From a virus: a DNA stretch of 45,522 nt. Shown here piece after piece: positions 1-45,522 of the stretch. Made by a program: the position numbers and the translations under genes. The notes under the pieces are model-generated. The model was not told the DNA's origin. It saw only the letters and a list, made by a program, of their open reading frames with translations, and did not search any database. Every line of letters starts with the position of its first letter. Within the stretch, counting starts at the first letter, position 1. The stretch is from IMG/VR virus record IMGVR_UViG_3300048588_000260, positions 1-45,522 of that record. One strand, 5' to 3'.

Positions 1-490
1 TCGCCTCGGCCGCCGACAGGATCCGAGGCACCCGAGGGGCCTCAGCCGCCGCGATCCGGTTGACCGCTTCCACCGTCGGCCGGACATCCTCGCGGATCGC
101 CGCGACCTGCTCGGCCGCGCCAGCCGTCCGCGCCAGGGCGTCGGACGTGTCGCGCCGAAGCTGCGAGGCCTCCAGCATGGCCTCGGAGCGCGCCGCGTCA
201 AGCTGAGCTTCCAGAATCGCCAGCGTTTCCCGGCGTGTCGCCGTAGACTGGCGCTCCAAAAGCGATTCGAGGGCTCTGGCGTGCTTGTCGGCCAGGATGA
301 GGGTATCGACCGTCCTTTCGTCCGCAAGCGCGTGCAGCGCTTTCCCTTGATCGCGGAGCACGGCCTCGGCTCGTGACGGCAGGGTGCGCAACTCGCGCTG
401 AACCAGGATCGCTTCCCAGGCCAGCCAGCAGAGCATACCGGCGAGCGCGATTCCGGCCAGCCCTAGCGCGTTCAGGATCCATTGCCTCAT
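1..490 (-). CDS. Membrane-anchored coiled-coil protein of the lysis region, N-terminal part (gene continues across the window junction)
   Basis: ATG at 490 overlaps the endolysin stop (ATGA), with GGAGG 6 nt upstream. Residues 6-24 are a hydrophobic segment (LNALGLAGIALAGMLCWLAW), followed by about 140 residues of charged, Ala/Glu/Arg-rich helix typical of a coiled coil. The frame is open to base 1. Collapsing the 8 bases shared by both window ends joins it in frame to the ORF ending at 45327 and gives about 225 aa. No enzyme motif is visible. An N-terminal membrane anchor plus long coiled coil next to an endolysin would suit a spanin-like or holin-associated protein, but this is inference. 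Confidence 0.7.
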   Translation of the reverse strand, partial: MRQWILNALGLAGIALAGMLCWLAWEAILVQRELRTLPSRAEAVLRDQGKALHALADERTVDTLILADKHARALESLLERQSTATRRETLAILEAQLDAARSEAMLEASQLRRDTSDALARTAGAAEQVAAIREDVRPTVEAVNRIAAAEAPRVPRILSAAEA

Positions 491-1074
491 CCGAGTACCT
501 CCAGACGGAACGGGGCGTTCCTGGCGTCTTCCAGTGCGCGCTGGACGTTGCCCTGGTGCGCGATGGTCCGCACCAGGCGAGGGTAGGCTTTCGCCGTCGC
601 CCACTTCATGCCCACTTCGTCAATCAGCCGGTCCATGTCGCCGTGGACTAGGAACCCGCCCCAGGCCTCGGCGTAGCTGGCGCCGCGGGTGATGAGGCGC
701 GCGTAAGCCTCGGTCCCGTCGCGGAGCGAGTGAAAGTCGGCGAACTTCCGCCGCATCCAGACGCGCAGCCGGCCGTTCGGCAGGTCCAGGATCCGCGAGA
801 CGGTCGCCTTCTCCTCGGCGTCCGGCCAGAGCGCGAGCTGCTGCCGGGTGAGTTCCTCTTTGGTCTCCCGCCAGGAGTAGGTCTGGTGCAATCGCGGGTT
901 GAAGGTGATGCCCCAGAAGTTGTGCCGCCCGGATGGCGCGAAGCCCCACTTGGACTCGGCCGCCCATTGCCCGACAGCCATCGGGGCAGGGATTCCGTGC
1001 AGCGCTTCGATGGTCACGGCAACAGCCGCGAAGGAGCGCAGGCGCTCATCTCTCCCGATCAGGTGTGCTTGCAT
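487..1074 (-). CDS. Endolysin, glucosaminidase (GH73/FlgJ-like)
   Basis: 195 aa. Residues 22-45 carry the family signature: a conserved HGIPA segment, then QWAAESKWG with the likely catalytic Glu at 40, and HNFWGI near 52-57. Such enzymes cleave the N-acetylglucosaminyl linkage of peptidoglycan. No signal peptide is seen, so export would need a holin; small membrane proteins follow on the same strand. The start is uncertain. ATG 1074 has no Shine-Dalgarno site, while an unusually perfect one (1131-1143) lies about 57 nt upstream, separated by an in-frame TGA (1108-1110) and a hairpin. The 3' end overlaps the next gene by 4 nt. Confidence 0.85.
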   Translation of the reverse strand: MQAHLIGRDERLRSFAAVAVTIEALHGIPAPMAVGQWAAESKWGFAPSGRHNFWGITFNPRLHQTYSWRETKEELTRQQLALWPDAEEKATVSRILDLPNGRLRVWMRRKFADFHSLRDGTEAYARLITRGASYAEAWGGFLVHGDMDRLIDEVGMKWATAKAYPRLVRTIAHQGNVQRALEDARNAPFRLEVLG

Positions 1075-1095
1075 ACGTCGGTACCGCTCGAACGC

Positions 1096-1143
1096 GCTGG
1101 GGGCGTCTCAGCCCCCGGCCGCGTCAGATTGGATCACCTCCTT
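1096..1143 (-). promoter_or_regulatory. Perfect anti-16S ribosome site followed by short reading frames and a hairpin upstream of the endolysin
   Basis: On the minus strand AAGGAGGTGATCC (1143-1131) is fully complementary to the 16S rRNA 3' tail. No ATG lies at the usual distance; the nearest near-start is CTG at 1127-1125, opening a 22-codon frame that ends inside the endolysin start. Just after it, GGGGGC-TGAGAC-GCCCCC (1115-1098) forms a 6-bp GC stem whose loop contains a TGA in frame with the endolysin. Together these could throttle endolysin translation by reinitiation or coupling, or they could reflect a mutated start. The sequence parts are seen; the function is inferred. Confidence 0.5.
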
Positions 1144-1504
1144 ACGGTTTCTGGCCTCCATAGATCAGCTCGACGGCGCGCCGAAGCCTCCGCGTCTCCG
1201 CGTCCGGGAATTGTCCCTTGAGCGCGTTCACCACCATGTCGAAGATCATCGGGCCGCGTTCCTCGGGCGGGATTGACAGGTCGAGCGCCTGCGACAGCCC
1301 GAAGCGGTTCACGAGCGCGAGGATTTCATCGTCCGCGCGCGTCGGGGTCAGGGTTACGGCAATCGTCACGAGCTGGTAGGCAGGCTGCAGGTAAGGCCCG
1401 GCCTGCTTGACGCCCTTCGTGATGAGGTCTGCCACGTCGCCTCGGAAGTACCCGAGAAGGAATCCGCCGACGGCGGTAACAAGGGATTTCAGCCATTTCG
1501 GCAT
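1142..1504 (-). CDS. Small phage protein with N-terminal hydrophobic helix
   Basis: 120 aa. Residues 7-19 (SLVTAVGGFLLGY) could insert in a membrane; the rest is soluble and contains a TPTRADDEI segment seen in small proteins near phage lysis genes. It starts at ATG 1504 with an AGAGAG-type ribosome site and lies between an exported protein and the endolysin. A lysis-module role such as holin accessory is possible from position only; no defining motif is seen. Confidence 0.6.
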   Translation of the reverse strand: MPKWLKSLVTAVGGFLLGYFRGDVADLITKGVKQAGPYLQPAYQLVTIAVTLTPTRADDEILALVNRFGLSQALDLSIPPEERGPMIFDMVVNALKGQFPDAETRRLRRAVELIYGGQKP

Positions 1505-1525
1505 CGTTGCTCTCTTTCTGGCCGA

Positions 1526-1987
1526 CTACTCCAAGCGGAGCGCGGCCGCGCGAATGACTCCCTGCACCGGCGAGTAGGGCCTGACGTAGACCCGCTCGCC
1601 TTCGACCGCGTACCCGTCCCCGCCAGCCTGGAAGCTGGACATCGGAATCCGGTTGTAAAACACGGCCTGGGAGTGAACCAGGTAAACCGCACCGTTCGAG
1701 GTCGGTACGGCAATGGAAACGGCAGATGGGCCGAAGTTGGGCTCAGCACGGATCTGCTCGCCGGTGAATAGGTCGTCACTGATCCGCAGCACTCCAGGCG
1801 ATTGGAGTTGGGCGCGGAGCACGCCGGCCGTTCGGTCGAAGACCAGGCCTTCGCCGATCTGCACCATGCGCGGATACGGCCAGCCCGGCTCCCACACAGC
1901 GACATAGGCCGTGGCGTCCGTTGTTTGCGCCAGCAGCGCCATGCAGAGCCCCAGGAAGACCAGGGCAATTGAGATTCGTCTTTTCAT
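1526..1987 (-). CDS. Exported phage protein with signal peptide
   Basis: 153 aa. The start is ATG 1987, chosen because GGAGG lies 6 nt upstream and the ATG overlaps the previous stop (ATGA). It gives MKRRISIALVFLGLCMALL, a clear signal peptide (positive n-region, hydrophobic core, likely cut near residues 20-25). The mature part is beta-rich with repeated aromatic residues and no catalytic motif I recognise. It sits in the late operon between tail-fibre and lysis genes, so it may be a virion-associated or periplasmic accessory. Function unknown. Confidence 0.65.
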   Translation of the reverse strand: MKRRISIALVFLGLCMALLAQTTDATAYVAVWEPGWPYPRMVQIGEGLVFDRTAGVLRAQLQSPGVLRISDDLFTGEQIRAEPNFGPSAVSIAVPTSNGAVYLVHSQAVFYNRIPMSSFQAGGDGYAVEGERVYVRPYSPVQGVIRAAALRLE

Positions 1988-2223
1988 TGAGCCTCCAGGC
2001 AGATCGTGGCCACTGCGGGCCATCGGGTTGGAGTCTTCTGGTACACCCACGCCGCGACGGAGATCTCGCAGTGCGGGCGCTTGAGCAGCAGCTTGCCGCC
2101 TTCGACGCGCAAGCCGCCTTGAAGCGAGGACACTGCGGGCCGGTCCAGTCTGATGACGTAGACCTTGGCTGGCTCAGGCCGCCAGGCCAACATACAGAAC
2201 AGGAGCGCGACCCGCAGCGTCAT
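1984..2223 (-). CDS. Small protein with hydrophobic N-terminus, function unknown
   Basis: 79 aa beginning MTLRVALLFCMLAW, a short hydrophobic start that may be a signal sequence; the remainder is basic and beta-like (VYVIRLDRPAV). It overlaps the following signal-peptide protein by 4 nt and follows the Ig-like protein by 7 nt, so it is part of the late operon. No recognised family. Confidence 0.5.
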   Translation of the reverse strand: MTLRVALLFCMLAWRPEPAKVYVIRLDRPAVSSLQGGLRVEGGKLLLKRPHCEISVAAWVYQKTPTRWPAVATICLEAQ

Positions 2224-2230
2224 GAGTGGC

Positions 2231-2554
2231 CTACTTCGGCTCCGGGGTCCCGAAGGATACCTGGAAAGTCACCGGAGGCAGGGCCTCGGCCGGATCAGCG
2301 ACGACTTCGACGAGCACGTCAACGGATTGCGCGCCATTGAAGGCGCGAACGGTGGATCCGCCCAGCGCGCCCGTTGCGACCACCATCGCCTTCGCCGGAT
2401 CAACCGGATCTGGAACGACAGTGGTCACTGGGCCGGGCAGGGTCGGATGAGCAAGGTTCAGCCAGGTGATCGGCGCGGTAACAGGCACCGGGTTTCCGTC
2501 CGCGTCGAACTGCTCGAACGTGACGGGCACCTTCTGGTTCTTATTGATAGTCAT
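2231..2554 (-). CDS. Ig-like virion decoration or tail accessory protein
   Basis: 107 aa, ATG 2554 with GGAGG close upstream. The pattern of short beta strands with Val/Thr/Pro-rich turns (VPVTFEQFDADGNPV and a Gly-Gly-Ser-Thr-Val strand) resembles bacterial Ig-like (Big) domains found on phage tails and capsids, where they make weak surface contacts. It lies directly downstream of the tail fibre gene. The assignment rests on fold-like pattern and position. Confidence 0.55.
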   Translation of the reverse strand: MTINKNQKVPVTFEQFDADGNPVPVTAPITWLNLAHPTLPGPVTTVVPDPVDPAKAMVVATGALGGSTVRAFNGAQSVDVLVEVVADPAEALPPVTFQVSFGTPEPK

Positions 2555-2567
2555 AGTCCTCCATGAA

Positions 2568-4733
2568 TTAGTCCTTGCGATATTCGATGCTCAGACTAAA
2601 GGCGTCAACGGTGCCACTTGTAGCGGTAGTTTCAATCCATACCCAGGAGCCCGCTGGAATAGTGGCATCGTCAAAAGTCGTGACCTCCGTGGCGGTGGTT
2701 GTGCTGGTGGTAGTGCTTCCCCCAGTTACTACTTCATTTCCGGCCGCGCTGCGATCCGTGGAATGCCGAACTGTCCAAGTGAGAGAGGGACTCGAACCCA
2801 TCACCACGGAGTTCATCCGCTCGATGGTGATGGCTTCTTTGGTGAAGAAGAATGTTCGATCCTCGCTACTAGTAGGAGAGTTCAGCGTGATTTCTTGCTG
2901 ATGTTTGGCCGCGTTGTACGGAAGCCCTACCACCACCCATCCGGGGTTCCCGGCAAAGACTACGTTAGCCCAGACTACAAGATAGGTTCCGGGAGACAAT
3001 GGAAGGTCAGCCAAAACCCAGTTAATCGGGTGGTGAGTATATGAACCATTCCTACGCAGGAAGGCTCCAGTCACTCCGGGCTCCACGGTGATAATGAAGA
3101 ATTGGCCCGGCTGAACACCACTGCCTGGAAGCGTGATGTCGATATTGTTGCTCCCAATGTAGTAGAGCGTATTTACAGCCGCTGATCCAATGTCTACCCA
3201 TGCGTCAACAATGGTTGGCGTAAGAGCAACTGGCAACTGATAGGCAAGCTTCCATGTGGGTTCGGTCCCTGATTCCCAGTGAAGAGTTCTGGTAACTCCC
3301 CCGCCGATACTGCCAGAAGAAAGCCTATTTGCGTGGAATACGCCTGACGTTATATCCGCTGCCGCGTGAGTATGAACCGTCGCCGCCTTTGCATCCAGCG
3401 CCGCCTGCAGGTCCGTTTGGTCGGCCAGCGTGCCCGTGATGTCGCCCCAAGCCCCACCGCCGCCAACGCCCGGCAGGTTGCCGGCCTGCACCTTTTTCAG
3501 CGCGCCGGCAGCCTCGGAATCCCCGATCATGAGGAAGTCGCCAGACACCGGAGTGACTTTTTCCGTCAGGTCCCCAATCAGTCCGGACTCGACCTCGGCC
3601 GCGCCAATGTTGGAAAGCGTATTCGCGCTCGCGTCGATGGTCTTGCCAGTCAGGGTCTGCGTATCGGAAGTCCCGACGATGGCCCCGGACGGAGCGGCTT
3701 TGCCGGAGTCCGCGAGCAGCTTCCCGCTGGTACCGTTGAACGCGGCCAGGTTGCCGTCCACTGACGAAGCTGGCCCGACCACGTCGCCCGTCCCTGCAAC
3801 CGTTCCAGGTCCCCAGCTACTGGTGCCGTCGTCAAAGACCAGCACCTGTCCATCCGTGGCGCCGAACGTGTCTACGTCGGAAAGATCGTTGAGGGCGTGC
3901 GAGTGGGAGCTGGAGGCCTTCCCGTCAAGCTGCGTCTGGATGTTGGAGGTTACGCCGTCGGTGTGGTTCAGCTCCGCCGAGCTGGCCGTCACTTCGGAAA
4001 GCTTCGTCAGGTCGGCCGCGCTTGCCGCGCCCACCAGGAAGGTGTTCAGGTCGAGATTCCCGCCGAGCTGGGGCGTCGTGTCCTCGACCACGTTCGCCAA
4101 TCCGCCGCCGCCCCCGGTAGGCGCGGCCGATTGCCACTCGCCGGTTCCGCTGTCGTAGGTCAGCACGTCGCCGTCCGATGGAGTGCCGAGATTCACGTCG
4201 GTCAGATCGTCCAGCGCGGAGGCTCCGGCAGACACCGTGCCAGGAGCCCAGGAACCACTGTTGAAGACGAGCGCCTGCCCGTCCGTAGCGCCAGCCGTCG
4301 AAACGTCCGAGAGGTCGCCCAGCGCCCCCGCAGCCGCCGCGGCTGCCGTGATGACGCGAAAGACGGTGCCATCGTAGGCCAGGGCGTAAACGTAGCCAGC
4401 AGCCAGGGTGCCAGCGCCCGGGTCTGCCGTGCCATCGCTCATCTTGATGGACTTCGCCCCGAGCCCGTCGAGATTGAGGGTGATCGCGCCGGCCGCGCTG
4501 GCCACGTCTGGCCGAAAGAACACGACTTGCCCGGTGGAATACGCCTCCAGCGCAGGATCCAGGCTCGCCACATAGGCCGATCCGGAGGCACTCGCCGGAG
4601 CCGCGTAGAGGGGCGCGCCGGACTGCAGCGCGGTGATGTCGAGCTTGCTTGAGTCCAGGAACTCGAAATTCGCGTTCAGGTCCTCGCGAGAGTCGCGCAC
4701 GATATGTGGCCCGAGAATTTCAACGATTGGCAT
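2568..4733 (-). CDS. Tail fibre / receptor-binding protein
   Basis: 721 aa, ATG 4733 with GGGAGG upstream. The N-terminal two thirds contain repeats of the form LxDLSDV...GATDGQ.LVF (near residues 137-165, 185-205, 285-305) and small-residue shaft segments such as TLTGKTID, typical of trimeric phage fibres. The last 270 or so residues are globular, rich in aromatic and Thr residues, and likely form the receptor-binding tip. The DNA for this tip (about 2568-3365) is visibly AT-richer than its surroundings, which suggests acquisition from another source. It is the last large tail gene of the late operon. Confidence 0.85.
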   Translation of the reverse strand: MPIVEILGPHIVRDSREDLNANFEFLDSSKLDITALQSGAPLYAAPASASGSAYVASLDPALEAYSTGQVVFFRPDVASAAGAITLNLDGLGAKSIKMSDGTADPGAGTLAAGYVYALAYDGTVFRVITAAAAAAGALGDLSDVSTAGATDGQALVFNSGSWAPGTVSAGASALDDLTDVNLGTPSDGDVLTYDSGTGEWQSAAPTGGGGGLANVVEDTTPQLGGNLDLNTFLVGAASAADLTKLSEVTASSAELNHTDGVTSNIQTQLDGKASSSHSHALNDLSDVDTFGATDGQVLVFDDGTSSWGPGTVAGTGDVVGPASSVDGNLAAFNGTSGKLLADSGKAAPSGAIVGTSDTQTLTGKTIDASANTLSNIGAAEVESGLIGDLTEKVTPVSGDFLMIGDSEAAGALKKVQAGNLPGVGGGGAWGDITGTLADQTDLQAALDAKAATVHTHAAADITSGVFHANRLSSGSIGGGVTRTLHWESGTEPTWKLAYQLPVALTPTIVDAWVDIGSAAVNTLYYIGSNNIDITLPGSGVQPGQFFIITVEPGVTGAFLRRNGSYTHHPINWVLADLPLSPGTYLVVWANVVFAGNPGWVVVGLPYNAAKHQQEITLNSPTSSEDRTFFFTKEAITIERMNSVVMGSSPSLTWTVRHSTDRSAAGNEVVTGGSTTTSTTTATEVTTFDDATIPAGSWVWIETTATSGTVDAFSLSIEYRKD

Positions 4734-4745
4734 AACTATTCCTCC

Positions 4746-7700
4746 CTATGTCCCCGCTGTGAGCTTCACGCGGCAGCGCAGCCCGGTGTGACGGGCCTCG
4801 CAGAGGTCTGCAGGATCTCCGGCGACGCGCTGGCCGTGCTCGATTCCAACGAATGGATTGACCCCGCCCGTTCCCTGCCCGAACTGCGGCCAGGTTCCGG
4901 TCAAGGCTCCGCTGCCTGACGTGCCCGAATGGGTCACGATGGAAGCGTTTATCGTGGATGCCGAGCCCCAGATTTTGACGTGCAGCGTCTCTTCGTCGGT
5001 GGCCGCTAGGATCTGGCTCGAATAAACAGAGCTTCCCGCGCGCCGAATGCAAAGCCTCCAACCAACGCCGCTTGCTGAGTCGTATTCCAGCCCTACGAAG
5101 TTGGAAGGGTCGATGGAGTACGGGCTTGAAAAGACTCCGATTCGGTCCACCCGGTTGGTTGTAGTTACCTGCAGGTAGACGACCGAAATTTCGAAGTACC
5201 GAGGGTATAGCGGGCCGAAAGCGTTCTTCGGCCAGATGTTCGCGGCCTTCGCTCCGCCTTCGACGTCGAGCAGGACAAACACGAAATCGTCCAGGTTCGG
5301 GGTCGTGATGGAGGCCCACATCTCCGGCTCATCTGGGTTAGAGTCCCAAAGGTAGGCCTCATAAGTGCCTTCGCTCGAAACCATGGTGTTCGGAAACCGG
5401 CTGCTTTCCCAGCGCATCCAGTCTTCCCGGAACTCCAAGTACTCGGCGTCCATCGCGTCGATGCTCGTCTCCCCTTCGCCCGGGTCACTTCCGCCGCCGC
5501 CTCCGCCTGTATAGGTGCCCGTAATGACCCCTGGAGGGACCGCCAGCGACTTCTGCACGGCCTTGGTGATCCGCCGATTATCGAAGGCCGCGCATTCGAT
5601 CTTGTGACGCGAGCGCTTCGCGTCAAAGTAGGTGAAGGACACCCGCTGGATGATTTGTCCGACGGCCTGGTGCTGAGTCACGTAGCGATTCGTGGCGACG
5701 GCAAAGCCGCCGACGTCGAGGTTGTCGCGGTCCCAGCTCTCCAGGGCGATGGCCGTTCGCGGGTAGGCCTTCTGGGCGATTTCCGTTCGCGCCCGGTTGA
5801 GGCATTCCGAGTTCGAGGTCAGGTCGGATTCCGTCAGGACCGACTCCCAGGAGCCATAGAGCGCAACCGAATCCTCATCCGTCTCGGTGGCCGTGAATTC
5901 GCCCGTCTCATTGCTTTGCACCGTGACCACGTTGGCCAGGTCGCCAGACGATGAGCCGAAGCTGCTCATGGTCCAGGAGCGCGCATCGTGCGGATAGGCC
6001 CGGTATCCTTCCGTTTCCACGAAGCGAGTCAGGGTCGCCGCCGCGCAGAGCTGGGCGTTCGCCACCGTTACCTCGCCGGTGAGCGTGGCGTCTTCGCTCC
6101 CGCCGGTGACCGCCGCGTACTTGGCCGGGTAGATGGCAAGCGTTACCTCGCTCGCGCCTACCGAGGCCGTCAAGGCCAGCTCCAGCCGGTACCAGGTGTT
6201 GCTATCGCCGTCGGTTTCCATCGGCGCGGTACCGCCCGAGGACAGCTCGCCTGTTGCCAGGTTCACCCGCACAGCCTGCAGGCCCGAAAGGTCGTCTTTC
6301 AGCTCGACCGTGCAGATGCCGGTGCCCTGCTTGACGAGCAGCATGGCGGTGAAGGGCCGCGTCTCAGCCAGGGTGCAAGCTCCGGCGTGCACAAGCGCCG
6401 AGGCCTGGACCGTCTGCGACACCCCGCCTACCGCCGCCGCGCTGGCGTCCTCCACCAGGTGCGTTCGGCCGGCGAATCCGCGCGGGCGCGCTTCGGTTTG
6501 CTCGGTAACGGTGACCGCGCCCTCCAGGTCCCACCAGTCCAGATCGGTGAGCCTGGCGCTCGCGCCAAGCAGGTTGTGCGCGTCGCCGAAGGTAAAGGGT
6601 AGAGCCTCATCTTTCGGCGCGCCAATCTCGCACAGGGCCTCAGGATGGATGCGCCACGGGTAGCCGGTCTGGGCCGAGATATCGTCCAGGCACTGGTCAA
6701 GCGGGCGTTTGTTCCATGTGAAGTTGAGCGAAGAAACGGCGGCTGACGTGAAGCGCGGCGTCAGGTAGGGCGCGTACTCGGTCAGGAGCGCCGAGACCAC
6801 GGCCTGGTCGGTTTGTGAGCTGAACGTCTCAGAGACCAGCGTCCGACGCATTTTCTGCCGGTAATCCACCGCGAACACGTCCACGTGGCAGCTTGCCTGG
6901 GTGCGCGGCCAGGTCGCATTGACCTCAGCGACGATGCCCAGGAACTCGTTAGCGGAAACCGAGTATCGCTCCACGTAGGCCGGAACGAACAGCTCGCGGG
7001 CTGGGTACTCGTCCCACGCCATAGAGGCGTCTTCCCAGGCGAAATCTGCCTCAGCCCAGGAGTAGGCGGCCTCATCCGGCAGCTCCGCAAGCTCGGCAAT
7101 CGCCCAGCAGCAGGTTCCCGCGTCCGCGCCCGGCGCCAGGGACAGCTCCACGTAAGGCATGGCCGTGGCCGTGGCCGGGCTGAGGGTAAGACCGACGCCG
7201 AATCGCCACCAGTCCGGGTCCGTGCCGTCGACGTAGACCGCACCGGTACCGGAGCCTACCGAGTAAGCCCCAGTGAAGCTGTTCACGTTGATTGTCGTCG
7301 AGCTGCTCGCAAGGCCATTGTTGGCCGTGGCCGTGATGGCAACATCGCTCCCGGGCGTGGACTCCTTCCGCAGGAAAAGCGAGGCCACGAAATAGCGGGC
7401 CTCCACCGCGCCGGTGGGATCGCCGAAGGCGTCGAGCGGGTGCTCGACCAGATAGGTGCGGTTGCTGATCGTGCCGGCCGCTTCCGTCTCGGCCACGGTC
7501 CACCGCAGGCCATTTCCGCCGACGTGTTCCGGCATCGCGCCCCAGGTAGCGACGGGCGTCGAGACATCGGTGAGGGTCCAGTTGGATTCCGCCAGCCGGT
7601 TGGAGTTCCGCAACAGGTTGCGGTCGTCACGAATGACGACGTGCTGGCCCACGGTGGGGCGCTCATCCTCGGCGTCGAGAACCTGCTGAAACTTGGCCCG

Positions 7701-7799
7701 GCTCGTGTAGCCGTTCAGCTCGCGCGTAACCTCGATTCCGACCTTCCGGCTGAGGGTCCTCCGCTCCAGATAGCCGTCAATGTAAACGCGAAGTGCCAT
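4746..7799 (-). CDS. Large tail-tip / baseplate protein with carbohydrate-binding-like inserts
   Basis: 1017 aa, ATG 7799, 9 nt after the tape measure gene. The N-terminal 60 residues resemble the first domain of baseplate hub proteins (VYIDGYLERR...VTRELNG...VGQHVVIRDD). A jelly-roll-like insert follows at about 62-240 (NLLRNSNRLAESNW), with a second one near 440-590 (RPFTAMLLVKQG...WYRLELALTAS); both look like concanavalin-like domains of phage tail proteins. A Gly stretch near 760 separates the C-terminal domain. Likely function: tail tip carrying the fibre and contacting the cell surface. Confidence 0.7.
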   Translation of the reverse strand: MALRVYIDGYLERRTLSRKVGIEVTRELNGYTSRAKFQQVLDAEDERPTVGQHVVIRDDRNLLRNSNRLAESNWTLTDVSTPVATWGAMPEHVGGNGLRWTVAETEAAGTISNRTYLVEHPLDAFGDPTGAVEARYFVASLFLRKESTPGSDVAITATANNGLASSSTTINVNSFTGAYSVGSGTGAVYVDGTDPDWWRFGVGLTLSPATATAMPYVELSLAPGADAGTCCWAIAELAELPDEAAYSWAEADFAWEDASMAWDEYPARELFVPAYVERYSVSANEFLGIVAEVNATWPRTQASCHVDVFAVDYRQKMRRTLVSETFSSQTDQAVVSALLTEYAPYLTPRFTSAAVSSLNFTWNKRPLDQCLDDISAQTGYPWRIHPEALCEIGAPKDEALPFTFGDAHNLLGASARLTDLDWWDLEGAVTVTEQTEARPRGFAGRTHLVEDASAAAVGGVSQTVQASALVHAGACTLAETRPFTAMLLVKQGTGICTVELKDDLSGLQAVRVNLATGELSSGGTAPMETDGDSNTWYRLELALTASVGASEVTLAIYPAKYAAVTGGSEDATLTGEVTVANAQLCAAATLTRFVETEGYRAYPHDARSWTMSSFGSSSGDLANVVTVQSNETGEFTATETDEDSVALYGSWESVLTESDLTSNSECLNRARTEIAQKAYPRTAIALESWDRDNLDVGGFAVATNRYVTQHQAVGQIIQRVSFTYFDAKRSRHKIECAAFDNRRITKAVQKSLAVPPGVITGTYTGGGGGGSDPGEGETSIDAMDAEYLEFREDWMRWESSRFPNTMVSSEGTYEAYLWDSNPDEPEMWASITTPNLDDFVFVLLDVEGGAKAANIWPKNAFGPLYPRYFEISVVYLQVTTTNRVDRIGVFSSPYSIDPSNFVGLEYDSASGVGWRLCIRRAGSSVYSSQILAATDEETLHVKIWGSASTINASIVTHSGTSGSGALTGTWPQFGQGTGGVNPFVGIEHGQRVAGDPADLCEARHTGLRCRVKLTAGT

Positions 7800-7808
7800 G
7801 GTTCCCGC

Positions 7809-10800
7809 CTAGATCGTGTAGTTGAAGGTCGCCGCGCGTTCGGCCTCGGCCTGGTGCGTGGTGGTCTTGCCATCGACCGTGAGGTTTACCGTGAGCTGGA
7901 CGCCCGGGCCGTTGGCGACGGCCGCGTGGATCGCCTCCAGCCGCGGGATGGTGTCTTCGAGCTTCCGCAGCGACCAGTAGGTGTTGTCCTTGATGGAGCC
8001 GATGCGCGCCAGAATCCCATCCGGCTGCTCAATCTTGCTGAGAATCCATTCCGTCCTCGCCCGCATGTCGGAGATCATCGGGACCATCTCTTCGAGCTTG
8101 GCCAGAATGAAAAACGTGTTCGTGCGAACGTAGCCGGTATTGACCAGCACGTTCCAGTCGCCCTGGGTGGTCGCGATGTCCACCCGCCGCGTGGCCTCTT
8201 CGATGCGGCCAAGTAGCGTAGTCTGGTGAGCGCCCTGCACCAGGCCGATGATGCCGGTGATGGCCGAAGCGATTCCGGCGACCATCGTCACCATGCCGAC
8301 GACGCTGGACGCTGCCGCGCCCGCAGCCGTGGAAGCGGCGCCAGCGCCCTGTCCAGCCGCACCGGCAGCCGCGCCGGCCGCCTGACCCGCAGCTCCTGCG
8401 GCTTGCCCAGCAGCTCCAGCCGCGCCGCTGGCAGCGGATCCGCCGCCTCCGCCGAACAACCCGGCAATCCGGCCGCCGATATCGTCCAGCTTGTCAGTGA
8501 GCGGCTTGAGCGCGCCCATGATGAGGCCCTGTGGCCCCATGATGCTGTTCACAAAAGGCGTGATGAACTTCGTCGCTACGCCTTTGCCGAGTTCTTCGAG
8601 CGCGCCCAGGCCCTTCTGCACGAAGGAGCCGTCTCCTTCCCACAGCTCGGTCACGAAGCCCTTCGCGGTGTCCGCGATCACGGTCGAGACTTCGGTGCCC
8701 CACTTCTCGAACTCCTTCGTGGCCTTCCCCAGACCCTGCTCACCGTTGACGCTGGCGTTCATCTGGTCGAGCGCGCCCTGCAGGTCGGCCGGAATCTGGC
8801 CGGTGACTGCCTTCGTTTCCGCCGCCATGGCCTCCAGGACCTTCAGGTAAGCGGAGTCCTGTTGATACTTGGTTGCCATGCCGGACGCGACCAGCGCATC
8901 GTAGGCGGCCTTGGCGTCCGCTGTAGCGTCAGCCCATTCCTGTTTCGACTTCAGGCCGAAACGGTCCATCGCGTTCCAGACTTCGTCATAGCCAGGCTTG
9001 ACGTTGCCCAGCTCGCGCACGACGGCCGGAATGGCGATGTTCGCCAGGTCGAGAGTCTCGGCCGACTGCTCGGCAATCTGCTTGGTGAGCTTCTCGGACT
9101 CGTCGGCGAAATCCTGGACGGCGCGCTTGAGGTCGTGCTTTAGGAGCCCGCGCTGCAGGTCGAGCCGGTCGTTGAGGTCTTCGATGTCGAAGCGCAGGAG
9201 CTTGGTCTGGGCGGCGAGGCGCTTCTTTTCGTCCTTCAGGTCCGCGGCCGATTTCTTCGCCGCGCCCATGTTTCCGGTAAGGGTCTTCAGGACGGGCGAG
9301 GTCGCCGCCGCCTCTTTCTTCGCGTTGCCCTGCTCCTTGGTGGTCTCGACGATCTGCTTTTCGTACTTCTTCGCCGAATTCCAGGCCTCATCTAAGCTGA
9401 GCAGCTTGTTCGCGCCGGGGATCTTTTTCGCCACATCCATGAAGGCATCGAACACGGCGACGACCGCGCCCCAGATCGTCTGGGCCGCGATCTTGATGCC
9501 CTCCCAGATCAGCTTCAGGCCGTCCCAGATCAGGCCCCAGGCGGCCAGGGTGTTGTTCTTGAGGTTCTCCCATACCAGGACGATAAAGTCGGCAATCGCG
9601 CCGAAGACGCCGAAGCTGCCCGCGTTCAGCTCATTCCAGACGGCATAGAGGAACCCGGAAATTGCATTCCAGGTCGCCGTCCACATCTCAGTGATGCCGT
9701 CCCAGGCCTGCAGCACCACGGCCTTGATGGAGGCCCAGTTGTCGTAGACCCAGACGCCCAGCGCGACGAGCCCGGCAACAGCCGCCGCAATCGCGGCAAC
9801 CCACCCGAGCAGCGCGGCTGACGATACGCCGACGGCTGCAGCCATCGGACCGAGAACCGTGCTCACCGCGCCGATGCCGGTGGAGATTGAGCCAAGCAGA
9901 GCCAGCACAGGCCCCGCGGCGGCCACCAATCCGCCGAGCGCCGTGACGCCCACCAGGATTGGCTCGGGAAGCTCCGAAAACCAGGTCGCGAGCTGCACGA
10001 CGACGTCCGCCAGTGGCATGAGCGCGCCGACGACCTTCACGATGGTCGGCAAGAGCGCATCGCCCAGCTTCTGCTGGAAAATCACCAGGTACTGCTGGAT
10101 CTGCTTAAAGGCGAACCCGCTTTCGTTCACCCCCGAGGTCTGTTCCTTGAAGGCGACGGCGGTTGTGCCGGCCGCGTCGCCCATCGCCGCCGTTTTCTTG
10201 CTGAGGTCTTCGGCGTTCGCCCCGGCAAGCGCCATTGCGAGGGTCTGGCCTTCGATGGAGGAAAGATAGGTCTGCAAAGGCTGCTTGGTCTTCTCTGCAG
10301 CCTGCACGATGAGCTGGAGCGCGCCGCCGAGGCCCTGCTGCTGGATGAGCGCCGCGCCGGATTCGACGCCCATCGCCTTGAACAAGACGCGCATCTCGTC
10401 AGTGGGCGCAAGCAAGGATTGCAGCACGCCCCGGAGCTGGGTGGAGACTTCCGCCGCGCCGCCGGTTACGCCGGTCGCGGTGGCCATTACGCCAAATAGC
10501 TCTTCCTGGGAGACGCCGAGCGCGGCGGTCAACGGGATCACGCGACCGACGGAGGCGGCGAGGTCGGGAAAGTTGGTTTGCCCCAGCCGGACGGTGAGCA
10601 GCGCCAGGTCGGCCGCCTTCTGCACTGCCTCGGCCGAGGTGTCCCCGTATCCCTTGGTGACTGCCGAAGTGAGATTGATGGCGTCCTTGGTGGTAGCCAG
10701 GCCCGCCGTAGCGGCCATCGCGTTCGTGCGGAGGATACCGACGGTGTCAGCCGTGTCCCCGAATGCGCTGATGGTCTCGTAGAGGCCTGCGGATAGGTCG

Positions 10801-11147
10801 CCGGTTGCCTTGCCGGTCTCGATGGCCAGGTCCTGGACGTTGCCCTTCAGCTCCTTGATGCGGTCGGCCGAGCCCGGAATGAGGGTGGCGACGTTCGCCA
10901 TGCCCTCATTCATCTGGGTGCTGAAGGCCGTTGCCGCGGCGGCGCCGCCGAGCAGTGGCAGGGTGACCCCGAGACTGAGCGAGCTGCCGACCTTGGTAAG
11001 CTGCTCGCCGGAAGCCATGAAGGACTTAAACCCGGCGTTCATCTTCCCGACAGCCGACGAGGTCTGTTGGACGATGCCCGCCATAGCGGCCTCGAAGCCC
11101 TTGGTGATCGCTTCGATGCGGATACTGATGGACTCAGACAGCGACAT
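7809..11147 (-). CDS. Tail tape measure protein (TP901 family)
   Basis: 1112 aa. Residues 65-200 match the TP901 core (FSTQMNEGMANVATL, then a helical region with GLYETISAFGD). Long hydrophobic stretches occur at about 380-470, followed by heptad-rich coiled coil (about 590-700) and a low-complexity Ala/Gly/Gln repeat (AAGQAAGAAG units, DNA about 8300-8450). It sets tail length; using about 1.5 angstrom per residue the tail would be near 165 nm. ATG 11147 overlaps the upstream chaperone gene by 14 nt. Its presence makes this a long-tailed phage. Confidence 0.95.
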   Translation of the reverse strand: MSLSESISIRIEAITKGFEAAMAGIVQQTSSAVGKMNAGFKSFMASGEQLTKVGSSLSLGVTLPLLGGAAAATAFSTQMNEGMANVATLIPGSADRIKELKGNVQDLAIETGKATGDLSAGLYETISAFGDTADTVGILRTNAMAATAGLATTKDAINLTSAVTKGYGDTSAEAVQKAADLALLTVRLGQTNFPDLAASVGRVIPLTAALGVSQEELFGVMATATGVTGGAAEVSTQLRGVLQSLLAPTDEMRVLFKAMGVESGAALIQQQGLGGALQLIVQAAEKTKQPLQTYLSSIEGQTLAMALAGANAEDLSKKTAAMGDAAGTTAVAFKEQTSGVNESGFAFKQIQQYLVIFQQKLGDALLPTIVKVVGALMPLADVVVQLATWFSELPEPILVGVTALGGLVAAAGPVLALLGSISTGIGAVSTVLGPMAAAVGVSSAALLGWVAAIAAAVAGLVALGVWVYDNWASIKAVVLQAWDGITEMWTATWNAISGFLYAVWNELNAGSFGVFGAIADFIVLVWENLKNNTLAAWGLIWDGLKLIWEGIKIAAQTIWGAVVAVFDAFMDVAKKIPGANKLLSLDEAWNSAKKYEKQIVETTKEQGNAKKEAAATSPVLKTLTGNMGAAKKSAADLKDEKKRLAAQTKLLRFDIEDLNDRLDLQRGLLKHDLKRAVQDFADESEKLTKQIAEQSAETLDLANIAIPAVVRELGNVKPGYDEVWNAMDRFGLKSKQEWADATADAKAAYDALVASGMATKYQQDSAYLKVLEAMAAETKAVTGQIPADLQGALDQMNASVNGEQGLGKATKEFEKWGTEVSTVIADTAKGFVTELWEGDGSFVQKGLGALEELGKGVATKFITPFVNSIMGPQGLIMGALKPLTDKLDDIGGRIAGLFGGGGGSAASGAAGAAGQAAGAAGQAAGAAAGAAGQGAGAASTAAGAAASSVVGMVTMVAGIASAITGIIGLVQGAHQTTLLGRIEEATRRVDIATTQGDWNVLVNTGYVRTNTFFILAKLEEMVPMISDMRARTEWILSKIEQPDGILARIGSIKDNTYWSLRKLEDTIPRLEAIHAAVANGPGVQLTVNLTVDGKTTTHQAEAERAATFNYTI
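8300..8450 (-). repeat. Short-period Ala/Gly repeat inside the tape measure gene
   Basis: The coding strand repeats a GCxGCxGGxCAG-like unit, giving AAGQAAGAAGQ in tandem. This probably forms a flexible linker and is a site where replication slippage could change length. Confidence 0.6.
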
Positions 11148-11529
11148 GCTGGGGGCGTCTCCTTTTCCGCGCTGGCCGTCTCGCCGGGATGGCCCCCGAT
11201 TCGATCAGCCGTTTCGTGATGCCAGGCTTGGACAGGTCCTCGGCGGTAACCGTGACGACGCGGCCAGCGGCGAGCTGCTTTGCCATGGCCTCCATCTGCT
11301 CCGGGCTCATGGGCTCGATTTCGCGCCGCTTCAAGCTCGGAAAGTAGTCGCTCGGCTGGCGCGCGGCCGAGTTCTTCCCGCGAAACGTGTTCGCTTGCAC
11401 GGCAGCCAGCACGCCGAAGCGAAGGTCCCAGGCCCGCTCGCGGCTGGCGTACTCATCCACAAGCAGGTCGAGCTGGCGAAAGCTCGTCCGATAGCACTCA
11501 GCCTCGGACAGCCCCAGCGTGCCCCGCAT
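11134..11529 (-). CDS. Tail assembly chaperone, downstream (T-like) frame
   Basis: 131 aa from ATG 11529. The same frame is open upstream and encodes IDWEGLYRF immediately before the Met, overlapping the end of the preceding chaperone gene in the -1 frame. This is the usual G/GT layout, where a minor fraction of ribosomes shift to make a fusion that helps load the tape measure. No clear ribosome site precedes the ATG, which favours frameshift expression. The C-terminus is very basic (ARRPARKRRRP). Confidence 0.7.
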   Translation of the reverse strand: MRGTLGLSEAECYRTSFRQLDLLVDEYASRERAWDLRFGVLAAVQANTFRGKNSAARQPSDYFPSLKRREIEPMSPEQMEAMAKQLAAGRVVTVTAEDLSKPGITKRLIESGAIPARRPARKRRRPQHVAV

Positions 11530-11552
11530 GAAGCGGTAGAGGCCTTCCCAAT

Positions 11553-11921
11553 CTATTGAGGAAGCGCCTCGGGAGTAGGGCGCGGAGACTCATTCGGCGT
11601 GGCCGACGGGAAGCTCCGCGAGATGGCCTCATTGAGCGAGGCAGCGTAGGCCGGCAGGTCCTTCAGGTCCATCCGGTCGATGAGCTGCTCGCGGCTTGGG
11701 GCCTTTTCGCCCAGGTGCAGGAGTCCGCACCAGATCAGGTCGCGAATGTCGGTGATCCAGACCTTACCGGACGAGATCTTGCCGAAGGTTTCAAACAGGG
11801 ATTTCCCCGCTTCTTCTTCCAGCCGGGCGATGGCCGGAGGCGAAAAGAACAGGTCAAAATTCTGGTAGTCGCCGGTCGCGTTCTTGAGGCGAATCTTGGC
11901 GTTCGGGGCAAAGGGATTCAT
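11553..11921 (-). CDS. Tail assembly chaperone (G-like)
   Basis: 122 aa, ATG 11921 with AGGAG upstream. It lies between the major tail protein and the tape measure, as in most siphoviruses. It is soluble and helical, with LFETFGKISSGKVWITDIRDL resembling phage tail assembly chaperones. It ends EALPQ-stop (TAG 11553-11555), and the -1 frame stays open from just before this stop into the next gene. Confidence 0.75.
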   Translation of the reverse strand: MNPFAPNAKIRLKNATGDYQNFDLFFSPPAIARLEEEAGKSLFETFGKISSGKVWITDIRDLIWCGLLHLGEKAPSREQLIDRMDLKDLPAYAASLNEAISRSFPSATPNESPRPTPEALPQ

Positions 11922-11946
11922 GAGTGAGGCTCCTGAGGCAAAGAGC

Positions 11947-11974
11947 GCGGGGCGTGGTGCGATGCACGCCCCGC
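11947..11974 (-). other. Strong stem-loop after the major tail protein gene
   Basis: A perfect 10-bp stem (GCGGGGCGTG / CACGCCCCGC) with an 8-nt loop lies in the 85-bp gap between the major tail and chaperone genes. On the minus strand it is followed by GCTCTTTGCC, a weak U tract, so it may be an attenuator or an mRNA 3'-end stabiliser rather than a full terminator. Confidence 0.55.
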
Positions 11975-12006
11975 GGTTGGGGGTTGAGGGGTTGCGCGCT
12001 CGCGGC

Positions 12007-12447
12007 CTAGACGACCTCGGCGAGCGTGAAGTCCGAAACGATGCGGATTGCGCCGCCGAGCGTCATGGGGTCCGAGACGTTGAACTCCGGCAGCTCCAGC
12101 GACTTGATCCACCCGTTGAAGACCAGGGTGTAAACCGGGGTCGTCGGTAGGGTGATCTTGAACTCGCGATGCTCTCCAGACTTGGAAAGCTCGATGATGT
12201 TGTCGTCGCCTGCGTCGAAGTGGGTCGTATCGTCCGGGTCGAACAGGTAAACGAAGGGGCACTCGCCCAGGTCGCGAAGGCCCTGCACGGTGTAGCGCAC
12301 CAGGTCCTCCATGATGGTTTCGTCCACTTCTTCGGAGTCGAACGTCAGGCCACCGAAGCGCACAAGCTGAACCGGCTTGACAAAGGCAGCGCCCGCCGCG
12401 TTTTCGAATTCGAGCGTGGCCCCTTTTGTCTTGTACCGAGTTGCCAT
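12007..12447 (-). CDS. Major tail tube protein
   Basis: 146 aa, ATG 12447 preceded by GGGAGG. It starts MATRYKTKGATLEF and contains TFDSEEVDETIMED, VYTLVFNGWI and a hydrophobic end, consistent with tail tube proteins, which are small beta-barrel subunits forming stacked hexameric rings. It lies between the tail-completion genes and the chaperones, and is followed by a strong stem-loop as expected for a highly expressed gene. Confidence 0.75.
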   Translation of the reverse strand: MATRYKTKGATLEFENAAGAAFVKPVQLVRFGGLTFDSEEVDETIMEDLVRYTVQGLRDLGECPFVYLFDPDDTTHFDAGDDNIIELSKSGEHREFKITLPTTPVYTLVFNGWIKSLELPEFNVSDPMTLGGAIRIVSDFTLAEVV

Positions 12448-12459
12448 AGTGTTACCTCC

Positions 12460-12885
12460 CTAAAGGGTGAATGGCGTCCGGCCGAGCTGATCGAACACGG
12501 CGCGAACGGATATCTCGACGAACAGCCGCGGGGCCTGCGCCGAATGTCCACGGTTCAGCGCGCCGATATAGGGCACGCTGTTGCTAAGGAAAATGGGTTG
12601 CCCGATGCGGTGCGTTTGGATGTCCCGCGTTCCGCGCTGGATGGACTCATCGCGCGTGGTTACGTCGGTCACCTCCAGGCGCTCCGCGCCCAGGCCCACA
12701 AGCCAGTTGCCGGAGGCCCGGCCCTGGTCTCGCGGCGTCTCGAAGGTCAGGGTGGTGAGCATCTGCAGGGTTGCGTACTGCAGCCGCGCCTCGCCCTTTT
12801 TCTTGACCTGCACTACGAGCGCCTTGACCTTCTTCTCGAAGTCGCGGGCGTTGAACTCCGCCGAGGCCTCAACTTTCACGCTCAT
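12460..12885 (-). CDS. HK97 gp10-like head-tail joining protein
   Basis: 141 aa from ATG 12885, which overlaps the previous stop (ATGA) with GAGG upstream; a longer frame to 13218 exists but overlaps the neighbour. The pattern is an N-terminal basic helix (FEKKVKALVVQVKKKGEAR), a central segment with a Gly-Asn-Trp motif (RASGNWLVG) and a C-terminal HSAQAP...VFDQLGR. This resembles the gp10 neck/tail-completion family that bridges connector and tail. Confidence 0.65.
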   Translation of the reverse strand: MSVKVEASAEFNARDFEKKVKALVVQVKKKGEARLQYATLQMLTTLTFETPRDQGRASGNWLVGLGAERLEVTDVTTRDESIQRGTRDIQTHRIGQPIFLSNSVPYIGALNRGHSAQAPRLFVEISVRAVFDQLGRTPFTL

Positions 12886-13304
12886 GGCAGTACCTCGGTG
12901 AAGTCGAAGTCCACCAGGACGTTGGTTTGAAAGTGGGTGTCTTCTCCCTCTTCGGACTCCGCCCGGCCCACGTAGCGGCTGCGAGCCCGCATGTAGTGGA
13001 TGCCGTCGGCCAGCGCGCCCTTGAAGGCGTCTTCCATGGCCTGCACCAGGATGTCCGACGCCCCCGGGCCTACATCCATCGGCGTGAAGACCTGCACCGC
13101 CACGATGCCCGATCGAACGAACATCGCGCCGTCCAGGGTCGCGTCCTCGGTGTCGGCAAACTGGATGGAGGGCCGCGCCCAGGGTCCGGGCCCAGGCTGA
13201 AACGCGGTGTTCTCCCATGCGATGGTCGAGGCGGGCTCTCCCGCGCCGGTCCAGGCCGAGAGGATCCGCGCCGAAATGAGGTCTCGTGCTTCTGCCCTGG
13301 TCAT
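12882..13304 (-). CDS. Tail terminator-like protein
   Basis: 140 aa, ATG 13304 with GAGG upstream, 2 nt after the previous stop. It begins MTRAEARDLISARILSAW and continues IAWENTAF, a form common in phage tail terminators (gpU-like, DUF4128-like) that cap the tail tube. Its order between the connector genes and the gp10-like and tube genes supports this. Sequence similarity is moderate by eye. Confidence 0.6.
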   Translation of the reverse strand: MTRAEARDLISARILSAWTGAGEPASTIAWENTAFQPGPGPWARPSIQFADTEDATLDGAMFVRSGIVAVQVFTPMDVGPGASDILVQAMEDAFKGALADGIHYMRARSRYVGRAESEEGEDTHFQTNVLVDFDFTEVLP

Positions 13305-13306
13305 GC

Positions 13307-13684
13307 TCAGCGCCTCAGGTTGAGGGTGTAGAGAATGGGCTCGCCGCCCGGTTTGAGCGGTTCCACTCGGGTCACTTTCCAGACCGTGCCATCGGCCTCG
13401 GTGACAGAGTCCCCGACCGAGGGCGCGGTGGTGATCGAAGCGGCCGCGATCATCAGCTCGGTGTCGCCCGCGCGAATGTTAGTGCCGTCGATCCGACTAG
13501 CGTCGTAGTCGATCCGCACCGCGAGAACATCCACGGCCTGGCCGGTACCGGGTTCGGTTCCGAGCCACGGCTTGCCCGCGTCGACGGCGTCGCGATCCAC
13601 CATCGCGTAGGTGATGGTGAACAGCCCGCCCTTGCCTTCGATGAGGCGCTTGGCGGTTGCACGCTGCCGGGTCCAGTCCGCCAT
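13307..13684 (-). CDS. Head-tail connector / head completion protein
   Basis: 125 aa, with stop-start overlap (TGATG) with the upstream gene. It is beta-rich, including DSVTEADGTVWKVTRVEPLKPG, which resembles small oligomeric stopper or head-closure proteins that follow the adaptor in siphovirus gene order. Position carries most of the weight; no unique motif is seen. Confidence 0.5.
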   Translation of the reverse strand: MADWTRQRATAKRLIEGKGGLFTITYAMVDRDAVDAGKPWLGTEPGTGQAVDVLAVRIDYDASRIDGTNIRAGDTELMIAAASITTAPSVGDSVTEADGTVWKVTRVEPLKPGGEPILYTLNLRR

Positions 13685-14202
13685 CAGGTCCGCTCCAGTC
13701 GCGCCGAGATTCCCGAGATCGTGTACTCCCGCAGGAGCCGGTCGATTTCCGGGTAGGCGCGGAGTTCCTGCACGCCGCGAGGCTCGGAATACTGCGTCTC
13801 TTCCTCCAGAGGCCCCACCTTCTCGCGCTTGCGAACGACCGTGCCCCCGGTATCGTCTGCCGTCGGATCCGGCGCCAGCGCCCCGGAAAGCGCGCGCAAG
13901 GCCAGCTTGGCGGTTGCCTGCTTAACCTTGGTCGGGACGCCGAGCACGGCGCGGCCGTCCTCATCCGCCAACAGAGCCCTCGGGAATGCGAGCGCCTGGC
14001 CCGCAACCAGCCGGACGCCGCGAAAGCGGTAGGCGTAGCCGACATACTCGGTACCCTGCCGGATCGCCGCCTCCTGCTCAGCCTCGGTCGCAGCCGCGAA
14101 CGTGGTATCGCCCAGGCTCGCCAGATAGGTTTCCACCCAATCGAGCGACACCAGGGCGTCGGCGGTTTCCAGTCCGGTTCCGTCTTCCACGATCAGCGCC
14201 AT
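13684..14202 (-). CDS. Head-tail adaptor (DnaT-like/gp6-like connector)
   Basis: 172 aa, ATG 14202 with GAGG upstream. N-terminal helices with VEDGTGLETADALVSLDWVE and EAAIRQGTEYVGYAYRFRG match the pattern of phage DnaT-like or gp6 adaptors, which bind under the portal ring. It occupies the usual place just after the coat protein. Confidence 0.65.
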   Translation of the reverse strand: MALIVEDGTGLETADALVSLDWVETYLASLGDTTFAAATEAEQEAAIRQGTEYVGYAYRFRGVRLVAGQALAFPRALLADEDGRAVLGVPTKVKQATAKLALRALSGALAPDPTADDTGGTVVRKREKVGPLEEETQYSEPRGVQELRAYPEIDRLLREYTISGISARLERT

Positions 14203-14204
14203 TG

Positions 14205-14405
14205 CTAGACCTCGGCGGGCGTTTCAGTTTCGGCCGGCGCGGCGGCCTCGGGCTCCGGCTTCGCCTTGCGGCGAGGGCCTGGGGCCTCCAGGCGGCCCTG
14301 TCCTGGGTCGGCGGCGGGAATGAAGCCCGCAGCCTTGAATTCAGCGAACTGGCCGGGTTCGATCACGACCGAATGCTCGCCTTTCACCATGCGAATGGTT
14401 TTCAT
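14205..14405 (-). CDS. Small protein downstream of the coat gene
   Basis: 66 aa from ATG 14405, chosen for its AGGAG 9 nt upstream. The longer frame to 14501 overlaps a stem-loop and the coat gene end. The N-terminus has a short beta motif (KTIRMVKGEHSVVIEPGQFAEFKAAGF), followed by a charged Pro/Glu/Ala tail. Similar small proteins often follow phage coat genes. Function unknown. Confidence 0.55.
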   Translation of the reverse strand: MKTIRMVKGEHSVVIEPGQFAEFKAAGFIPAADPGQGRLEAPGPRRKAKPEPEAAAPAETETPAEV

Positions 14406-14435
14406 CGGAACTGCTCCTTGTGAGTGAGGAAGGGT

Positions 14436-14461
14436 GGCCCCGGGCGCGAGCACCCGGAGCC
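14436..14461 (-). other. Stem-loop after the major coat gene
   Basis: Minus-strand GGCTCCGGG and CCCGGGGCC pair over 9 bp (one G-T wobble) around an 8-nt loop in the gap after the coat gene. No U tract follows. It is similar in size and position to the stem-loop after the tail tube gene and may stabilise or attenuate the abundant transcript. Confidence 0.45.
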
Positions 14462-14482
14462 CGTTCAGTCGATCAGGGCGAG

Positions 14483-15637
14483 CTAGCCGCGAAGACGGCA
14501 AGCCAGCTCAGGCCGCAGCAGCTTGTAGCCGTAGAGCACGTCGAAGCGCCAGTACCGCGTGGCGAACTTCGGATCGCGCCAGGTCTCCAAGCGGAGCGGA
14601 ATGCCGCTCACCGGGTCGGTTGCCGTCGCGATGGTCGAGGCCTCGCTCTGGGTGGTTTGCCCGCTCTGCGAAAGCGGCCGCATGGCGAGGGTGGCGAAGT
14701 CGCGATGGAACGCCAGGTTCACGCGGTGGGAGTCCGAGACGGTGATCGCAGCATCGTTCGGGAAGCCCCCGGCAGGCGCGGCCGGGCTGAACGCGATGCC
14801 GGTGAAGGCCGAGCTGGAAGCCGTGATATTGGCCGTCACGACGTACTGGCCCTCGACACCGGCCACCGTGAACACGTCGCCCACGACCAGGGTCGCAGTC
14901 GCCGTCGCAGCGCCGTCGGCATTCATGGTGGTGGCCCCGGCAGATACCGCGCCGTTCACAGCCAGGCCGGTTTCCCCGCCCTGGGTGCCTGCGGTATGGA
15001 ACGGGACATCCTGATCCATGAAGGTTTCGAAGCCGAACAGCTCGCCGAGCGAGGCCCGACGGAGCGCCTGAGTGGTGCCGGTCTTGTCGGCATCCTTGAA
15101 GGCGACCAGCATCGCCGCCTCGGCCTCGGGGTCCAGCACAAGGCGGCGGTCGCCGTTCGGCGCTTTCTGCTTGTTGAGGATCTTCCGCGAAGCCGTGATG
15201 TCGCTCGCATCGTCCGGGGTGGTACCGGCGACGCCAGCGTGCCCGTAAATTTCCGGGTAGAGCGAGAACAGGTCCTGATTGATCGCGTTCGCCAGGGCGC
15301 GGATGGACTCCTGCACGGCGGAAGGCAGGATCCCGCCCGACACGGAATCAAACATTTCCTTGTCGTTCATCTGGAACTGCTTGTACTTCCACTTGTTGAG
15401 CACCACGTCCACCTTGTTGTCGCCCAGGTCGGTGGAGCTGGAGCCGGTGGCCGGGTCGAAGTCGGCAGCCGCGCCGAGAGACTGCGGGAGCGGAACGCGA
15501 ATGGTCTGGTTTTGCTCAGCCGCCTGCGAATCGAAATCGCGGTTGATGAGCATGGGGAGAGTGCAGGCCTCACGAAGCACCGGCAAGGCCAGCGGCATGA
15601 TGAGGGTCTGCATCAGATCGGTAAAGCTGTTCGCCAT
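14483..15637 (-). CDS. Major capsid protein (P22 coat-like)
   Basis: 384 aa, ATG 15637 with AGGAGG upstream. Starts MANSFTDLMQTLIMPLALP, with FDSQAAEQNQTIRVPLPQS, NKWKYKQFQMNDKEM and a central insertion-like region rich in Val/Thr/Ala (about 230-300), resembling the P22 gp5 coat family (HK97 fold with an inserted domain). It directly follows a scaffolding gene, and no recognisable serine prohead protease is present, which fits the P22 type of assembly. Confidence 0.85.
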   Translation of the reverse strand: MANSFTDLMQTLIMPLALPVLREACTLPMLINRDFDSQAAEQNQTIRVPLPQSLGAAADFDPATGSSSTDLGDNKVDVVLNKWKYKQFQMNDKEMFDSVSGGILPSAVQESIRALANAINQDLFSLYPEIYGHAGVAGTTPDDASDITASRKILNKQKAPNGDRRLVLDPEAEAAMLVAFKDADKTGTTQALRRASLGELFGFETFMDQDVPFHTAGTQGGETGLAVNGAVSAGATTMNADGAATATATLVVGDVFTVAGVEGQYVVTANITASSSAFTGIAFSPAAPAGGFPNDAAITVSDSHRVNLAFHRDFATLAMRPLSQSGQTTQSEASTIATATDPVSGIPLRLETWRDPKFATRYWRFDVLYGYKLLRPELACRLRG

Positions 15638-15674
15638 GGAGGCGTCCTCCTAGTTGAGATCGGGCCTTGCCCGG

Positions 15675-16451
15675 CTATTCCGTGCGAACGTCGATTCGCC
15701 CGGCGACCTTGTCTTTGACCAGCTTGGTCCGATCCGCGTCGGAGGCCTCGGAGAGCTTAGCAGTCCACTCCTGCAGGGTGTAGGTCTGCACCCCGGCGCC
15801 AGCGCCGGAGGCAGGGGGAGCACCGCTACCGGATTGGCCCGCGCCGTCGAAGCATCGGGCGTAGATCGGATCCGCTTTCAGCTCGTTAACCAGGTCCTCG
15901 ACGCCGAAAAAGGAGCCATCGGCCTTCAGCCGCTCCGCACCCTGGGCGTTGAGTACCCGCGTCACGGGCTTGCCATTTTCCTCTTTCACGACCACCTGGG
16001 ACTGGATCGCAGGCAGCAGGAGCTGCGGGAGCCCCTTCGCCGCGCTGATCGCCGAAACCGCCGTCGATTCCACCAGGACCGAGCGGAGCTGTTTGTCCTT
16101 CTGCTCGATAGCCTGCTGGAGCGCGGCCTTTTCGGCTTCGTGCTGCTGGACGAGCTGCTGCTTGACGGCCTCGATTTCATCGCCGGACTTGCCGGGCTTG
16201 TAGAGCTTGCCCTGGGCGACGAGGGTCTTTACCTCGTCAACCGCACCGAAGGCGCGGTACTGGGTCAGCTCGGATTCGAGGGTCGCCTTTGCTTGCCGCT
16301 CGCTCTGCAGAGCCGAGATCAGCTTGCTGTTATCGACCTTTTTACGCAGCGGTTCGATGAGGGCGAATCCGCCTTCGGCCGGCTCATAGAGCCCGCGGAA
16401 CTGCTCCGGAATTTCGGTTTCTGCCTTGATGGTCAGTGGGAAGTCGAACAT
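15675..16451 (-). CDS. Scaffolding protein
   Basis: 258 aa, ATG 16451 with GAGG upstream. The middle (about 40-120) is a charged coiled coil (EIEAVKQQLVQQHEAEKAALQ); there is a Gly/Ala/Pro hinge near 205-220 and a basic helical C-terminus. Order portal, MuF, scaffold, coat is typical. Scaffolds shape the procapsid and then leave or are degraded. Confidence 0.75.
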   Translation of the reverse strand: MFDFPLTIKAETEIPEQFRGLYEPAEGGFALIEPLRKKVDNSKLISALQSERQAKATLESELTQYRAFGAVDEVKTLVAQGKLYKPGKSGDEIEAVKQQLVQQHEAEKAALQQAIEQKDKQLRSVLVESTAVSAISAAKGLPQLLLPAIQSQVVVKEENGKPVTRVLNAQGAERLKADGSFFGVEDLVNELKADPIYARCFDGAGQSGSGAPPASGAGAGVQTYTLQEWTAKLSEASDADRTKLVKDKVAGRIDVRTE

Positions 16452-16588
16452 AAGAACCTCACGTTCTTTTGGGCGTCACGCCCTTGGGGTGGGAGTCTGC
16501 GGAGAGCATCACGCTCGCCGGAGGGACGTTCCTCGCGTCTGCGTCCCTTTTTATGGGTGCGAAGTTACCGGACGGACGGCCTCACGCC
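16452..16588. other. Gap between coiled-coil and scaffold genes with weak hairpins
   Basis: 137 bp without a convincing gene. On the plus strand AGGGACG (16522-16528) and CGTCCCT (16542-16548) form a 7-bp stem followed by five T, which could terminate antisense transcription. A small GGGCG/CGCCC hairpin lies near 16469-16481. No promoter is seen. Confidence 0.35.
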
Positions 16589-17209
16589 TTACGGTCGGCA
16601 TGGAATCCCGAGCGGTGTGCTTTCAATGTGGTAGGCCACATCCTCGGGTCCCCCTTCGCCTCTCCGCCTCATTCTGGCCTGCAGCCGCTGGCGCGAACGC
16701 CGATACATTCGGCTGGCGGCGCGCGTTTCCTGAACGTCTTGCCACTTTTCGACCCACAAGTGGACGGCCAGAAAATAGGTTTTCCATCGGGAAATCAGGC
16801 GGTTGCGTTCGCGCTCGTGTTGCCGCGTGAGCCGCTCGCGCTCTTTATCGACCAGCACGCGCATAGTTGACGCGCCCGCCTCGTCGCCCCGGTCAATCCG
16901 CCGCGCGATTTCCTCGTCAAGCAGCGCCAGCAGGCTTCGGGTGAGCGCTTGCCAGTCCGCTACGTCGCGCGCCACCTCGAACGCGCTGCGGGCCGCCCCA
17001 GCTTGCAGGTCCGCGACCTGTGATTCGAGGGCCTTGACCTGCGTTCGCAGCTCCTTGGTCGCCTCCTGGACGGCTTGCGCGGTGCGTTTCGCGTCCGCGC
17101 GTGCCTTGCCGGGGATCAGGTGCTTGCGAACCTGCTGCATTTTCGCGTCCTGGCGCTTGGCCTCCTGGCGCTCGCGCATCTCGGCCTGGCGCGTCGCAAG
17201 GTCAACCAT
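16589..17209 (-). CDS. Coiled-coil structural or assembly protein, function unknown
   Basis: 206 aa from ATG 17209, chosen for GAGG 6 nt upstream and an 8-nt overlap with the preceding gene. It is almost entirely charged helix (RQAEMRERQEAKRQDAKMQ, KELRTQVKALESQVADLQ), very rich in Arg and Glu, with WKTYFLAVHLWVEKW near residues 142-156. It lies between the HExxH protein and the scaffold, so it may act in head assembly. No family recognised. Confidence 0.55.
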   Translation of the reverse strand: MVDLATRQAEMRERQEAKRQDAKMQQVRKHLIPGKARADAKRTAQAVQEATKELRTQVKALESQVADLQAGAARSAFEVARDVADWQALTRSLLALLDEEIARRIDRGDEAGASTMRVLVDKERERLTRQHERERNRLISRWKTYFLAVHLWVEKWQDVQETRAASRMYRRSRQRLQARMRRRGEGGPEDVAYHIESTPLGIPCRP

Positions 17210-17591
17210 TGAGCACCCTCGGGTAGTCATGCGGCAGGCCGCGATCCATTGCGACCAACAGGCTTGTGATCCGAACGATTGCGTTCTCCAAGATGATGGT
17301 CTCCAGGCGTTCGCCACTGCTGATCTTGGATCCGGCGAACAGGATATGCAGCAGCTCGTGAACGACCAAGGCTTCGACATCCAGCGTCGGCTGGAACGGG
17401 TCTGCAGGATGGTCGAGAGGGTCGAGCACCTGAATGTAGGCGTTCAGGTTTTCTACGACGAATCGGCAGGTCGCGTTGTTGTCTCCCATATCGAAGCCGC
17501 GGCCATAGCTCACCGCTATCGCCCACGCGCCGAGCCTCAGCCGCGGGGCCCACTTTTCCACTAGTGCTTTCAGGTCAGGTCGCTCACTCAT
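17202..17591 (-). CDS. HExxH putative zinc metalloprotease-like protein of the head module
   Basis: 129 aa, ATG 17591 overlapping the MuF stop. Residues 76-84 read VVHELLHIL, an HExxH zinc motif (H78, E79, H82), and E98 or E102 in the next helix could be the third ligand. The size is that of a minimal metallopeptidase or SprT-like domain. In the head operon it could trim assembly proteins or only keep the fold. Activity is inferred from the motif. Confidence 0.6.
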   Translation of the reverse strand: MSERPDLKALVEKWAPRLRLGAWAIAVSYGRGFDMGDNNATCRFVVENLNAYIQVLDPLDHPADPFQPTLDVEALVVHELLHILFAGSKISSGERLETIILENAIVRITSLLVAMDRGLPHDYPRVLNG

Positions 17592-18787
17592 AAGCCCGCC
17601 CTTTCGAAGGCCTCGGCCTCACGCTGCCGGAGTTCCTGGATGGTGTACTGCCGTCCGGATCGGTCTACAAAGTCCGGCAGCTTCAGGTCGCCGCGGCGGA
17701 ACAACTGCGCCCGGGTCTTGCCGAGCACGTCGTTCTGCGTGGCAACACTCTGCCGCGAAAGCCACTCCTGGTAGTTGGTGGTGGCTGGAACGCGGCCGAT
17801 GTTCTTCTCGACCCACTGCGTTCGGATCGATCCGATGGCCTGGTTGCGCTGCTGCGCGGTCATGTTTCGCCATCGGTCCCCGGCCTGCTCTTTGGCCTGG
17901 GCGCGGAAGTCGGCCAGGCGCTTGGTCGGGTTGCGCTTGTCGATCACGTAGGGCCGGTTGCCGACGATGGCCAAGCCGTTCAGGACCGGAGCCATGGCCG
18001 AGCGGCAATTCCAGTGGGCCGGAGGTCTGGGCCCGGATGTCGTCGGGAAGACCTGGCCGTCTCGCGCCATGCAAACCGGCGTGGTTCTGCCGTCGAGGGT
18101 CGCAATCCAGATCAGGCCGCTGATTATGTTCGCGTTCGCGTCGAACAGCTCTTCGCGGGCCGCGTTCGCGGTATGGTTGAGCGCCGTTCGCGCCATCGCC
18201 TCGGCGTCACGCCTGGAGGCCTGCAGGATGCCGTCGCGGAAGCGGTTCGCCCGGGTGCCACGGATCCGCCGCACAATCTGGTCGGTGGTCTCGCCTTCGA
18301 GGAAACCCATGCGAATCGCGGATTCCAGCCGTCGGTACTCGGTCTGCTGGAGGCTGCGCGCCCATTGCCGCATGATCTTTCCGGCGAACGGCCGCGAGAA
18401 CAGGCCGGCGCGTAGAGCGCCAGCCGTCGGCATGTTCAGCTCCAGAGCAATCGGCACCACGCCCTGGATGGCCCGCGCCTGGAAACCGACCTCGTAAGAG
18501 GCCAGCTCAATCATCTGCTGGCGCACTTCCGCGTCGATGGCGACATAGACCTCCTTACGAAGCTCGCGGATGCGCTCCAGGAGCTTCGCCATTCGTTCGC
18601 GGTCTGCTCGCCGCAGGGTGCGGCCTGGACTCGTGAATTGGTCGAGGCGGCGGCGGATTTCTTCAGCCAGCGCCGCCTCGCTGGCGTTGAGCAGGGCGAT
18701 CACGCCGCGCACGTTTCGCCCCTTCAACCGTTCCAGCCCGACCGCATGGCCGATTTCGATGTCCCTGAGATCATCGTTGGCTGGCAT
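17588..18787 (-). CDS. Minor head protein, MuF/SPP1 gp7-like
   Basis: 399 aa, ATG 18787, 2 nt after the portal stop. The C-terminal half contains the hallmark of phage head morphogenesis proteins: ARTALNHTANAAREELF, then TLDGRTTPVC and PPAHWNCRS (about residues 215-275). Such proteins bind the portal inside the procapsid. A C-terminal tail follows with helical, basic character. Confidence 0.85.
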   Translation of the reverse strand: MPANDDLRDIEIGHAVGLERLKGRNVRGVIALLNASEAALAEEIRRRLDQFTSPGRTLRRADRERMAKLLERIRELRKEVYVAIDAEVRQQMIELASYEVGFQARAIQGVVPIALELNMPTAGALRAGLFSRPFAGKIMRQWARSLQQTEYRRLESAIRMGFLEGETTDQIVRRIRGTRANRFRDGILQASRRDAEAMARTALNHTANAAREELFDANANIISGLIWIATLDGRTTPVCMARDGQVFPTTSGPRPPAHWNCRSAMAPVLNGLAIVGNRPYVIDKRNPTKRLADFRAQAKEQAGDRWRNMTAQQRNQAIGSIRTQWVEKNIGRVPATTNYQEWLSRQSVATQNDVLGKTRAQLFRRGDLKLPDFVDRSGRQYTIQELRQREAEAFERAGL

Positions 18788-18789
18788 CG

Positions 18790-20202
18790 TTATTCCTCGC
18801 CTCCCGGGTCAGGGTCGCCGAAGTCGCCAGCCGCGGGGCCTTCTACCCGCAGCAGCTCCAGCTCAGCGTCGACGTCGAAGGCGTCCGCGAGCACGCCATA
18901 CCGTTTCAGCTCCGACAGGTAAGTCTTGGTGGTGATCGCGCCCTGGCCCCAGGCCCGCTCAAGCGCCTGCAGCTCGGGCGCGCTGATCGTGACCGCGTCG
19001 AAATTGCTGTGGATGGTCGCCGATGGCGTCCGTTCCTCGCGAATCCCCATCCATCGGGCCGCGAAGACCAGCGCGCGCTCGACCGAATCCACCATGCGGA
19101 AAGCCATGGACTCCAGCGCCGAGGACTCCTTTCCGTTGTCGATGGCCGCGCCGGTGGCCGTCATATTGCCCGGCCGGCGCGTGATGAGGTCCGCGCCCAT
19201 CGTCGCCATTTCGGCCTTCAGGTCTTCGAGGTCCTGACGGCCGGATCCGATGGCGGCGCCGGAGTGCTCGACGTAGGCGAATTCAGCGTCCGGGTTGCTG
19301 GACAGCAGGAGCTGGTTCGGGCCGATGAGCACCTGGCCGTCGGCCTCGCGGCTGCTGAGGCCGGTGGCCGTCAGGATCGGGAATCGTGCCACCGACAGGA
19401 TGTTGCGCTGTTCGGTGGACGAGCGCCAGTGGGTGAGGTTGGCGTAGGCCAGGCTCAACAGGGGCGGCTTGGACCGCATGAACCCTTTCCGCTGCGCGTA
19501 GAACGTCACCAGAGGGACTTCTGGCATGGTCAGCGGCCCCTCATCGATCCGGACCCAGGACGTTTTCCCTCGTTCGCTGCGTTCCTCCCAGAGCTGGAAG
19601 GAGCCAGGCTCCAAGACGCGAATCCGGTTTACCAGGCGCTCCGTCCAGCCCTCGCGAACGACGACCGGCTCCAGGATGCGCGCGTGGATGATTCGCTCGG
19701 TCCCGTCCTGATAGTCGGCGTAGGCCGCCAGCAGGTTCTCGGGTGGAATGTGGACGAAGTAGGGCCGGGTCTGCAGCTCTTGATCGCGGCGAACCGGGCC
19801 CCGGACGCTCGGGTAGTCGATCAGCATGTGGGAGTGCCCCTTCGCGAGGGCATCCATGAACCAATTCCGCACAACGACGCTCAGGTGATCGCCCTGCCGG
19901 TTGGCGTTCTCGGCGATGAGCTGCAGCCGCGGGTCGCCATCCTGGGAGAGTGCGACCGGCTTCGCGAAGACCATGGAAACCATGTGTTCCAGGGTCAGCT
20001 CCAGGTAGTTGTAGAAGTGCGAGGACTTCAGCCTGCGCTCGTAGGCTTCGGGTTCCTCATGCTTGTATCGCGGCAGGTAAGTTTCGCGGGCCGCCTGCAG
20101 GGCGTCCGTTCCTTCGAGCAGCGTCGAGATGAGCTTCCACCGCTGGGCCTGGTCGGTCCAGGCCTTCGACGGGGTCGCTACCGAGAGATTGTCTGTAGCC
20201 AT
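18790..20202 (-). CDS. Portal protein (DUF4055 family)
   Basis: 470 aa, with stop-start overlap with terL and AAGGAG upstream. It begins with a short polar segment and then YLPRYKHEEPEAYERRLKSSHFYN and LELTLEHMVSMVFAKPVAL, characteristic of DUF4055 portals; SLAYANLTHWRSSTEQRNIL is in the middle (about 280-300). Forms the dodecameric DNA gate at one capsid vertex. Confidence 0.85.
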   Translation of the reverse strand: MATDNLSVATPSKAWTDQAQRWKLISTLLEGTDALQAARETYLPRYKHEEPEAYERRLKSSHFYNYLELTLEHMVSMVFAKPVALSQDGDPRLQLIAENANRQGDHLSVVVRNWFMDALAKGHSHMLIDYPSVRGPVRRDQELQTRPYFVHIPPENLLAAYADYQDGTERIIHARILEPVVVREGWTERLVNRIRVLEPGSFQLWEERSERGKTSWVRIDEGPLTMPEVPLVTFYAQRKGFMRSKPPLLSLAYANLTHWRSSTEQRNILSVARFPILTATGLSSREADGQVLIGPNQLLLSSNPDAEFAYVEHSGAAIGSGRQDLEDLKAEMATMGADLITRRPGNMTATGAAIDNGKESSALESMAFRMVDSVERALVFAARWMGIREERTPSATIHSNFDAVTISAPELQALERAWGQGAITTKTYLSELKRYGVLADAFDVDAELELLRVEGPAAGDFGDPDPGGEE

Positions 20203-21674
20203 CAGAAAGTGCTCCTTGAGGTCCTCGGGCGCTCATGAAGCACCCGGTATCTGGTTTCGTCGGCGATGTGATCCTCGGTCTTCGAGTTCACGTCGTCAGG
20301 GTCTTTTTCGTCGCGGGAGAGAACGGGAAAGGTCCGGATGAACTGCCGACAAGTGTTGAACACGAACAGCCTGGGGCCTTCCGGCCGGTAGACGTTGTCA
20401 AGGCGTTGCCGGATGAGCTGCCAGCCGTTCTTGCGGGTGCCGGTTGCCTTGTTTGCCGGGAGCCAATCGACGCCCTCGGCCAGCATGTCGTCAGCGATGC
20501 ACTGCCCGCCGGAGCGGGTGAAGATCTGGGTGTCAGCCGGGCCAGGCAGCACGCGAAGCCCCATGGCGGCCTCGCGCTCCTTGATGCCGCGCGCAATCTG
20601 GGCATTGGTCAGGTTCAGGCCCTTGTTGGGCGTGCCCGTCCAGCCGTACCACTCGGCGATGCGGAACAGGTCCCCGCGCCGGGTTGGCAATTTCGTGCCA
20701 TCGCGGAGGGTGGCATCGGTCCCGTCAGATTCCGCCCACCAGCCCACCGAGAACGGAGCCGATGAGCCCCAATCGAACGCGCGGTCCACGTACCAGCTCT
20801 TGGGAATCTCGAACGGCTGGATGACGTGATCGGCCTCCCGCCAGTCGGAATCAAACATGCCGCCCGATGTGATGTCCCAGGAGCCCTCGACCCATGCGGC
20901 GCGCCGGTTCGGGTCAGGATCCGTCAGCAGGCGCCGGACGTACTCGGGGTCCGTTTCGATCAGGATTCGGTTTTCCCACAGCACGCCCCGGATGGCGACT
21001 CGGGCGATACCTTCGCTGTCGTGGATCAGGTGGCCGCGCGGCGCGGGCGAGATGAATCGATCCTTCACCCATCCGTGGCCAGGCCCCCATGGGTTGGTTG
21101 TGCTCCGATAGTGCCTGGGCATGCCGGGGAAGGTGGACCGGCAGCAGGCCTTCATCATGTCGTAGAGTTCCGGGTCAGCCCAGGCCGTCAGCTCCTCCCA
21201 GCCAATCCATGGGTATTGGTGGCCGTGATAGCTCCAGTAATCTGTCTTGCGCGAGCCATGCCGAAACAGAAGCTGCGCGCCGTCTGGAAACCTCCACTTG
21301 AAGGTGGACTGAGACTCAAGGAACCGAGCGCCCGGGAAGATGCGCGGGAAGTATTTCCGCGAGCGGGCGATCAGGTCCTCAAAGTCCTTGTAGTAGCGGC
21401 GGAACAGGATGCCGCGCCAGTTCTCGCCGAATCCGCGGCCGACGAACTGGGCAAAGTCCATCAGGAGCGCGTCGGTTTTGCCTGGGCCGCGCGTGCCCTC
21501 GTAGAGGGTTTCATAGACCGGGCAAGACAGGAAAAGCCCCTGGGAGCCAGGCTGTGGGCTCCAGATCACCTTCCCGTTGGGCGCGTAGAGCGTCGGGCGT
21601 GGCTCTTTGATGAGCCTCGCCGACGATACGCTGGCGTTAACCGGCGGTACGCCAGCGTTCACTCTGGAAGCCAT
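20202..21674 (-). CDS. terL: Terminase large subunit
   Basis: 490 aa, ATG 21674. The ATPase motor has a Walker A-like EGTRGPGKT at 59-67 and a Walker B-like stretch ending WIGWEELT near 155. The RNase H-like nuclease domain starts with DRAFDWGSSAP near 290, with further acidic residues toward DHIADETRY near the end. It cuts and pumps DNA into the head together with the small subunit encoded just upstream. The first 20 codons contain an unusual DNA inverted repeat (separate entry). Confidence 0.92.
   Translation of the reverse strand: MASRVNAGVPPVNASVSSARLIKEPRPTLYAPNGKVIWSPQPGSQGLFLSCPVYETLYEGTRGPGKTDALLMDFAQFVGRGFGENWRGILFRRYYKDFEDLIARSRKYFPRIFPGARFLESQSTFKWRFPDGAQLLFRHGSRKTDYWSYHGHQYPWIGWEELTAWADPELYDMMKACCRSTFPGMPRHYRSTTNPWGPGHGWVKDRFISPAPRGHLIHDSEGIARVAIRGVLWENRILIETDPEYVRRLLTDPDPNRRAAWVEGSWDITSGGMFDSDWREADHVIQPFEIPKSWYVDRAFDWGSSAPFSVGWWAESDGTDATLRDGTKLPTRRGDLFRIAEWYGWTGTPNKGLNLTNAQIARGIKEREAAMGLRVLPGPADTQIFTRSGGQCIADDMLAEGVDWLPANKATGTRKNGWQLIRQRLDNVYRPEGPRLFVFNTCRQFIRTFPVLSRDEKDPDDVNSKTEDHIADETRYRVLHERPRTSRSTF
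21628..21658. repeat. 10-bp inverted repeat at the start of terL
   Basis: ACGCTGGCGT and ACGCCAGCGT, perfect arms separated by 11 bp, lie within codons 6-16 of terL, where the protein is low-complexity (VNAGVPPVNASV). A packaging start site or small-terminase binding site is a possible role, since such sites usually lie in or next to terminase genes. Inference only. Confidence 0.4.
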
Positions 21675-21676
21675 GC

Positions 21677-22090
21677 TTAGAGGTCTGCCGGTGGGCCGGA
21701 CGCCACCTTCGCATGGTGATCCTCGGACTGTTTGGCCCAGTCCTCAGTGTTGACGGCCTGAGGCACCACCAGGACGCCGTGCAAGGTTCCGCCTTCCTCG
21801 ATATCGTGCTCATGCTTGACCTGGTCGGATTGGCCCAGGAGGTTCTTGCCGAGGAAAATCTGCATCGGTACCGAGCCGTTCAGCGCGGTCTTCCACTGCA
21901 ATCGTCGCAGCGTCATCTTGCCCTGGGCGCGCCCCTGCTCCAGCGCCTCCAGGAAGGCCTCATCCTGCTTGTAGGTGGTCACCGTCCGGCGCGAGACACC
22001 CAGTTCGGCCGCGATCTCTTCGTCCGTCGGGTGGAAGCGCCCCATGAGGCGAACCTTGTCGAGGTCGATCTGTCTCTTTTTCCTGGGCAT
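21677..22090 (-). CDS. terS: Terminase small subunit
   Basis: 137 aa, ATG 22090, 3 nt after the methyltransferase stop and 2 nt before terL. The N-terminal helix-turn-helix (FHPTDEEIAAELGVSRRTVTTYKQD, about 19-43) should recognise packaging DNA. A charged helical middle forms the oligomeric ring, and the C-terminus is polar. Confidence 0.85.
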   Translation of the reverse strand: MPRKKRQIDLDKVRLMGRFHPTDEEIAAELGVSRRTVTTYKQDEAFLEALEQGRAQGKMTLRRLQWKTALNGSVPMQIFLGKNLLGQSDQVKHEHDIEEGGTLHGVLVVPQAVNTEDWAKQSEDHHAKVASGPPADL

Positions 22091-22093
22091 CGC

Positions 22094-22750
22094 CTACAGC
22101 TCCACCACGTAACCAGCGAACTCGGCAAATCGGAAGAACTCCGCGCCGTCGAGGGTCTGCAGCTCGCGGAGACTCAGCGGCCGCTGGATTCCGGCCAGGC
22201 TCAACTCCTTCGTCATGATGCTGGCTGGCTCCGCTCCCGCCCGCTGCTTGCAGGCAAGGGTGAGCCGCCAGAGCGCGGTTGAAAGGTATCCTCCGGCCGG
22301 CTGGATTTTGTCCACTACGATCAGCGCGCCCCCGGGCCGGATCTTGCTTTTCAGTCGCGGGATGAGCTTGGCCCGATCCGTCGGCGGCAGGAACATCAGG
22401 CTTAGGAAACAGATCACGACATCGCAGGCCTGATAGTCGAAGGCCCTGGCGTCGGCCAGCACGACGCTATGGCGCTCGCCTTTGCGGTATCGCGTGACCA
22501 TTTCCTCGCTTGCTTCCACGCCCACCAGGCGCGCGCCGCGAGCCTTCAGCGTGGGCTCCAGGGCCGCGCCCAGGTTGCCCGTGCTGGCGCCGATGTCGTA
22601 AACCAGCCCGCCCTCCGGGATATAGTGGCGCGCGATTTCAACGGTCGCCATGGTGACCAGCTCGTACCACGGCAACTGCTCGCGGACGTGGGCGTCGAAG
22701 CCGTCGGCCACCTCCGGCCGCTTGAATGTCCAGTCCTTGGGGATCTCCAC
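22094..22750 (-). CDS. SAM-dependent methyltransferase (CmoA-like class I)
   Basis: 218 aa, GTG start at 22750 with GGAGG 6 nt upstream. Motif I is VYDIGASTGNLG (50-61), with the acidic end of strand 2 at VGVEAS and ADARAFDY later. The N-terminal FDAHVREQLPWYELVTM resembles CmoA-type enzymes that act on tRNA wobble uridine and bind SAM derivatives. As first gene of the late operon it may modify phage DNA, RNA or a small molecule; the substrate is not determinable here. Confidence 0.8.
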   Translation of the reverse strand: MEIPKDWTFKRPEVADGFDAHVREQLPWYELVTMATVEIARHYIPEGGLVYDIGASTGNLGAALEPTLKARGARLVGVEASEEMVTRYRKGERHSVVLADARAFDYQACDVVICFLSLMFLPPTDRAKLIPRLKSKIRPGGALIVVDKIQPAGGYLSTALWRLTLACKQRAGAEPASIMTKELSLAGIQRPLSLRELQTLDGAEFFRFAEFAGYVVEL

Positions 22751-22779
22751 AAAGCACCTCCAACTTTTTTTCGAAAATA

Positions 22780-22792
22780 GGTATTTTATACC
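22780..22792. promoter_or_regulatory. GGTA-N5-TACC motif (copy 1) between the divergent late and amidoligase genes
   Basis: GGTATTTTATACC ends just before the -35 of the plus-strand promoter. On the minus strand it contains TATAAA/TAAAAT, a possible -10 for the late operon without a good -35, so that promoter would need an activator. Two more copies of the 13-bp motif cover the -10 boxes at 22816 and 23712. Confidence 0.5.
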
Positions 22793-22821
22793 TTGACACA
22801 GCCCTCGGTTCGGTATATTCT
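22793..22821 (+). promoter_or_regulatory. Strong sigma70-like promoter of the amidoligase gene, predicted leaderless
   Basis: TTGACA (22793-22798), 17-bp spacer, TATTCT (22816-22821). The ATG follows after exactly 6 nt, so transcription should start at the A of the start codon. A GGTATATTCTACC motif (22812-22824) overlaps the -10, the right place for a repressor. Confidence 0.75.
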
Positions 22822-22827
22822 ACCTAC

Positions 22828-23682
22828 ATGAGCATCAACAACACATTCGGAATCGAAATCGAGATGGCGTCCATCCCGGACGGTTACAGCGCCCTGATTA
22901 ATGCGCTCCGCGCCAAGGGCGTCAGCGCCAGCTATGAGAGCTACAACCACAGCACGCGCGCTCACTGGAAGCTCACCACCGACGCAAGCTGCGGATGGGA
23001 ATTGGTCAGCCCGGTCCTGACAATCGGCGAAGACGCCTTCGAGGAAGTCCGTAAGGTCTGCGAGGCCCTGAATGAGTGCCGCGTGGTGGTCAATCGAAAG
23101 TGCGGCCTGCACGTTCACATCGGTGCCGCTCACTTCAATATCCGGGCGCTCAAGAACTTCGCCAAGAACTATCTGAAGTTCGAGGACTTTTTCGATGCGA
23201 TCATGCCCGAGAGCCGCCGCCGCGATAACAACCGCTTTATCGCCAGCCACCGCTCACGCTTCGGCGCTTACGATTCCGAGGCCGCCATCGCGACCGGGTT
23301 CAACCGGATCACCGAAGCCACCGACCTCCGCGCCCTGCAGATCGTCATGCAGCCGAACCGGGAAGCCTACTACGCAGTGAGCGAGCCGAGCCGGTACTAC
23401 AAGCTGAACCTCACCGCGTTCGGACGCTATCAGACGGTGGAATTCCGCCAGCACTCAGGGACGACCGACTACCGCAAAATCCGCAACTGGGTCCTTCTGC
23501 TGAACGAGTTCACTCTGAAGTCGGCAGTCGGCGCGCCGCGCCCCCGGAAAGCGACCAGCCGGGTTTCCACCGGCGAAGCGATGAGCCGCTTTTTCACCAT
23601 GTTCGGCATCGCCAAGGAACAGCGCGATTTCTACCGCGCCCGCTTCGCCGAACTGCACCGCAACCCACAGGCCCAGGGCTAA
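22828..23682 (+). CDS. Putative amidoligase (COOH-NH2 ligase, glutamine synthetase-like fold)
   Basis: 284 aa from ATG 22828; an upstream in-frame extension to 22726 is rejected because it crosses the promoter. Family signatures are FGIEIEM at 7-13, a Cys-Gly-Trp-Glu segment (TTDASCGWELVSP) at 50-62, CGLHVHIG at 92-99 and VEFRQHSGT near 212-220. These match the predicted amidoligase family, which is thought to join amino groups to carboxylates using ATP. Two cyclotransferase-like genes follow, as reported for this family in comparative genomics. The substrate (peptide tag, cell wall or metabolite) is unknown. Confidence 0.85.
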   Translation: MSINNTFGIEIEMASIPDGYSALINALRAKGVSASYESYNHSTRAHWKLTTDASCGWELVSPVLTIGEDAFEEVRKVCEALNECRVVVNRKCGLHVHIGAAHFNIRALKNFAKNYLKFEDFFDAIMPESRRRDNNRFIASHRSRFGAYDSEAAIATGFNRITEATDLRALQIVMQPNREAYYAVSEPSRYYKLNLTAFGRYQTVEFRQHSGTTDYRKIRNWVLLLNEFTLKSAVGAPRPRKATSRVSTGEAMSRFFTMFGIAKEQRDFYRARFAELHRNPQAQG

Positions 23683-23688
23683 TCGCCC

Positions 23689-23717
23689 TTGACCTCATCA
23701 AGCCGATACGGTACAAT
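23689..23717 (+). promoter_or_regulatory. Sigma70-like promoter of the cyclotransferase genes with GGTA-N5-TACC motif
   Basis: TTGACC (23689-23694), 17-bp spacer, TACAAT (23712-23717). GGTACAATATACC (23710-23722) covers the -10. The mRNA leader would be about 15 nt with a purine-rich ribosome site before ATG 23739. Confidence 0.75.
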
Positions 23718-23738
23718 ATACCCAAGAGAGCGAGAACC

Positions 23739-24170
23739 ATGAGCAACCAAAGCAACCCCACCGCGAACCGCGAACTAGTCTTCGTCTACGGAACCCTGAT
23801 GCGGGGATTCGGTAATCACCGCGTCATGCGCTACGCCCAGGGCGAGCTGCAGGCGCGCGCCACGGTCCCAGGCGAGCTGATCCACCTGGGCGGATACCCG
23901 GGATTCCGGCGCGCCCCCAAGGGCACGGTGCACGGTGAGATTTATGCGGTACCGCCCAGCGGATTCGGCCCGCTCGATTCCCTTGAGGGCGTCCCGAACC
24001 TTTACACCCGCGAGCGCATCCAGGCGACCACCGAAGACGGCCAAACGGTCGAATGCTGGATCTACGTCTACGCCCGAGACGGACGCTACGCCTACGGCGT
24101 CCTGGAGAGCGGCGACTGGCGCGACGAAGAGGTTAATATGCTCATCCGGAGCGTCCAGGAGATCGACTGA
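23739..24170 (+). CDS. Gamma-glutamylcyclotransferase-like protein (AIG2-like) 1
   Basis: 143 aa. Residues 14-23 VFVYGTLMRG form the substrate-binding loop of the GGCT/AIG2 fold; LDSLEGVPNLYTRERI contains the conserved acidic position (Glu) near 82 and WIYVYA follows. Such enzymes release 5-oxoproline from gamma-glutamyl amines or peptides. Right after an amidoligase it could reverse or edit the isopeptide product. Overlaps the next gene by 1 nt (TGATG). Confidence 0.85.
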   Translation: MSNQSNPTANRELVFVYGTLMRGFGNHRVMRYAQGELQARATVPGELIHLGGYPGFRRAPKGTVHGEIYAVPPSGFGPLDSLEGVPNLYTRERIQATTEDGQTVECWIYVYARDGRYAYGVLESGDWRDEEVNMLIRSVQEID

Positions 24171-24649
24171 TGGCCCGGTATTACATGGCCTACGGGTCCA
24201 ACCTGAACAAGGCCCAGATGCGCTTTCGGTGCCCCCAGGCGCGCCCCTATCGGGCGCTCCTGCTCTCCGACTTCCGGCTCGACTTCCGCACGGTCGCCGA
24301 CATCACCTACAAGCAGGGCGCGAATATTGCCATCGCCCTCTACCAGGTCACGGCGGCCGACGAGCGCCAGCTCGACCGCTTCGAGGGTTTTCCCTGGAAG
24401 TATGGCAAGCGCGAATTCCCGTTTGAAATCACGAACGCCGACGGCAGCACGGAGCGCGTCGACGGGTTCTTCTACTACATGAACGGCGGCGCGATAGCGC
24501 CCCCACGGCGCGAATATGCCGAGCGAATCGGCCGAGGGTATCAGGACTGGGGCCTCCCGGTCGATCTACTCCAGCGCGCCATCAAGCGCTCGCAGCGCGC
24601 CATCTACAAGTCAGCCAGAAAGGAACTTCAATGGCAGGGCCTGATCTAA
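24170..24649 (+). CDS. Gamma-glutamylcyclotransferase-like protein 2
   Basis: 159 aa. YMAYGSNLN at 5-13 is the diagnostic GGCT loop, and LDRFEGFPWKYGKREF near 66-82 holds the expected catalytic Glu. It differs clearly from its neighbour, so the pair is not a recent duplication. Together with the amidoligase it suggests synthesis and turnover of a gamma-glutamyl-type linkage. Confidence 0.85.
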   Translation: MARYYMAYGSNLNKAQMRFRCPQARPYRALLLSDFRLDFRTVADITYKQGANIAIALYQVTAADERQLDRFEGFPWKYGKREFPFEITNADGSTERVDGFFYYMNGGAIAPPRREYAERIGRGYQDWGLPVDLLQRAIKRSQRAIYKSARKELQWQGLI

Positions 24650-24855
24650 CCCCAGCGGAGCGCATTCGCGCCACCATGAAAGCTCACCGGCTCACCTACG
24701 AGGCGGTGAGCCAGCTCCTTCACGTCAGCAAGCATACGGTTGCCGCGTGGCTCAAGCCGACGACCACCAAGAGTCACAACCCCGCGCCTATGATGGCCGC
24801 GGAACTGCTCGAACTGAAGGCCGGGCAGGCCCCAGAATCTGGTCGGCTTCCGTGA
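24631..24855 (+). CDS. Small helix-turn-helix DNA-binding protein
   Basis: 74 aa, ATG 24631 with AGGAA upstream, overlapping the previous gene by 19 nt. AERIRATMKAHRLTYEAVSQ then LLHVSKHTVAAWLKP (about 9-43) is an XRE-like HTH. It is the last gene of the cassette and a candidate regulator of the GGTA-N5-TACC sites upstream. Its last 68 bp overlap the end of the convergent HAD gene. Confidence 0.65.
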   Translation: MAGPDLTPAERIRATMKAHRLTYEAVSQLLHVSKHTVAAWLKPTTTKSHNPAPMMAAELLELKAGQAPESGRLP

Positions 24856-25255
24856 TCGCGGCCTGCAGCTCGCTGGCCGTGATGGCGTCAATGCCGAACT
24901 CGCGATACATGGCCCGCGTCTGCGGGTTGCTCTCCAGCGCGAAGTAGGCCGCATCGCGGCCATAGACGGGAAACACGAGGCGCTCCAGCATGGCGCGCTT
25001 TGCCAGAGGCGGCCGGAGGCCGTCTTCGTTGAAGTGCGCTTCGCCAGGCCTCCAGCCGGTTTTCAGCAGCAGGCTTTCGAGCGTCTGCTGCCGGTACTTG
25101 GCCGGGCGCGCGGTCAGCATGATGACGTTCCTATCGCGGAGCAAGTCCACCAGCCAGGCCCGGTAGACCTCCTGCTCAATCTGGCGCGAGAACGGCGAAA
25201 CCTTCGTAGTGCTGTTCTCCACCAGGGTGTAGTTGAGGTCCAAGAGGATAATCAC
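24788..25255 (-). CDS. HAD-superfamily-like protein with altered motif I (DxN)
   Basis: 155 aa, GTG start at 25255 in a GTGA overlap. Motif I is LLDLNYTLVEN: the nucleophile D6 is present, but the usual second Asp is Asn (N8). Motif II T48 lies in VIMLTARP, and KRAMLERLVF could supply the motif III Lys. HAD enzymes are mostly phosphatases; the D-to-N change suggests reduced or different activity. Last gene of the ParB operon. Confidence 0.65.
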   Translation of the reverse strand: MIILLDLNYTLVENSTTKVSPFSRQIEQEVYRAWLVDLLRDRNVIMLTARPAKYRQQTLESLLLKTGWRPGEAHFNEDGLRPPLAKRAMLERLVFPVYGRDAAYFALESNPQTRAMYREFGIDAITASELQAAITEADQILGPARPSVRAVPRPS

Positions 25256-26760
25256 AGCTCGACTCCCAAACGCCGGCCGAAGGCGTCCAGCGCCTCGGCA
25301 ACCAGGCCCATCCTTGTGCCGTCAGGATACGGCAAATCGAACTCGAACACCAGCGCCTCCCGGAGCGCCCGCAGGTCCACCGGTTTCGGCCGCGCGCATA
25401 CCGCGTTCAGGTTCACGCTGTTCTTCGTGATCTTGACCGACTCGAAGCGCTCGGAGAGCAGCGCGTGGAACTCGCTTGGCTGGTGGTACTTCTGCACCTT
25501 GGGCGCGGCCTGGAAGTCGCCGAGGGTGATGTTGGGCTCGTAGGCGAGCTGGAAGCCGATGTAACTGCGGGAGCGTTCCGCCAGATACTCCCCGCCGCGC
25601 GCGCTGCGTATGCTGGCGTGATCGGCGTGCATCGTGACGGAATAGAGCTTGGTGGAAGGCGCGCACAGCGCGGAGCAGATCGCCAGGATCTTGCGGCGGT
25701 CCTCCATGAACGGGACCGAGTTGAAGACCGAGGCGATAAAAACCGAGGTGTACTGCACGTTGCGCCGGACATCGTCGAGGAAGGCGCGCGCAATCTCGAC
25801 GCTGGCTCGCTTGTCGATTTCGCTCCCGGCTCCCAGGTGGTAGGGCTCGAAGGCGGAAACGTGGACGCCCACCGAGCGAAGAATTTTGGTTTCCGTCAAG
25901 TGGCCCGCGCCGAAGTCCACCACGGAATTGCCGTAAATCTTCTTCCACCGCGCCAGGTTGGCCGGGGTGGTCATGTCGAACTCTTTTGCGTTCTCGGACA
26001 GCAGGAACGTGAAGCCGCGGCCGAGGCCTTTTCGCTGCAGCCGGGCGCGGCGGAATGAGTTGTACCGAAGCGTGTCCCGGTACCGAGTGTGCAGGTCGAA
26101 GTCCATCGACAGCAGGTTCAGCATCGCGTCCGACAGCCGCGCCTCATCCTCGCTCACCCACACAACCTCGACCGTGGAGGCCTTCTGCGTCGCCAGCATC
26201 TGCAGGCGGCCGAGGCCGTTCACGCAACGGTAGTCGCGCGTCGCGACGATGGGCATTTGCACGCCCTTGTTGCGGAGGGTCTTGGAGATGTTGGAGGCGT
26301 ACTCCACCCAGCGGCCGCTGTTCGCTTTCAAGAACGGGGCGATAGGCTCCACGCTCGGGCGCATGCAGCGCCAGAAGGCCTCCGAGTCCACCGCAAGGTC
26401 GGGCAGGTGGCGCGATAGGGCGTCGAGGTTGACGGCCTCCAGCGCTTCCGTTAGGGACTGCGGGGTGGAGCTGTTGCTCATGTCGTTCGTTCCCCGGTTG
26501 AACACGATATTCAGGGCCTTCCGCTGCTCCAGGCTCATCGGCTTCACGCGAGAAACCGGGATCCGCTTGCAGCCCATTCTGGAGGCAACCAGGTGACGCT
26601 GGTGGCCGGAAAGGATCTCGCCATCGGGGTCCGCATAGATTGGCAGCAGGAAGCCCAGCTTCCGCAACGAAAGCTCAATGAGGTCCAGCCGCCGCGGATC
26701 GGATTCGCGCGGGTTGTAGGTGGACGGCCGGACGCTGTCGATAGGAACAAGCTCAATCAC
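25252..26760 (-). CDS. ParB-like protein fused to a methyltransferase-like domain
   Basis: 502 aa, GTG start at 26760 with GGAGG upstream. Residues 1-65 form a ParB/sulfiredoxin-type domain (NPRESDPRRLDLIE, then EILSGHQRHLVA). A second, shorter ParB-like segment near 170-190 has MPIVATRDYRCVNGLGRLQ. From about 285 a Rossmann-type region begins with VVDFGAGHLTETK and continues FEPYHL, like a SAM-binding motif. Such ParB-like proteins commonly accompany phage DNA modification enzymes and nucleases. It may recognise or modify DNA; no target-base catalytic motif is evident. Confidence 0.7.
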   Translation of the reverse strand: MIELVPIDSVRPSTYNPRESDPRRLDLIELSLRKLGFLLPIYADPDGEILSGHQRHLVASRMGCKRIPVSRVKPMSLEQRKALNIVFNRGTNDMSNSSTPQSLTEALEAVNLDALSRHLPDLAVDSEAFWRCMRPSVEPIAPFLKANSGRWVEYASNISKTLRNKGVQMPIVATRDYRCVNGLGRLQMLATQKASTVEVVWVSEDEARLSDAMLNLLSMDFDLHTRYRDTLRYNSFRRARLQRKGLGRGFTFLLSENAKEFDMTTPANLARWKKIYGNSVVDFGAGHLTETKILRSVGVHVSAFEPYHLGAGSEIDKRASVEIARAFLDDVRRNVQYTSVFIASVFNSVPFMEDRRKILAICSALCAPSTKLYSVTMHADHASIRSARGGEYLAERSRSYIGFQLAYEPNITLGDFQAAPKVQKYHQPSEFHALLSERFESVKITKNSVNLNAVCARPKPVDLRALREALVFEFDLPYPDGTRMGLVAEALDAFGRRLGVEL

Positions 26761-27344
26761 AGCCCGAGCCTCCTGCGGATTTCGCCGACAACCGAAGGCG
26801 CGTCAAAGCCGACCTCTTGGCGGATCCGCTCTTCCCAGAGCAGGAATTCGTTTCGCTTGATCTGGCCGCGATAGCTGCCGACGGTGAAAGACGTATCGCC
26901 AGCCTCATCCTCTTCGGGCGTATCGGCCGGCAGGTCGGGGTCGTCTTCCGCGGCCGAGATGTTTTGCAGCTCGGAATCGCTGAACCCGGTAAGCGCCAGG
27001 TCAAACTCCAGGCCCCTGAGGTCTTCGAACTCCAGCGCCAGCAGGTCGAAATCCCAATCCGTTTCTTGGTTGGTGCGATTGTCGGTCAGGCGGTAGGCCT
27101 TCACTTGCGCGGGCGTCAGGTCGCGGGCGACATGCACCGGCACCTGGGCGACGCCGAGCTTCTGGGCGGCAAGCAGCCGGGTGTGCCCGGCGATCACCAC
27201 TCCCTGGGGGTCCACCACGATAGGTTGGCGCCAGCCGAATTCCTTCAGTGAGGCGGCGACCTTGTCGATGGCCGGTTGCCCGATCTTGCGCGCGTTGCGC
27301 GCGTAGGGCGTGATGCGTTCGATGTTCCACTTTTCAATTTTCAT
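26757..27344 (-). CDS. ParB/Srx-like DNA-binding or nuclease protein
   Basis: 195 aa from ATG 27344 (MKIEKWNIERITPYARNARK). The N-terminal 90 residues are a clear ParB-like domain with IVVDPQGVVIAGHTRLLAAQKLG (GHTR motif) and LTDNRTNQETDWD. The C-terminal half is acidic and then basic-helical. It has no Shine-Dalgarno site and starts only 6 nt after the T run of an intrinsic terminator, so expression must depend on read-through. No ParA partner is present, so plasmid-type partition is unlikely. Confidence 0.75.
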   Translation of the reverse strand: MKIEKWNIERITPYARNARKIGQPAIDKVAASLKEFGWRQPIVVDPQGVVIAGHTRLLAAQKLGVAQVPVHVARDLTPAQVKAYRLTDNRTNQETDWDFDLLALEFEDLRGLEFDLALTGFSDSELQNISAAEDDPDLPADTPEEDEAGDTSFTVGSYRGQIKRNEFLLWEERIRQEVGFDAPSVVGEIRRRLGL

Positions 27345-27350
27345 GGGAAG

Positions 27351-27382
27351 AAAAAAAGCCGCCCGGGCGTCCACCGGGCGGC
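27351..27382 (-). terminator. Intrinsic terminator directly in front of the ParB-like gene
   Basis: On the minus strand GCCGCCCGG and CCGGGCGGC form a 9-bp GC stem with a 7-nt loop followed by seven T. It ends the transcript of the small gene upstream. The ParB start codon lies 6 nt after the T run, with no room for a promoter between. Confidence 0.85.
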
Positions 27383-27386
27383 ACAC

Positions 27387-27506
27387 AAGGAAAGGATTGG
27401 CTTGGGTTTGAGATGGGGAGAGCGCTGCCTCTGCACTCCCCCCGAAGCGCCCGCCAGGAGATCGAACGAAACGGGCGCTGCCTCGTAGGCTCAGTGTCGC
27501 ATCGCC
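27387..27506 (-). other. Structured 3' region between small gene and terminator
   Basis: No gene. If transcribed from the minus promoter near 28007 it would form an 8-bp stem (AGCGCCCG/CGGGCGCT, 27446-27453 with 27472-27479), a second stem (GGGGAG/CTCCCC, 27415-27420 with 27436-27441) and then the terminator. A direct repeat GCGCTGCCTC is also present. This could be a 3' UTR or a small RNA. Confidence 0.3.
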
Positions 27507-27884
27507 TTAGGTTGGAACCGTGGCAATTGCCGGGCGTGGCGCTGAGCCTGCGGAGACAAGGCGTCGCGGAATCGAATGGGTTAAAGCTCGCAAGATCGGG
27601 CTCCAGGCATGAGTGCGGACGTGCTCAAACGAGCTGGGCCCGGAGCGCGTGAAGGTGACCGAGTCCTCGGCCTTCGGCAGCTTCCGGGCGCGGAGCCGCT
27701 TCAGCGCGGCGTCGAATTCCAGGCTCCGGCCTGGCAGGACCTCGACGGCGCGAATCCGGCGTCGGCCGAGAAACCGGACGATGCCCTGCCGCTGCAGGCC
27801 GCGCGCCTCGTCGTAGTGCAGGCGCTCGACCCACTTCGGCCGGCTCAGGTCGATCACTCGGAACCTTTTGTTCTGAAGACTCAT
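27507..27884 (-). CDS. Small basic protein of unknown function
   Basis: 125 aa from ATG 27884 (MSLQNKRFRVIDLSRPKWVE), with GGGAG about 12 nt upstream. The first 70 residues look protein-like with a repeated Arg/Val pattern; the C-terminal 40 residues are compositionally odd. It follows a minus-strand promoter and operator near 28007-28026 and precedes the terminator at 27351-27382. An overlapping frame from 27960 is less convincing. Confidence 0.5.
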   Translation of the reverse strand: MSLQNKRFRVIDLSRPKWVERLHYDEARGLQRQGIVRFLGRRRIRAVEVLPGRSLEFDAALKRLRARKLPKAEDSVTFTRSGPSSFEHVRTHAWSPILRALTHSIPRRLVSAGSAPRPAIATVPT

Positions 27885-27982
27885 GCGAATACAGCTCTCC
27901 CGTCATGAGTGCGGGAGTTTTTCGAGGGAAACTGCGGAAAAACCTGGAACCCGGCGACACCCGCTCGCAGTCGCTTTCCTCG

Positions 27983-28012
27983 ACGTTATCCGGGCGCTGG
28001 CCGTGGTGTCAA
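27983..28012 (-). promoter_or_regulatory. Minus-strand promoter for the 27,884 gene
   Basis: Minus strand TTGACA (28012-28007), 18-bp spacer, TAACGT (27988-27983). A GGCAA-N4-TTGCC palindrome abuts the -35 on its upstream side. Confidence 0.55.
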
Positions 28013-28026
28013 GGCAAATCGTTGCC
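28013..28026. promoter_or_regulatory. GGCAA-N4-TTGCC operator, copy 1
   Basis: GGCAAATCGTTGCC. The 20 bp starting GTCAAGGCAA here and at 36741 are identical except for two centre bases, and both lie immediately upstream of a minus-strand TTGAC -35 box. A shared regulator, perhaps the small HTH protein at 36478-36693, is likely. Confidence 0.6.
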
Positions 28027-28054
28027 AGCCATTCCTGACGCCATGGCAACCGCG

Positions 28055-28073
28055 AACTGGCCTAAAACTGGCC
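28055..28073 (+). repeat. Candidate integrase arm sites, left pair
   Basis: Two direct copies of AACTGGCC at 28055-28062 and 28066-28073, 11 bp apart, to the left of the tRNA-Cys core. Two further copies lie on the right side. Spacing and flanking position resemble arm-type sites of tyrosine integrases. Confidence 0.5.
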
Positions 28074-28110
28074 TGCGCGCCGGAACCCATGTAGAATGAG
28101 TGCGGATGCA

Positions 28111-28158
28111 AGGTCTGCAAAACCTCGTACGCCGGTTCGATTCCGGCCCGTGCCTCCA
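28111..28158 (+). other. attP: attP core: 3' part of a tRNA-Cys gene (anticodon GCA)
   Basis: The segment reads as a tRNA from the anticodon arm to the end: loop CTGCAAA with anticodon GCA (28117-28119), variable bases, T arm GCCGG-TTCGATT-CCGGC (28131-28147), acceptor strand CCGTGCC and encoded TCCA. The matching 5' acceptor GGCACGG and D arm are absent, so it is not a working tRNA. Integrating phages often carry such tRNA 3' ends to restore the host gene after insertion. Confidence 0.8.
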
Positions 28159-28292
28159 TCCTTAACCCCTCCAGCTCCCTCTAAGTCCTTTCCTGTCAAT
28201 CCTGCATCCTGGCATCTGGCGACAATGACGCCAGACGCCATTGCGCCAAGGTGACAAGCGACGACACAAGCATCCTCTCGATCCTGGCCTGA

Positions 28293-28335
28293 AACTGGCC
28301 CGGCAACTGGCCCAAACCTGGCTCAGGCCTGGCCC
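28293..28335 (+). repeat. Candidate integrase arm sites, right group
   Basis: AACTGGCC at 28293-28300 and 28305-28312, then related AACCTGGC and CCTGGCCC up to 28335. They mirror the left pair on the other side of the attP core. Confidence 0.5.
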
Positions 28336-28374
28336 GGCGCTCGAAAGTTTTTTCGGGAAATCGGCAATAGGGTA

Positions 28375-28403
28375 TTGCATACCCGTCTCACTAGTGATAC
28401 ATT
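28375..28403 (+). promoter_or_regulatory. Early promoter P1 with ACTAGTGATAC operator, predicted leaderless
   Basis: TTGCAT (28375-28380), 17-bp spacer, TACATT (28398-28403); ATG follows after 6 nt. The spacer and -10 overlap GTCTCACTAGTGATAC (28385-28400), one mismatch from the perfect 16-bp palindrome found at the other early promoters. Confidence 0.75.
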
Positions 28404-28409
28404 AGAAGT

Positions 28410-28607
28410 ATGAGCAAGACAGAAAACATGACGACGAAAATCACGATCAGCTACGACATGCGATTCACGAAGGGGGCCTGCAAGGGCATCGTGATCGCAA
28501 AAAAGGCGACCTTCCGCTGCATGGAAGACGCTAACGCGTTCGCCGACCGTGAAGGGATCGAGCAAGACGACTACGTCAACGAAAACATGAGCGTTGAACT
28601 CCGCTAA
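28410..28607 (+). CDS. Small early protein, unknown function
   Basis: 65 aa. The start ATG 28410 coincides with the expected transcription start of promoter P1, so the message should be leaderless; an internal ATG 7 codons later has no ribosome site either. Pattern is beta-alpha with KITISYDMRF, ending in an acidic tail. First gene of the 28,410-30,078 operon. Confidence 0.6.
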   Translation: MSKTENMTTKITISYDMRFTKGACKGIVIAKKATFRCMEDANAFADREGIEQDDYVNENMSVELR

Positions 28608-28638
28608 GGCGGAGTCCCCCAGCAAGGAGCCAGCAACC

Positions 28639-28974
28639 ATGACCATCGAACGCAAGATTCAATACGCCCAATGGGCGATGGAGAGCCAGGCCGAAAAGAT
28701 CGGCCGGCTGCGTACCGAAATCCTGCAGGCCGTCAGCCGCCTGCACAGCGAGATCCTGGCAGAGTCCAGTCGCGCCGAAGGGGAGATAGACCGGCTGCAG
28801 GGCGAGGCCGAGTTCGTGCGCCGCGTCCAGGAGGTCGTCAACTTTTCAGCCAGCAAGCTAAAGCACCTCTTAGCCCGGGACGCCCGCGAAATCAGCGAAG
28901 CCCAGGCTACCGCGGCGAGTCTGCCGCTCATGCAGGAAATTGCGGCCTTGACCGCGCGCCAGGAGGCAAAATGA
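28639..28974 (+). CDS. Coiled-coil early protein
   Basis: 111 aa from ATG 28639 with AAGGAG upstream. It is almost all helix with heptad spacing (IGRLRTEILQAVSRLHSEIL, then VRRVQEVVNF). No catalytic motif. It overlaps the next start (ATGA). It may act as an adaptor or DNA-metabolism accessory; unknown. Confidence 0.6.
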   Translation: MTIERKIQYAQWAMESQAEKIGRLRTEILQAVSRLHSEILAESSRAEGEIDRLQGEAEFVRRVQEVVNFSASKLKHLLARDAREISEAQATAASLPLMQEIAALTARQEAK

Positions 28975-29270
28975 GCACCCCGCAAGTCCAGCGGCCGCGC
29001 TTCGATCTCGGCCGCGTATTCATCACGCCCGGCGCCAGGGCACTTCTCGGCGGTCCCTTTGTCGCCGAAGTGACCGCGCGGCGCTACATTGCGCGCCACC
29101 TGAAGGAAGATTGGGCCGAGATGGACGAGCACGACCAGCAGGCTAACCGCGACGCCATCGAACGCGGCGAGCGCGTTTTCTCAGCGTTCACCCACCAGGG
29201 TGAGCGCCTCTATGTCATCACCGAAGCCGACCGGGCTTCGACCACCATCCTGCTGCCGGAGGAATACTAG
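28971..29270 (+). CDS. Conserved mobile-element small protein
   Basis: 99 aa. It has FDLGRVFITPGARALLGG near the start, ARHLKEDWAEMDEHDQQAN in the middle and a C-terminal VITEADRASTTILLPEEY. I recognise this layout from small proteins of plasmids and integrative elements, usually of unknown function. ATG 28971 overlaps the upstream gene. Confidence 0.65.
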   Translation: MSTPQVQRPRFDLGRVFITPGARALLGGPFVAEVTARRYIARHLKEDWAEMDEHDQQANRDAIERGERVFSAFTHQGERLYVITEADRASTTILLPEEY

Positions 29271-29272
29271 CC

Positions 29273-29827
29273 ATGGTCGCCCTTGAAACGAAGTACCGCG
29301 AGCTGGCCCGCGAATCGCGCCAGCGCTCCAGGGAGAGCTACGAGCGATCCGATACCGACGGGTTCCTGAGCCAGTGGGCTGGGGACCTCACCGCCCGCAA
29401 GTACGACCTGCAGGCCGACATCGAAGCCGACGGCGGAACCGCATGGTTTCCTCGTCTCGTCACGGTGGACGGCCGGAAGCTGGATGCCAAGATCACCCAG
29501 ACTCGATACGGAGCGTGCTGGATGATCCGACGCGAAGGCCACCCGCCGCAGTTTTGCCCGCTCGCAGTACACTGGCAGGAAGGCGGCAAGGGCCAGGCCG
29601 ACGAATTCGGCTACGACAGCCGCTCGCAGGCCCGCCTCGCCAAGCGAGGATTCCGCCAGATCATGGTCGAGCGCCCGGCAAAGGCCGAGATCGTCGGGAC
29701 CGGGCGCGGATTGTCAGGTAGTGCATGGGCGACCACCATCGAAATCACGAGCCCCTTCGATCTGAAGCTATGGGCGAGGACTCATCCGGAAACGGCGGCG
29801 CGCCTCGGGATTGGCGGGGACCGATGA
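29273..29827 (+). CDS. Hypothetical early protein
   Basis: 184 aa, ATG 29273, 2 nt after the previous stop. The N-terminal 35 residues are charged helix. A mixed alpha/beta core follows with AWFPRLVTVDGRKLDAKI, CWMIRREGHPPQFCPLAVHW and FGYDSRSQARLAKRGFRQI. No family recognised. In the same operon as the preceding small genes. Confidence 0.6.
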   Translation: MVALETKYRELARESRQRSRESYERSDTDGFLSQWAGDLTARKYDLQADIEADGGTAWFPRLVTVDGRKLDAKITQTRYGACWMIRREGHPPQFCPLAVHWQEGGKGQADEFGYDSRSQARLAKRGFRQIMVERPAKAEIVGTGRGLSGSAWATTIEITSPFDLKLWARTHPETAARLGIGGDR

Positions 29828-30078
29828 GGCGGCGAGTGACGGCCGAGGATTCCATGCAGGCCGCGCTCCGCGTCCTGGGGGCGCGTGGAGGCCTCAGCCG
29901 CGCCGAGGTCTATTCAGCCATGACTGCCCGCCGCGCATGGACCTGGAGCGACGTAAACAGCGCGTTGCAGAGCCTCCAGGATATCGGGCGCGTGCACTGC
30001 GTTTTCGGCCGCTTCTACACCACGCCATCGGCTGCTCGCGCCGCGCTCGAATCGCGCTTCGCCGAGCTAAGCGCCTAG
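29824..30078 (+). CDS. Small winged-helix-like protein
   Basis: 84 aa from ATG 29824 (ATGA overlap). LGARGGLSRAEVYSAMTARRAW, then DVNSALQSLQDIGRVHCVFGRFYTT, reads as a winged helix: two helices, a recognition-like helix and a beta wing. Probably DNA-binding; target unknown. Its end overlaps the convergent gene at 30075 by 4 nt. Confidence 0.55.
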   Translation: MRRRVTAEDSMQAALRVLGARGGLSRAEVYSAMTARRAWTWSDVNSALQSLQDIGRVHCVFGRFYTTPSAARAALESRFAELSA

Positions 30079-30428
30079 TCCATCAGCTCCGGAAAGCCAT
30101 CGCTGCCAGCCTTCACGGCCGGAGCTGGCTTTGGCGCTGGCGCCGGGGAAACGGCCGGCGCGGGTGCAGGTTCCTCATCCTGCTGCTGGCTCGGATCCGC
30201 GGGCCGCAGCTCCACCTCCGAAACCGTCCCACCTTCCGCCTCAGGGTGAATCATCACGGCGACCGCCTTTGAATTCAGCGTTGCCAGCGCCATGCCCGCG
30301 CCCTCTGGAGTGGCAGCAATCACGTTGACGAAGTCCCCCACAGCGTCTGCCGTTCTCAGCGAGAATCCCTCGTCGGCCTGGAAGGCCAGGCGGTGCCCGC
30401 TGGTCAGGATCACAAAGAGCTTCTTCAT
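30075..30428 (-). CDS. Small protein downstream of integrase, Pro/Ala-rich tail
   Basis: 117 aa, ATG 30428 overlapping the integrase stop. The first 75 residues are a beta-alpha domain (KKLFVILTSGHRLAF...VIAATPEGAGMALATL). The tail is a Pro/Ala/Glu linker. Last gene of the leftward early operon. Function unknown. Confidence 0.55.
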   Translation of the reverse strand: MKKLFVILTSGHRLAFQADEGFSLRTADAVGDFVNVIAATPEGAGMALATLNSKAVAVMIHPEAEGGTVSEVELRPADPSQQQDEEPAPAPAVSPAPAPKPAPAVKAGSDGFPELMD

Positions 30429-31489
30429 TGAATCGGCCTTTCCGCCTGGACCTCAGCCCAGGGCTTTCGCATCGCGTCCAGGCGTTCCATCGCCTGCATT
30501 TGATGTTCGAGGGTAGGGTGAACGTAGCAGAGCACGGCGCGAAGGCCGGAGTGCCCCAGAATTGCCGCGAGTGAGGCCAGGTCGATACCGGCCTGGGCCG
30601 CGCGGGTGGCGAAGGTGTGCCGAAGGTCGTAGAGCCGAAACACGAGTCCGGTGGCGATCAGAACTTCGCCGTGGGCGTGATCCATCCTCGCCCGAGGCTG
30701 GCCATCGTAGACCGGCGACGGAAAGAGCCAGGAGCCCTTTACGCGAGCCAGGCGCGCCCCCAGAATCGACTTGGATTCAGCGCCCAGGCGCAGGGTGCGC
30801 TTGGCCGACTTCGTCTTGCCGGTGCGAACGTGGAGCAGTCCGCGCTCCAGGTCCACGTCCTGGGCCCGGAGCCGAAAGACCTCATCCGGCCGAAGGCCCT
30901 GCAGCAGGATCAGCCGCGCGAAATCGAACAGGTCGGGGAATCGCTGGGCTTCGGCGAAGTACCGGCGCTCATCGTCCTCGGTCAGGATCACCCAATCAGT
31001 GGCGTTGACTTGCGCGGGCTTGCGGACCTCCCGGCAGGGGTTTTCCGTGACCCACCGCTGCCGGATGGCGTAGCGAAACAGCAGGCTAAGGTTGGAAAGA
31101 TCCTTGCGGATCGTGTTCGCCTTGACGTCGGTGGAGAGCCTCCAGGCCTTGTACTGGTCGATGTCGCCGGGCGTGATCGCAGCCAGCTCGAAGCGCTGGA
31201 AGAACAGCTTCAGGCTGGTAAGTGAGCCGAGGATAGCCCGGCAGGAGTTCGGCTTCTGATAGGTGGCCGTGACCCAGGCCTCAAATCGCTTGGCGACCTC
31301 ACTGAAGGCGATCCGCTTGGGGCGCGCTTGGTCCGGGGTAATCAGCGCCCGGGTTTTCGCTTCGCGTTCGATGCGCGCCGCCGTGGCGCGGTTTGATTCG
31401 ACGGCCTCCAAGCCGGTCGAACCGCTGAAGGTTTTCCCGGCGACCTGGAAGCGGTAATGGAACTTCCCGTTCTTTGAGCGGAGAGGCAT
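30425..31489 (-). CDS. int: Tyrosine-type integrase
   Basis: 354 aa. The N-terminal AP2-like arm-binding region (GKFHYRFQVAGKTFSGSTG) is followed by a SAM-like core-binding domain and the catalytic domain. Catalytic elements are Arg in LLQGLRPDEVFRL, a Lys in the TGKTKSAKRTL hairpin, YDLRHTFATR (first His of HxxR is Tyr), GHSG and the nucleophile Tyr in CYVHPT. No ribosome site precedes ATG 31489; it lies inside the excisionase-like ORF, suggesting translational coupling. attP is about 2.3 kb away. Confidence 0.92.
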   Translation of the reverse strand: MPLRSKNGKFHYRFQVAGKTFSGSTGLEAVESNRATAARIEREAKTRALITPDQARPKRIAFSEVAKRFEAWVTATYQKPNSCRAILGSLTSLKLFFQRFELAAITPGDIDQYKAWRLSTDVKANTIRKDLSNLSLLFRYAIRQRWVTENPCREVRKPAQVNATDWVILTEDDERRYFAEAQRFPDLFDFARLILLQGLRPDEVFRLRAQDVDLERGLLHVRTGKTKSAKRTLRLGAESKSILGARLARVKGSWLFPSPVYDGQPRARMDHAHGEVLIATGLVFRLYDLRHTFATRAAQAGIDLASLAAILGHSGLRAVLCYVHPTLEHQMQAMERLDAMRKPWAEVQAERPIQ

Positions 31490-31664
31490 GGTTGGTGGTT
31501 TGCTCCTGGATGTATTTTTGCAGGTCGGCCGCGCGGTATCGCACCAGGCGGCCAGCCGTGAAGTACGAAGGCCCCGTCTTTTCGCCGCGCCAGCGCGCCA
31601 GCGTTCGCTCGGAGACCTGCAGCAGGCTGGCCGCTTCGTTGGGCGTCAGGATCGGCTTTGTCAT
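31299..31664 (-). CDS. xis: AlpA/excisionase-like HTH protein overlapping int
   Basis: 121 aa from ATG 31664 (ATGA overlap with the DUF1643 gene). The first 60 residues are the MerR/AlpA-like excisionase fold: LTPNEAASLLQVSERTLARW, then a wing with GRLVRYRAADLQKYI. The frame stays open 191 bp into int, where its residues look like a shadow frame, so the functional part probably ends near residue 65. Excisionases bend attachment DNA and set the direction of recombination. Confidence 0.75.
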   Translation of the reverse strand: MTKPILTPNEAASLLQVSERTLARWRGEKTGPSYFTAGRLVRYRAADLQKYIQEQTTNHASPLKEREVPLPLPGRRENLQRFDRLGGRRIKPRHGGAHRTRSENPGADYPGPSAPQADRLQ

Positions 31665-32245
31665 CGCTCCCCCCTTGGTCGGAATCGGAACGGTTGCAGG
31701 TGGTTCGCCAGGTAGAGCGGGTGCGCAGGCGCGCCGCCCTTGGTGAGCTTGAGCGCGTGCAGCTCGCGCGCCGCGAGGGCGTCGAGAACCTCCGCGTCGC
31801 GACCCATGTGAGCGCCGAGCGTGCCCCAGGCGCAAATAGTGATCGCGGCGGCATCGGCAGCCGCCACAATCATCTGGGTGTTGAACAGGCCGACGGGTGC
31901 AACGTCCTGCATCATGTGGACCGGATCCGTTGCCCGGATTGCAAACAGGTTCGACACGAGCAGGCCGTCGAAGTGCCAACCGCGGGCCCGCCGTTCGCAG
32001 CGCTCCACGGTTGGGTCGTTGCGGAAGGCATCGGCCGTCGACGGGTTCAGCATCAGGAAGTGACAGAGCCGGAGCTTTCGGCCGGCTTCGGGGTGTGACC
32101 AGAGCTTGAGCAGCAGGTATCGGTACCGGGCGTCCGAACTGAACAGCGCGCCGGTGTAGGTGTAGCCGCAGACCGGCAACGCGGGCTCGCTGGTCACGAG
32201 CCCGTATTGCCGATTGGCCTCGGGGATCAGGTCGTTAATCCGCAA
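31661..32245 (-). CDS. DUF1643 protein
   Basis: 194 aa. Signature block: FLMLNPSTADAFRNDPTVE, then ARGWHFDGLLVSNLFAIRA and ICAWGTLGAH. DUF1643 proteins are common in phages and defence-rich regions; their biochemical role is not established. It lies in the leftward early operon upstream of the excisionase. Confidence 0.85.
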   Translation of the reverse strand: MRINDLIPEANRQYGLVTSEPALPVCGYTYTGALFSSDARYRYLLLKLWSHPEAGRKLRLCHFLMLNPSTADAFRNDPTVERCERRARGWHFDGLLVSNLFAIRATDPVHMMQDVAPVGLFNTQMIVAAADAAAITICAWGTLGAHMGRDAEVLDALAARELHALKLTKGGAPAHPLYLANHLQPFRFRPRGER

Positions 32246-32432
32246 ACAGGCCTCCTTGCAAGCTGCGGATCCGGTCTTCGGCGTGATCGGTGATGGCCTG
32301 CTGGATGCGCTCTCGAATCTGCAGCAACTCCCGGTCTTCGACTAGCCGCACGCGAAGGCCGTCCAGGCCCATGCCGGGAAAGGCCAGCCGGGCGATGGAT
32401 AGCATGATCTCGTCCAGTTCTCGGTTACTCAT
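32235..32432 (-). CDS. Small helical protein
   Basis: 65 aa (MSNRELDEIMLSIARLAF...RVRLVEDRELLQIRERIQQAI). It overlaps both neighbours (8-11 nt), which argues for a real gene in a compact operon. No known motif. Confidence 0.5.
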   Translation of the reverse strand: MSNRELDEIMLSIARLAFPGMGLDGLRVRLVEDRELLQIRERIQQAITDHAEDRIRSLQGGLFAD

Positions 32433-32700
32433 CGGTCCCCCATTCCTCGCTCATCATGATGGAGATGGCGTCGTCGCTGCCTGGGTTGAGGCGCTGCCGC
32501 GCTGCAGCAGTCCTGGCTTTCTGGAGCGAGCGCCTGGCGAATCCCATGTTGGGGCGCGGCGCTTTGTCGGCGATGGGCTCCTTGCCGAGCTTCCGCCGCA
32601 GGCCTTCGACTTCATGGCGAAGGCGGCCGAGTTCGCGGAAGACCTCGGCAACCATCGCCTGCAGTACGATCACGTCCGGAGCGGGTTCAACTCTTGGCAC
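32425..32700 (-). CDS. Small helical protein with GTG start
   Basis: 91 aa. GTG 32700 is chosen because GGGAGG lies 6 nt upstream; longer frames reach into the neighbour. Coiled segment VAEVFRELGRLRHEVEGLRRK, then a basic middle (FARRSLQKARTAAARQR) and an acidic end. Possibly nucleic-acid associated; unknown. Confidence 0.55.
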   Translation of the reverse strand: MPRVEPAPDVIVLQAMVAEVFRELGRLRHEVEGLRRKLGKEPIADKAPRPNMGFARRSLQKARTAAARQRLNPGSDDAISIMMSEEWGTDE

Positions 32701-33037
32701 GGCAGACCTCCCGGCACTGGCAAGACCGGACGCCCTCATAGCCGCCCCGGGTCTCAGGAATCCAGCCGACGCCATGACACTCGCCGCAGTCCGGGTCAGG
32801 TGGCTGTAGCGCGTCAGTGGGCGACTTGCAATCGTCCAGGAGCATAGAGACCTCGCGAGGCGTCGGGAAGTCATCCAGCGCTGCGAGAAGCGCGTCCACG
32901 GTGCGCTTGGCGTGGTCTTCCGATTCGGCGCGCTCAAGGATGGTGAGAATCTCGCGAAGCGCGGCCGGTTCACTCGGCGCGTAACGGAGCCCGGCGAGCC
33001 GGGAAAGCTGCGATGCGACGAAGCCGCGATTAACCAT
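32687..33037 (-). CDS. Replication-associated protein with Cys cluster
   Basis: 116 aa. The N-terminal helical region is followed by CGECHGVGWIP and later RSCQCREVC, a zinc-ribbon-like arrangement as found in small proteins next to phage replication initiators or helicase loaders. Overlaps the replication gene by 8 nt. Confidence 0.6.
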   Translation of the reverse strand: MVNRGFVASQLSRLAGLRYAPSEPAALREILTILERAESEDHAKRTVDALLAALDDFPTPREVSMLLDDCKSPTDALQPPDPDCGECHGVGWIPETRGGYEGVRSCQCREVCRAKS

Positions 33038-33974
33038 TTGAGGCCTCCTTCAGTGCTCGCTGGAACTTCGATCCTGGCGCCTCGGCCTTCAGGCCCGAGA
33101 GGTTCGGAGGGTGGACGTAATCCTCATCCTGGAGCCATCGCCAGAGCTGAGGGATGAAAACCCGTTCGCCGCGGCTGGCCATCTCCCGCCAGTAGGTGAG
33201 CCATTGACCGTGAGACCGCGCGATAGCCTCAGCGCCGCCGCGCATCTTGCCCAGCACGCGCTCGGCCGCCGCCTTCGCCATGCTGACGTTCCCGGGCGTC
33301 GGATGCGACTGCATGAGCCGGCCGACCAGCTCGGCCGCCTGCTCGGATAGGTCAGGCATAGACCAGTCGGAGGTCGCCGCCGTCGCCGCGCGCGCGTTCG
33401 GCGTCAGCAATCCTGAATCAGAAATCAGGGATCCGGTATCAGGAATCAGCCCGATCACTTTCGGAACACTCGCGAGTGAGACGGAAGCGCTCGCTAGACC
33501 TTGCGCGGGCTCGCTAACTGCTAGGGACTTGGGCGCGATTCGTCCCGTATTTTCAGAGACTTGGACTGAAGTTACCGGGGCGTCCGGCTTCGGCTCGCGT
33601 TCGCTCGCGTTAAAAAGCGACGGATCGGAACCATTCGCGATTCTTCGCGAAGGTTCTGGAGGCTTCGGGATCTCGGATGGACTTTCGTTCGGGTGGGGGT
33701 TCTGGTCGCGGCCGAAATTGGCAATCTGGATGTATCGCTGGCCGTTGGCTTCGTAGATCCTCAGGTACTCCGGGGAAAGCTCCTGGATGAGGGTCTCGAC
33801 GTCTACGTCGTCATAGGGAAGGGCCTGGGCCTTGATGCGGCGCGGCCGGTACTCCAGCCGCCCCTCACGGTCAGCCTGGCACCAGAGCCCGATCAATAGC
33901 AGCCGGGCGAGCGGTGAGCGCTCGGCTAGCACTTCATCGCTGAACAGTTTAGGTTTGATGTTTCTTGCTCTCAA
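33030..33974 (-). CDS. Phage replication initiator-like protein
   Basis: 314 aa. TTG 33974 is chosen because AGGAGG lies 7 nt upstream; the longer frame to 34115 lacks a site. N-terminal RARNIKPKLFSDEVLAERSP, LLLIGLWCQADREGRLEYRP and YIQIANFGRDQNPHPNE are typical of phage replication proteins with a DNA-binding winged-helix domain. A low-complexity Ser/Pro/Ala linker (about 115-215) precedes a C-terminal domain with WLTYWREMASRGERVFIPQL. Likely origin binding and helicase loading; an origin may lie inside the gene, but none is recognisable. Confidence 0.7.
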   Translation of the reverse strand: MRARNIKPKLFSDEVLAERSPLARLLLIGLWCQADREGRLEYRPRRIKAQALPYDDVDVETLIQELSPEYLRIYEANGQRYIQIANFGRDQNPHPNESPSEIPKPPEPSRRIANGSDPSLFNASEREPKPDAPVTSVQVSENTGRIAPKSLAVSEPAQGLASASVSLASVPKVIGLIPDTGSLISDSGLLTPNARAATAATSDWSMPDLSEQAAELVGRLMQSHPTPGNVSMAKAAAERVLGKMRGGAEAIARSHGQWLTYWREMASRGERVFIPQLWRWLQDEDYVHPPNLSGLKAEAPGSKFQRALKEASNG

Positions 33975-34002
33975 CTTGGCCTCCTGCGAGGCCGTCACGG
34001 TG

Positions 34003-34566
34003 TCATAATCGTGACAGCCCTTTCTGGGGTGCGGAGGCGCGCTGCATGTTTGGCGACTTTGGCGCGCTTCCGCTCTGCTTGTTGCCCAGTCTACGATCCT
34101 GGGCCGAATTTGCAACTTTCAATCGCTCCTCGGCGTTGGTGATTTCGAGCACCAGGCGCTCGGGGCCTGCCGGGTCGATTTCCACCGGGGTCACGGTCTC
34201 GTGCCCGTTATACCGGGCGATGTTGTCATCCACGATTACGCCTGCTTTCTTCATGCAGTCCAGGACCGTGGTTTTGAGGTTGTCGCGGTCCTTGCGGCGC
34301 TCTTTCAGCGTCCATCGCCATACGACATCCGGATGCTCGATAGGCGGCCGGTTGCCCCACGCGACGCGAAGCTGAGCAGTGATCGCGGCGAGGGCGATGC
34401 GCGTTTCGTCCTTGACGAAGACGGTCACCTTGCGCGGGCGCTTCACCTTGCGCCCGGATCGCTCCATCCAGTCGAGCAGCGCGGCCTGCTTAGGGTCTTC
34501 CCGTCGCATGGCCGCGCCCCGCTCGTTTTTCTTGGTCGGGAAGGGACCGGTGAGCTTGAGAATCAT
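34003..34566 (-). CDS. rusA: RusA-like Holliday junction resolvase
   Basis: 187 aa. The conserved acidic set is visible: KDRDNLKTTVLDCMKKAG with D93, D95 and D103, followed by VIVDDN with D113 and D114. The C-terminal 45 residues are an extra polar tail. RusA cuts four-way junctions in phage recombination and replication. ATG 34566 overlaps the Gp157 gene stop. Confidence 0.88.
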   Translation of the reverse strand: MILKLTGPFPTKKNERGAAMRREDPKQAALLDWMERSGRKVKRPRKVTVFVKDETRIALAAITAQLRVAWGNRPPIEHPDVVWRWTLKERRKDRDNLKTTVLDCMKKAGVIVDDNIARYNGHETVTPVEIDPAGPERLVLEITNAEERLKVANSAQDRRLGNKQSGSAPKSPNMQRASAPQKGLSRL

Positions 34567-35138
34567 TGGATTTCGAGCTTGAACCGGTCTTGGAAGCTGA
34601 GGTCCGCGCCTTCGACGGCGCGCGTCTTGAGTGCTTTCTTGAGCTCGCCGCGCTGCAGCGTCCGGATGGTTTCCTCTTTCCAGAACTCATCCGGGATGGC
34701 GTTCTCGTCGGCAATCTGCAGCTCGGGTGGGAGCTTGCGCAGATAGAGCCGGTGGTAGGTCCCCTGCAGCTCGCGGCGCTTGAGGCCCATGCCTTCAAGC
34801 ACCCGCTGCACGTTCTCGCGAATCAGGTCCGCCCGGGTTTCGAGCGATTTCTTGCGGGCCGCCAGGCGCTTCATTTCATCGGCGACATCCTCGGCGATGG
34901 CCTCCAGGTGGATCACCAGCCGGGCGATGTCGTCTACCTTGCGGACTTCGGCTTCGACCAGTTGGCTGATCGCGCCCTGAACCTCCTGGCGCTTGGCCTG
35001 GACCATGGCGGCGAATTGCTCATCCGTCACGTCCTCGGGGCGCTCCATGGGCGCGTCCAGGGCGTCCAGGAGGGCCAGGAGTTCTTCCTGGCCGTGGACG
35101 ATATCAAACAGGCTGAGAGACAGTTCAGCGGTAGACAT
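34563..35138 (-). CDS. Siphovirus Gp157-like protein
   Basis: 191 aa. The pattern is a long helical N-terminal half (EEMKRLAARKKSLETRADL), then VLEGMGLKRRELQGTYHRLYLRK, IPDEFWKEETIRTLQRGEL and KKALKTRAVEGADL, diagnostic of the Gp157 family found with phage ssDNA-binding and recombinase genes. Overlaps the Sak4-like gene by 1 nt. Confidence 0.85.
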   Translation of the reverse strand: MSTAELSLSLFDIVHGQEELLALLDALDAPMERPEDVTDEQFAAMVQAKRQEVQGAISQLVEAEVRKVDDIARLVIHLEAIAEDVADEMKRLAARKKSLETRADLIRENVQRVLEGMGLKRRELQGTYHRLYLRKLPPELQIADENAIPDEFWKEETIRTLQRGELKKALKTRAVEGADLSFQDRFKLEIQ

Positions 35139-36280
35139 TAGGCAGCAACCTCCTGGCGTTCGGCTTCACCGTCGCCTGCGGCGTCAGCGTCTTCGGGCGT
35201 GATGCCGAGCGCATCCTCAGGCTCGGCTGGCGCGGCCGCTTCGCGCGCGGCGCGGAATTCGCAGATCAGATCAAGGGCGAGCTGGCGCGCTTCGTTGAGC
35301 TTGGTGGGCCAGCCGCGCTCGGTGACCATGGCCTCGTAGATCGGATACAGGCCGTCCACGCGGGCCTCTTCTTCGAGGTCCGATAGCAGTTTCTTGACGG
35401 CATCGGCGGTAAGGCCTGCGATTCGCTTGGCTTCTGTTGCGCGAAAGTCATCCTCGGCCGGAGCCTGTTCTGTCTCGGGCTGGGGTTTCTCAGCCGCGGC
35501 GGCAGGTTTCGGCGTTTCCACCGGCTGCGCGGTAGCGCCGGCCAGTGGCGCGCCCTGCTGCTCCGGCGCCGGGGCGTCCTCGCCCTTCAGCCATTCGAAG
35601 AACGGCTCGAAATCCTCAACGCGCGGCGTGGCCAGGGCCTTGCGGGCGTAGAAGGAACAGCGCGTTTTGTCCACTACGAAGGTGTTGTCATCGTCCATAG
35701 TGCCGACGAGGTCAAATTCGTACTCCAGGCCTTCACGCTGAACCGGTGCGAGGCCGATCTTGACGCGCTTGGTCTTGCCGTTGCCGATGTCAACGGTCTG
35801 GTATTCGTTCTTCGTCCGCATCGTGGTGACGATGTGGAGCGGGCTCGCAATCATGGCGTCGATCATCCGCCGCTCGTGAGGCCGCCAATCCTTCCAGCCG
35901 CCCATCTGGTCGCGCTGGCGCTTGTTGGCGGTATCGACGAATTCGAGCGCGCCATCCTTGCCAGTCCAGAAGTGGGAAAGCGAATCGCAGAAGAACACGG
36001 CATGCTCGCCGGACTGCTCGGCCGCCTGCAGGGCGTCCAGGAAGTTTTCCGGGGAGTAGGACTGCAGCTCGATTACGTCGAAATCGAACAGGTCGGCGTA
36101 CTTGCTCATTGATCCGTGCTCGGTGTCGACGGCGGCGAGGCGCTTGCCTTCGCGGCGCGCCAGCTCGATGCCGACCATGAGGCCGGTGTAGGTTTTGCCG
36201 GACCCTGGAGGTCCGACGAGTGCCATGCGAGCGCGGGCGTTCCGCTTCACTGCTCGCTTGAAGGACATCTTTGGTTGCAT
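35138..36280 (-). CDS. Sak4-like RecA-fold ATPase / single-strand annealing protein
   Basis: 380 aa from ATG 36280 with AGGAGC upstream; the longer frame to 36340 is rejected. Walker A GPPGSGKT at 23-30, VDTEHGSMSKYAD after it, and Walker B-like VFFCDSLSHFW near 93-103. Then a large acidic, Pro/Ala/Glu-rich C-terminal tail with a helical end. Sak4 proteins promote strand annealing with an SSB partner; no SSB gene is obvious here. Confidence 0.85.
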   Translation of the reverse strand: MQPKMSFKRAVKRNARARMALVGPPGSGKTYTGLMVGIELARREGKRLAAVDTEHGSMSKYADLFDFDVIELQSYSPENFLDALQAAEQSGEHAVFFCDSLSHFWTGKDGALEFVDTANKRQRDQMGGWKDWRPHERRMIDAMIASPLHIVTTMRTKNEYQTVDIGNGKTKRVKIGLAPVQREGLEYEFDLVGTMDDDNTFVVDKTRCSFYARKALATPRVEDFEPFFEWLKGEDAPAPEQQGAPLAGATAQPVETPKPAAAAEKPQPETEQAPAEDDFRATEAKRIAGLTADAVKKLLSDLEEEARVDGLYPIYEAMVTERGWPTKLNEARQLALDLICEFRAAREAAAPAEPEDALGITPEDADAAGDGEAERQEVAA

Positions 36281-36300
36281 GGTTCTTGCTCCTGGAGGCC

Positions 36301-36459
36301 TCAGCCTCGGTTTGAAAAGTAGAGCTGCACTGCCAGCCACAGCAGCAGCAGGATTAGTCCGTTATTGGTGGCCTTGGCGCGCCTCAGTTGCTCTCTAAGG
36401 TGCTGGACCATGGCCGTGGACTGGTCAAGGGCGTTGTAGGTGCGATCTGGGTCAAGCAT
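36301..36459 (-). CDS. 52-aa single-pass membrane protein
   Basis: ATG 36459 to TGA 36301-36303. A charged N-terminal helix (LREQLRRAKATNN) leads into GLILLLLWLAVQLYF, a transmembrane segment. It lies between the small HTH gene and the Sak4-like gene and fills the otherwise empty gap. A GAGAG sequence precedes the ATG. Could be a superinfection-exclusion or membrane-tether peptide; unknown. Confidence 0.55.
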   Translation of the reverse strand: MLDPDRTYNALDQSTAMVQHLREQLRRAKATNNGLILLLLWLAVQLYFSNRG

Positions 36460-36477
36460 GGTACTCTCAGGACCACT

Positions 36478-36693
36478 TCAAGCAGCCGTTTGCGCTTGCG
36501 ATTCATCGGGTTCGATGCTGGACTGGGAAGCGACCGCTAAATCCTGGAGGATGGCCCGGGCCTTGTCGGTACGGCCAGCTCTGCGACCGTTTGCGAGCCG
36601 GGAAACGTAGGCCGGAGAAACCTCATGCTTCGTTGCGATCTGGGTCAAAAGGCCCCAGGTCGCTGGCAGGAATTTGGTACGATTATCTGGCAT
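36478..36693 (-). CDS. Small XRE-type regulator (Cro/CI-like)
   Basis: 71 aa from ATG 36693, chosen for GGAAAGG 7 nt upstream (ATG 36696 also possible). LLTQIATKHEVSPAYVSRLANGRR is an HTH with recognition helix near residues 29-38. No peptidase domain. It is the first gene of the leftward early operon and the palindrome GGCAA-N4-TTGCC lies in its promoter, so autoregulation is likely. It may be the lysogeny regulator or a Cro-like partner. Confidence 0.7.
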   Translation of the reverse strand: MPDNRTKFLPATWGLLTQIATKHEVSPAYVSRLANGRRAGRTDKARAILQDLAVASQSSIEPDESQAQTAA

Positions 36694-36716
36694 CATTTTG
36701 CCTTTCCATGCTGCCC

Positions 36717-36745
36717 AGAGTGACAAATTGGCGTCAGGAAGTCAA
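36717..36745 (-). promoter_or_regulatory. Probable promoter of the leftward early operon
   Basis: Minus strand TTGACT (36745-36740), 17-bp spacer, weak -10 CACTCT (36722-36717). The palindrome at 36746-36759 sits directly upstream of the -35, the same geometry as at 28007-28026. A related AAATTGGC half-site is in the spacer. Confidence 0.45.
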
Positions 36746-36759
36746 GGCAATTTGTTGCC
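36746..36759. promoter_or_regulatory. GGCAA-N4-TTGCC operator, copy 2
   Basis: GGCAATTTGTTGCC lies between the divergent HTH (minus) and ribbon-helix-helix (plus) genes, so one bound protein could control both directions. Confidence 0.6.
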
Positions 36760-36773
36760 AAGGACGAGCGAAA

Positions 36774-37067
36774 ATGCAAGAAACCCGAGATCGAATCGCT
36801 ATCCGGCTCACCCGCGAGGAATGGGAAGCGCTCGACGACAAGCGTCACAAGGAGCGCCTCACCTGGCAGGAGCTTGGTGTTAATCTTTTGAGAGACTGGT
36901 ACCAAGGGTCCAGAACCGTTAATCCCAATTTCGCCGTGGAGTGCGAAACTCCCGAAGAGGCTGAGCTGTGCAATGCGCTGCTCGCCTGCTACCGGCGACT
37001 CTCCAAGGCTGGCCGCGCGGTCGCCTCGGAGATGTGGCGGAGTATGTTTCGCGCTCCAGCAGGCTAA
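36774..37067 (+). CDS. Ribbon-helix-helix-like protein
   Basis: 97 aa from ATG 36774 with AAGGA 9 nt upstream; the frame upstream to 36591 crosses the operator and is rejected. RIAIRLTREEWEALDDKRHK, then LTWQELGVNLLRDWYQG fits a strand-helix-helix fold of Arc/CopG type, followed by a helical extension. It may bind one of the palindromic operators. Divergent to the HTH regulator. Confidence 0.6.
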   Translation: MQETRDRIAIRLTREEWEALDDKRHKERLTWQELGVNLLRDWYQGSRTVNPNFAVECETPEEAELCNALLACYRRLSKAGRAVASEMWRSMFRAPAG

Positions 37068-37080
37068 TGGAGTCGCCACG

Positions 37081-37314
37081 ATGAAATGCTCCTGTCGAGC
37101 CGGGTCAGAGACCCAACAAGATCTGACGGTTATTCTGGCAGCGCTGGAGGCGGCAACCGCTACCCTGGCGCTGCCAGACCTTCCCGAGGATGCGCGCGCC
37201 CTGGCCCTACACTCCCAGAGGGTCGCCTCGGCTGAGTACGATCGGCGTCGCCTGGCGTGCGAAGAACTCCCGAATTGCGCGTTCGCTCTTTTCCTCCAGA
37301 ACGCTTCCGCCTAA
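37081..37314 (+). CDS. Small helical early protein
   Basis: 77 aa from ATG 37081 with GGAG 9 nt upstream. A short Cys pair at the N-terminus (CSC) and helices rich in Ala/Leu (LTVILAALEAATATLAL). In tandem with the RHH gene. Unknown function. Confidence 0.5.
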   Translation: MKCSCRAGSETQQDLTVILAALEAATATLALPDLPEDARALALHSQRVASAEYDRRRLACEELPNCAFALFLQNASA

Positions 37315-37349
37315 GGCCTCGCCCAGACGTTCAGCACGGCATTTTCCGG

Positions 37350-37378
37350 TTGCAATCGCGTATAACTAGTGATACGCT
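37350..37378 (+). promoter_or_regulatory. Early promoter P2 with ACTAGTGATAC operator, predicted leaderless
   Basis: TTGCAA (37350-37355), 17-bp spacer, TACGCT (37373-37378), then 6 nt to ATG 37385. Operator GTATAACTAGTGATAC at 37360-37375 (one mismatch to the palindrome). Confidence 0.78.
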
Positions 37379-37384
37379 GAAAGC

Positions 37385-37570
37385 ATGAGCAACCGTACCA
37401 CCACCCCCAACCAACCGAAGCCATTGCGCGGCCTAAAAGTCGGCGACCGCGTCGTGAATCTCGGCGAGCGCGCCACCATCGTAGGATTCCGCGCGGCCGA
37501 TTGCCCGATCCTCGAACGCGCGGGCGAGCGGTGGATCGCTGATCCATCCAAGTGCCGGAGGGTCCGCTGA
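37385..37570 (+). CDS. Small SH3-like early protein
   Basis: 61 aa. LRGLKVGDRVVNLGERATIVGF reads as a small beta-barrel (KOW/SH3-like) domain. The start codon is the predicted transcription start of P2 and no ribosome site exists. It overlaps the next gene (TGATG). Confidence 0.6.
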   Translation: MSNRTTTPNQPKPLRGLKVGDRVVNLGERATIVGFRAADCPILERAGERWIADPSKCRRVR

Positions 37571-37914
37571 TGGGACTTTTCGCGCCTTATACCATCCACT
37601 ACGCCTGGTATCGTGTCGAAGCCTACAACGCGGGCGACGACGACTGTTTCAAGTACACCTTCGACCTCTACGACGGCGGGAATTTCGCCCAGGAGATCGA
37701 CTGGAATCCGTATTCGAGAATGACCGAGCAAGACCTGGAGCGCTGGCTGCTGCTCGGCCGGCCGGAGCGAATCGGCATCGGTCCACTTGACCGGCGCCAG
37801 CTCGACCAGATCGAAGCGGCCGCGATAGAGCGCTCGGCCGCCTTCGCCGCCCTCATCGGCACCGTGCAGGCGCTCACCAAAGCAATGGAGGAAGCATGTT
37901 TACCTGGATCGTAA
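37570..37914 (+). CDS. Hypothetical early protein
   Basis: 114 aa from ATG 37570 in a stop-start overlap. Beta-rich N-terminal part with many Tyr and Trp residues (YTIHYAWYRVEAYNAG), then helical C-terminal half (DRRQLDQIEAAAIERSAAF). No recognised family. Confidence 0.55.
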   Translation: MGLFAPYTIHYAWYRVEAYNAGDDDCFKYTFDLYDGGNFAQEIDWNPYSRMTEQDLERWLLLGRPERIGIGPLDRRQLDQIEAAAIERSAAFAALIGTVQALTKAMEEACLPGS

Positions 37915-38093
37915 TGCGCGCCGGGGACCGGCGCGAGGCGTTCCTGTTTGAAGGTAAGCCGGGCGTGCCGACGCACGCCGACCGTCTGCAAACCCTAGAG
38001 GATGTCGCGGCACACCTGCTCGCGCGATGCCCGGAGCCGCCTCCTGCCCAAACTGGCAAGGAGGGAGACAGCAAGGTGGGAGACAAACTATGA
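37896..38093 (+). CDS. Small hypothetical early protein
   Basis: 65 aa, ATG 37896 with AGGAA upstream, overlapping the previous gene by 19 nt and the next by 4. Begins MFTWIVMRAGDRREAFLFEG, ends in a polar tail. Unknown. Confidence 0.5.
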   Translation: MFTWIVMRAGDRREAFLFEGKPGVPTHADRLQTLEDVAAHLLARCPEPPPAQTGKEGDSKVGDKL

Positions 38094-38284
38094 TGAGCAT
38101 GATGCCCCAAATCGCCGTTCGCGTGACCGAAGCGGAGCGCCGCAAGATCCACATGCAGGCCATCCAGCAGGGCCTGTCCGTGTCCAACTACACCCGCAAG
38201 CTGTGGGGGTTGGAGCCGGTCGAAACCGGAGGCGCGGCGCACAAACGAAACGTGACCGCGAAGGCCCGGAAAGTGAAGCGCTAG
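38090..38284 (+). CDS. Ribbon-helix-helix-like DNA-binding protein
   Basis: 64 aa; ATG 38090 overlaps the previous stop and GGGAG is upstream (later Met codons are also possible). PQIAVRVTEAERRKIHMQAI, then GLSVSNYTRKLWGL, is a typical RHH pattern; the tail is basic. The gene ends in a terminator and is followed by a palindromic operator, so it is a candidate ligand for ACTAGT-type sites. Confidence 0.65.
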   Translation: MMSMMPQIAVRVTEAERRKIHMQAIQQGLSVSNYTRKLWGLEPVETGGAAHKRNVTAKARKVKR

Positions 38285-38294
38285 GCGCTTTTTT
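38276..38294 (+). terminator. Intrinsic terminator after the RHH gene
   Basis: AAGCGC-TAG-GCGCTT followed by further T residues. The stop codon TAG forms the loop, so gene end and terminator are merged. Confidence 0.75.
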
Positions 38295-38297
38295 CTA

Positions 38298-38326
38298 TTG
38301 CATTCGCGTATCACTAGTGATACAGT
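38298..38326 (+). promoter_or_regulatory. Early promoter P3 with perfect palindromic operator
   Basis: TTGCAT (38298-38303), 17-bp spacer, TACAGT (38321-38326). GTATCACTAGTGATAC at 38308-38323 is a perfect 16-bp palindrome. Here the ATG is 17 nt after the -10 and an AAAGGAG site is present, so this message has a short leader. Confidence 0.8.
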
Positions 38327-38343
38327 ATTCAAAGGAGCCAAAC

Positions 38344-38898
38344 ATGCCTACTGCTGAAACTGAACTACAGACCATCACCCAGGATGTCGATGTCTCGATT
38401 CCTGAATCGATCTTTGAATCCATCCTCGAATCCGGCGTCCAGCCCGCTTCACCCTCAGAGCGCAACCGCCGCTCATCGCCCACCTATCGCATGATGCGCC
38501 CGGGCGAGTTCACGGTGACACTGGACGAAAGCTCACCTTGCTACGCGCAAGGGTTGACAACGTTCAAGTACGAAATCCGCCTCGAATCGCGGAAGCTCGA
38601 CGCCCGGGGTTTCATCGTCGATAGCTTCGCCGTTCCGGCCGTCTTCGACCGTTACCAATCCGGGGTGTGGAGCGGCCCCTGCGAGGCGCTGGCAACCGAC
38701 GCCGCGCGTGACCTGATCGACCAGAACCCGAGCCTGACTTTCATCCAGGTCACGGTGCGGACGCCGAACGGTACCGAGATCGGTGTCGAATGGCGACGCG
38801 GCGACCTTCGCCCGAACCGCCGCATGCAGCAGGTCCAGGCCCAAGCGGCCACATGGCGACCAGGCCACTCCGGCTGCATGGGGGTGCCACGTGGATAG
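38344..38898 (+). CDS. Hypothetical early protein
   Basis: 184 aa from ATG 38344 with AAAGGAG upstream. A Ser/Glu-rich N-terminus, then a beta-alpha core (FTVTLDESSPCYAQGLTTFK, DARGFIVDSFAVPAVFD, FIQVTVRTPNGTEIGVEW). The core outline faintly recalls the QueD/6-PTPS fold, but the zinc-binding His residues are not there, so no enzyme is assigned. Confidence 0.6.
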   Translation: MPTAETELQTITQDVDVSIPESIFESILESGVQPASPSERNRRSSPTYRMMRPGEFTVTLDESSPCYAQGLTTFKYEIRLESRKLDARGFIVDSFAVPAVFDRYQSGVWSGPCEALATDAARDLIDQNPSLTFIQVTVRTPNGTEIGVEWRRGDLRPNRRMQQVQAQAATWRPGHSGCMGVPRG

Positions 38899-39571
38899 GT
38901 CCAAGCTCATTGAGCGCGTTCGCCGCGCCCTGAACCTCAGCAAGAGCAGCAACGCCCATGAGGCTGCTCTTGCGCTCTCCATCGCTCACCGGCTGATGCA
39001 GGAGCACCGCATCGCGCTGCATGAAGTGAGCGACGCCGACAGCCGGGAGGCCTTCGGCCGCCGCGAGTGGACGTTTGCGCGCTTCCGTATGCCGCCAGTG
39101 TGGGTGATCGCCTTCGCGGCCGAGGTCTGCAAACCGCTCGGCGTGGTCGTCTCACGCGACCGCCACATGGTTAACCGCAGGCAGGTCAGCGTCACGATTC
39201 GCCTGAATGGCCGGCCGGAGGCAACCGAGATCGCCGCCTTTTACCTCGACCAGCTCCTTGAGCATCTCTACCCGCTCGCGCTGAAGGCCTTCAACCCTAA
39301 CGGGTGGATCACCCGGAACAACTTCGTCACCAGCTTTTTCGCCGGTGCCGGTGTCGTGATCCGCCATCGCCTCGAAGAGGAACTAAACCCGCAAGCCCAG
39401 CAGGCCCAGGCCTTGATGCGAGTGGACGCCGAGGCTGTGCGGAAGTGGCTCATGCAGGATGAGGGGGTCACGACCCAACGCCTTCGGGGCTCGCGATTGG
39501 ATGGCCGCGCCTACAGCGCTGGCGCGAGAGCGGGCGCGGCTGCTCCGCTACACAAGGGGGTCAGCTCATGA
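38891..39571 (+). CDS. DUF2786 protein
   Basis: 226 aa with GTG start 38891 overlapping the previous gene. The N-terminal 40 residues (IERVRRALNLSKSSNAHEAA, then AHRLMQEHRI) are the DUF2786 signature. The following part (FRMPPVWVIAFAAEVCKPLG, RPEATEIAAFYLDQLLEHL) is the usual extension in phage and plasmid members. Function in the family is unknown; often near DNA metabolism genes. Confidence 0.8.
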   Translation: MDRSKLIERVRRALNLSKSSNAHEAALALSIAHRLMQEHRIALHEVSDADSREAFGRREWTFARFRMPPVWVIAFAAEVCKPLGVVVSRDRHMVNRRQVSVTIRLNGRPEATEIAAFYLDQLLEHLYPLALKAFNPNGWITRNNFVTSFFAGAGVVIRHRLEEELNPQAQQAQALMRVDAEAVRKWLMQDEGVTTQRLRGSRLDGRAYSAGARAGAAAPLHKGVSS

Positions 39572-39774
39572 CGATGCCCGGAGAGCGCCAGGCGACCTGG
39601 TTCGGGTGCAAGGTCTGCATGAAGCGATGGATCGCCCTTTATCTGCCGATGCCCGTGAAGCTGGCCACCAAAATCATGCGCTCGGCGCATTGCCCGGAGT
39701 GCGGCGCGGACTCGACCCAGGCCGTGCTGGTGACGGACCCCGCGGAATGGGACCGGCAAGGCGGCCATGCTTGA
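39568..39774 (+). CDS. Small zinc-ribbon protein
   Basis: 68 aa, ATGA overlap. Two Cys pairs, CKVC (14-17) and CPEC (42-45), form a zinc-ribbon arrangement separated by 24 residues containing basic and aromatic residues. Likely nucleic-acid or protein binding. Confidence 0.6.
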   Translation: MTMPGERQATWFGCKVCMKRWIALYLPMPVKLATKIMRSAHCPECGADSTQAVLVTDPAEWDRQGGHA

Positions 39775-40291
39775 ATTCCCGTACTACTGGCGCGTCAGGG
39801 CGCGACTCCCGGAGCGATTCGGTAAGCCCTGCCGCGTCCTGATCCGAGGCGGCTCCATGAACTCGGCGCTGGTGGAGTTCCAAGACGGGGCTCGATTCGT
39901 TACCAGCCGCAACTATCTACGAAGGAGGCGTATGGCAGCAGATCCAATCGCGGTCGCCCGGTGCATCGCGGCGAACGCTTATCAGAGGGCCGATGAGGCC
40001 CAGCTCCAGGCCGGAATCCAGGGCGCGCTCGAAGCGGCCGGTTACGTCTTTGAGCGAGAGTTCCGGCTGAGCGCCAAGGACCGGGTCGATTTCCTCGTCG
40101 GCCGCGTTGCCGTCGAGGTCAAGGTCCAGGGCTCGACGCCAGCCGTCCGGCGCCAGCTCGCGCGGTACGCGGCGTCCTCGAATGTGGATGCCGTCATTCT
40201 CGTGACCACCAAGAGCAAGCACGCCATGGAGGCTGAGAGCCTCAACGGGAAACCGTTGATTGTCGTGAAGGTGAGAGGGGGAGAGTTTTGA
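39767..40291 (+). CDS. Two-domain protein: small beta domain plus restriction-endonuclease-like domain
   Basis: 174 aa. Residues 15-55 (FGKPCRVLIRGGSMNSALVE and VTSRNYLRR) form a small beta module that recurs at 42887-43162. From M56 a PD-(D/E)xK nuclease-like fold follows: E97 region, RVDFLVGRVAVEVKV with D108, E117 and K119. An internal ATG (39932) with a strong GGAGG site could produce the nuclease domain alone. Probably a junction or structure-specific DNA nuclease; target unknown. Confidence 0.7.
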   Translation: MLEFPYYWRVRARLPERFGKPCRVLIRGGSMNSALVEFQDGARFVTSRNYLRRRRMAADPIAVARCIAANAYQRADEAQLQAGIQGALEAAGYVFEREFRLSAKDRVDFLVGRVAVEVKVQGSTPAVRRQLARYAASSNVDAVILVTTKSKHAMEAESLNGKPLIVVKVRGGEF

Positions 40292-42015
40292 GCGCCAAGA
40301 ATGGAATCGTTTCTTTCGACCAGCGCGCCCGGCAGTGGGTGATCGAAGCCGCGCCGCACATCGCCATGCGCGTCAAGCGCGTATTCGCGAAGGCCGACAA
40401 GCACCGCACCGGCAAGATCCGGCTCTCGGATTCGGCCGAGGTCGCGGCCGACCTGCAGTGGTTCTTGCAGCGGTACCCGATGGAGGTTCTCGACAAGCCA
40501 TACCTGGAGCGCGCCGCTTCCGCCTACCATGAGCGCCGGTCCTTCATTGAGTCGATGCTCGACAACCAGGTCGAACCGCAGCCGTTCGACGTCGCCATTG
40601 AGCCACGCAAGTACCAGAGCATTGCGGCCGCCATCCTGCTCGCGCAAGGCCGGCTGCTGCTGGCCGACGATCTCGGGCTCGGCAAAACGGCCTCGGCCAT
40701 CCTGACGTTGACAGACCCCAGGACGCGCCCGGCCGTGGTGGTGACTCTCACCCACCTGCAGCGTCAGTGGGCCCACGAGATCGCGCGTTTCGCGCCCCAG
40801 CTCCGCGTCCACATCTGCAAGACCTTCGCCGCCTACGACATCACGGCGGGCCTCAACTCGAACGGCCAGATTCCGCTCATTGCGGCCTTTCCAGACGTTA
40901 TCATCCTGAACTACCACAAGCTCGCCGGATGGGCCGAGACGCTGGCCAAGGTGGCCAAGTCGGTCATCTACGACGAATGCCAGGAGCTACGTCTGGAAGG
41001 GTCCGCCAAGTACGACGCGGCGCGCGTGTTGAGCCGGGCCGCGAAGTTCCGCATGGGCCTCAGCGCGACGCCGTTCTACAACTACGGCGGGGAGTTCTTC
41101 ACGGTGAATGAGTGCATCGCCCCGGGCGCGCTGGGATCTAAGGATGAATTCATCCGCGAGTGGTGTGTCAGCGCCTACGGCGACAAACCGAAGATCAAGA
41201 ACCCGCAGGCCTTCGGGGCCTTCGTCCGCGAAGCCGGAATCATGCTTCGCCGCACCCGCGCCGAGGTTCAGCGCGAACTGCCGGAGGTCCAGAAGATCGT
41301 CCATTACGTGGACAGTGACGCGAAGGCCTTCGCAAAGATCGAAGGCAATGCGGCGCGCCTGGCCGAGCTCATCTTGGCGACCGTGGAGCAGGAGAAGGGC
41401 CAGCGCATGAGGGCGTCTGGTGAGCTGGACATGATGCTACGCCAGGCGACTGGTGTCGCGAAAGCGCCCTATGTGGCCGAGTTTGTGCGAATGCTGGTCG
41501 AGTCCGGGGAAAAGGTCGTGCTGTTCGGATGGCACCGCGCCGTCTACGACATCTGGATGGAGGCCCTGAAAGATCTTCGGCCTGCGCTTTACACCGGATC
41601 GGAGTCTCCCGCGGCAAAGGATGAGGCCAAGCGCCGCTTCGTCTCCGGCGATACGTCGCTGCTTATCATCTCGCTGCGCTCCGGCGCGGGGCTGGACGGC
41701 CTGCAGCAGGTCGCCAGAGTAGGCGTGTTCGGTGAGCTGGACTGGAGCCCTGGCGTCCATGAGCAGTGTCTCGGGCGCATCCACCGCGACGGCCAGAAGA
41801 ACTCGGTCATGGCCTACTATCTTGTCGCCGAGGATGGATCAGACCCAATCATCATGGAAGCGCTCGGATTGAAGCGCGCGCAAATCGAGGGCGTGCGGAA
41901 CCTCGCCACCGGCGACGACCTGTTCGAGCGGCTCGATACCTCGCCAGACAGCATCAGGAAGCTGGCCGAGACCTACCTGCAGCGCAAGCAGGCCCCGGCA
42001 AAAAAAAGCGCCTGA
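40288..42015 (+). CDS. SNF2-type superfamily 2 helicase
   Basis: 575 aa. TTG 40288 overlaps the previous stop (TTGA) and has GGAG upstream. Walker A DDLGLGKT at 127-134, motif II DECQ at 229-232 (instead of DEAH), SAT at 259-261, and the C-terminal RecA-like lobe with VVLFGWHRAVYD, SLRSGAGLDGLQQV and CLGRIHRDGQ (motif VI). Phage members act in replication start or recombination. Its stop lies in a terminator. Confidence 0.9.
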   Translation: MSAKNGIVSFDQRARQWVIEAAPHIAMRVKRVFAKADKHRTGKIRLSDSAEVAADLQWFLQRYPMEVLDKPYLERAASAYHERRSFIESMLDNQVEPQPFDVAIEPRKYQSIAAAILLAQGRLLLADDLGLGKTASAILTLTDPRTRPAVVVTLTHLQRQWAHEIARFAPQLRVHICKTFAAYDITAGLNSNGQIPLIAAFPDVIILNYHKLAGWAETLAKVAKSVIYDECQELRLEGSAKYDAARVLSRAAKFRMGLSATPFYNYGGEFFTVNECIAPGALGSKDEFIREWCVSAYGDKPKIKNPQAFGAFVREAGIMLRRTRAEVQRELPEVQKIVHYVDSDAKAFAKIEGNAARLAELILATVEQEKGQRMRASGELDMMLRQATGVAKAPYVAEFVRMLVESGEKVVLFGWHRAVYDIWMEALKDLRPALYTGSESPAAKDEAKRRFVSGDTSLLIISLRSGAGLDGLQQVARVGVFGELDWSPGVHEQCLGRIHRDGQKNSVMAYYLVAEDGSDPIIMEALGLKRAQIEGVRNLATGDDLFERLDTSPDSIRKLAETYLQRKQAPAKKSA

Positions 42016-42028
42016 CCGCGCTTTTTTT
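42001..42028 (+). terminator. Intrinsic terminator after the helicase gene
   Basis: AAAAAAAGCG and CGCTTTTTTT pair around an 8-nt loop that contains the helicase stop codon; the T run ends the message. The A-rich 5' arm gives a partly bidirectional element. Confidence 0.8.
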
Positions 42029-42029
42029 G

Positions 42030-42058
42030 TTGAAGTCTTGTATCACTAGTGATACGCT
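42030..42058 (+). promoter_or_regulatory. Early promoter P4 with perfect palindromic operator, predicted leaderless
   Basis: TTGAAG (42030-42035), 17-bp spacer, TACGCT (42053-42058), then 6 nt to ATG 42065. GTATCACTAGTGATAC at 42040-42055. The promoter begins directly after the helicase terminator. Confidence 0.8.
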
Positions 42059-42064
42059 CTAAAT

Positions 42065-42466
42065 ATGACAACCGCCCAATCGGAAACGAACACCATGAGC
42101 ACCACCGACACAACCGCCGCCGCCGCCATCGTCGAGGTCCGCAACGGGATCGAAAGCGCCATCGCCAGCCACAAAGACCGCCTCACCAGACTCGGCCGAG
42201 TGATTCTCGGCCAGGGCCACATCGTCTGCATAGAAGACGAAACCGGCATCGTCTGCACTACCCGAGGCACGCGCCCCACTGGCCCGGATCTGATCGACGT
42301 GCCCCACTACTCCCTGCAGGATGCGATCACGGTCTGCGATGCCTACAACCGCATTCCGGGCGTCGAGTTCCGCTTCCGCGTTCTGCATGTCGCCCGATGG
42401 CATGAGGTCCGCATCGCCGAACTGGAAGACCTGCGCGCCCTGCTCCCGGAGGTCCCGAATGTCTAA
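42065..42466 (+). CDS. Hypothetical early protein
   Basis: 133 aa from the predicted transcription start of P4. A Thr/Ala-rich N-terminus, then helix-strand core (AIVEVRNGIESAIASHKDRL, RVILGQGHIVCIEDETGIVC). An internal Met at residue 11 lacks a ribosome site. Overlaps the next gene by 8 nt. Unknown. Confidence 0.55.
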   Translation: MTTAQSETNTMSTTDTTAAAAIVEVRNGIESAIASHKDRLTRLGRVILGQGHIVCIEDETGIVCTTRGTRPTGPDLIDVPHYSLQDAITVCDAYNRIPGVEFRFRVLHVARWHEVRIAELEDLRALLPEVPNV

Positions 42467-42884
42467 CGAAATCCGGGTCGCCGTGCTATCGGCCGACGCT
42501 TCCAGGTTCCTCGGCTTCGGCGTCTACGAGGGCTTACACTTCAGCCGCGAATACGCCGAGGAGTTGGCCCGCGCCGCGGAGGCCGAGGCTGAGCGGCTGG
42601 AAACGATCCAACCCGAGCAGTGGGAGGTTCACGAGTTCGACGGCCGCACCTTCGCCATGACGCCCACGGTGTATCGCGAATATGCCGCGAAGGCCCTCGC
42701 CGGAGCGCCCGGTATGGCGCTGAATCCGCGCATTCGGCTCGATTCCGGCGAGATCGTATTCGGACACTCCACCTGGTGGGGCCCAGCGTCGGCGTTCCTC
42801 AAGTCAAAGCTCGCCGCCAAGTTCGGCGTCTCGGAGATTCCACCAGTCCCCGCCGCGCCGGTGGCCCAGGAGGCCGCGAGGTAA
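42459..42884 (+). CDS. Hypothetical early protein
   Basis: 141 aa from ATG 42459 with GGAGG upstream. Central helix rich in Ala/Glu (YAEELARAAEAEAERLET), then YREYAAKALAGAPGMALNPR and a Pro/Ala-rich tail. No family recognised. Confidence 0.55.
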   Translation: MSNEIRVAVLSADASRFLGFGVYEGLHFSREYAEELARAAEAEAERLETIQPEQWEVHEFDGRTFAMTPTVYREYAAKALAGAPGMALNPRIRLDSGEIVFGHSTWWGPASAFLKSKLAAKFGVSEIPPVPAAPVAQEAAR

Positions 42885-42886
42885 CC

Positions 42887-43162
42887 ATGAATGAGAACCA
42901 TCAAGCAGCTCCTAACGCGCTGGAAGTGGCGCCAGCGCTCTCTGCGACTGACGAGACCCTCACCCACGTCTACCTGGGGCGAAGGCACCCGGAGCGCAAG
43001 GGAAGGCCATGCCGCCCTTTGCCCCGCTCGCTGCGCGGCCGAGGCCATCTCCCCTCAGCCGATTGGGTCACCGTCGAGTTCGCCGACGGCGTCCAGCTCC
43101 GCGTCGCCCGCATCAACGTGAAGCGGATCAGTTGGCGCACCGCCAAGTGGGTGAAGCCATGA
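42887..43162 (+). CDS. Small beta-module protein, paralogue of the module at 39767
   Basis: 91 aa. GRPCRPLPRSLRGRG...WVTVEFADGVQLRVARINVKR resembles GKPCRVLIRGGSMNSALVEF in the nuclease fusion protein: same Pro-Cys-Arg turn, strand and Asp-Gly hairpin. An independent copy of the same domain. Binding partner unknown. Confidence 0.55.
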   Translation: MNENHQAAPNALEVAPALSATDETLTHVYLGRRHPERKGRPCRPLPRSLRGRGHLPSADWVTVEFADGVQLRVARINVKRISWRTAKWVKP

Positions 43163-43263
43163 GCCAGAACCACGTCCTGAAAACCTGGCCCGCGTTCTTC
43201 GAGGCCTGGACGCGCGCCAACCCTGAACACCCGTTTTCACAACAGGAAGGAATTTTGCCGTGA
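43159..43263 (+). CDS. 34-aa small protein
   Basis: ATG 43159 overlaps the previous stop (ATGA) and the stop overlaps the next GTG start. MSQNHVLKTWPAFFEAWTRA, then a polar end. Perfect nesting between neighbours supports a real gene; function unknown. Confidence 0.45.
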   Translation: MSQNHVLKTWPAFFEAWTRANPEHPFSQQEGILP

Positions 43264-43514
43264 ACAAAGAACAGATACTCGCCATCAAGCTGCTGGAAGC
43301 TATTCAAGCGCACCCAGGCATCGGAGCCAGTGAGGCGATGGCGCGCGCCCATGAGGGGGAAGACCCGGACCAAGACAAGGTGACCGCCAGCATGGTCGCA
43401 CTGGCTGCTTTGGCCACGACCGGACGGATTCAGTGGGTGAACGGCAAGCTCTACGCTGGCATCGTCGCCGGGATGATTCAGTGCTCACTTCCGACCGAGA
43501 GCGCACCCAACTGA
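43260..43514 (+). CDS. Small protein, possibly winged-helix
   Basis: 84 aa. GTG 43260 with AGGAAGGAA upstream. NKEQILAIKLLEAIQAHPGI, then VALAALATTGRIQWVNGKLYAG, fits helix-helix-strand hairpin of a small winged helix. Unknown target. Confidence 0.5.
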   Translation: MNKEQILAIKLLEAIQAHPGIGASEAMARAHEGEDPDQDKVTASMVALAALATTGRIQWVNGKLYAGIVAGMIQCSLPTESAPN

Positions 43515-43543
43515 TACCTCGGGGAAGCAAGTCTAGGCCTCCA

Positions 43544-43590
43544 TCCACTAGCGCCTGCAGAGGATGGAGCCCGGGAAGTGCTTCCCGATT
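43544..43590 (+). other. Two stem-loops before the Cys-rich peptide gene
   Basis: CTCCATCC (near 43543-43550) pairs with GGATGGAG over 8 bp, and CGGGAA-GTGC-TTCCCG follows. No T run. The structures lie between the 43,514 stop and the ribosome site at 43,601, so they may control or protect the downstream message. Confidence 0.4.
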
Positions 43591-43610
43591 TCCACCCCAG
43601 AAAGGAAACC

Positions 43611-43817
43611 ATGAAACACCTACTCACCGGCAGCTTCGTTCTGATGTTGCTGCTGCTCCTGGCGTCCGTTGCCACGGTCAACGTCAACGCCGAATCGCGA
43701 ACCCCGAAATCCAAGACGACAAAGTCGCCCTCCCGCTTCTGCGATCCTGTCCAGTGCGACAAGGATTCGCGGGGCTCTGGCGGCAAGTGCATCTCGGATA
43801 TGTGCGTCTACCTTTGA
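43611..43817 (+). CDS. Small secreted Cys-rich peptide
   Basis: 68 aa, ATG 43611 with AAAGGAA upstream. MKHLLTGSFVLMLLLLLASV is a strong signal peptide (cut likely near residues 27-28, after VNA). The mature part is about 40 residues, basic and then Cys-rich, with four Cys in two CxxxxC blocks (CDPVQC and CISDMC) that could form two disulfides. A secreted or periplasmic accessory peptide; target unknown. Its base composition matches its neighbours. Confidence 0.65.
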   Translation: MKHLLTGSFVLMLLLLLASVATVNVNAESRTPKSKTTKSPSRFCDPVQCDKDSRGSGGKCISDMCVYL

Positions 43818-43828
43818 CGGTATCAACC

Positions 43829-43850
43829 GGCGAGGCCTTCGGGCCTCGCC
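43829..43850 (+). terminator. GC-rich hairpin after the Cys-rich peptide gene
   Basis: GGCGAGGCC-TTCG-GGCCTCGCC, a 9-bp stem with a stable TTCG tetraloop, in the 50-bp gap before the next gene. No T run follows, so it may be a weak terminator or a processing/stability element. Confidence 0.5.
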
Positions 43851-43870
43851 ACACCTACCCAGGAGCTGCC

Positions 43871-44248
43871 ATGAAGTGCGAGTTCTGCGAGGCCGAGGCC
43901 TCGACCCAATGCAACGTAAGCGGCCGGCCTCACTGCGGCATCCATCTCTGCGCGGAGCACGTCGCCAACGTCTTCGGCACGCACCTGCACGCCTCAGACG
44001 GCAACCATCGGTTCGAATGCCAGGCCCAGTGCCGTCCCTGTGCCGAGCTGGAGCGCGTGACCCGCGAGGCGGCCATCGTGCGCGGGCAGAACCGATGGCG
44101 CGAGATCCGCAAAGGGCGCGGCCTGAGCCTGATCGAAGTCGCCAAGCGCCTCGGGGTCTCGGTCCCGCGCGTATCGAACCTGGAGCGGCTGCTGGCCGTC
44201 TGCACGCCCCAGGAGAGCAAGTTGTTCAATGAAAGGATTGCTAAGTGA
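43871..44248 (+). CDS. Zinc-finger plus helix-turn-helix protein
   Basis: 125 aa from ATG 43871 with AGGAG upstream. The N-terminal half has many Cys/His (CEFCEAEASTQC, CGIHLCAEH, CRPC), like a B-box-type zinc finger. The C-terminal half has an XRE-like HTH (GLSLIEVAKRLGVSVPRVSN). Likely a DNA-binding regulator of early or middle genes. Confidence 0.65.
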   Translation: MKCEFCEAEASTQCNVSGRPHCGIHLCAEHVANVFGTHLHASDGNHRFECQAQCRPCAELERVTREAAIVRGQNRWREIRKGRGLSLIEVAKRLGVSVPRVSNLERLLAVCTPQESKLFNERIAK

Positions 44249-44634
44249 GCGAACACACAACCAAGATTTACTCCAGCACGGATGACTGGCGGGCGGAAGC
44301 CCGGCGCCGATTCGGCGACGACGCGATGCGCTGGAAGTTTCGATGCCCGGTTTGCGGCAACATCCAGACCCCTGAAGACTTTTACCCGTTTCGAGAAAAG
44401 GGCGCGACGCCGGACACAGCCGCGCAGCAGTGCCTCGGTCGCTTCACCGGCGGGCGGAAGGCCTTCGGCGAGAAGCCGCCCGGCACGCCGAAACGCCCCT
44501 GCGACTATGCCGCGTTCGGGCTCCTTCGCATTAACACCGACATCATTGAGATCGACGAGAAGACCCGGACCCACGTATTCCCGTTTGCCGACGCCACAAC
44601 GGAAGGGGGCGCGCATGACACTAGCGGAAATTAA
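44245..44634 (+). CDS. VVA0879-like phage protein
   Basis: 129 aa, GTG 44245 overlapping the previous stop. WRAEARRRFGDDAMRWKFRC, then CPVCGNIQTPEDF and QQCLGRFTGGRKAFG, CDYAAFGLLRIN matches the VVA0879 family of small zinc-binding phage and plasmid proteins. Function unknown; the four Cys probably hold one zinc. Confidence 0.8.
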   Translation: MSEHTTKIYSSTDDWRAEARRRFGDDAMRWKFRCPVCGNIQTPEDFYPFREKGATPDTAAQQCLGRFTGGRKAFGEKPPGTPKRPCDYAAFGLLRINTDIIEIDEKTRTHVFPFADATTEGGAHDTSGN

Positions 44635-44797
44635 GTGCGAGACCTGCAACAAGCGCGGCGAGGCCTACGCCTGGCTGGCGGAAAAGCTCGGGATTCCGGT
44701 TCAGCGGTGCCACATCGGGGAATTCGACGCTACGCGCTGCCGGGAGGTCGTGAGGATCTGCGAGGGGATTCGAGCGGGCGCTGACAAAGTGGGCTAA
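44615..44797 (+). CDS. Small Cys-containing protein at the end of the rightward operon
   Basis: 60 aa from ATG 44615 with GGAAGG upstream, overlapping the VVA0879-like gene by 20 nt. KCETCNKRGEAYAWLAEKLG, then RCHIGEFDATRCREVVRICE: four to five Cys/His that may bind zinc. Followed by the operon terminator. Confidence 0.55.
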   Translation: MTLAEIKCETCNKRGEAYAWLAEKLGIPVQRCHIGEFDATRCREVVRICEGIRAGADKVG

Positions 44798-44834
44798 ACT
44801 GAAGGCAGGTTGTTGGTTTCTTGCTCATGCAATA

Positions 44835-44857
44835 GGCGCGCTTCGGCGCGCCTTTTT
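44835..44857 (+). terminator. Intrinsic terminator at the end of the rightward early genes
   Basis: GGCGCGC-TTCG-GCGCGCC followed by TTTTT. It separates the rightward early genes from the convergent late lysis genes. On the other strand the T run is poor, so it works mainly rightward. Confidence 0.88.
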
Positions 44858-44860
44858 GCT

Positions 44861-45097
44861 TTATGTCCGTTCGTGTTCGGCCTCTTTGGCCGGAAACACT
44901 CGCTGCTCCAGCCTGCGGAGCCGCGCATTGATTCCGAGGAACCGCTCATCGAGAACCGACTTCGGATCGTAGTCTTTCGAGAACGTCGCGGCGAAGCGTC
45001 CGAGGGCGCGGTCCACGATGGACTGCACGATAAACGAGAATAGGCCGGTGAGCAGTGCGAGGACTGCACAAGCCGCCGTGACCATCTCCCAACTCAT
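44861..45097 (-). CDS. Holin-like small membrane protein with C-terminal coiled coil
   Basis: 78 aa from ATG 45097 (TTG 45100 is better spaced from GGAGG and also possible). VTAACAVLALLTGLFSFIVQ is one transmembrane helix; the rest is charged helix ending LRRLEQRVFP. A single membrane span followed by a coiled coil is frequent in proteins beside phage endolysins. Last gene of the late operon. Confidence 0.6.
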   Translation of the reverse strand: MSWEMVTAACAVLALLTGLFSFIVQSIVDRALGRFAATFSKDYDPKSVLDERFLGINARLRRLEQRVFPAKEAEHERT

Positions 45098-45113
45098 CAA
45101 CCGAGGCCCCTCC

Positions 45114-45302
45114 TTATTCCCAAGGGCGCTTCACCACCAGGTTAGCGAGCCCGACAAGAGCGCCGCCCGCGGCGGCCAGCCCTAGAGCCTTCCAGTCATT
45201 GACGATCTGGGCGTCTCCGATCACAAATAGCGCGCCGACGGCAGCGCCGGAAAGTGCTGCAGACAAAGCAGCTTTCCACCATGGAGTGATTTTTCGCGGC
45301 AA
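45114..45302 (-). CDS. Small two-span membrane protein, holin candidate
   Basis: 62 aa. TTG 45302 is chosen because GGGAGG lies 7 nt upstream. WKAALSAALSGAAVGALFVI and ALGLAAAGGALVGLANLVV are two hydrophobic helices joined by a short polar loop, with basic residues at both ends. This is the class II holin layout. It follows the split coiled-coil gene in the lysis region. Confidence 0.6.
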   Translation of the reverse strand: MPRKITPWWKAALSAALSGAAVGALFVIGDAQIVNDWKALGLAAAGGALVGLANLVVKRPWE

Positions 45303-45326
45303 AATTATTCCTCCCAATATTCCCGC

Positions 45327-45522
45327 CTACTTTGTCCACAAAGCGGCGCCGGTCGCCAGCTCCAGGATGGTGCGCCAGAGCGGGCGCGGTTTCGTCCATC
45401 GGGCGACATTGCCCGAAATTTCCTCGACGTTCCCACCGGTCCTTACCGCTTGCGCGGTCAGCTCCGGCGTCGATTCCTCGATAGCGATGGCCATGTAGCC
45501 GACCGATTCGAGCGTCGCCTCG
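45327..45522 (-). CDS. C-terminal part of the gene that begins at 490 across the junction
   Basis: The frame is open from the window edge to TAG 45329-45327. It continues the coiled-coil protein: acidic and helical with GNVEEISGNVARW, then a conserved-looking end KPRPLWRTILELATGAALW that could be an amphipathic or membrane helix. The 8-base overlap with the window start keeps the frame (codons GAG-GCG-A on both sides). Confidence 0.7.
   Translation of the reverse strand, partial: EATLESVGYMAIAIEESTPELTAQAVRTGGNVEEISGNVARWTKPRPLWRTILELATGAALWTK

Follow-up and report, generated by a model that had tools for sequence, protein, structure and literature searches.

Four predicted leaderless genes sharing one promoter geometry in a probably temperate phage

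Four genes of an environmental virus sequence have their ATG at an identical and very short distance from a -10 hexamer, which raises the question of whether they are transcribed as leaderless mRNAs and, if so, how they are controlled and how this form arose. The sequence, IMG/VR virus record IMGVR_UViG_3300048588_000260 (45,522 bases, 64% GC, analysed as a whole and hereafter called the window), encodes an integrase together with replication and recombination genes, and its TerL is ~55% identical to those of the Pseudomonas phages AAT-1 and PaMx28/74 and of the Xanthomonas phage DoCa5. Because of these genes and this likeness, the phage is probably temperate. A near-identity search of the phage collection with the window retrieved no near relative, and both the Rfam and the tRNA scans were empty.

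Promoter geometry and translation starts

The four genes share a single element, TTGnnn, a 17-bp spacer, TAnnnT, exactly 6 nt and ATG, as the first-pass annotation had reported. Two other promoters of the same types, P38344 and P23739, are predicted to give very short leaders with Shine-Dalgarno sites.

22793–22830, plus strand: promoter P22828; TTGACA (22793–22798), 17-bp spacer, TATTCT (22816–22821), 6 nt, ATG at 22828; predicted leaderless
28375–28412, plus strand: promoter P28410; TTGCAT (28375–28380), TACATT (28398–28403), 6 nt, ATG at 28410; predicted leaderless
37350–37387, plus strand: promoter P37385; TTGCAA, TACGCT (37373–37378), 6 nt, ATG at 37385; predicted leaderless
42030–42067, plus strand: promoter P42065; TTGAAG (42030–42035), TACGCT (42053–42058), 6 nt, ATG at 42065; predicted leaderless
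38298–38346, plus strand: promoter P38344; TTGCAT (38298–38303), TACAGT (38321–38326), gap of 17 nt, AAAGGAG, predicted 11-nt leader AGGAGCCAAAC
23689–23741, plus strand: promoter P23739; TTGACC, 17-bp spacer, TACAAT within a copy of operator B (see below); gap of 21 nt, predicted 15-nt leader

The junctions are exact (TATTCT-ACCTAC-ATG at 22828, TACATT-AGAAGT-ATG at 28410, TACGCT-GAAAGC-ATG at 37385 and TACGCT-CTAAAT-ATG at 42065). When both strands of the whole window were scanned for promoters placed 0–20 nt (-10 to ATG) before every ATG-initiated ORF of at least 40 aa, six promoter/ATG pairs were found, four of them with a gap of 6, namely these four genes. The other two were 38344, which has a gap of 17 and the ribosome site already attributed to this fifth promoter, and 21258 (gap 14), a match that lies opposite the minus-strand TerL gene and is probably due to chance. 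The gap-6 arrangement would be expected at 0.04 sites per window under a first-order Markov model (two or more such sites never occurred in 100 runs) and at 0.03 under a second-order one (one site in 10 of 300 runs, two in none). The clear -35 formerly ascribed to each promoter holds for 22828 (TTGACA; 10 of 12 consensus positions matched overall) but not for the other three, which match 7 of 12 positions each and are omitted by a generic strict promoter scanner; they are called because of a repeated operator, here named A, and their fixed geometry, not because of their hexamers.

On the non-template strand, the start site favoured by RNA polymerase is a purine (+1) lying 7 bp after the -10 element and preceded by a pyrimidine (-1) (PMC5730371). 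All four genes have the A of their ATG at +7 from the -10, preceded by C, T, C and T at -1, and the start codon thus sits at the canonical start-site distance. The reported lack of Shine-Dalgarno sites is borne out: among the 58 starts listed, the three operator-A starts (-0.2, -0.2, and -0.5 kcal/mol) pair more weakly than any other, and the energy at 22828 (-3.0 kcal/mol) is close to the random median of -3.2. Most other starts in the window have energies of -5 to -13 kcal/mol, indicating that this phage otherwise relies on Shine-Dalgarno sites. The 5' ends are also unstructured, the first 40 nt of the four genes folding at 0, 0, -2.0, and -2.6 kcal/mol; of random 40-mers, only 1.9% fold at or above -2.6 kcal/mol, as do 4 among 47 other genes.

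The genes placed behind these promoters are as follows.

22828–23682, plus strand: amidoligase gene (PF12224), with its first codon at the predicted mRNA 5' end
23739–24170 and 24170–24649, plus strand: GGACT-family genes driven by P23739
28410–28607, plus strand: 65-aa ORFan heading an operon whose later genes have Shine-Dalgarno sites
37385–37570, plus strand: 61-aa ORFan heading an operon that ends in a ribbon-helix-helix (RHH) gene
42065–42466, plus strand: 133-aa ORFan, predicted leaderless first gene

Searches with the ORFan leaderless proteins (tblastn) found no relatives. For the amidoligase, 11 homologues begin a few residues before a conserved FGIEIE motif, as in the window, and all 11 have Shine-Dalgarno leaders. 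Leaderlessness is therefore not conserved with this gene, and at 22828 the -10 box stands in the position that the Shine-Dalgarno site occupies in the homologues. The succession of an amidoligase and two GGACT (gamma-glutamyl cyclotransferase-like) genes at 22828–24649 echoes an amidoligase-GGACT pairing that recurs in several distant phage contigs (L077–L088), often near ParB-like genes.

Since the start distance, the -1 pyrimidine, the lack of Shine-Dalgarno sites, the unstructured ends and a gap shared with lambda cI and PY54 cro all agree, leaderless transcription of the four genes is the best reading and, in our judgement, very probably correct. The earlier prediction of leaderless messages is in this way partly supported, with start sites and leaderless translation that we infer from the DNA. 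It is rather improbable that transcription starts elsewhere, at upstream promoters or a shifted site, to produce short leaders or initiation at internal codons. The weak operator-A hexamers would suit such starts, as would the pyrimidine-rich discriminator of 22828, a type of sequence that tends to shift the start downstream (PMC5730371). However, none of the internal in-frame ATGs of the four genes has a good Shine-Dalgarno site, the only credible alternative start with one being a late GTG at codon 28 of 28410, and the amidoligase start is conserved. A terminator-like repeat before the 38344 promoter and a GCGC/T-run repeat, seen by eye, before 42065 also argue against read-through at these two places.

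Operators and a candidate repressor

Two palindromes, operator A (TATCACTAGTGATA) and operator B (GGTAtnnnATACC), recur on or beside these promoters, and a third is found elsewhere in the window.

28386–28399, unstranded: operator A copy TCTCACTAGTGATA, from the spacer to the -10 of P28410
37361–37374, unstranded: operator A copy TATAACTAGTGATA, at P37385
38309–38322, unstranded: exact copy of operator A, at P38344
42041–42054, unstranded: exact copy of operator A, at P42065
22780–22792, unstranded: operator B copy GGTATTTTATACC, directly upstream of the P22828 -35
22812–22824, unstranded: operator B copy GGTATATTCTACC, over the P22828 -10
23710–23722, unstranded: operator B copy GGTACAATATACC, containing the P23739 -10 region
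28371–28383, unstranded: operator B copy GGTATTGCATACC, overlapping the P28410 -35
28013–28026 and 36746–36759: third palindrome GGCAAnnnnTTGCC, adjoining TTGACA/TTGACT on the minus strand
38090–38284, plus strand: 64-aa RHH protein (Pfam NikA-like, above cut-off), candidate repressor of operator A

The repetition of these operators at several promoters exceeds chance (four copies of A in the window versus 0.11 expected). Each copy of A lies in the promoter spacer, its last bases beginning the -10, and the promoter of 28410 carries both operators. The promoters had been described as one family, which is true of 28410, 37385, 42065 and the one with its -35 at 38298, all sharing operator A, but not of 22828, which belongs with operator B. 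Terminator-like inverted repeats with T runs (38275–38322 and 42000–42054) adjoin operator-A promoters, forming compact terminator-promoter-operator-start junctions. A scan of viral contigs for GTATCACTAGTGATAC gave seven matches, all judged to be chance, as they occur in low-GC contigs and without promoter context.

The gene of the 64-aa RHH protein is in the operon of one operator-A promoter and directly before another. A scan of bacterial genomes for TTG-N8-TATCACTAGTGATAC yielded 10 matches, roughly as many as chance would give when 18 fixed positions are sought in 257 billion bases, but five of them immediately precede small RHH-like antitoxin genes, with the -10 at the same place. These five sites (L174, L177, L178, L179, and L181) represent at least two antitoxin families; the downstream genes of L174 and L179 encode ParE-family toxins and those of the other three look similar by eye. 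RHH antitoxin-toxin operons preceded by this operator are present in Holosporaceae, alphaproteobacterial, other proteobacterial, and deltaproteobacterial genomes. In addition, the RHH protein Omega has converging WATCACW heptads as its target (PMC9499535), and operator A is made up of two of these. The operator shared with RHH antitoxin operons, the Omega heptads and the position of the 38090–38284 gene make it likely that operator A is bound by an RHH protein, the product of this gene being the first candidate. A second RHH-looking protein (36774–37067) was recognised by eye, without a convincing Pfam hit. Searches for relatives of the RHH protein in viral contigs and plasmids, and of 38344 in viral contigs, found none; PDB sequence searches with the RHH proteins returned nothing, and a fold search with the low-confidence model of the 38090–38284 product gave matches that were not significant.

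A classical helix-turn-helix (HTH) repressor, such as the 72-aa product of 36478–36696 or some other host or phage protein, seems somewhat unlikely to be the ligand of operator A. Temperate phages normally use HTH repressors, and this small HTH-like gene is divergent with 36774. Nevertheless, the palindrome near it, at 36746, is the different sequence GGCAAnnnnTTGCC, whose other copy (28013) is upstream of 27507–27884, and operator A is the one that precedes RHH antitoxin genes elsewhere and matches the Omega site.

Returning to RHH control, the four leaderless genes would be transcribed from sigma70-type promoters starting at the A of the ATG, and ribosomes would recognise their mRNAs by the 5'-terminal AUG. 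The three leaderless operator-A promoters and P38344 would constitute one repressor-controlled set in which operator A, filling the spacer and providing the first -10 bases, lets a bound repressor exclude RNA polymerase; the RHH product of 38090–38284 may thus repress its own operon. The promoter of 22828 would belong to a second regulon, that of operator B. We infer both the identity of the repressor and the direction of regulation, and regard this combined reading of a leaderless set, operator A under RHH control, and 22828 in the operator B regulon as probable.

Selection or shared descent

Selection of the leaderless form, as had been suggested, is plausible in view of the gap of 6 reached under two unrelated operator classes and of the unstructured 5' ends, but the gap at the operator-A genes could be shared by descent. 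It is possible, and we put it forward tentatively, that copies of one operator-promoter-ATG cassette arose by duplication inside the phage and that leaderlessness came along with their compactness instead of being selected gene by gene. Besides the operator, all four operator-A sites have TTGCA-like -35s in common, the -35 regions of 37385 and 38344 are identical at 10 of 11 positions, and all six junctions are compact, including those of 38344 and 23739 with their predicted leaders of 11 and 15 nt. Against this, the copies show little relationship in their flanks, in the 10 nt after the operator (2–6 identical positions out of 10) or in the 5' coding sequences, 22828 has the same gap with a different operator, 38344 has the same operator with a different gap, and the unstructured 5' ends of all four genes suggest selection. 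With largely unrelated flanks and post-operator sequences, the operator-A cassette is not a recent duplication as a whole; the gap in its three leaderless genes may be inherited in part. The operator-A trio beside its sister P38344, with a minimal Shine-Dalgarno leader, offers a natural experiment on leader loss.

A stronger proposal is that, in this phage, the leading genes of several operons have been switched to the leaderless form under two independent operators, so that one repressor set controls genes with a shared 5'-AUG translation mode. We consider this unlikely; if true, such a mode could be of advantage in certain translation states of the host.

Spacing histograms pooled over the helicase, TerL, and amidoligase loci, which are distant and partial, showed no clear peak at 6, and when words recurring before the ATGs of relatives were sought de novo, mostly Shine-Dalgarno and coding repeats came out. 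Two distant relatives contain divergent pairs of short genes with ATGs 7–8 nt after the -10 (L053:542–632 and L055:336–426), the former with a palindrome, ATGGCGTATCGCCAT. They are probable leaderless immunity switches, reminiscent of the PY54 arrangement.

Comparison with known systems

Leaderless phage genes are known, although they are usually described singly and at repressor genes, whereas four are predicted here, three of them on one operator. A close parallel is lambda PRM-cI (TAGATT-TAACGT-ATG), with the same 6-nt gap between its -10 and ATGAGCA, operators that overlap the promoter, and no Shine-Dalgarno site; it serves a single autoregulated repressor gene, in contrast with four genes in the window, none of which encodes a recognisable repressor. 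In PY54, the cI and cro mRNAs are leaderless by 5' RACE (PMC4488713), and cro has the same 6-nt gap (CATAAT-AAATGT-ATG), giving two leaderless regulatory genes in one phage. Both are within one immunity region, whereas the set in the window involves two operator families and extends over ~19 kb. Another leaderless regulator, proven by RACE and N-terminal sequencing (PMC8630535), is PaaR2, from a cryptic prophage of E. coli O157:H7; it is a single regulator gene at an immunity-type switch. Many leaderless mRNAs in one phage, as predicted here, are found among the middle and late transcripts of the Thermus phage phiYS40 (PMC3594737), where the host is Thermus and the class is set by phage timing, in contrast to a shared operator in sigma70-type promoters. 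Finally, the RHH antitoxin-ParE operons have operator A between the -35 and -10, as in the window, but, unlike the leaderless genes, they possess Shine-Dalgarno leaders and are presumably autoregulated by the antitoxin; no ParE-like toxin was noticed in the neighbourhood of the window RHH gene. Toxin-antitoxin operons and a phage would thus have in common one operator sequence linked with RHH repressors. The four-gene set recalls the lambda repressor gene on the scale of several operons, and its novelty is modest: a predicted leaderless set in a phage that otherwise uses Shine-Dalgarno starts, linked to an operator that an RHH protein probably binds.

Follow-up and report, generated by a model that had tools for sequence, protein, structure and literature searches.

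The closest described relatives of the locus reported here are cassettes of podoviruses of the phiRIO-1, PSA-HP1, LUZ24, tf and phiEco32 type, which combine an amidoligase with a cyclotransferase (GGCT), a GATase and an ATP-grasp protein (Hardies 2013, as described in PMC5498523 and PMC11945000). The same papers put forward, as a hypothesis, that these genes create unusual peptidoglycan links, either blocking superinfection or preparing lysis (PMC5498523; PMC11945000). Salinivibrio phage CW02 is listed among the published members of this cell-wall module (PMC5498523), and the gene order of such a module is given for the LUZ24-like phage UFV-P2 (PMC3890496). A different interpretation comes from Phage-ZRK32, which carries amidoligase, GGCT, glutathione synthase and GATase genes and reportedly promotes growth of its host with nitrate or ammonium, an effect read as nitrogen metabolism (PMC10945688). 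Phages whose hosts are unrelated repeatedly carry amidoligase and GGCT genes, and no substrate has been demonstrated for them in the available parts of the literature, with none reported in those of PMC5498523, PMC11945000, PMC3890496 and PMC10945688.

The window analysed here is the whole 45,522-nucleotide stretch of a 45.5-kb IMG/VR contig (IMGVR_UViG_3300048588_000260). A first-pass annotation made from the sequence alone had described an amidoligase, two GGCT-fold proteins and an HTH regulator near its middle, and all four genes were recovered with Pfam and PHROGs, the HTH match being weak; the motifs quoted for them (FGIEIEM, CGLHVHIG, VEFRQHSGT, VFVYGTLMRG and YMAYGSNLN) are read directly from the sequence. 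The features of the cassette are as follows.

22780-22792, no strand assigned: operator-like copy GGTATTTTATACC, 5' of the amidoligase -35, in the gap that separates the amidoligase from the divergent packaging genes
22793-22821, plus strand: predicted sigma-70-like promoter for the amidoligase, TTGACA-17-TATTCT, 10/12 matches
22812-22824, no strand assigned: operator-like copy GGTATATTCTACC, covering the amidoligase -10
22828-23682, plus strand: GS-fold amidoligase (Amidoligase_2), 284 aa, by PF12224, phrog_2443, alignments and an AlphaFold2 model
23689-23717, plus strand: predicted sigma-70-like promoter for GGCT-1, GGCT-2 and the HTH gene, TTGACC-17-TACAAT, 10/12 matches
23710-23722, no strand assigned: operator-like copy GGTACAATATACC, covering the -10 of the GGCT promoter
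23739-24170, plus strand: cyclotransferase 1 (GGCT-1), GGACT/YtfP type, VFVYGTL...LDSLEGVPNLY, 143 aa (PF06094, 5.4e-29)
24170-24649, plus strand: cyclotransferase 2 (GGCT-2), GGCT type, YYMAYGSN...LDRFEGFPWKY, 159 aa (phrog_2520, 3.1e-26; PF06094, 5.6e-6)
24631-24855, plus strand: small HTH protein, 74 aa, final cassette gene and candidate regulator, on weak matches (PF13384, 1.2e-4, below cut-off; phrog_4779, transcriptional regulator, 3.6e-5)
28371-28383, no strand assigned: fourth operator-like copy GGTATTGCATACC, ahead of the early operon starting at 28410

Alignments and a structural model identify the first gene product as a GS-fold enzyme with its predicted catalytic set intact. It matches PF12224 above the cut-off (E 2.4e-38; 132.8 bits against a curated cut-off of 22) and phrog_2443 at 1.8e-34, and its AlphaFold2 model, predicted from an alignment whose rows held no phage records, reaches a pLDDT of 92.9. 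The best Foldseek matches of this model are YbdK (3.7e-5) and glutamine synthetase (5.5e-5), both with structural Z scores of 13-14 (VIA-align against YbdK: Z 14.0, rmsd 4.0, 241 aligned), while gamma-glutamylmethylamide synthetase, glutamate-cysteine ligase (GshA) and Dop/PafA appear at lower ranks. Residues G8, E10, E12, D52, E58, H95, H97, R189, N194, E205 and R207 are invariant in the alignments, with E10, E12, E58, H95, H97, N194, E205 and R207 invariant across an alignment of 44 amidoligase sequences; we take these to be the counterparts of the ExE, HxH and E-F-R elements of glutamine synthetase, an equation made by motif and position rather than by superposed structures. The enzyme is probably an ATP-dependent carboxylate-amine ligase.

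The two cyclotransferases both match PF06094, and each has the YG(T/S) motif together with the catalytic Glu in LDxxEG. By sequence they belong to different families and a recent duplication is excluded, since they are 17% identical and are told apart by type-specific profiles built with the window sequences left out (GGCT-1: 98 bits for type 1 vs 29 for type 2; GGCT-2: 151 bits for type 2 vs 17 for type 1). GGCT-1 aligns with YtfP and human GGACT, matching the PDB sequences of YtfP (1xhs, 2e-11) and of human AIG2-like domain-containing protein 1 (3jub, 2.7e-7), and GGCT-2 aligns with human GGCT (2pn7, 5.3e-5). A tree of 59 GGCTs drawn from the collected loci places all 16 type-1 sequences in one clade with support 1.0, the type labels being taken from the profiles themselves. 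A short-peptide scan of IMG/VR returned no near relatives of either protein. Both are predicted, and probably able, to release 5-oxoproline. The first-pass annotation had proposed a check for loss of catalytic residues; the amidoligase model proved GS-like with its key residues invariant, and both GGCTs retain the catalytic Glu.

Pairing of an amidoligase with a GGCT recurs in phages of many hosts. A GGCT lies at most 4 kb from the amidoligase at 11 of 15 loci in a first viral scan, 27 of 80 in a second and 9 of 12 in a phage group (8/11 without L016, the window's own record). These three sets pooled give 47 of 107 loci, or 46/106 without that record, vs 0 of 80 in a terminase-selected control, for which the Fisher p of 1.5e-14 overstates independence as the loci within each scan are related. 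Among genome loci the count is 8 of 80, the remaining 72 lacking a nearby GGCT and belonging mostly to Bacteroidota relatives. Most GGCT-bearing amidoligase loci hold one type only. In temperate Clostridia phages, amidoligases are paired with type-2 GGCTs. The unusual point of the cassette is that both GGCT families stand together, an arrangement found beside an amidoligase at only 2 of 186 other loci, both from Verrucomicrobiota (Opitutales L196 and Chthoniobacterales L223). Like the window, these two have both types next to the amidoligase, but their order is amidoligase, protein X, type 2 and type 1, whereas the window has type 1, type 2 and HTH and lacks protein X. Other phages with such a pair (Heliusvirales of Clostridia, Geobacillus GR1, Bacillus 055SW001 and Arthrobacter Waltz) likewise have a GGCT near the amidoligase, with one type in place of the window's two; no HTH or operator layout common to them and the window emerged.

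Protein X, of about 80 aa, lies directly 3' of the amidoligase in 112 loci (median gap 6.5 bp; for example L196:6742-6981 and L223:1045-1365). Those of known organism come mostly from Bacteroidota, and many Bacteroidota relatives have the adjacent pair of amidoligase and protein X without a GGCT. It has no Pfam or PHROG match, and its model (pLDDT 94) has no PDB match at E <=0.001 in Foldseek; it is a candidate amidoligase subunit or substrate. At another locus, that of phage C75C1 (L022:5693-6586), a protein annotated as gamma-glutamyl cyclotransferase resembles a class-II glutamine amidotransferase in its N-terminal half and may be two module enzymes fused into one.

The phiRIO-1/LUZ24-type module and the window share a GS-like amidoligase and a GGCT, and GGCT-1 is closest to the GGCT of member CW02, which is accompanied there by an amidoligase, a COOH-NH2 ligase and an annotated ribosomal protein S6 glutaminyl transferase. 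Modules of that type also hold a class-II GATase, an ATP-grasp protein and a COOH-NH2 ligase and lie amid early transcription and replication genes, whereas the window cassette has two GGCT types and its own predicted operators, sits in an apparently temperate phage and lies between ParB-type and packaging genes. Judged by gene content, it is a relative of this module short of a full member, because a class-II GATase was not found (no match to PF13230 or PF13522 in a record that may be incomplete, with control genomes positive) and the other two went undetected, ATP-grasp in a search with one ATP-grasp family and COOH-NH2 ligase with PF14395, which matched nothing in the control genomes either.

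On one side the cassette stands back to back with leftward packaging genes, whose first start codon is at 22750 and which comprise a SAM methyltransferase and the small and large terminase; on the other it meets, tail to tail, a leftward gene at 24788-25255 (function unassigned) followed by ParB-type genes. Its orientation is thus reversed relative to both flanks. An arrangement apart from the virion operon, as had been described in the first-pass annotation, is rejected on this gene order, with leftward packaging from 22750 and ParB-type genes opposite. The SAM methyltransferase that heads the packaging operon (22094-22750) matches phrog_4752 and is annotated as a tRNA methyltransferase, and the gene at 25252-26760 joins a domain resembling a methyltransferase to a ParB N-terminal domain (phrog_5475, 1.9e-102, with two Pfam matches that fall short of the cut-off).

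The cassette is probably an accessory moron, because its site is empty in two terminase relatives whose flanks were read (L028 and L044), where no cassette separates the ParB-type genes from the small terminase, and because no amidoligase or GGCT occurs in the flanks, many of them short, of the 80 terminase-selected loci. Composition is uninformative as to foreign origin, cassette GC being 62.3% (GC3 72-84%) vs 63.8% for the window. In a Lachnospiraceae phage (Heliusvirales) an amidoligase-GGCT pair is likewise placed between a DNA methyltransferase gene and the terminase, and the insertion site may therefore recur.

The sequence points to a temperate phage, since the window encodes a tyrosine integrase (30425-31489) and has a probable attP core at about 28107-28157, which corresponds to a tRNA-Cys 3' half and ends in CCA. 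ARAGORN found no complete tRNA, and the tRNA-Cys-like half had no match in 387 genomes of the phylum of L223, in 199 genomes of the order of L188 or in IMG/VR. Megablast with the left 25 kb as query returned no close phage.

Control of the cassette by promoters with operators, as the first-pass annotation had claimed, agrees with the two sigma-70-like promoters (2 of this quality observed vs 0.6 expected) and with a 13-bp palindrome, GGTANNNNNTACC (GGTA-N5-TACC), found at 22780, 22812, 23710 and 28371, that is, three times at the cassette and once at the early operon. As a predicted operator this palindrome is well supported, because its cassette copies lie over or beside the promoters and 0.06 are expected in the window against the 4 observed; at least 4 arose in 0 of 100 shuffles. 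The fourth copy precedes the early operon, and the cassette would therefore be tied to the phage's own control. The simplest guess for the protein binding the palindrome is the terminal HTH protein, a candidate, with the products of the window's other HTH genes (36478-36726 and 43841-44248) as alternatives. The amidoligase ATG at 22828 has no clear Shine-Dalgarno and the predicted transcription start lies at or near it, which suggests that the mRNA may be leaderless. The second transcript reads as a coupled operon, with the GGCT-1, GGCT-2 and HTH genes overlapping end to end and the GGCT-2 start codon overlapping the GGCT-1 stop.

The cassette is best read as a reduced, self-regulated variant of the podovirus module that would write and erase gamma-glutamyl caps as an accessory of a temperate tailed phage, with the cell wall as its most likely target, a reading to which we give a probability of roughly 45%; the enzyme-level part of it, taken alone, is rather probable. 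The amidoligase would use ATP to link an amine to a carboxylate, for which the gamma-carboxyl of glutamate is the likeliest candidate, and the two GGCTs would free such caps as 5-oxoproline, GGCT-1 preferring, like GGACT, a gamma-glutamyl group attached to an amine or a side-chain amine and GGCT-2, like GGCT, one attached to an alpha-amino acid. The likeliest amine would be on a cell-wall peptide or precursor, so that the envelope would be altered in lysogeny or early infection, and a repressor on GGTA-N5-TACC, possibly the terminal HTH protein, would hold the cassette off or tune it. An analogy in the way of working is found in butirosin biosynthesis, where BtrJ adds a gamma-glutamyl cap and the GGCT-fold enzyme BtrG removes it, although BtrJ is an ATP-grasp ligase rather than a GS-fold enzyme and the pathway is that of a small-molecule antibiotic. 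Cyclotransferases release 5-oxoproline and require a free alpha-amino group on the glutamate; the GGCTs could therefore not open the normal D-Glu link of the peptidoglycan stem but only remove an added cap, which favours a writer and erasers acting on caps over degradation of peptidoglycan. Weighing against the reading are the podovirus module genes not seen in the window and the many amidoligase relatives, mostly of Bacteroidota, with no GGCT close by. The cell-wall target is borrowed by analogy from the published hypothesis for phiRIO-1/LUZ24-type modules, and the idea of superinfection control is plausible on the same footing and, for that reason, not new (PMC5498523; PMC11945000).

The first-pass annotation had likewise suggested enzymes that make and remove a gamma-glutamyl-type bond, and this chemistry fits the proximity of the amidoligase model to YbdK and glutamine synthetase, the alignment of the GGCTs with human GGACT and GGCT and the recurrent pairing. 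Its proposal of isopeptide tagging is without specific support, as the window yielded no small protein modifier in a search with protein X, and its interpretation as a whole is partly supported. Tagging of host or phage proteins with glutamate or a small protein, with the GGCTs reversing it, is a reading that we hold improbable: Dop and PafA, among the structural matches, are GS-fold enzymes and protein X follows the amidoligase in many relatives, but the former rank below YbdK and glutamine synthetase, the window has no protein X match, and no conjugation motif or target was found. Less improbable, though still unlikely, is a metabolic set that makes and recycles gamma-glutamyl amides or peptides for amine, nitrogen or glutathione-like thiol salvage in the infected or lysogenic host. 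The structural matches to gamma-glutamylmethylamide synthetase and glutamate-cysteine ligase and the growth effect of Phage-ZRK32 are consistent with it; however, that effect is tied only indirectly to these genes in the available part of the report (PMC10945688), and the scan of window proteins revealed no further gene for nitrogen or thiol metabolism.

With promoters of its own, a small size and an accessory position, the cassette would also suit moron-type conflict genes, whose products would modify or remove a modification on phage nucleic acid or a gamma-glutamylated molecule that the host uses in defence or signalling. Phage amidoligases are indeed listed under defence (PMC11318856), but the listing rests on the same cell-wall hypothesis and the window proteins scanned include no recognisable DNA hypermodification enzyme, and such a counter-measure seems very unlikely. 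A more elaborate form of the cap-writing reading, a reversible switch in which the amidoligase caps two classes of amine, each GGCT erases one, and the palindrome shared with the early promoter couples the state of the envelope to that of lysis and lysogeny, is a long shot. Writing and erasing of caps, the preferred reading, could be approached directly: the four genes with both eraser types are compact enough to be cloned whole, which can test whether the GGCTs undo what the amidoligase does, and on what molecule. Should the target prove to be the cell wall, the cassette would exclude superinfecting phages by a distinct route.

A second palindrome, TCACTAGTGA, occurs in the early region at 28388, 37363, 38311 and 42043 (three of the four sites exact and one with one mismatch, against 0.43 expected with one mismatch allowed) and is absent from the cassette. 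Its best copy is the 16-bp GTATCACTAGTGATAC at 42040, and it is probably the main early operator, a putative assignment. Near 28371-28397 the two palindromes, GGTA-N5-TACC and TCACTAGTGA, lie side by side.
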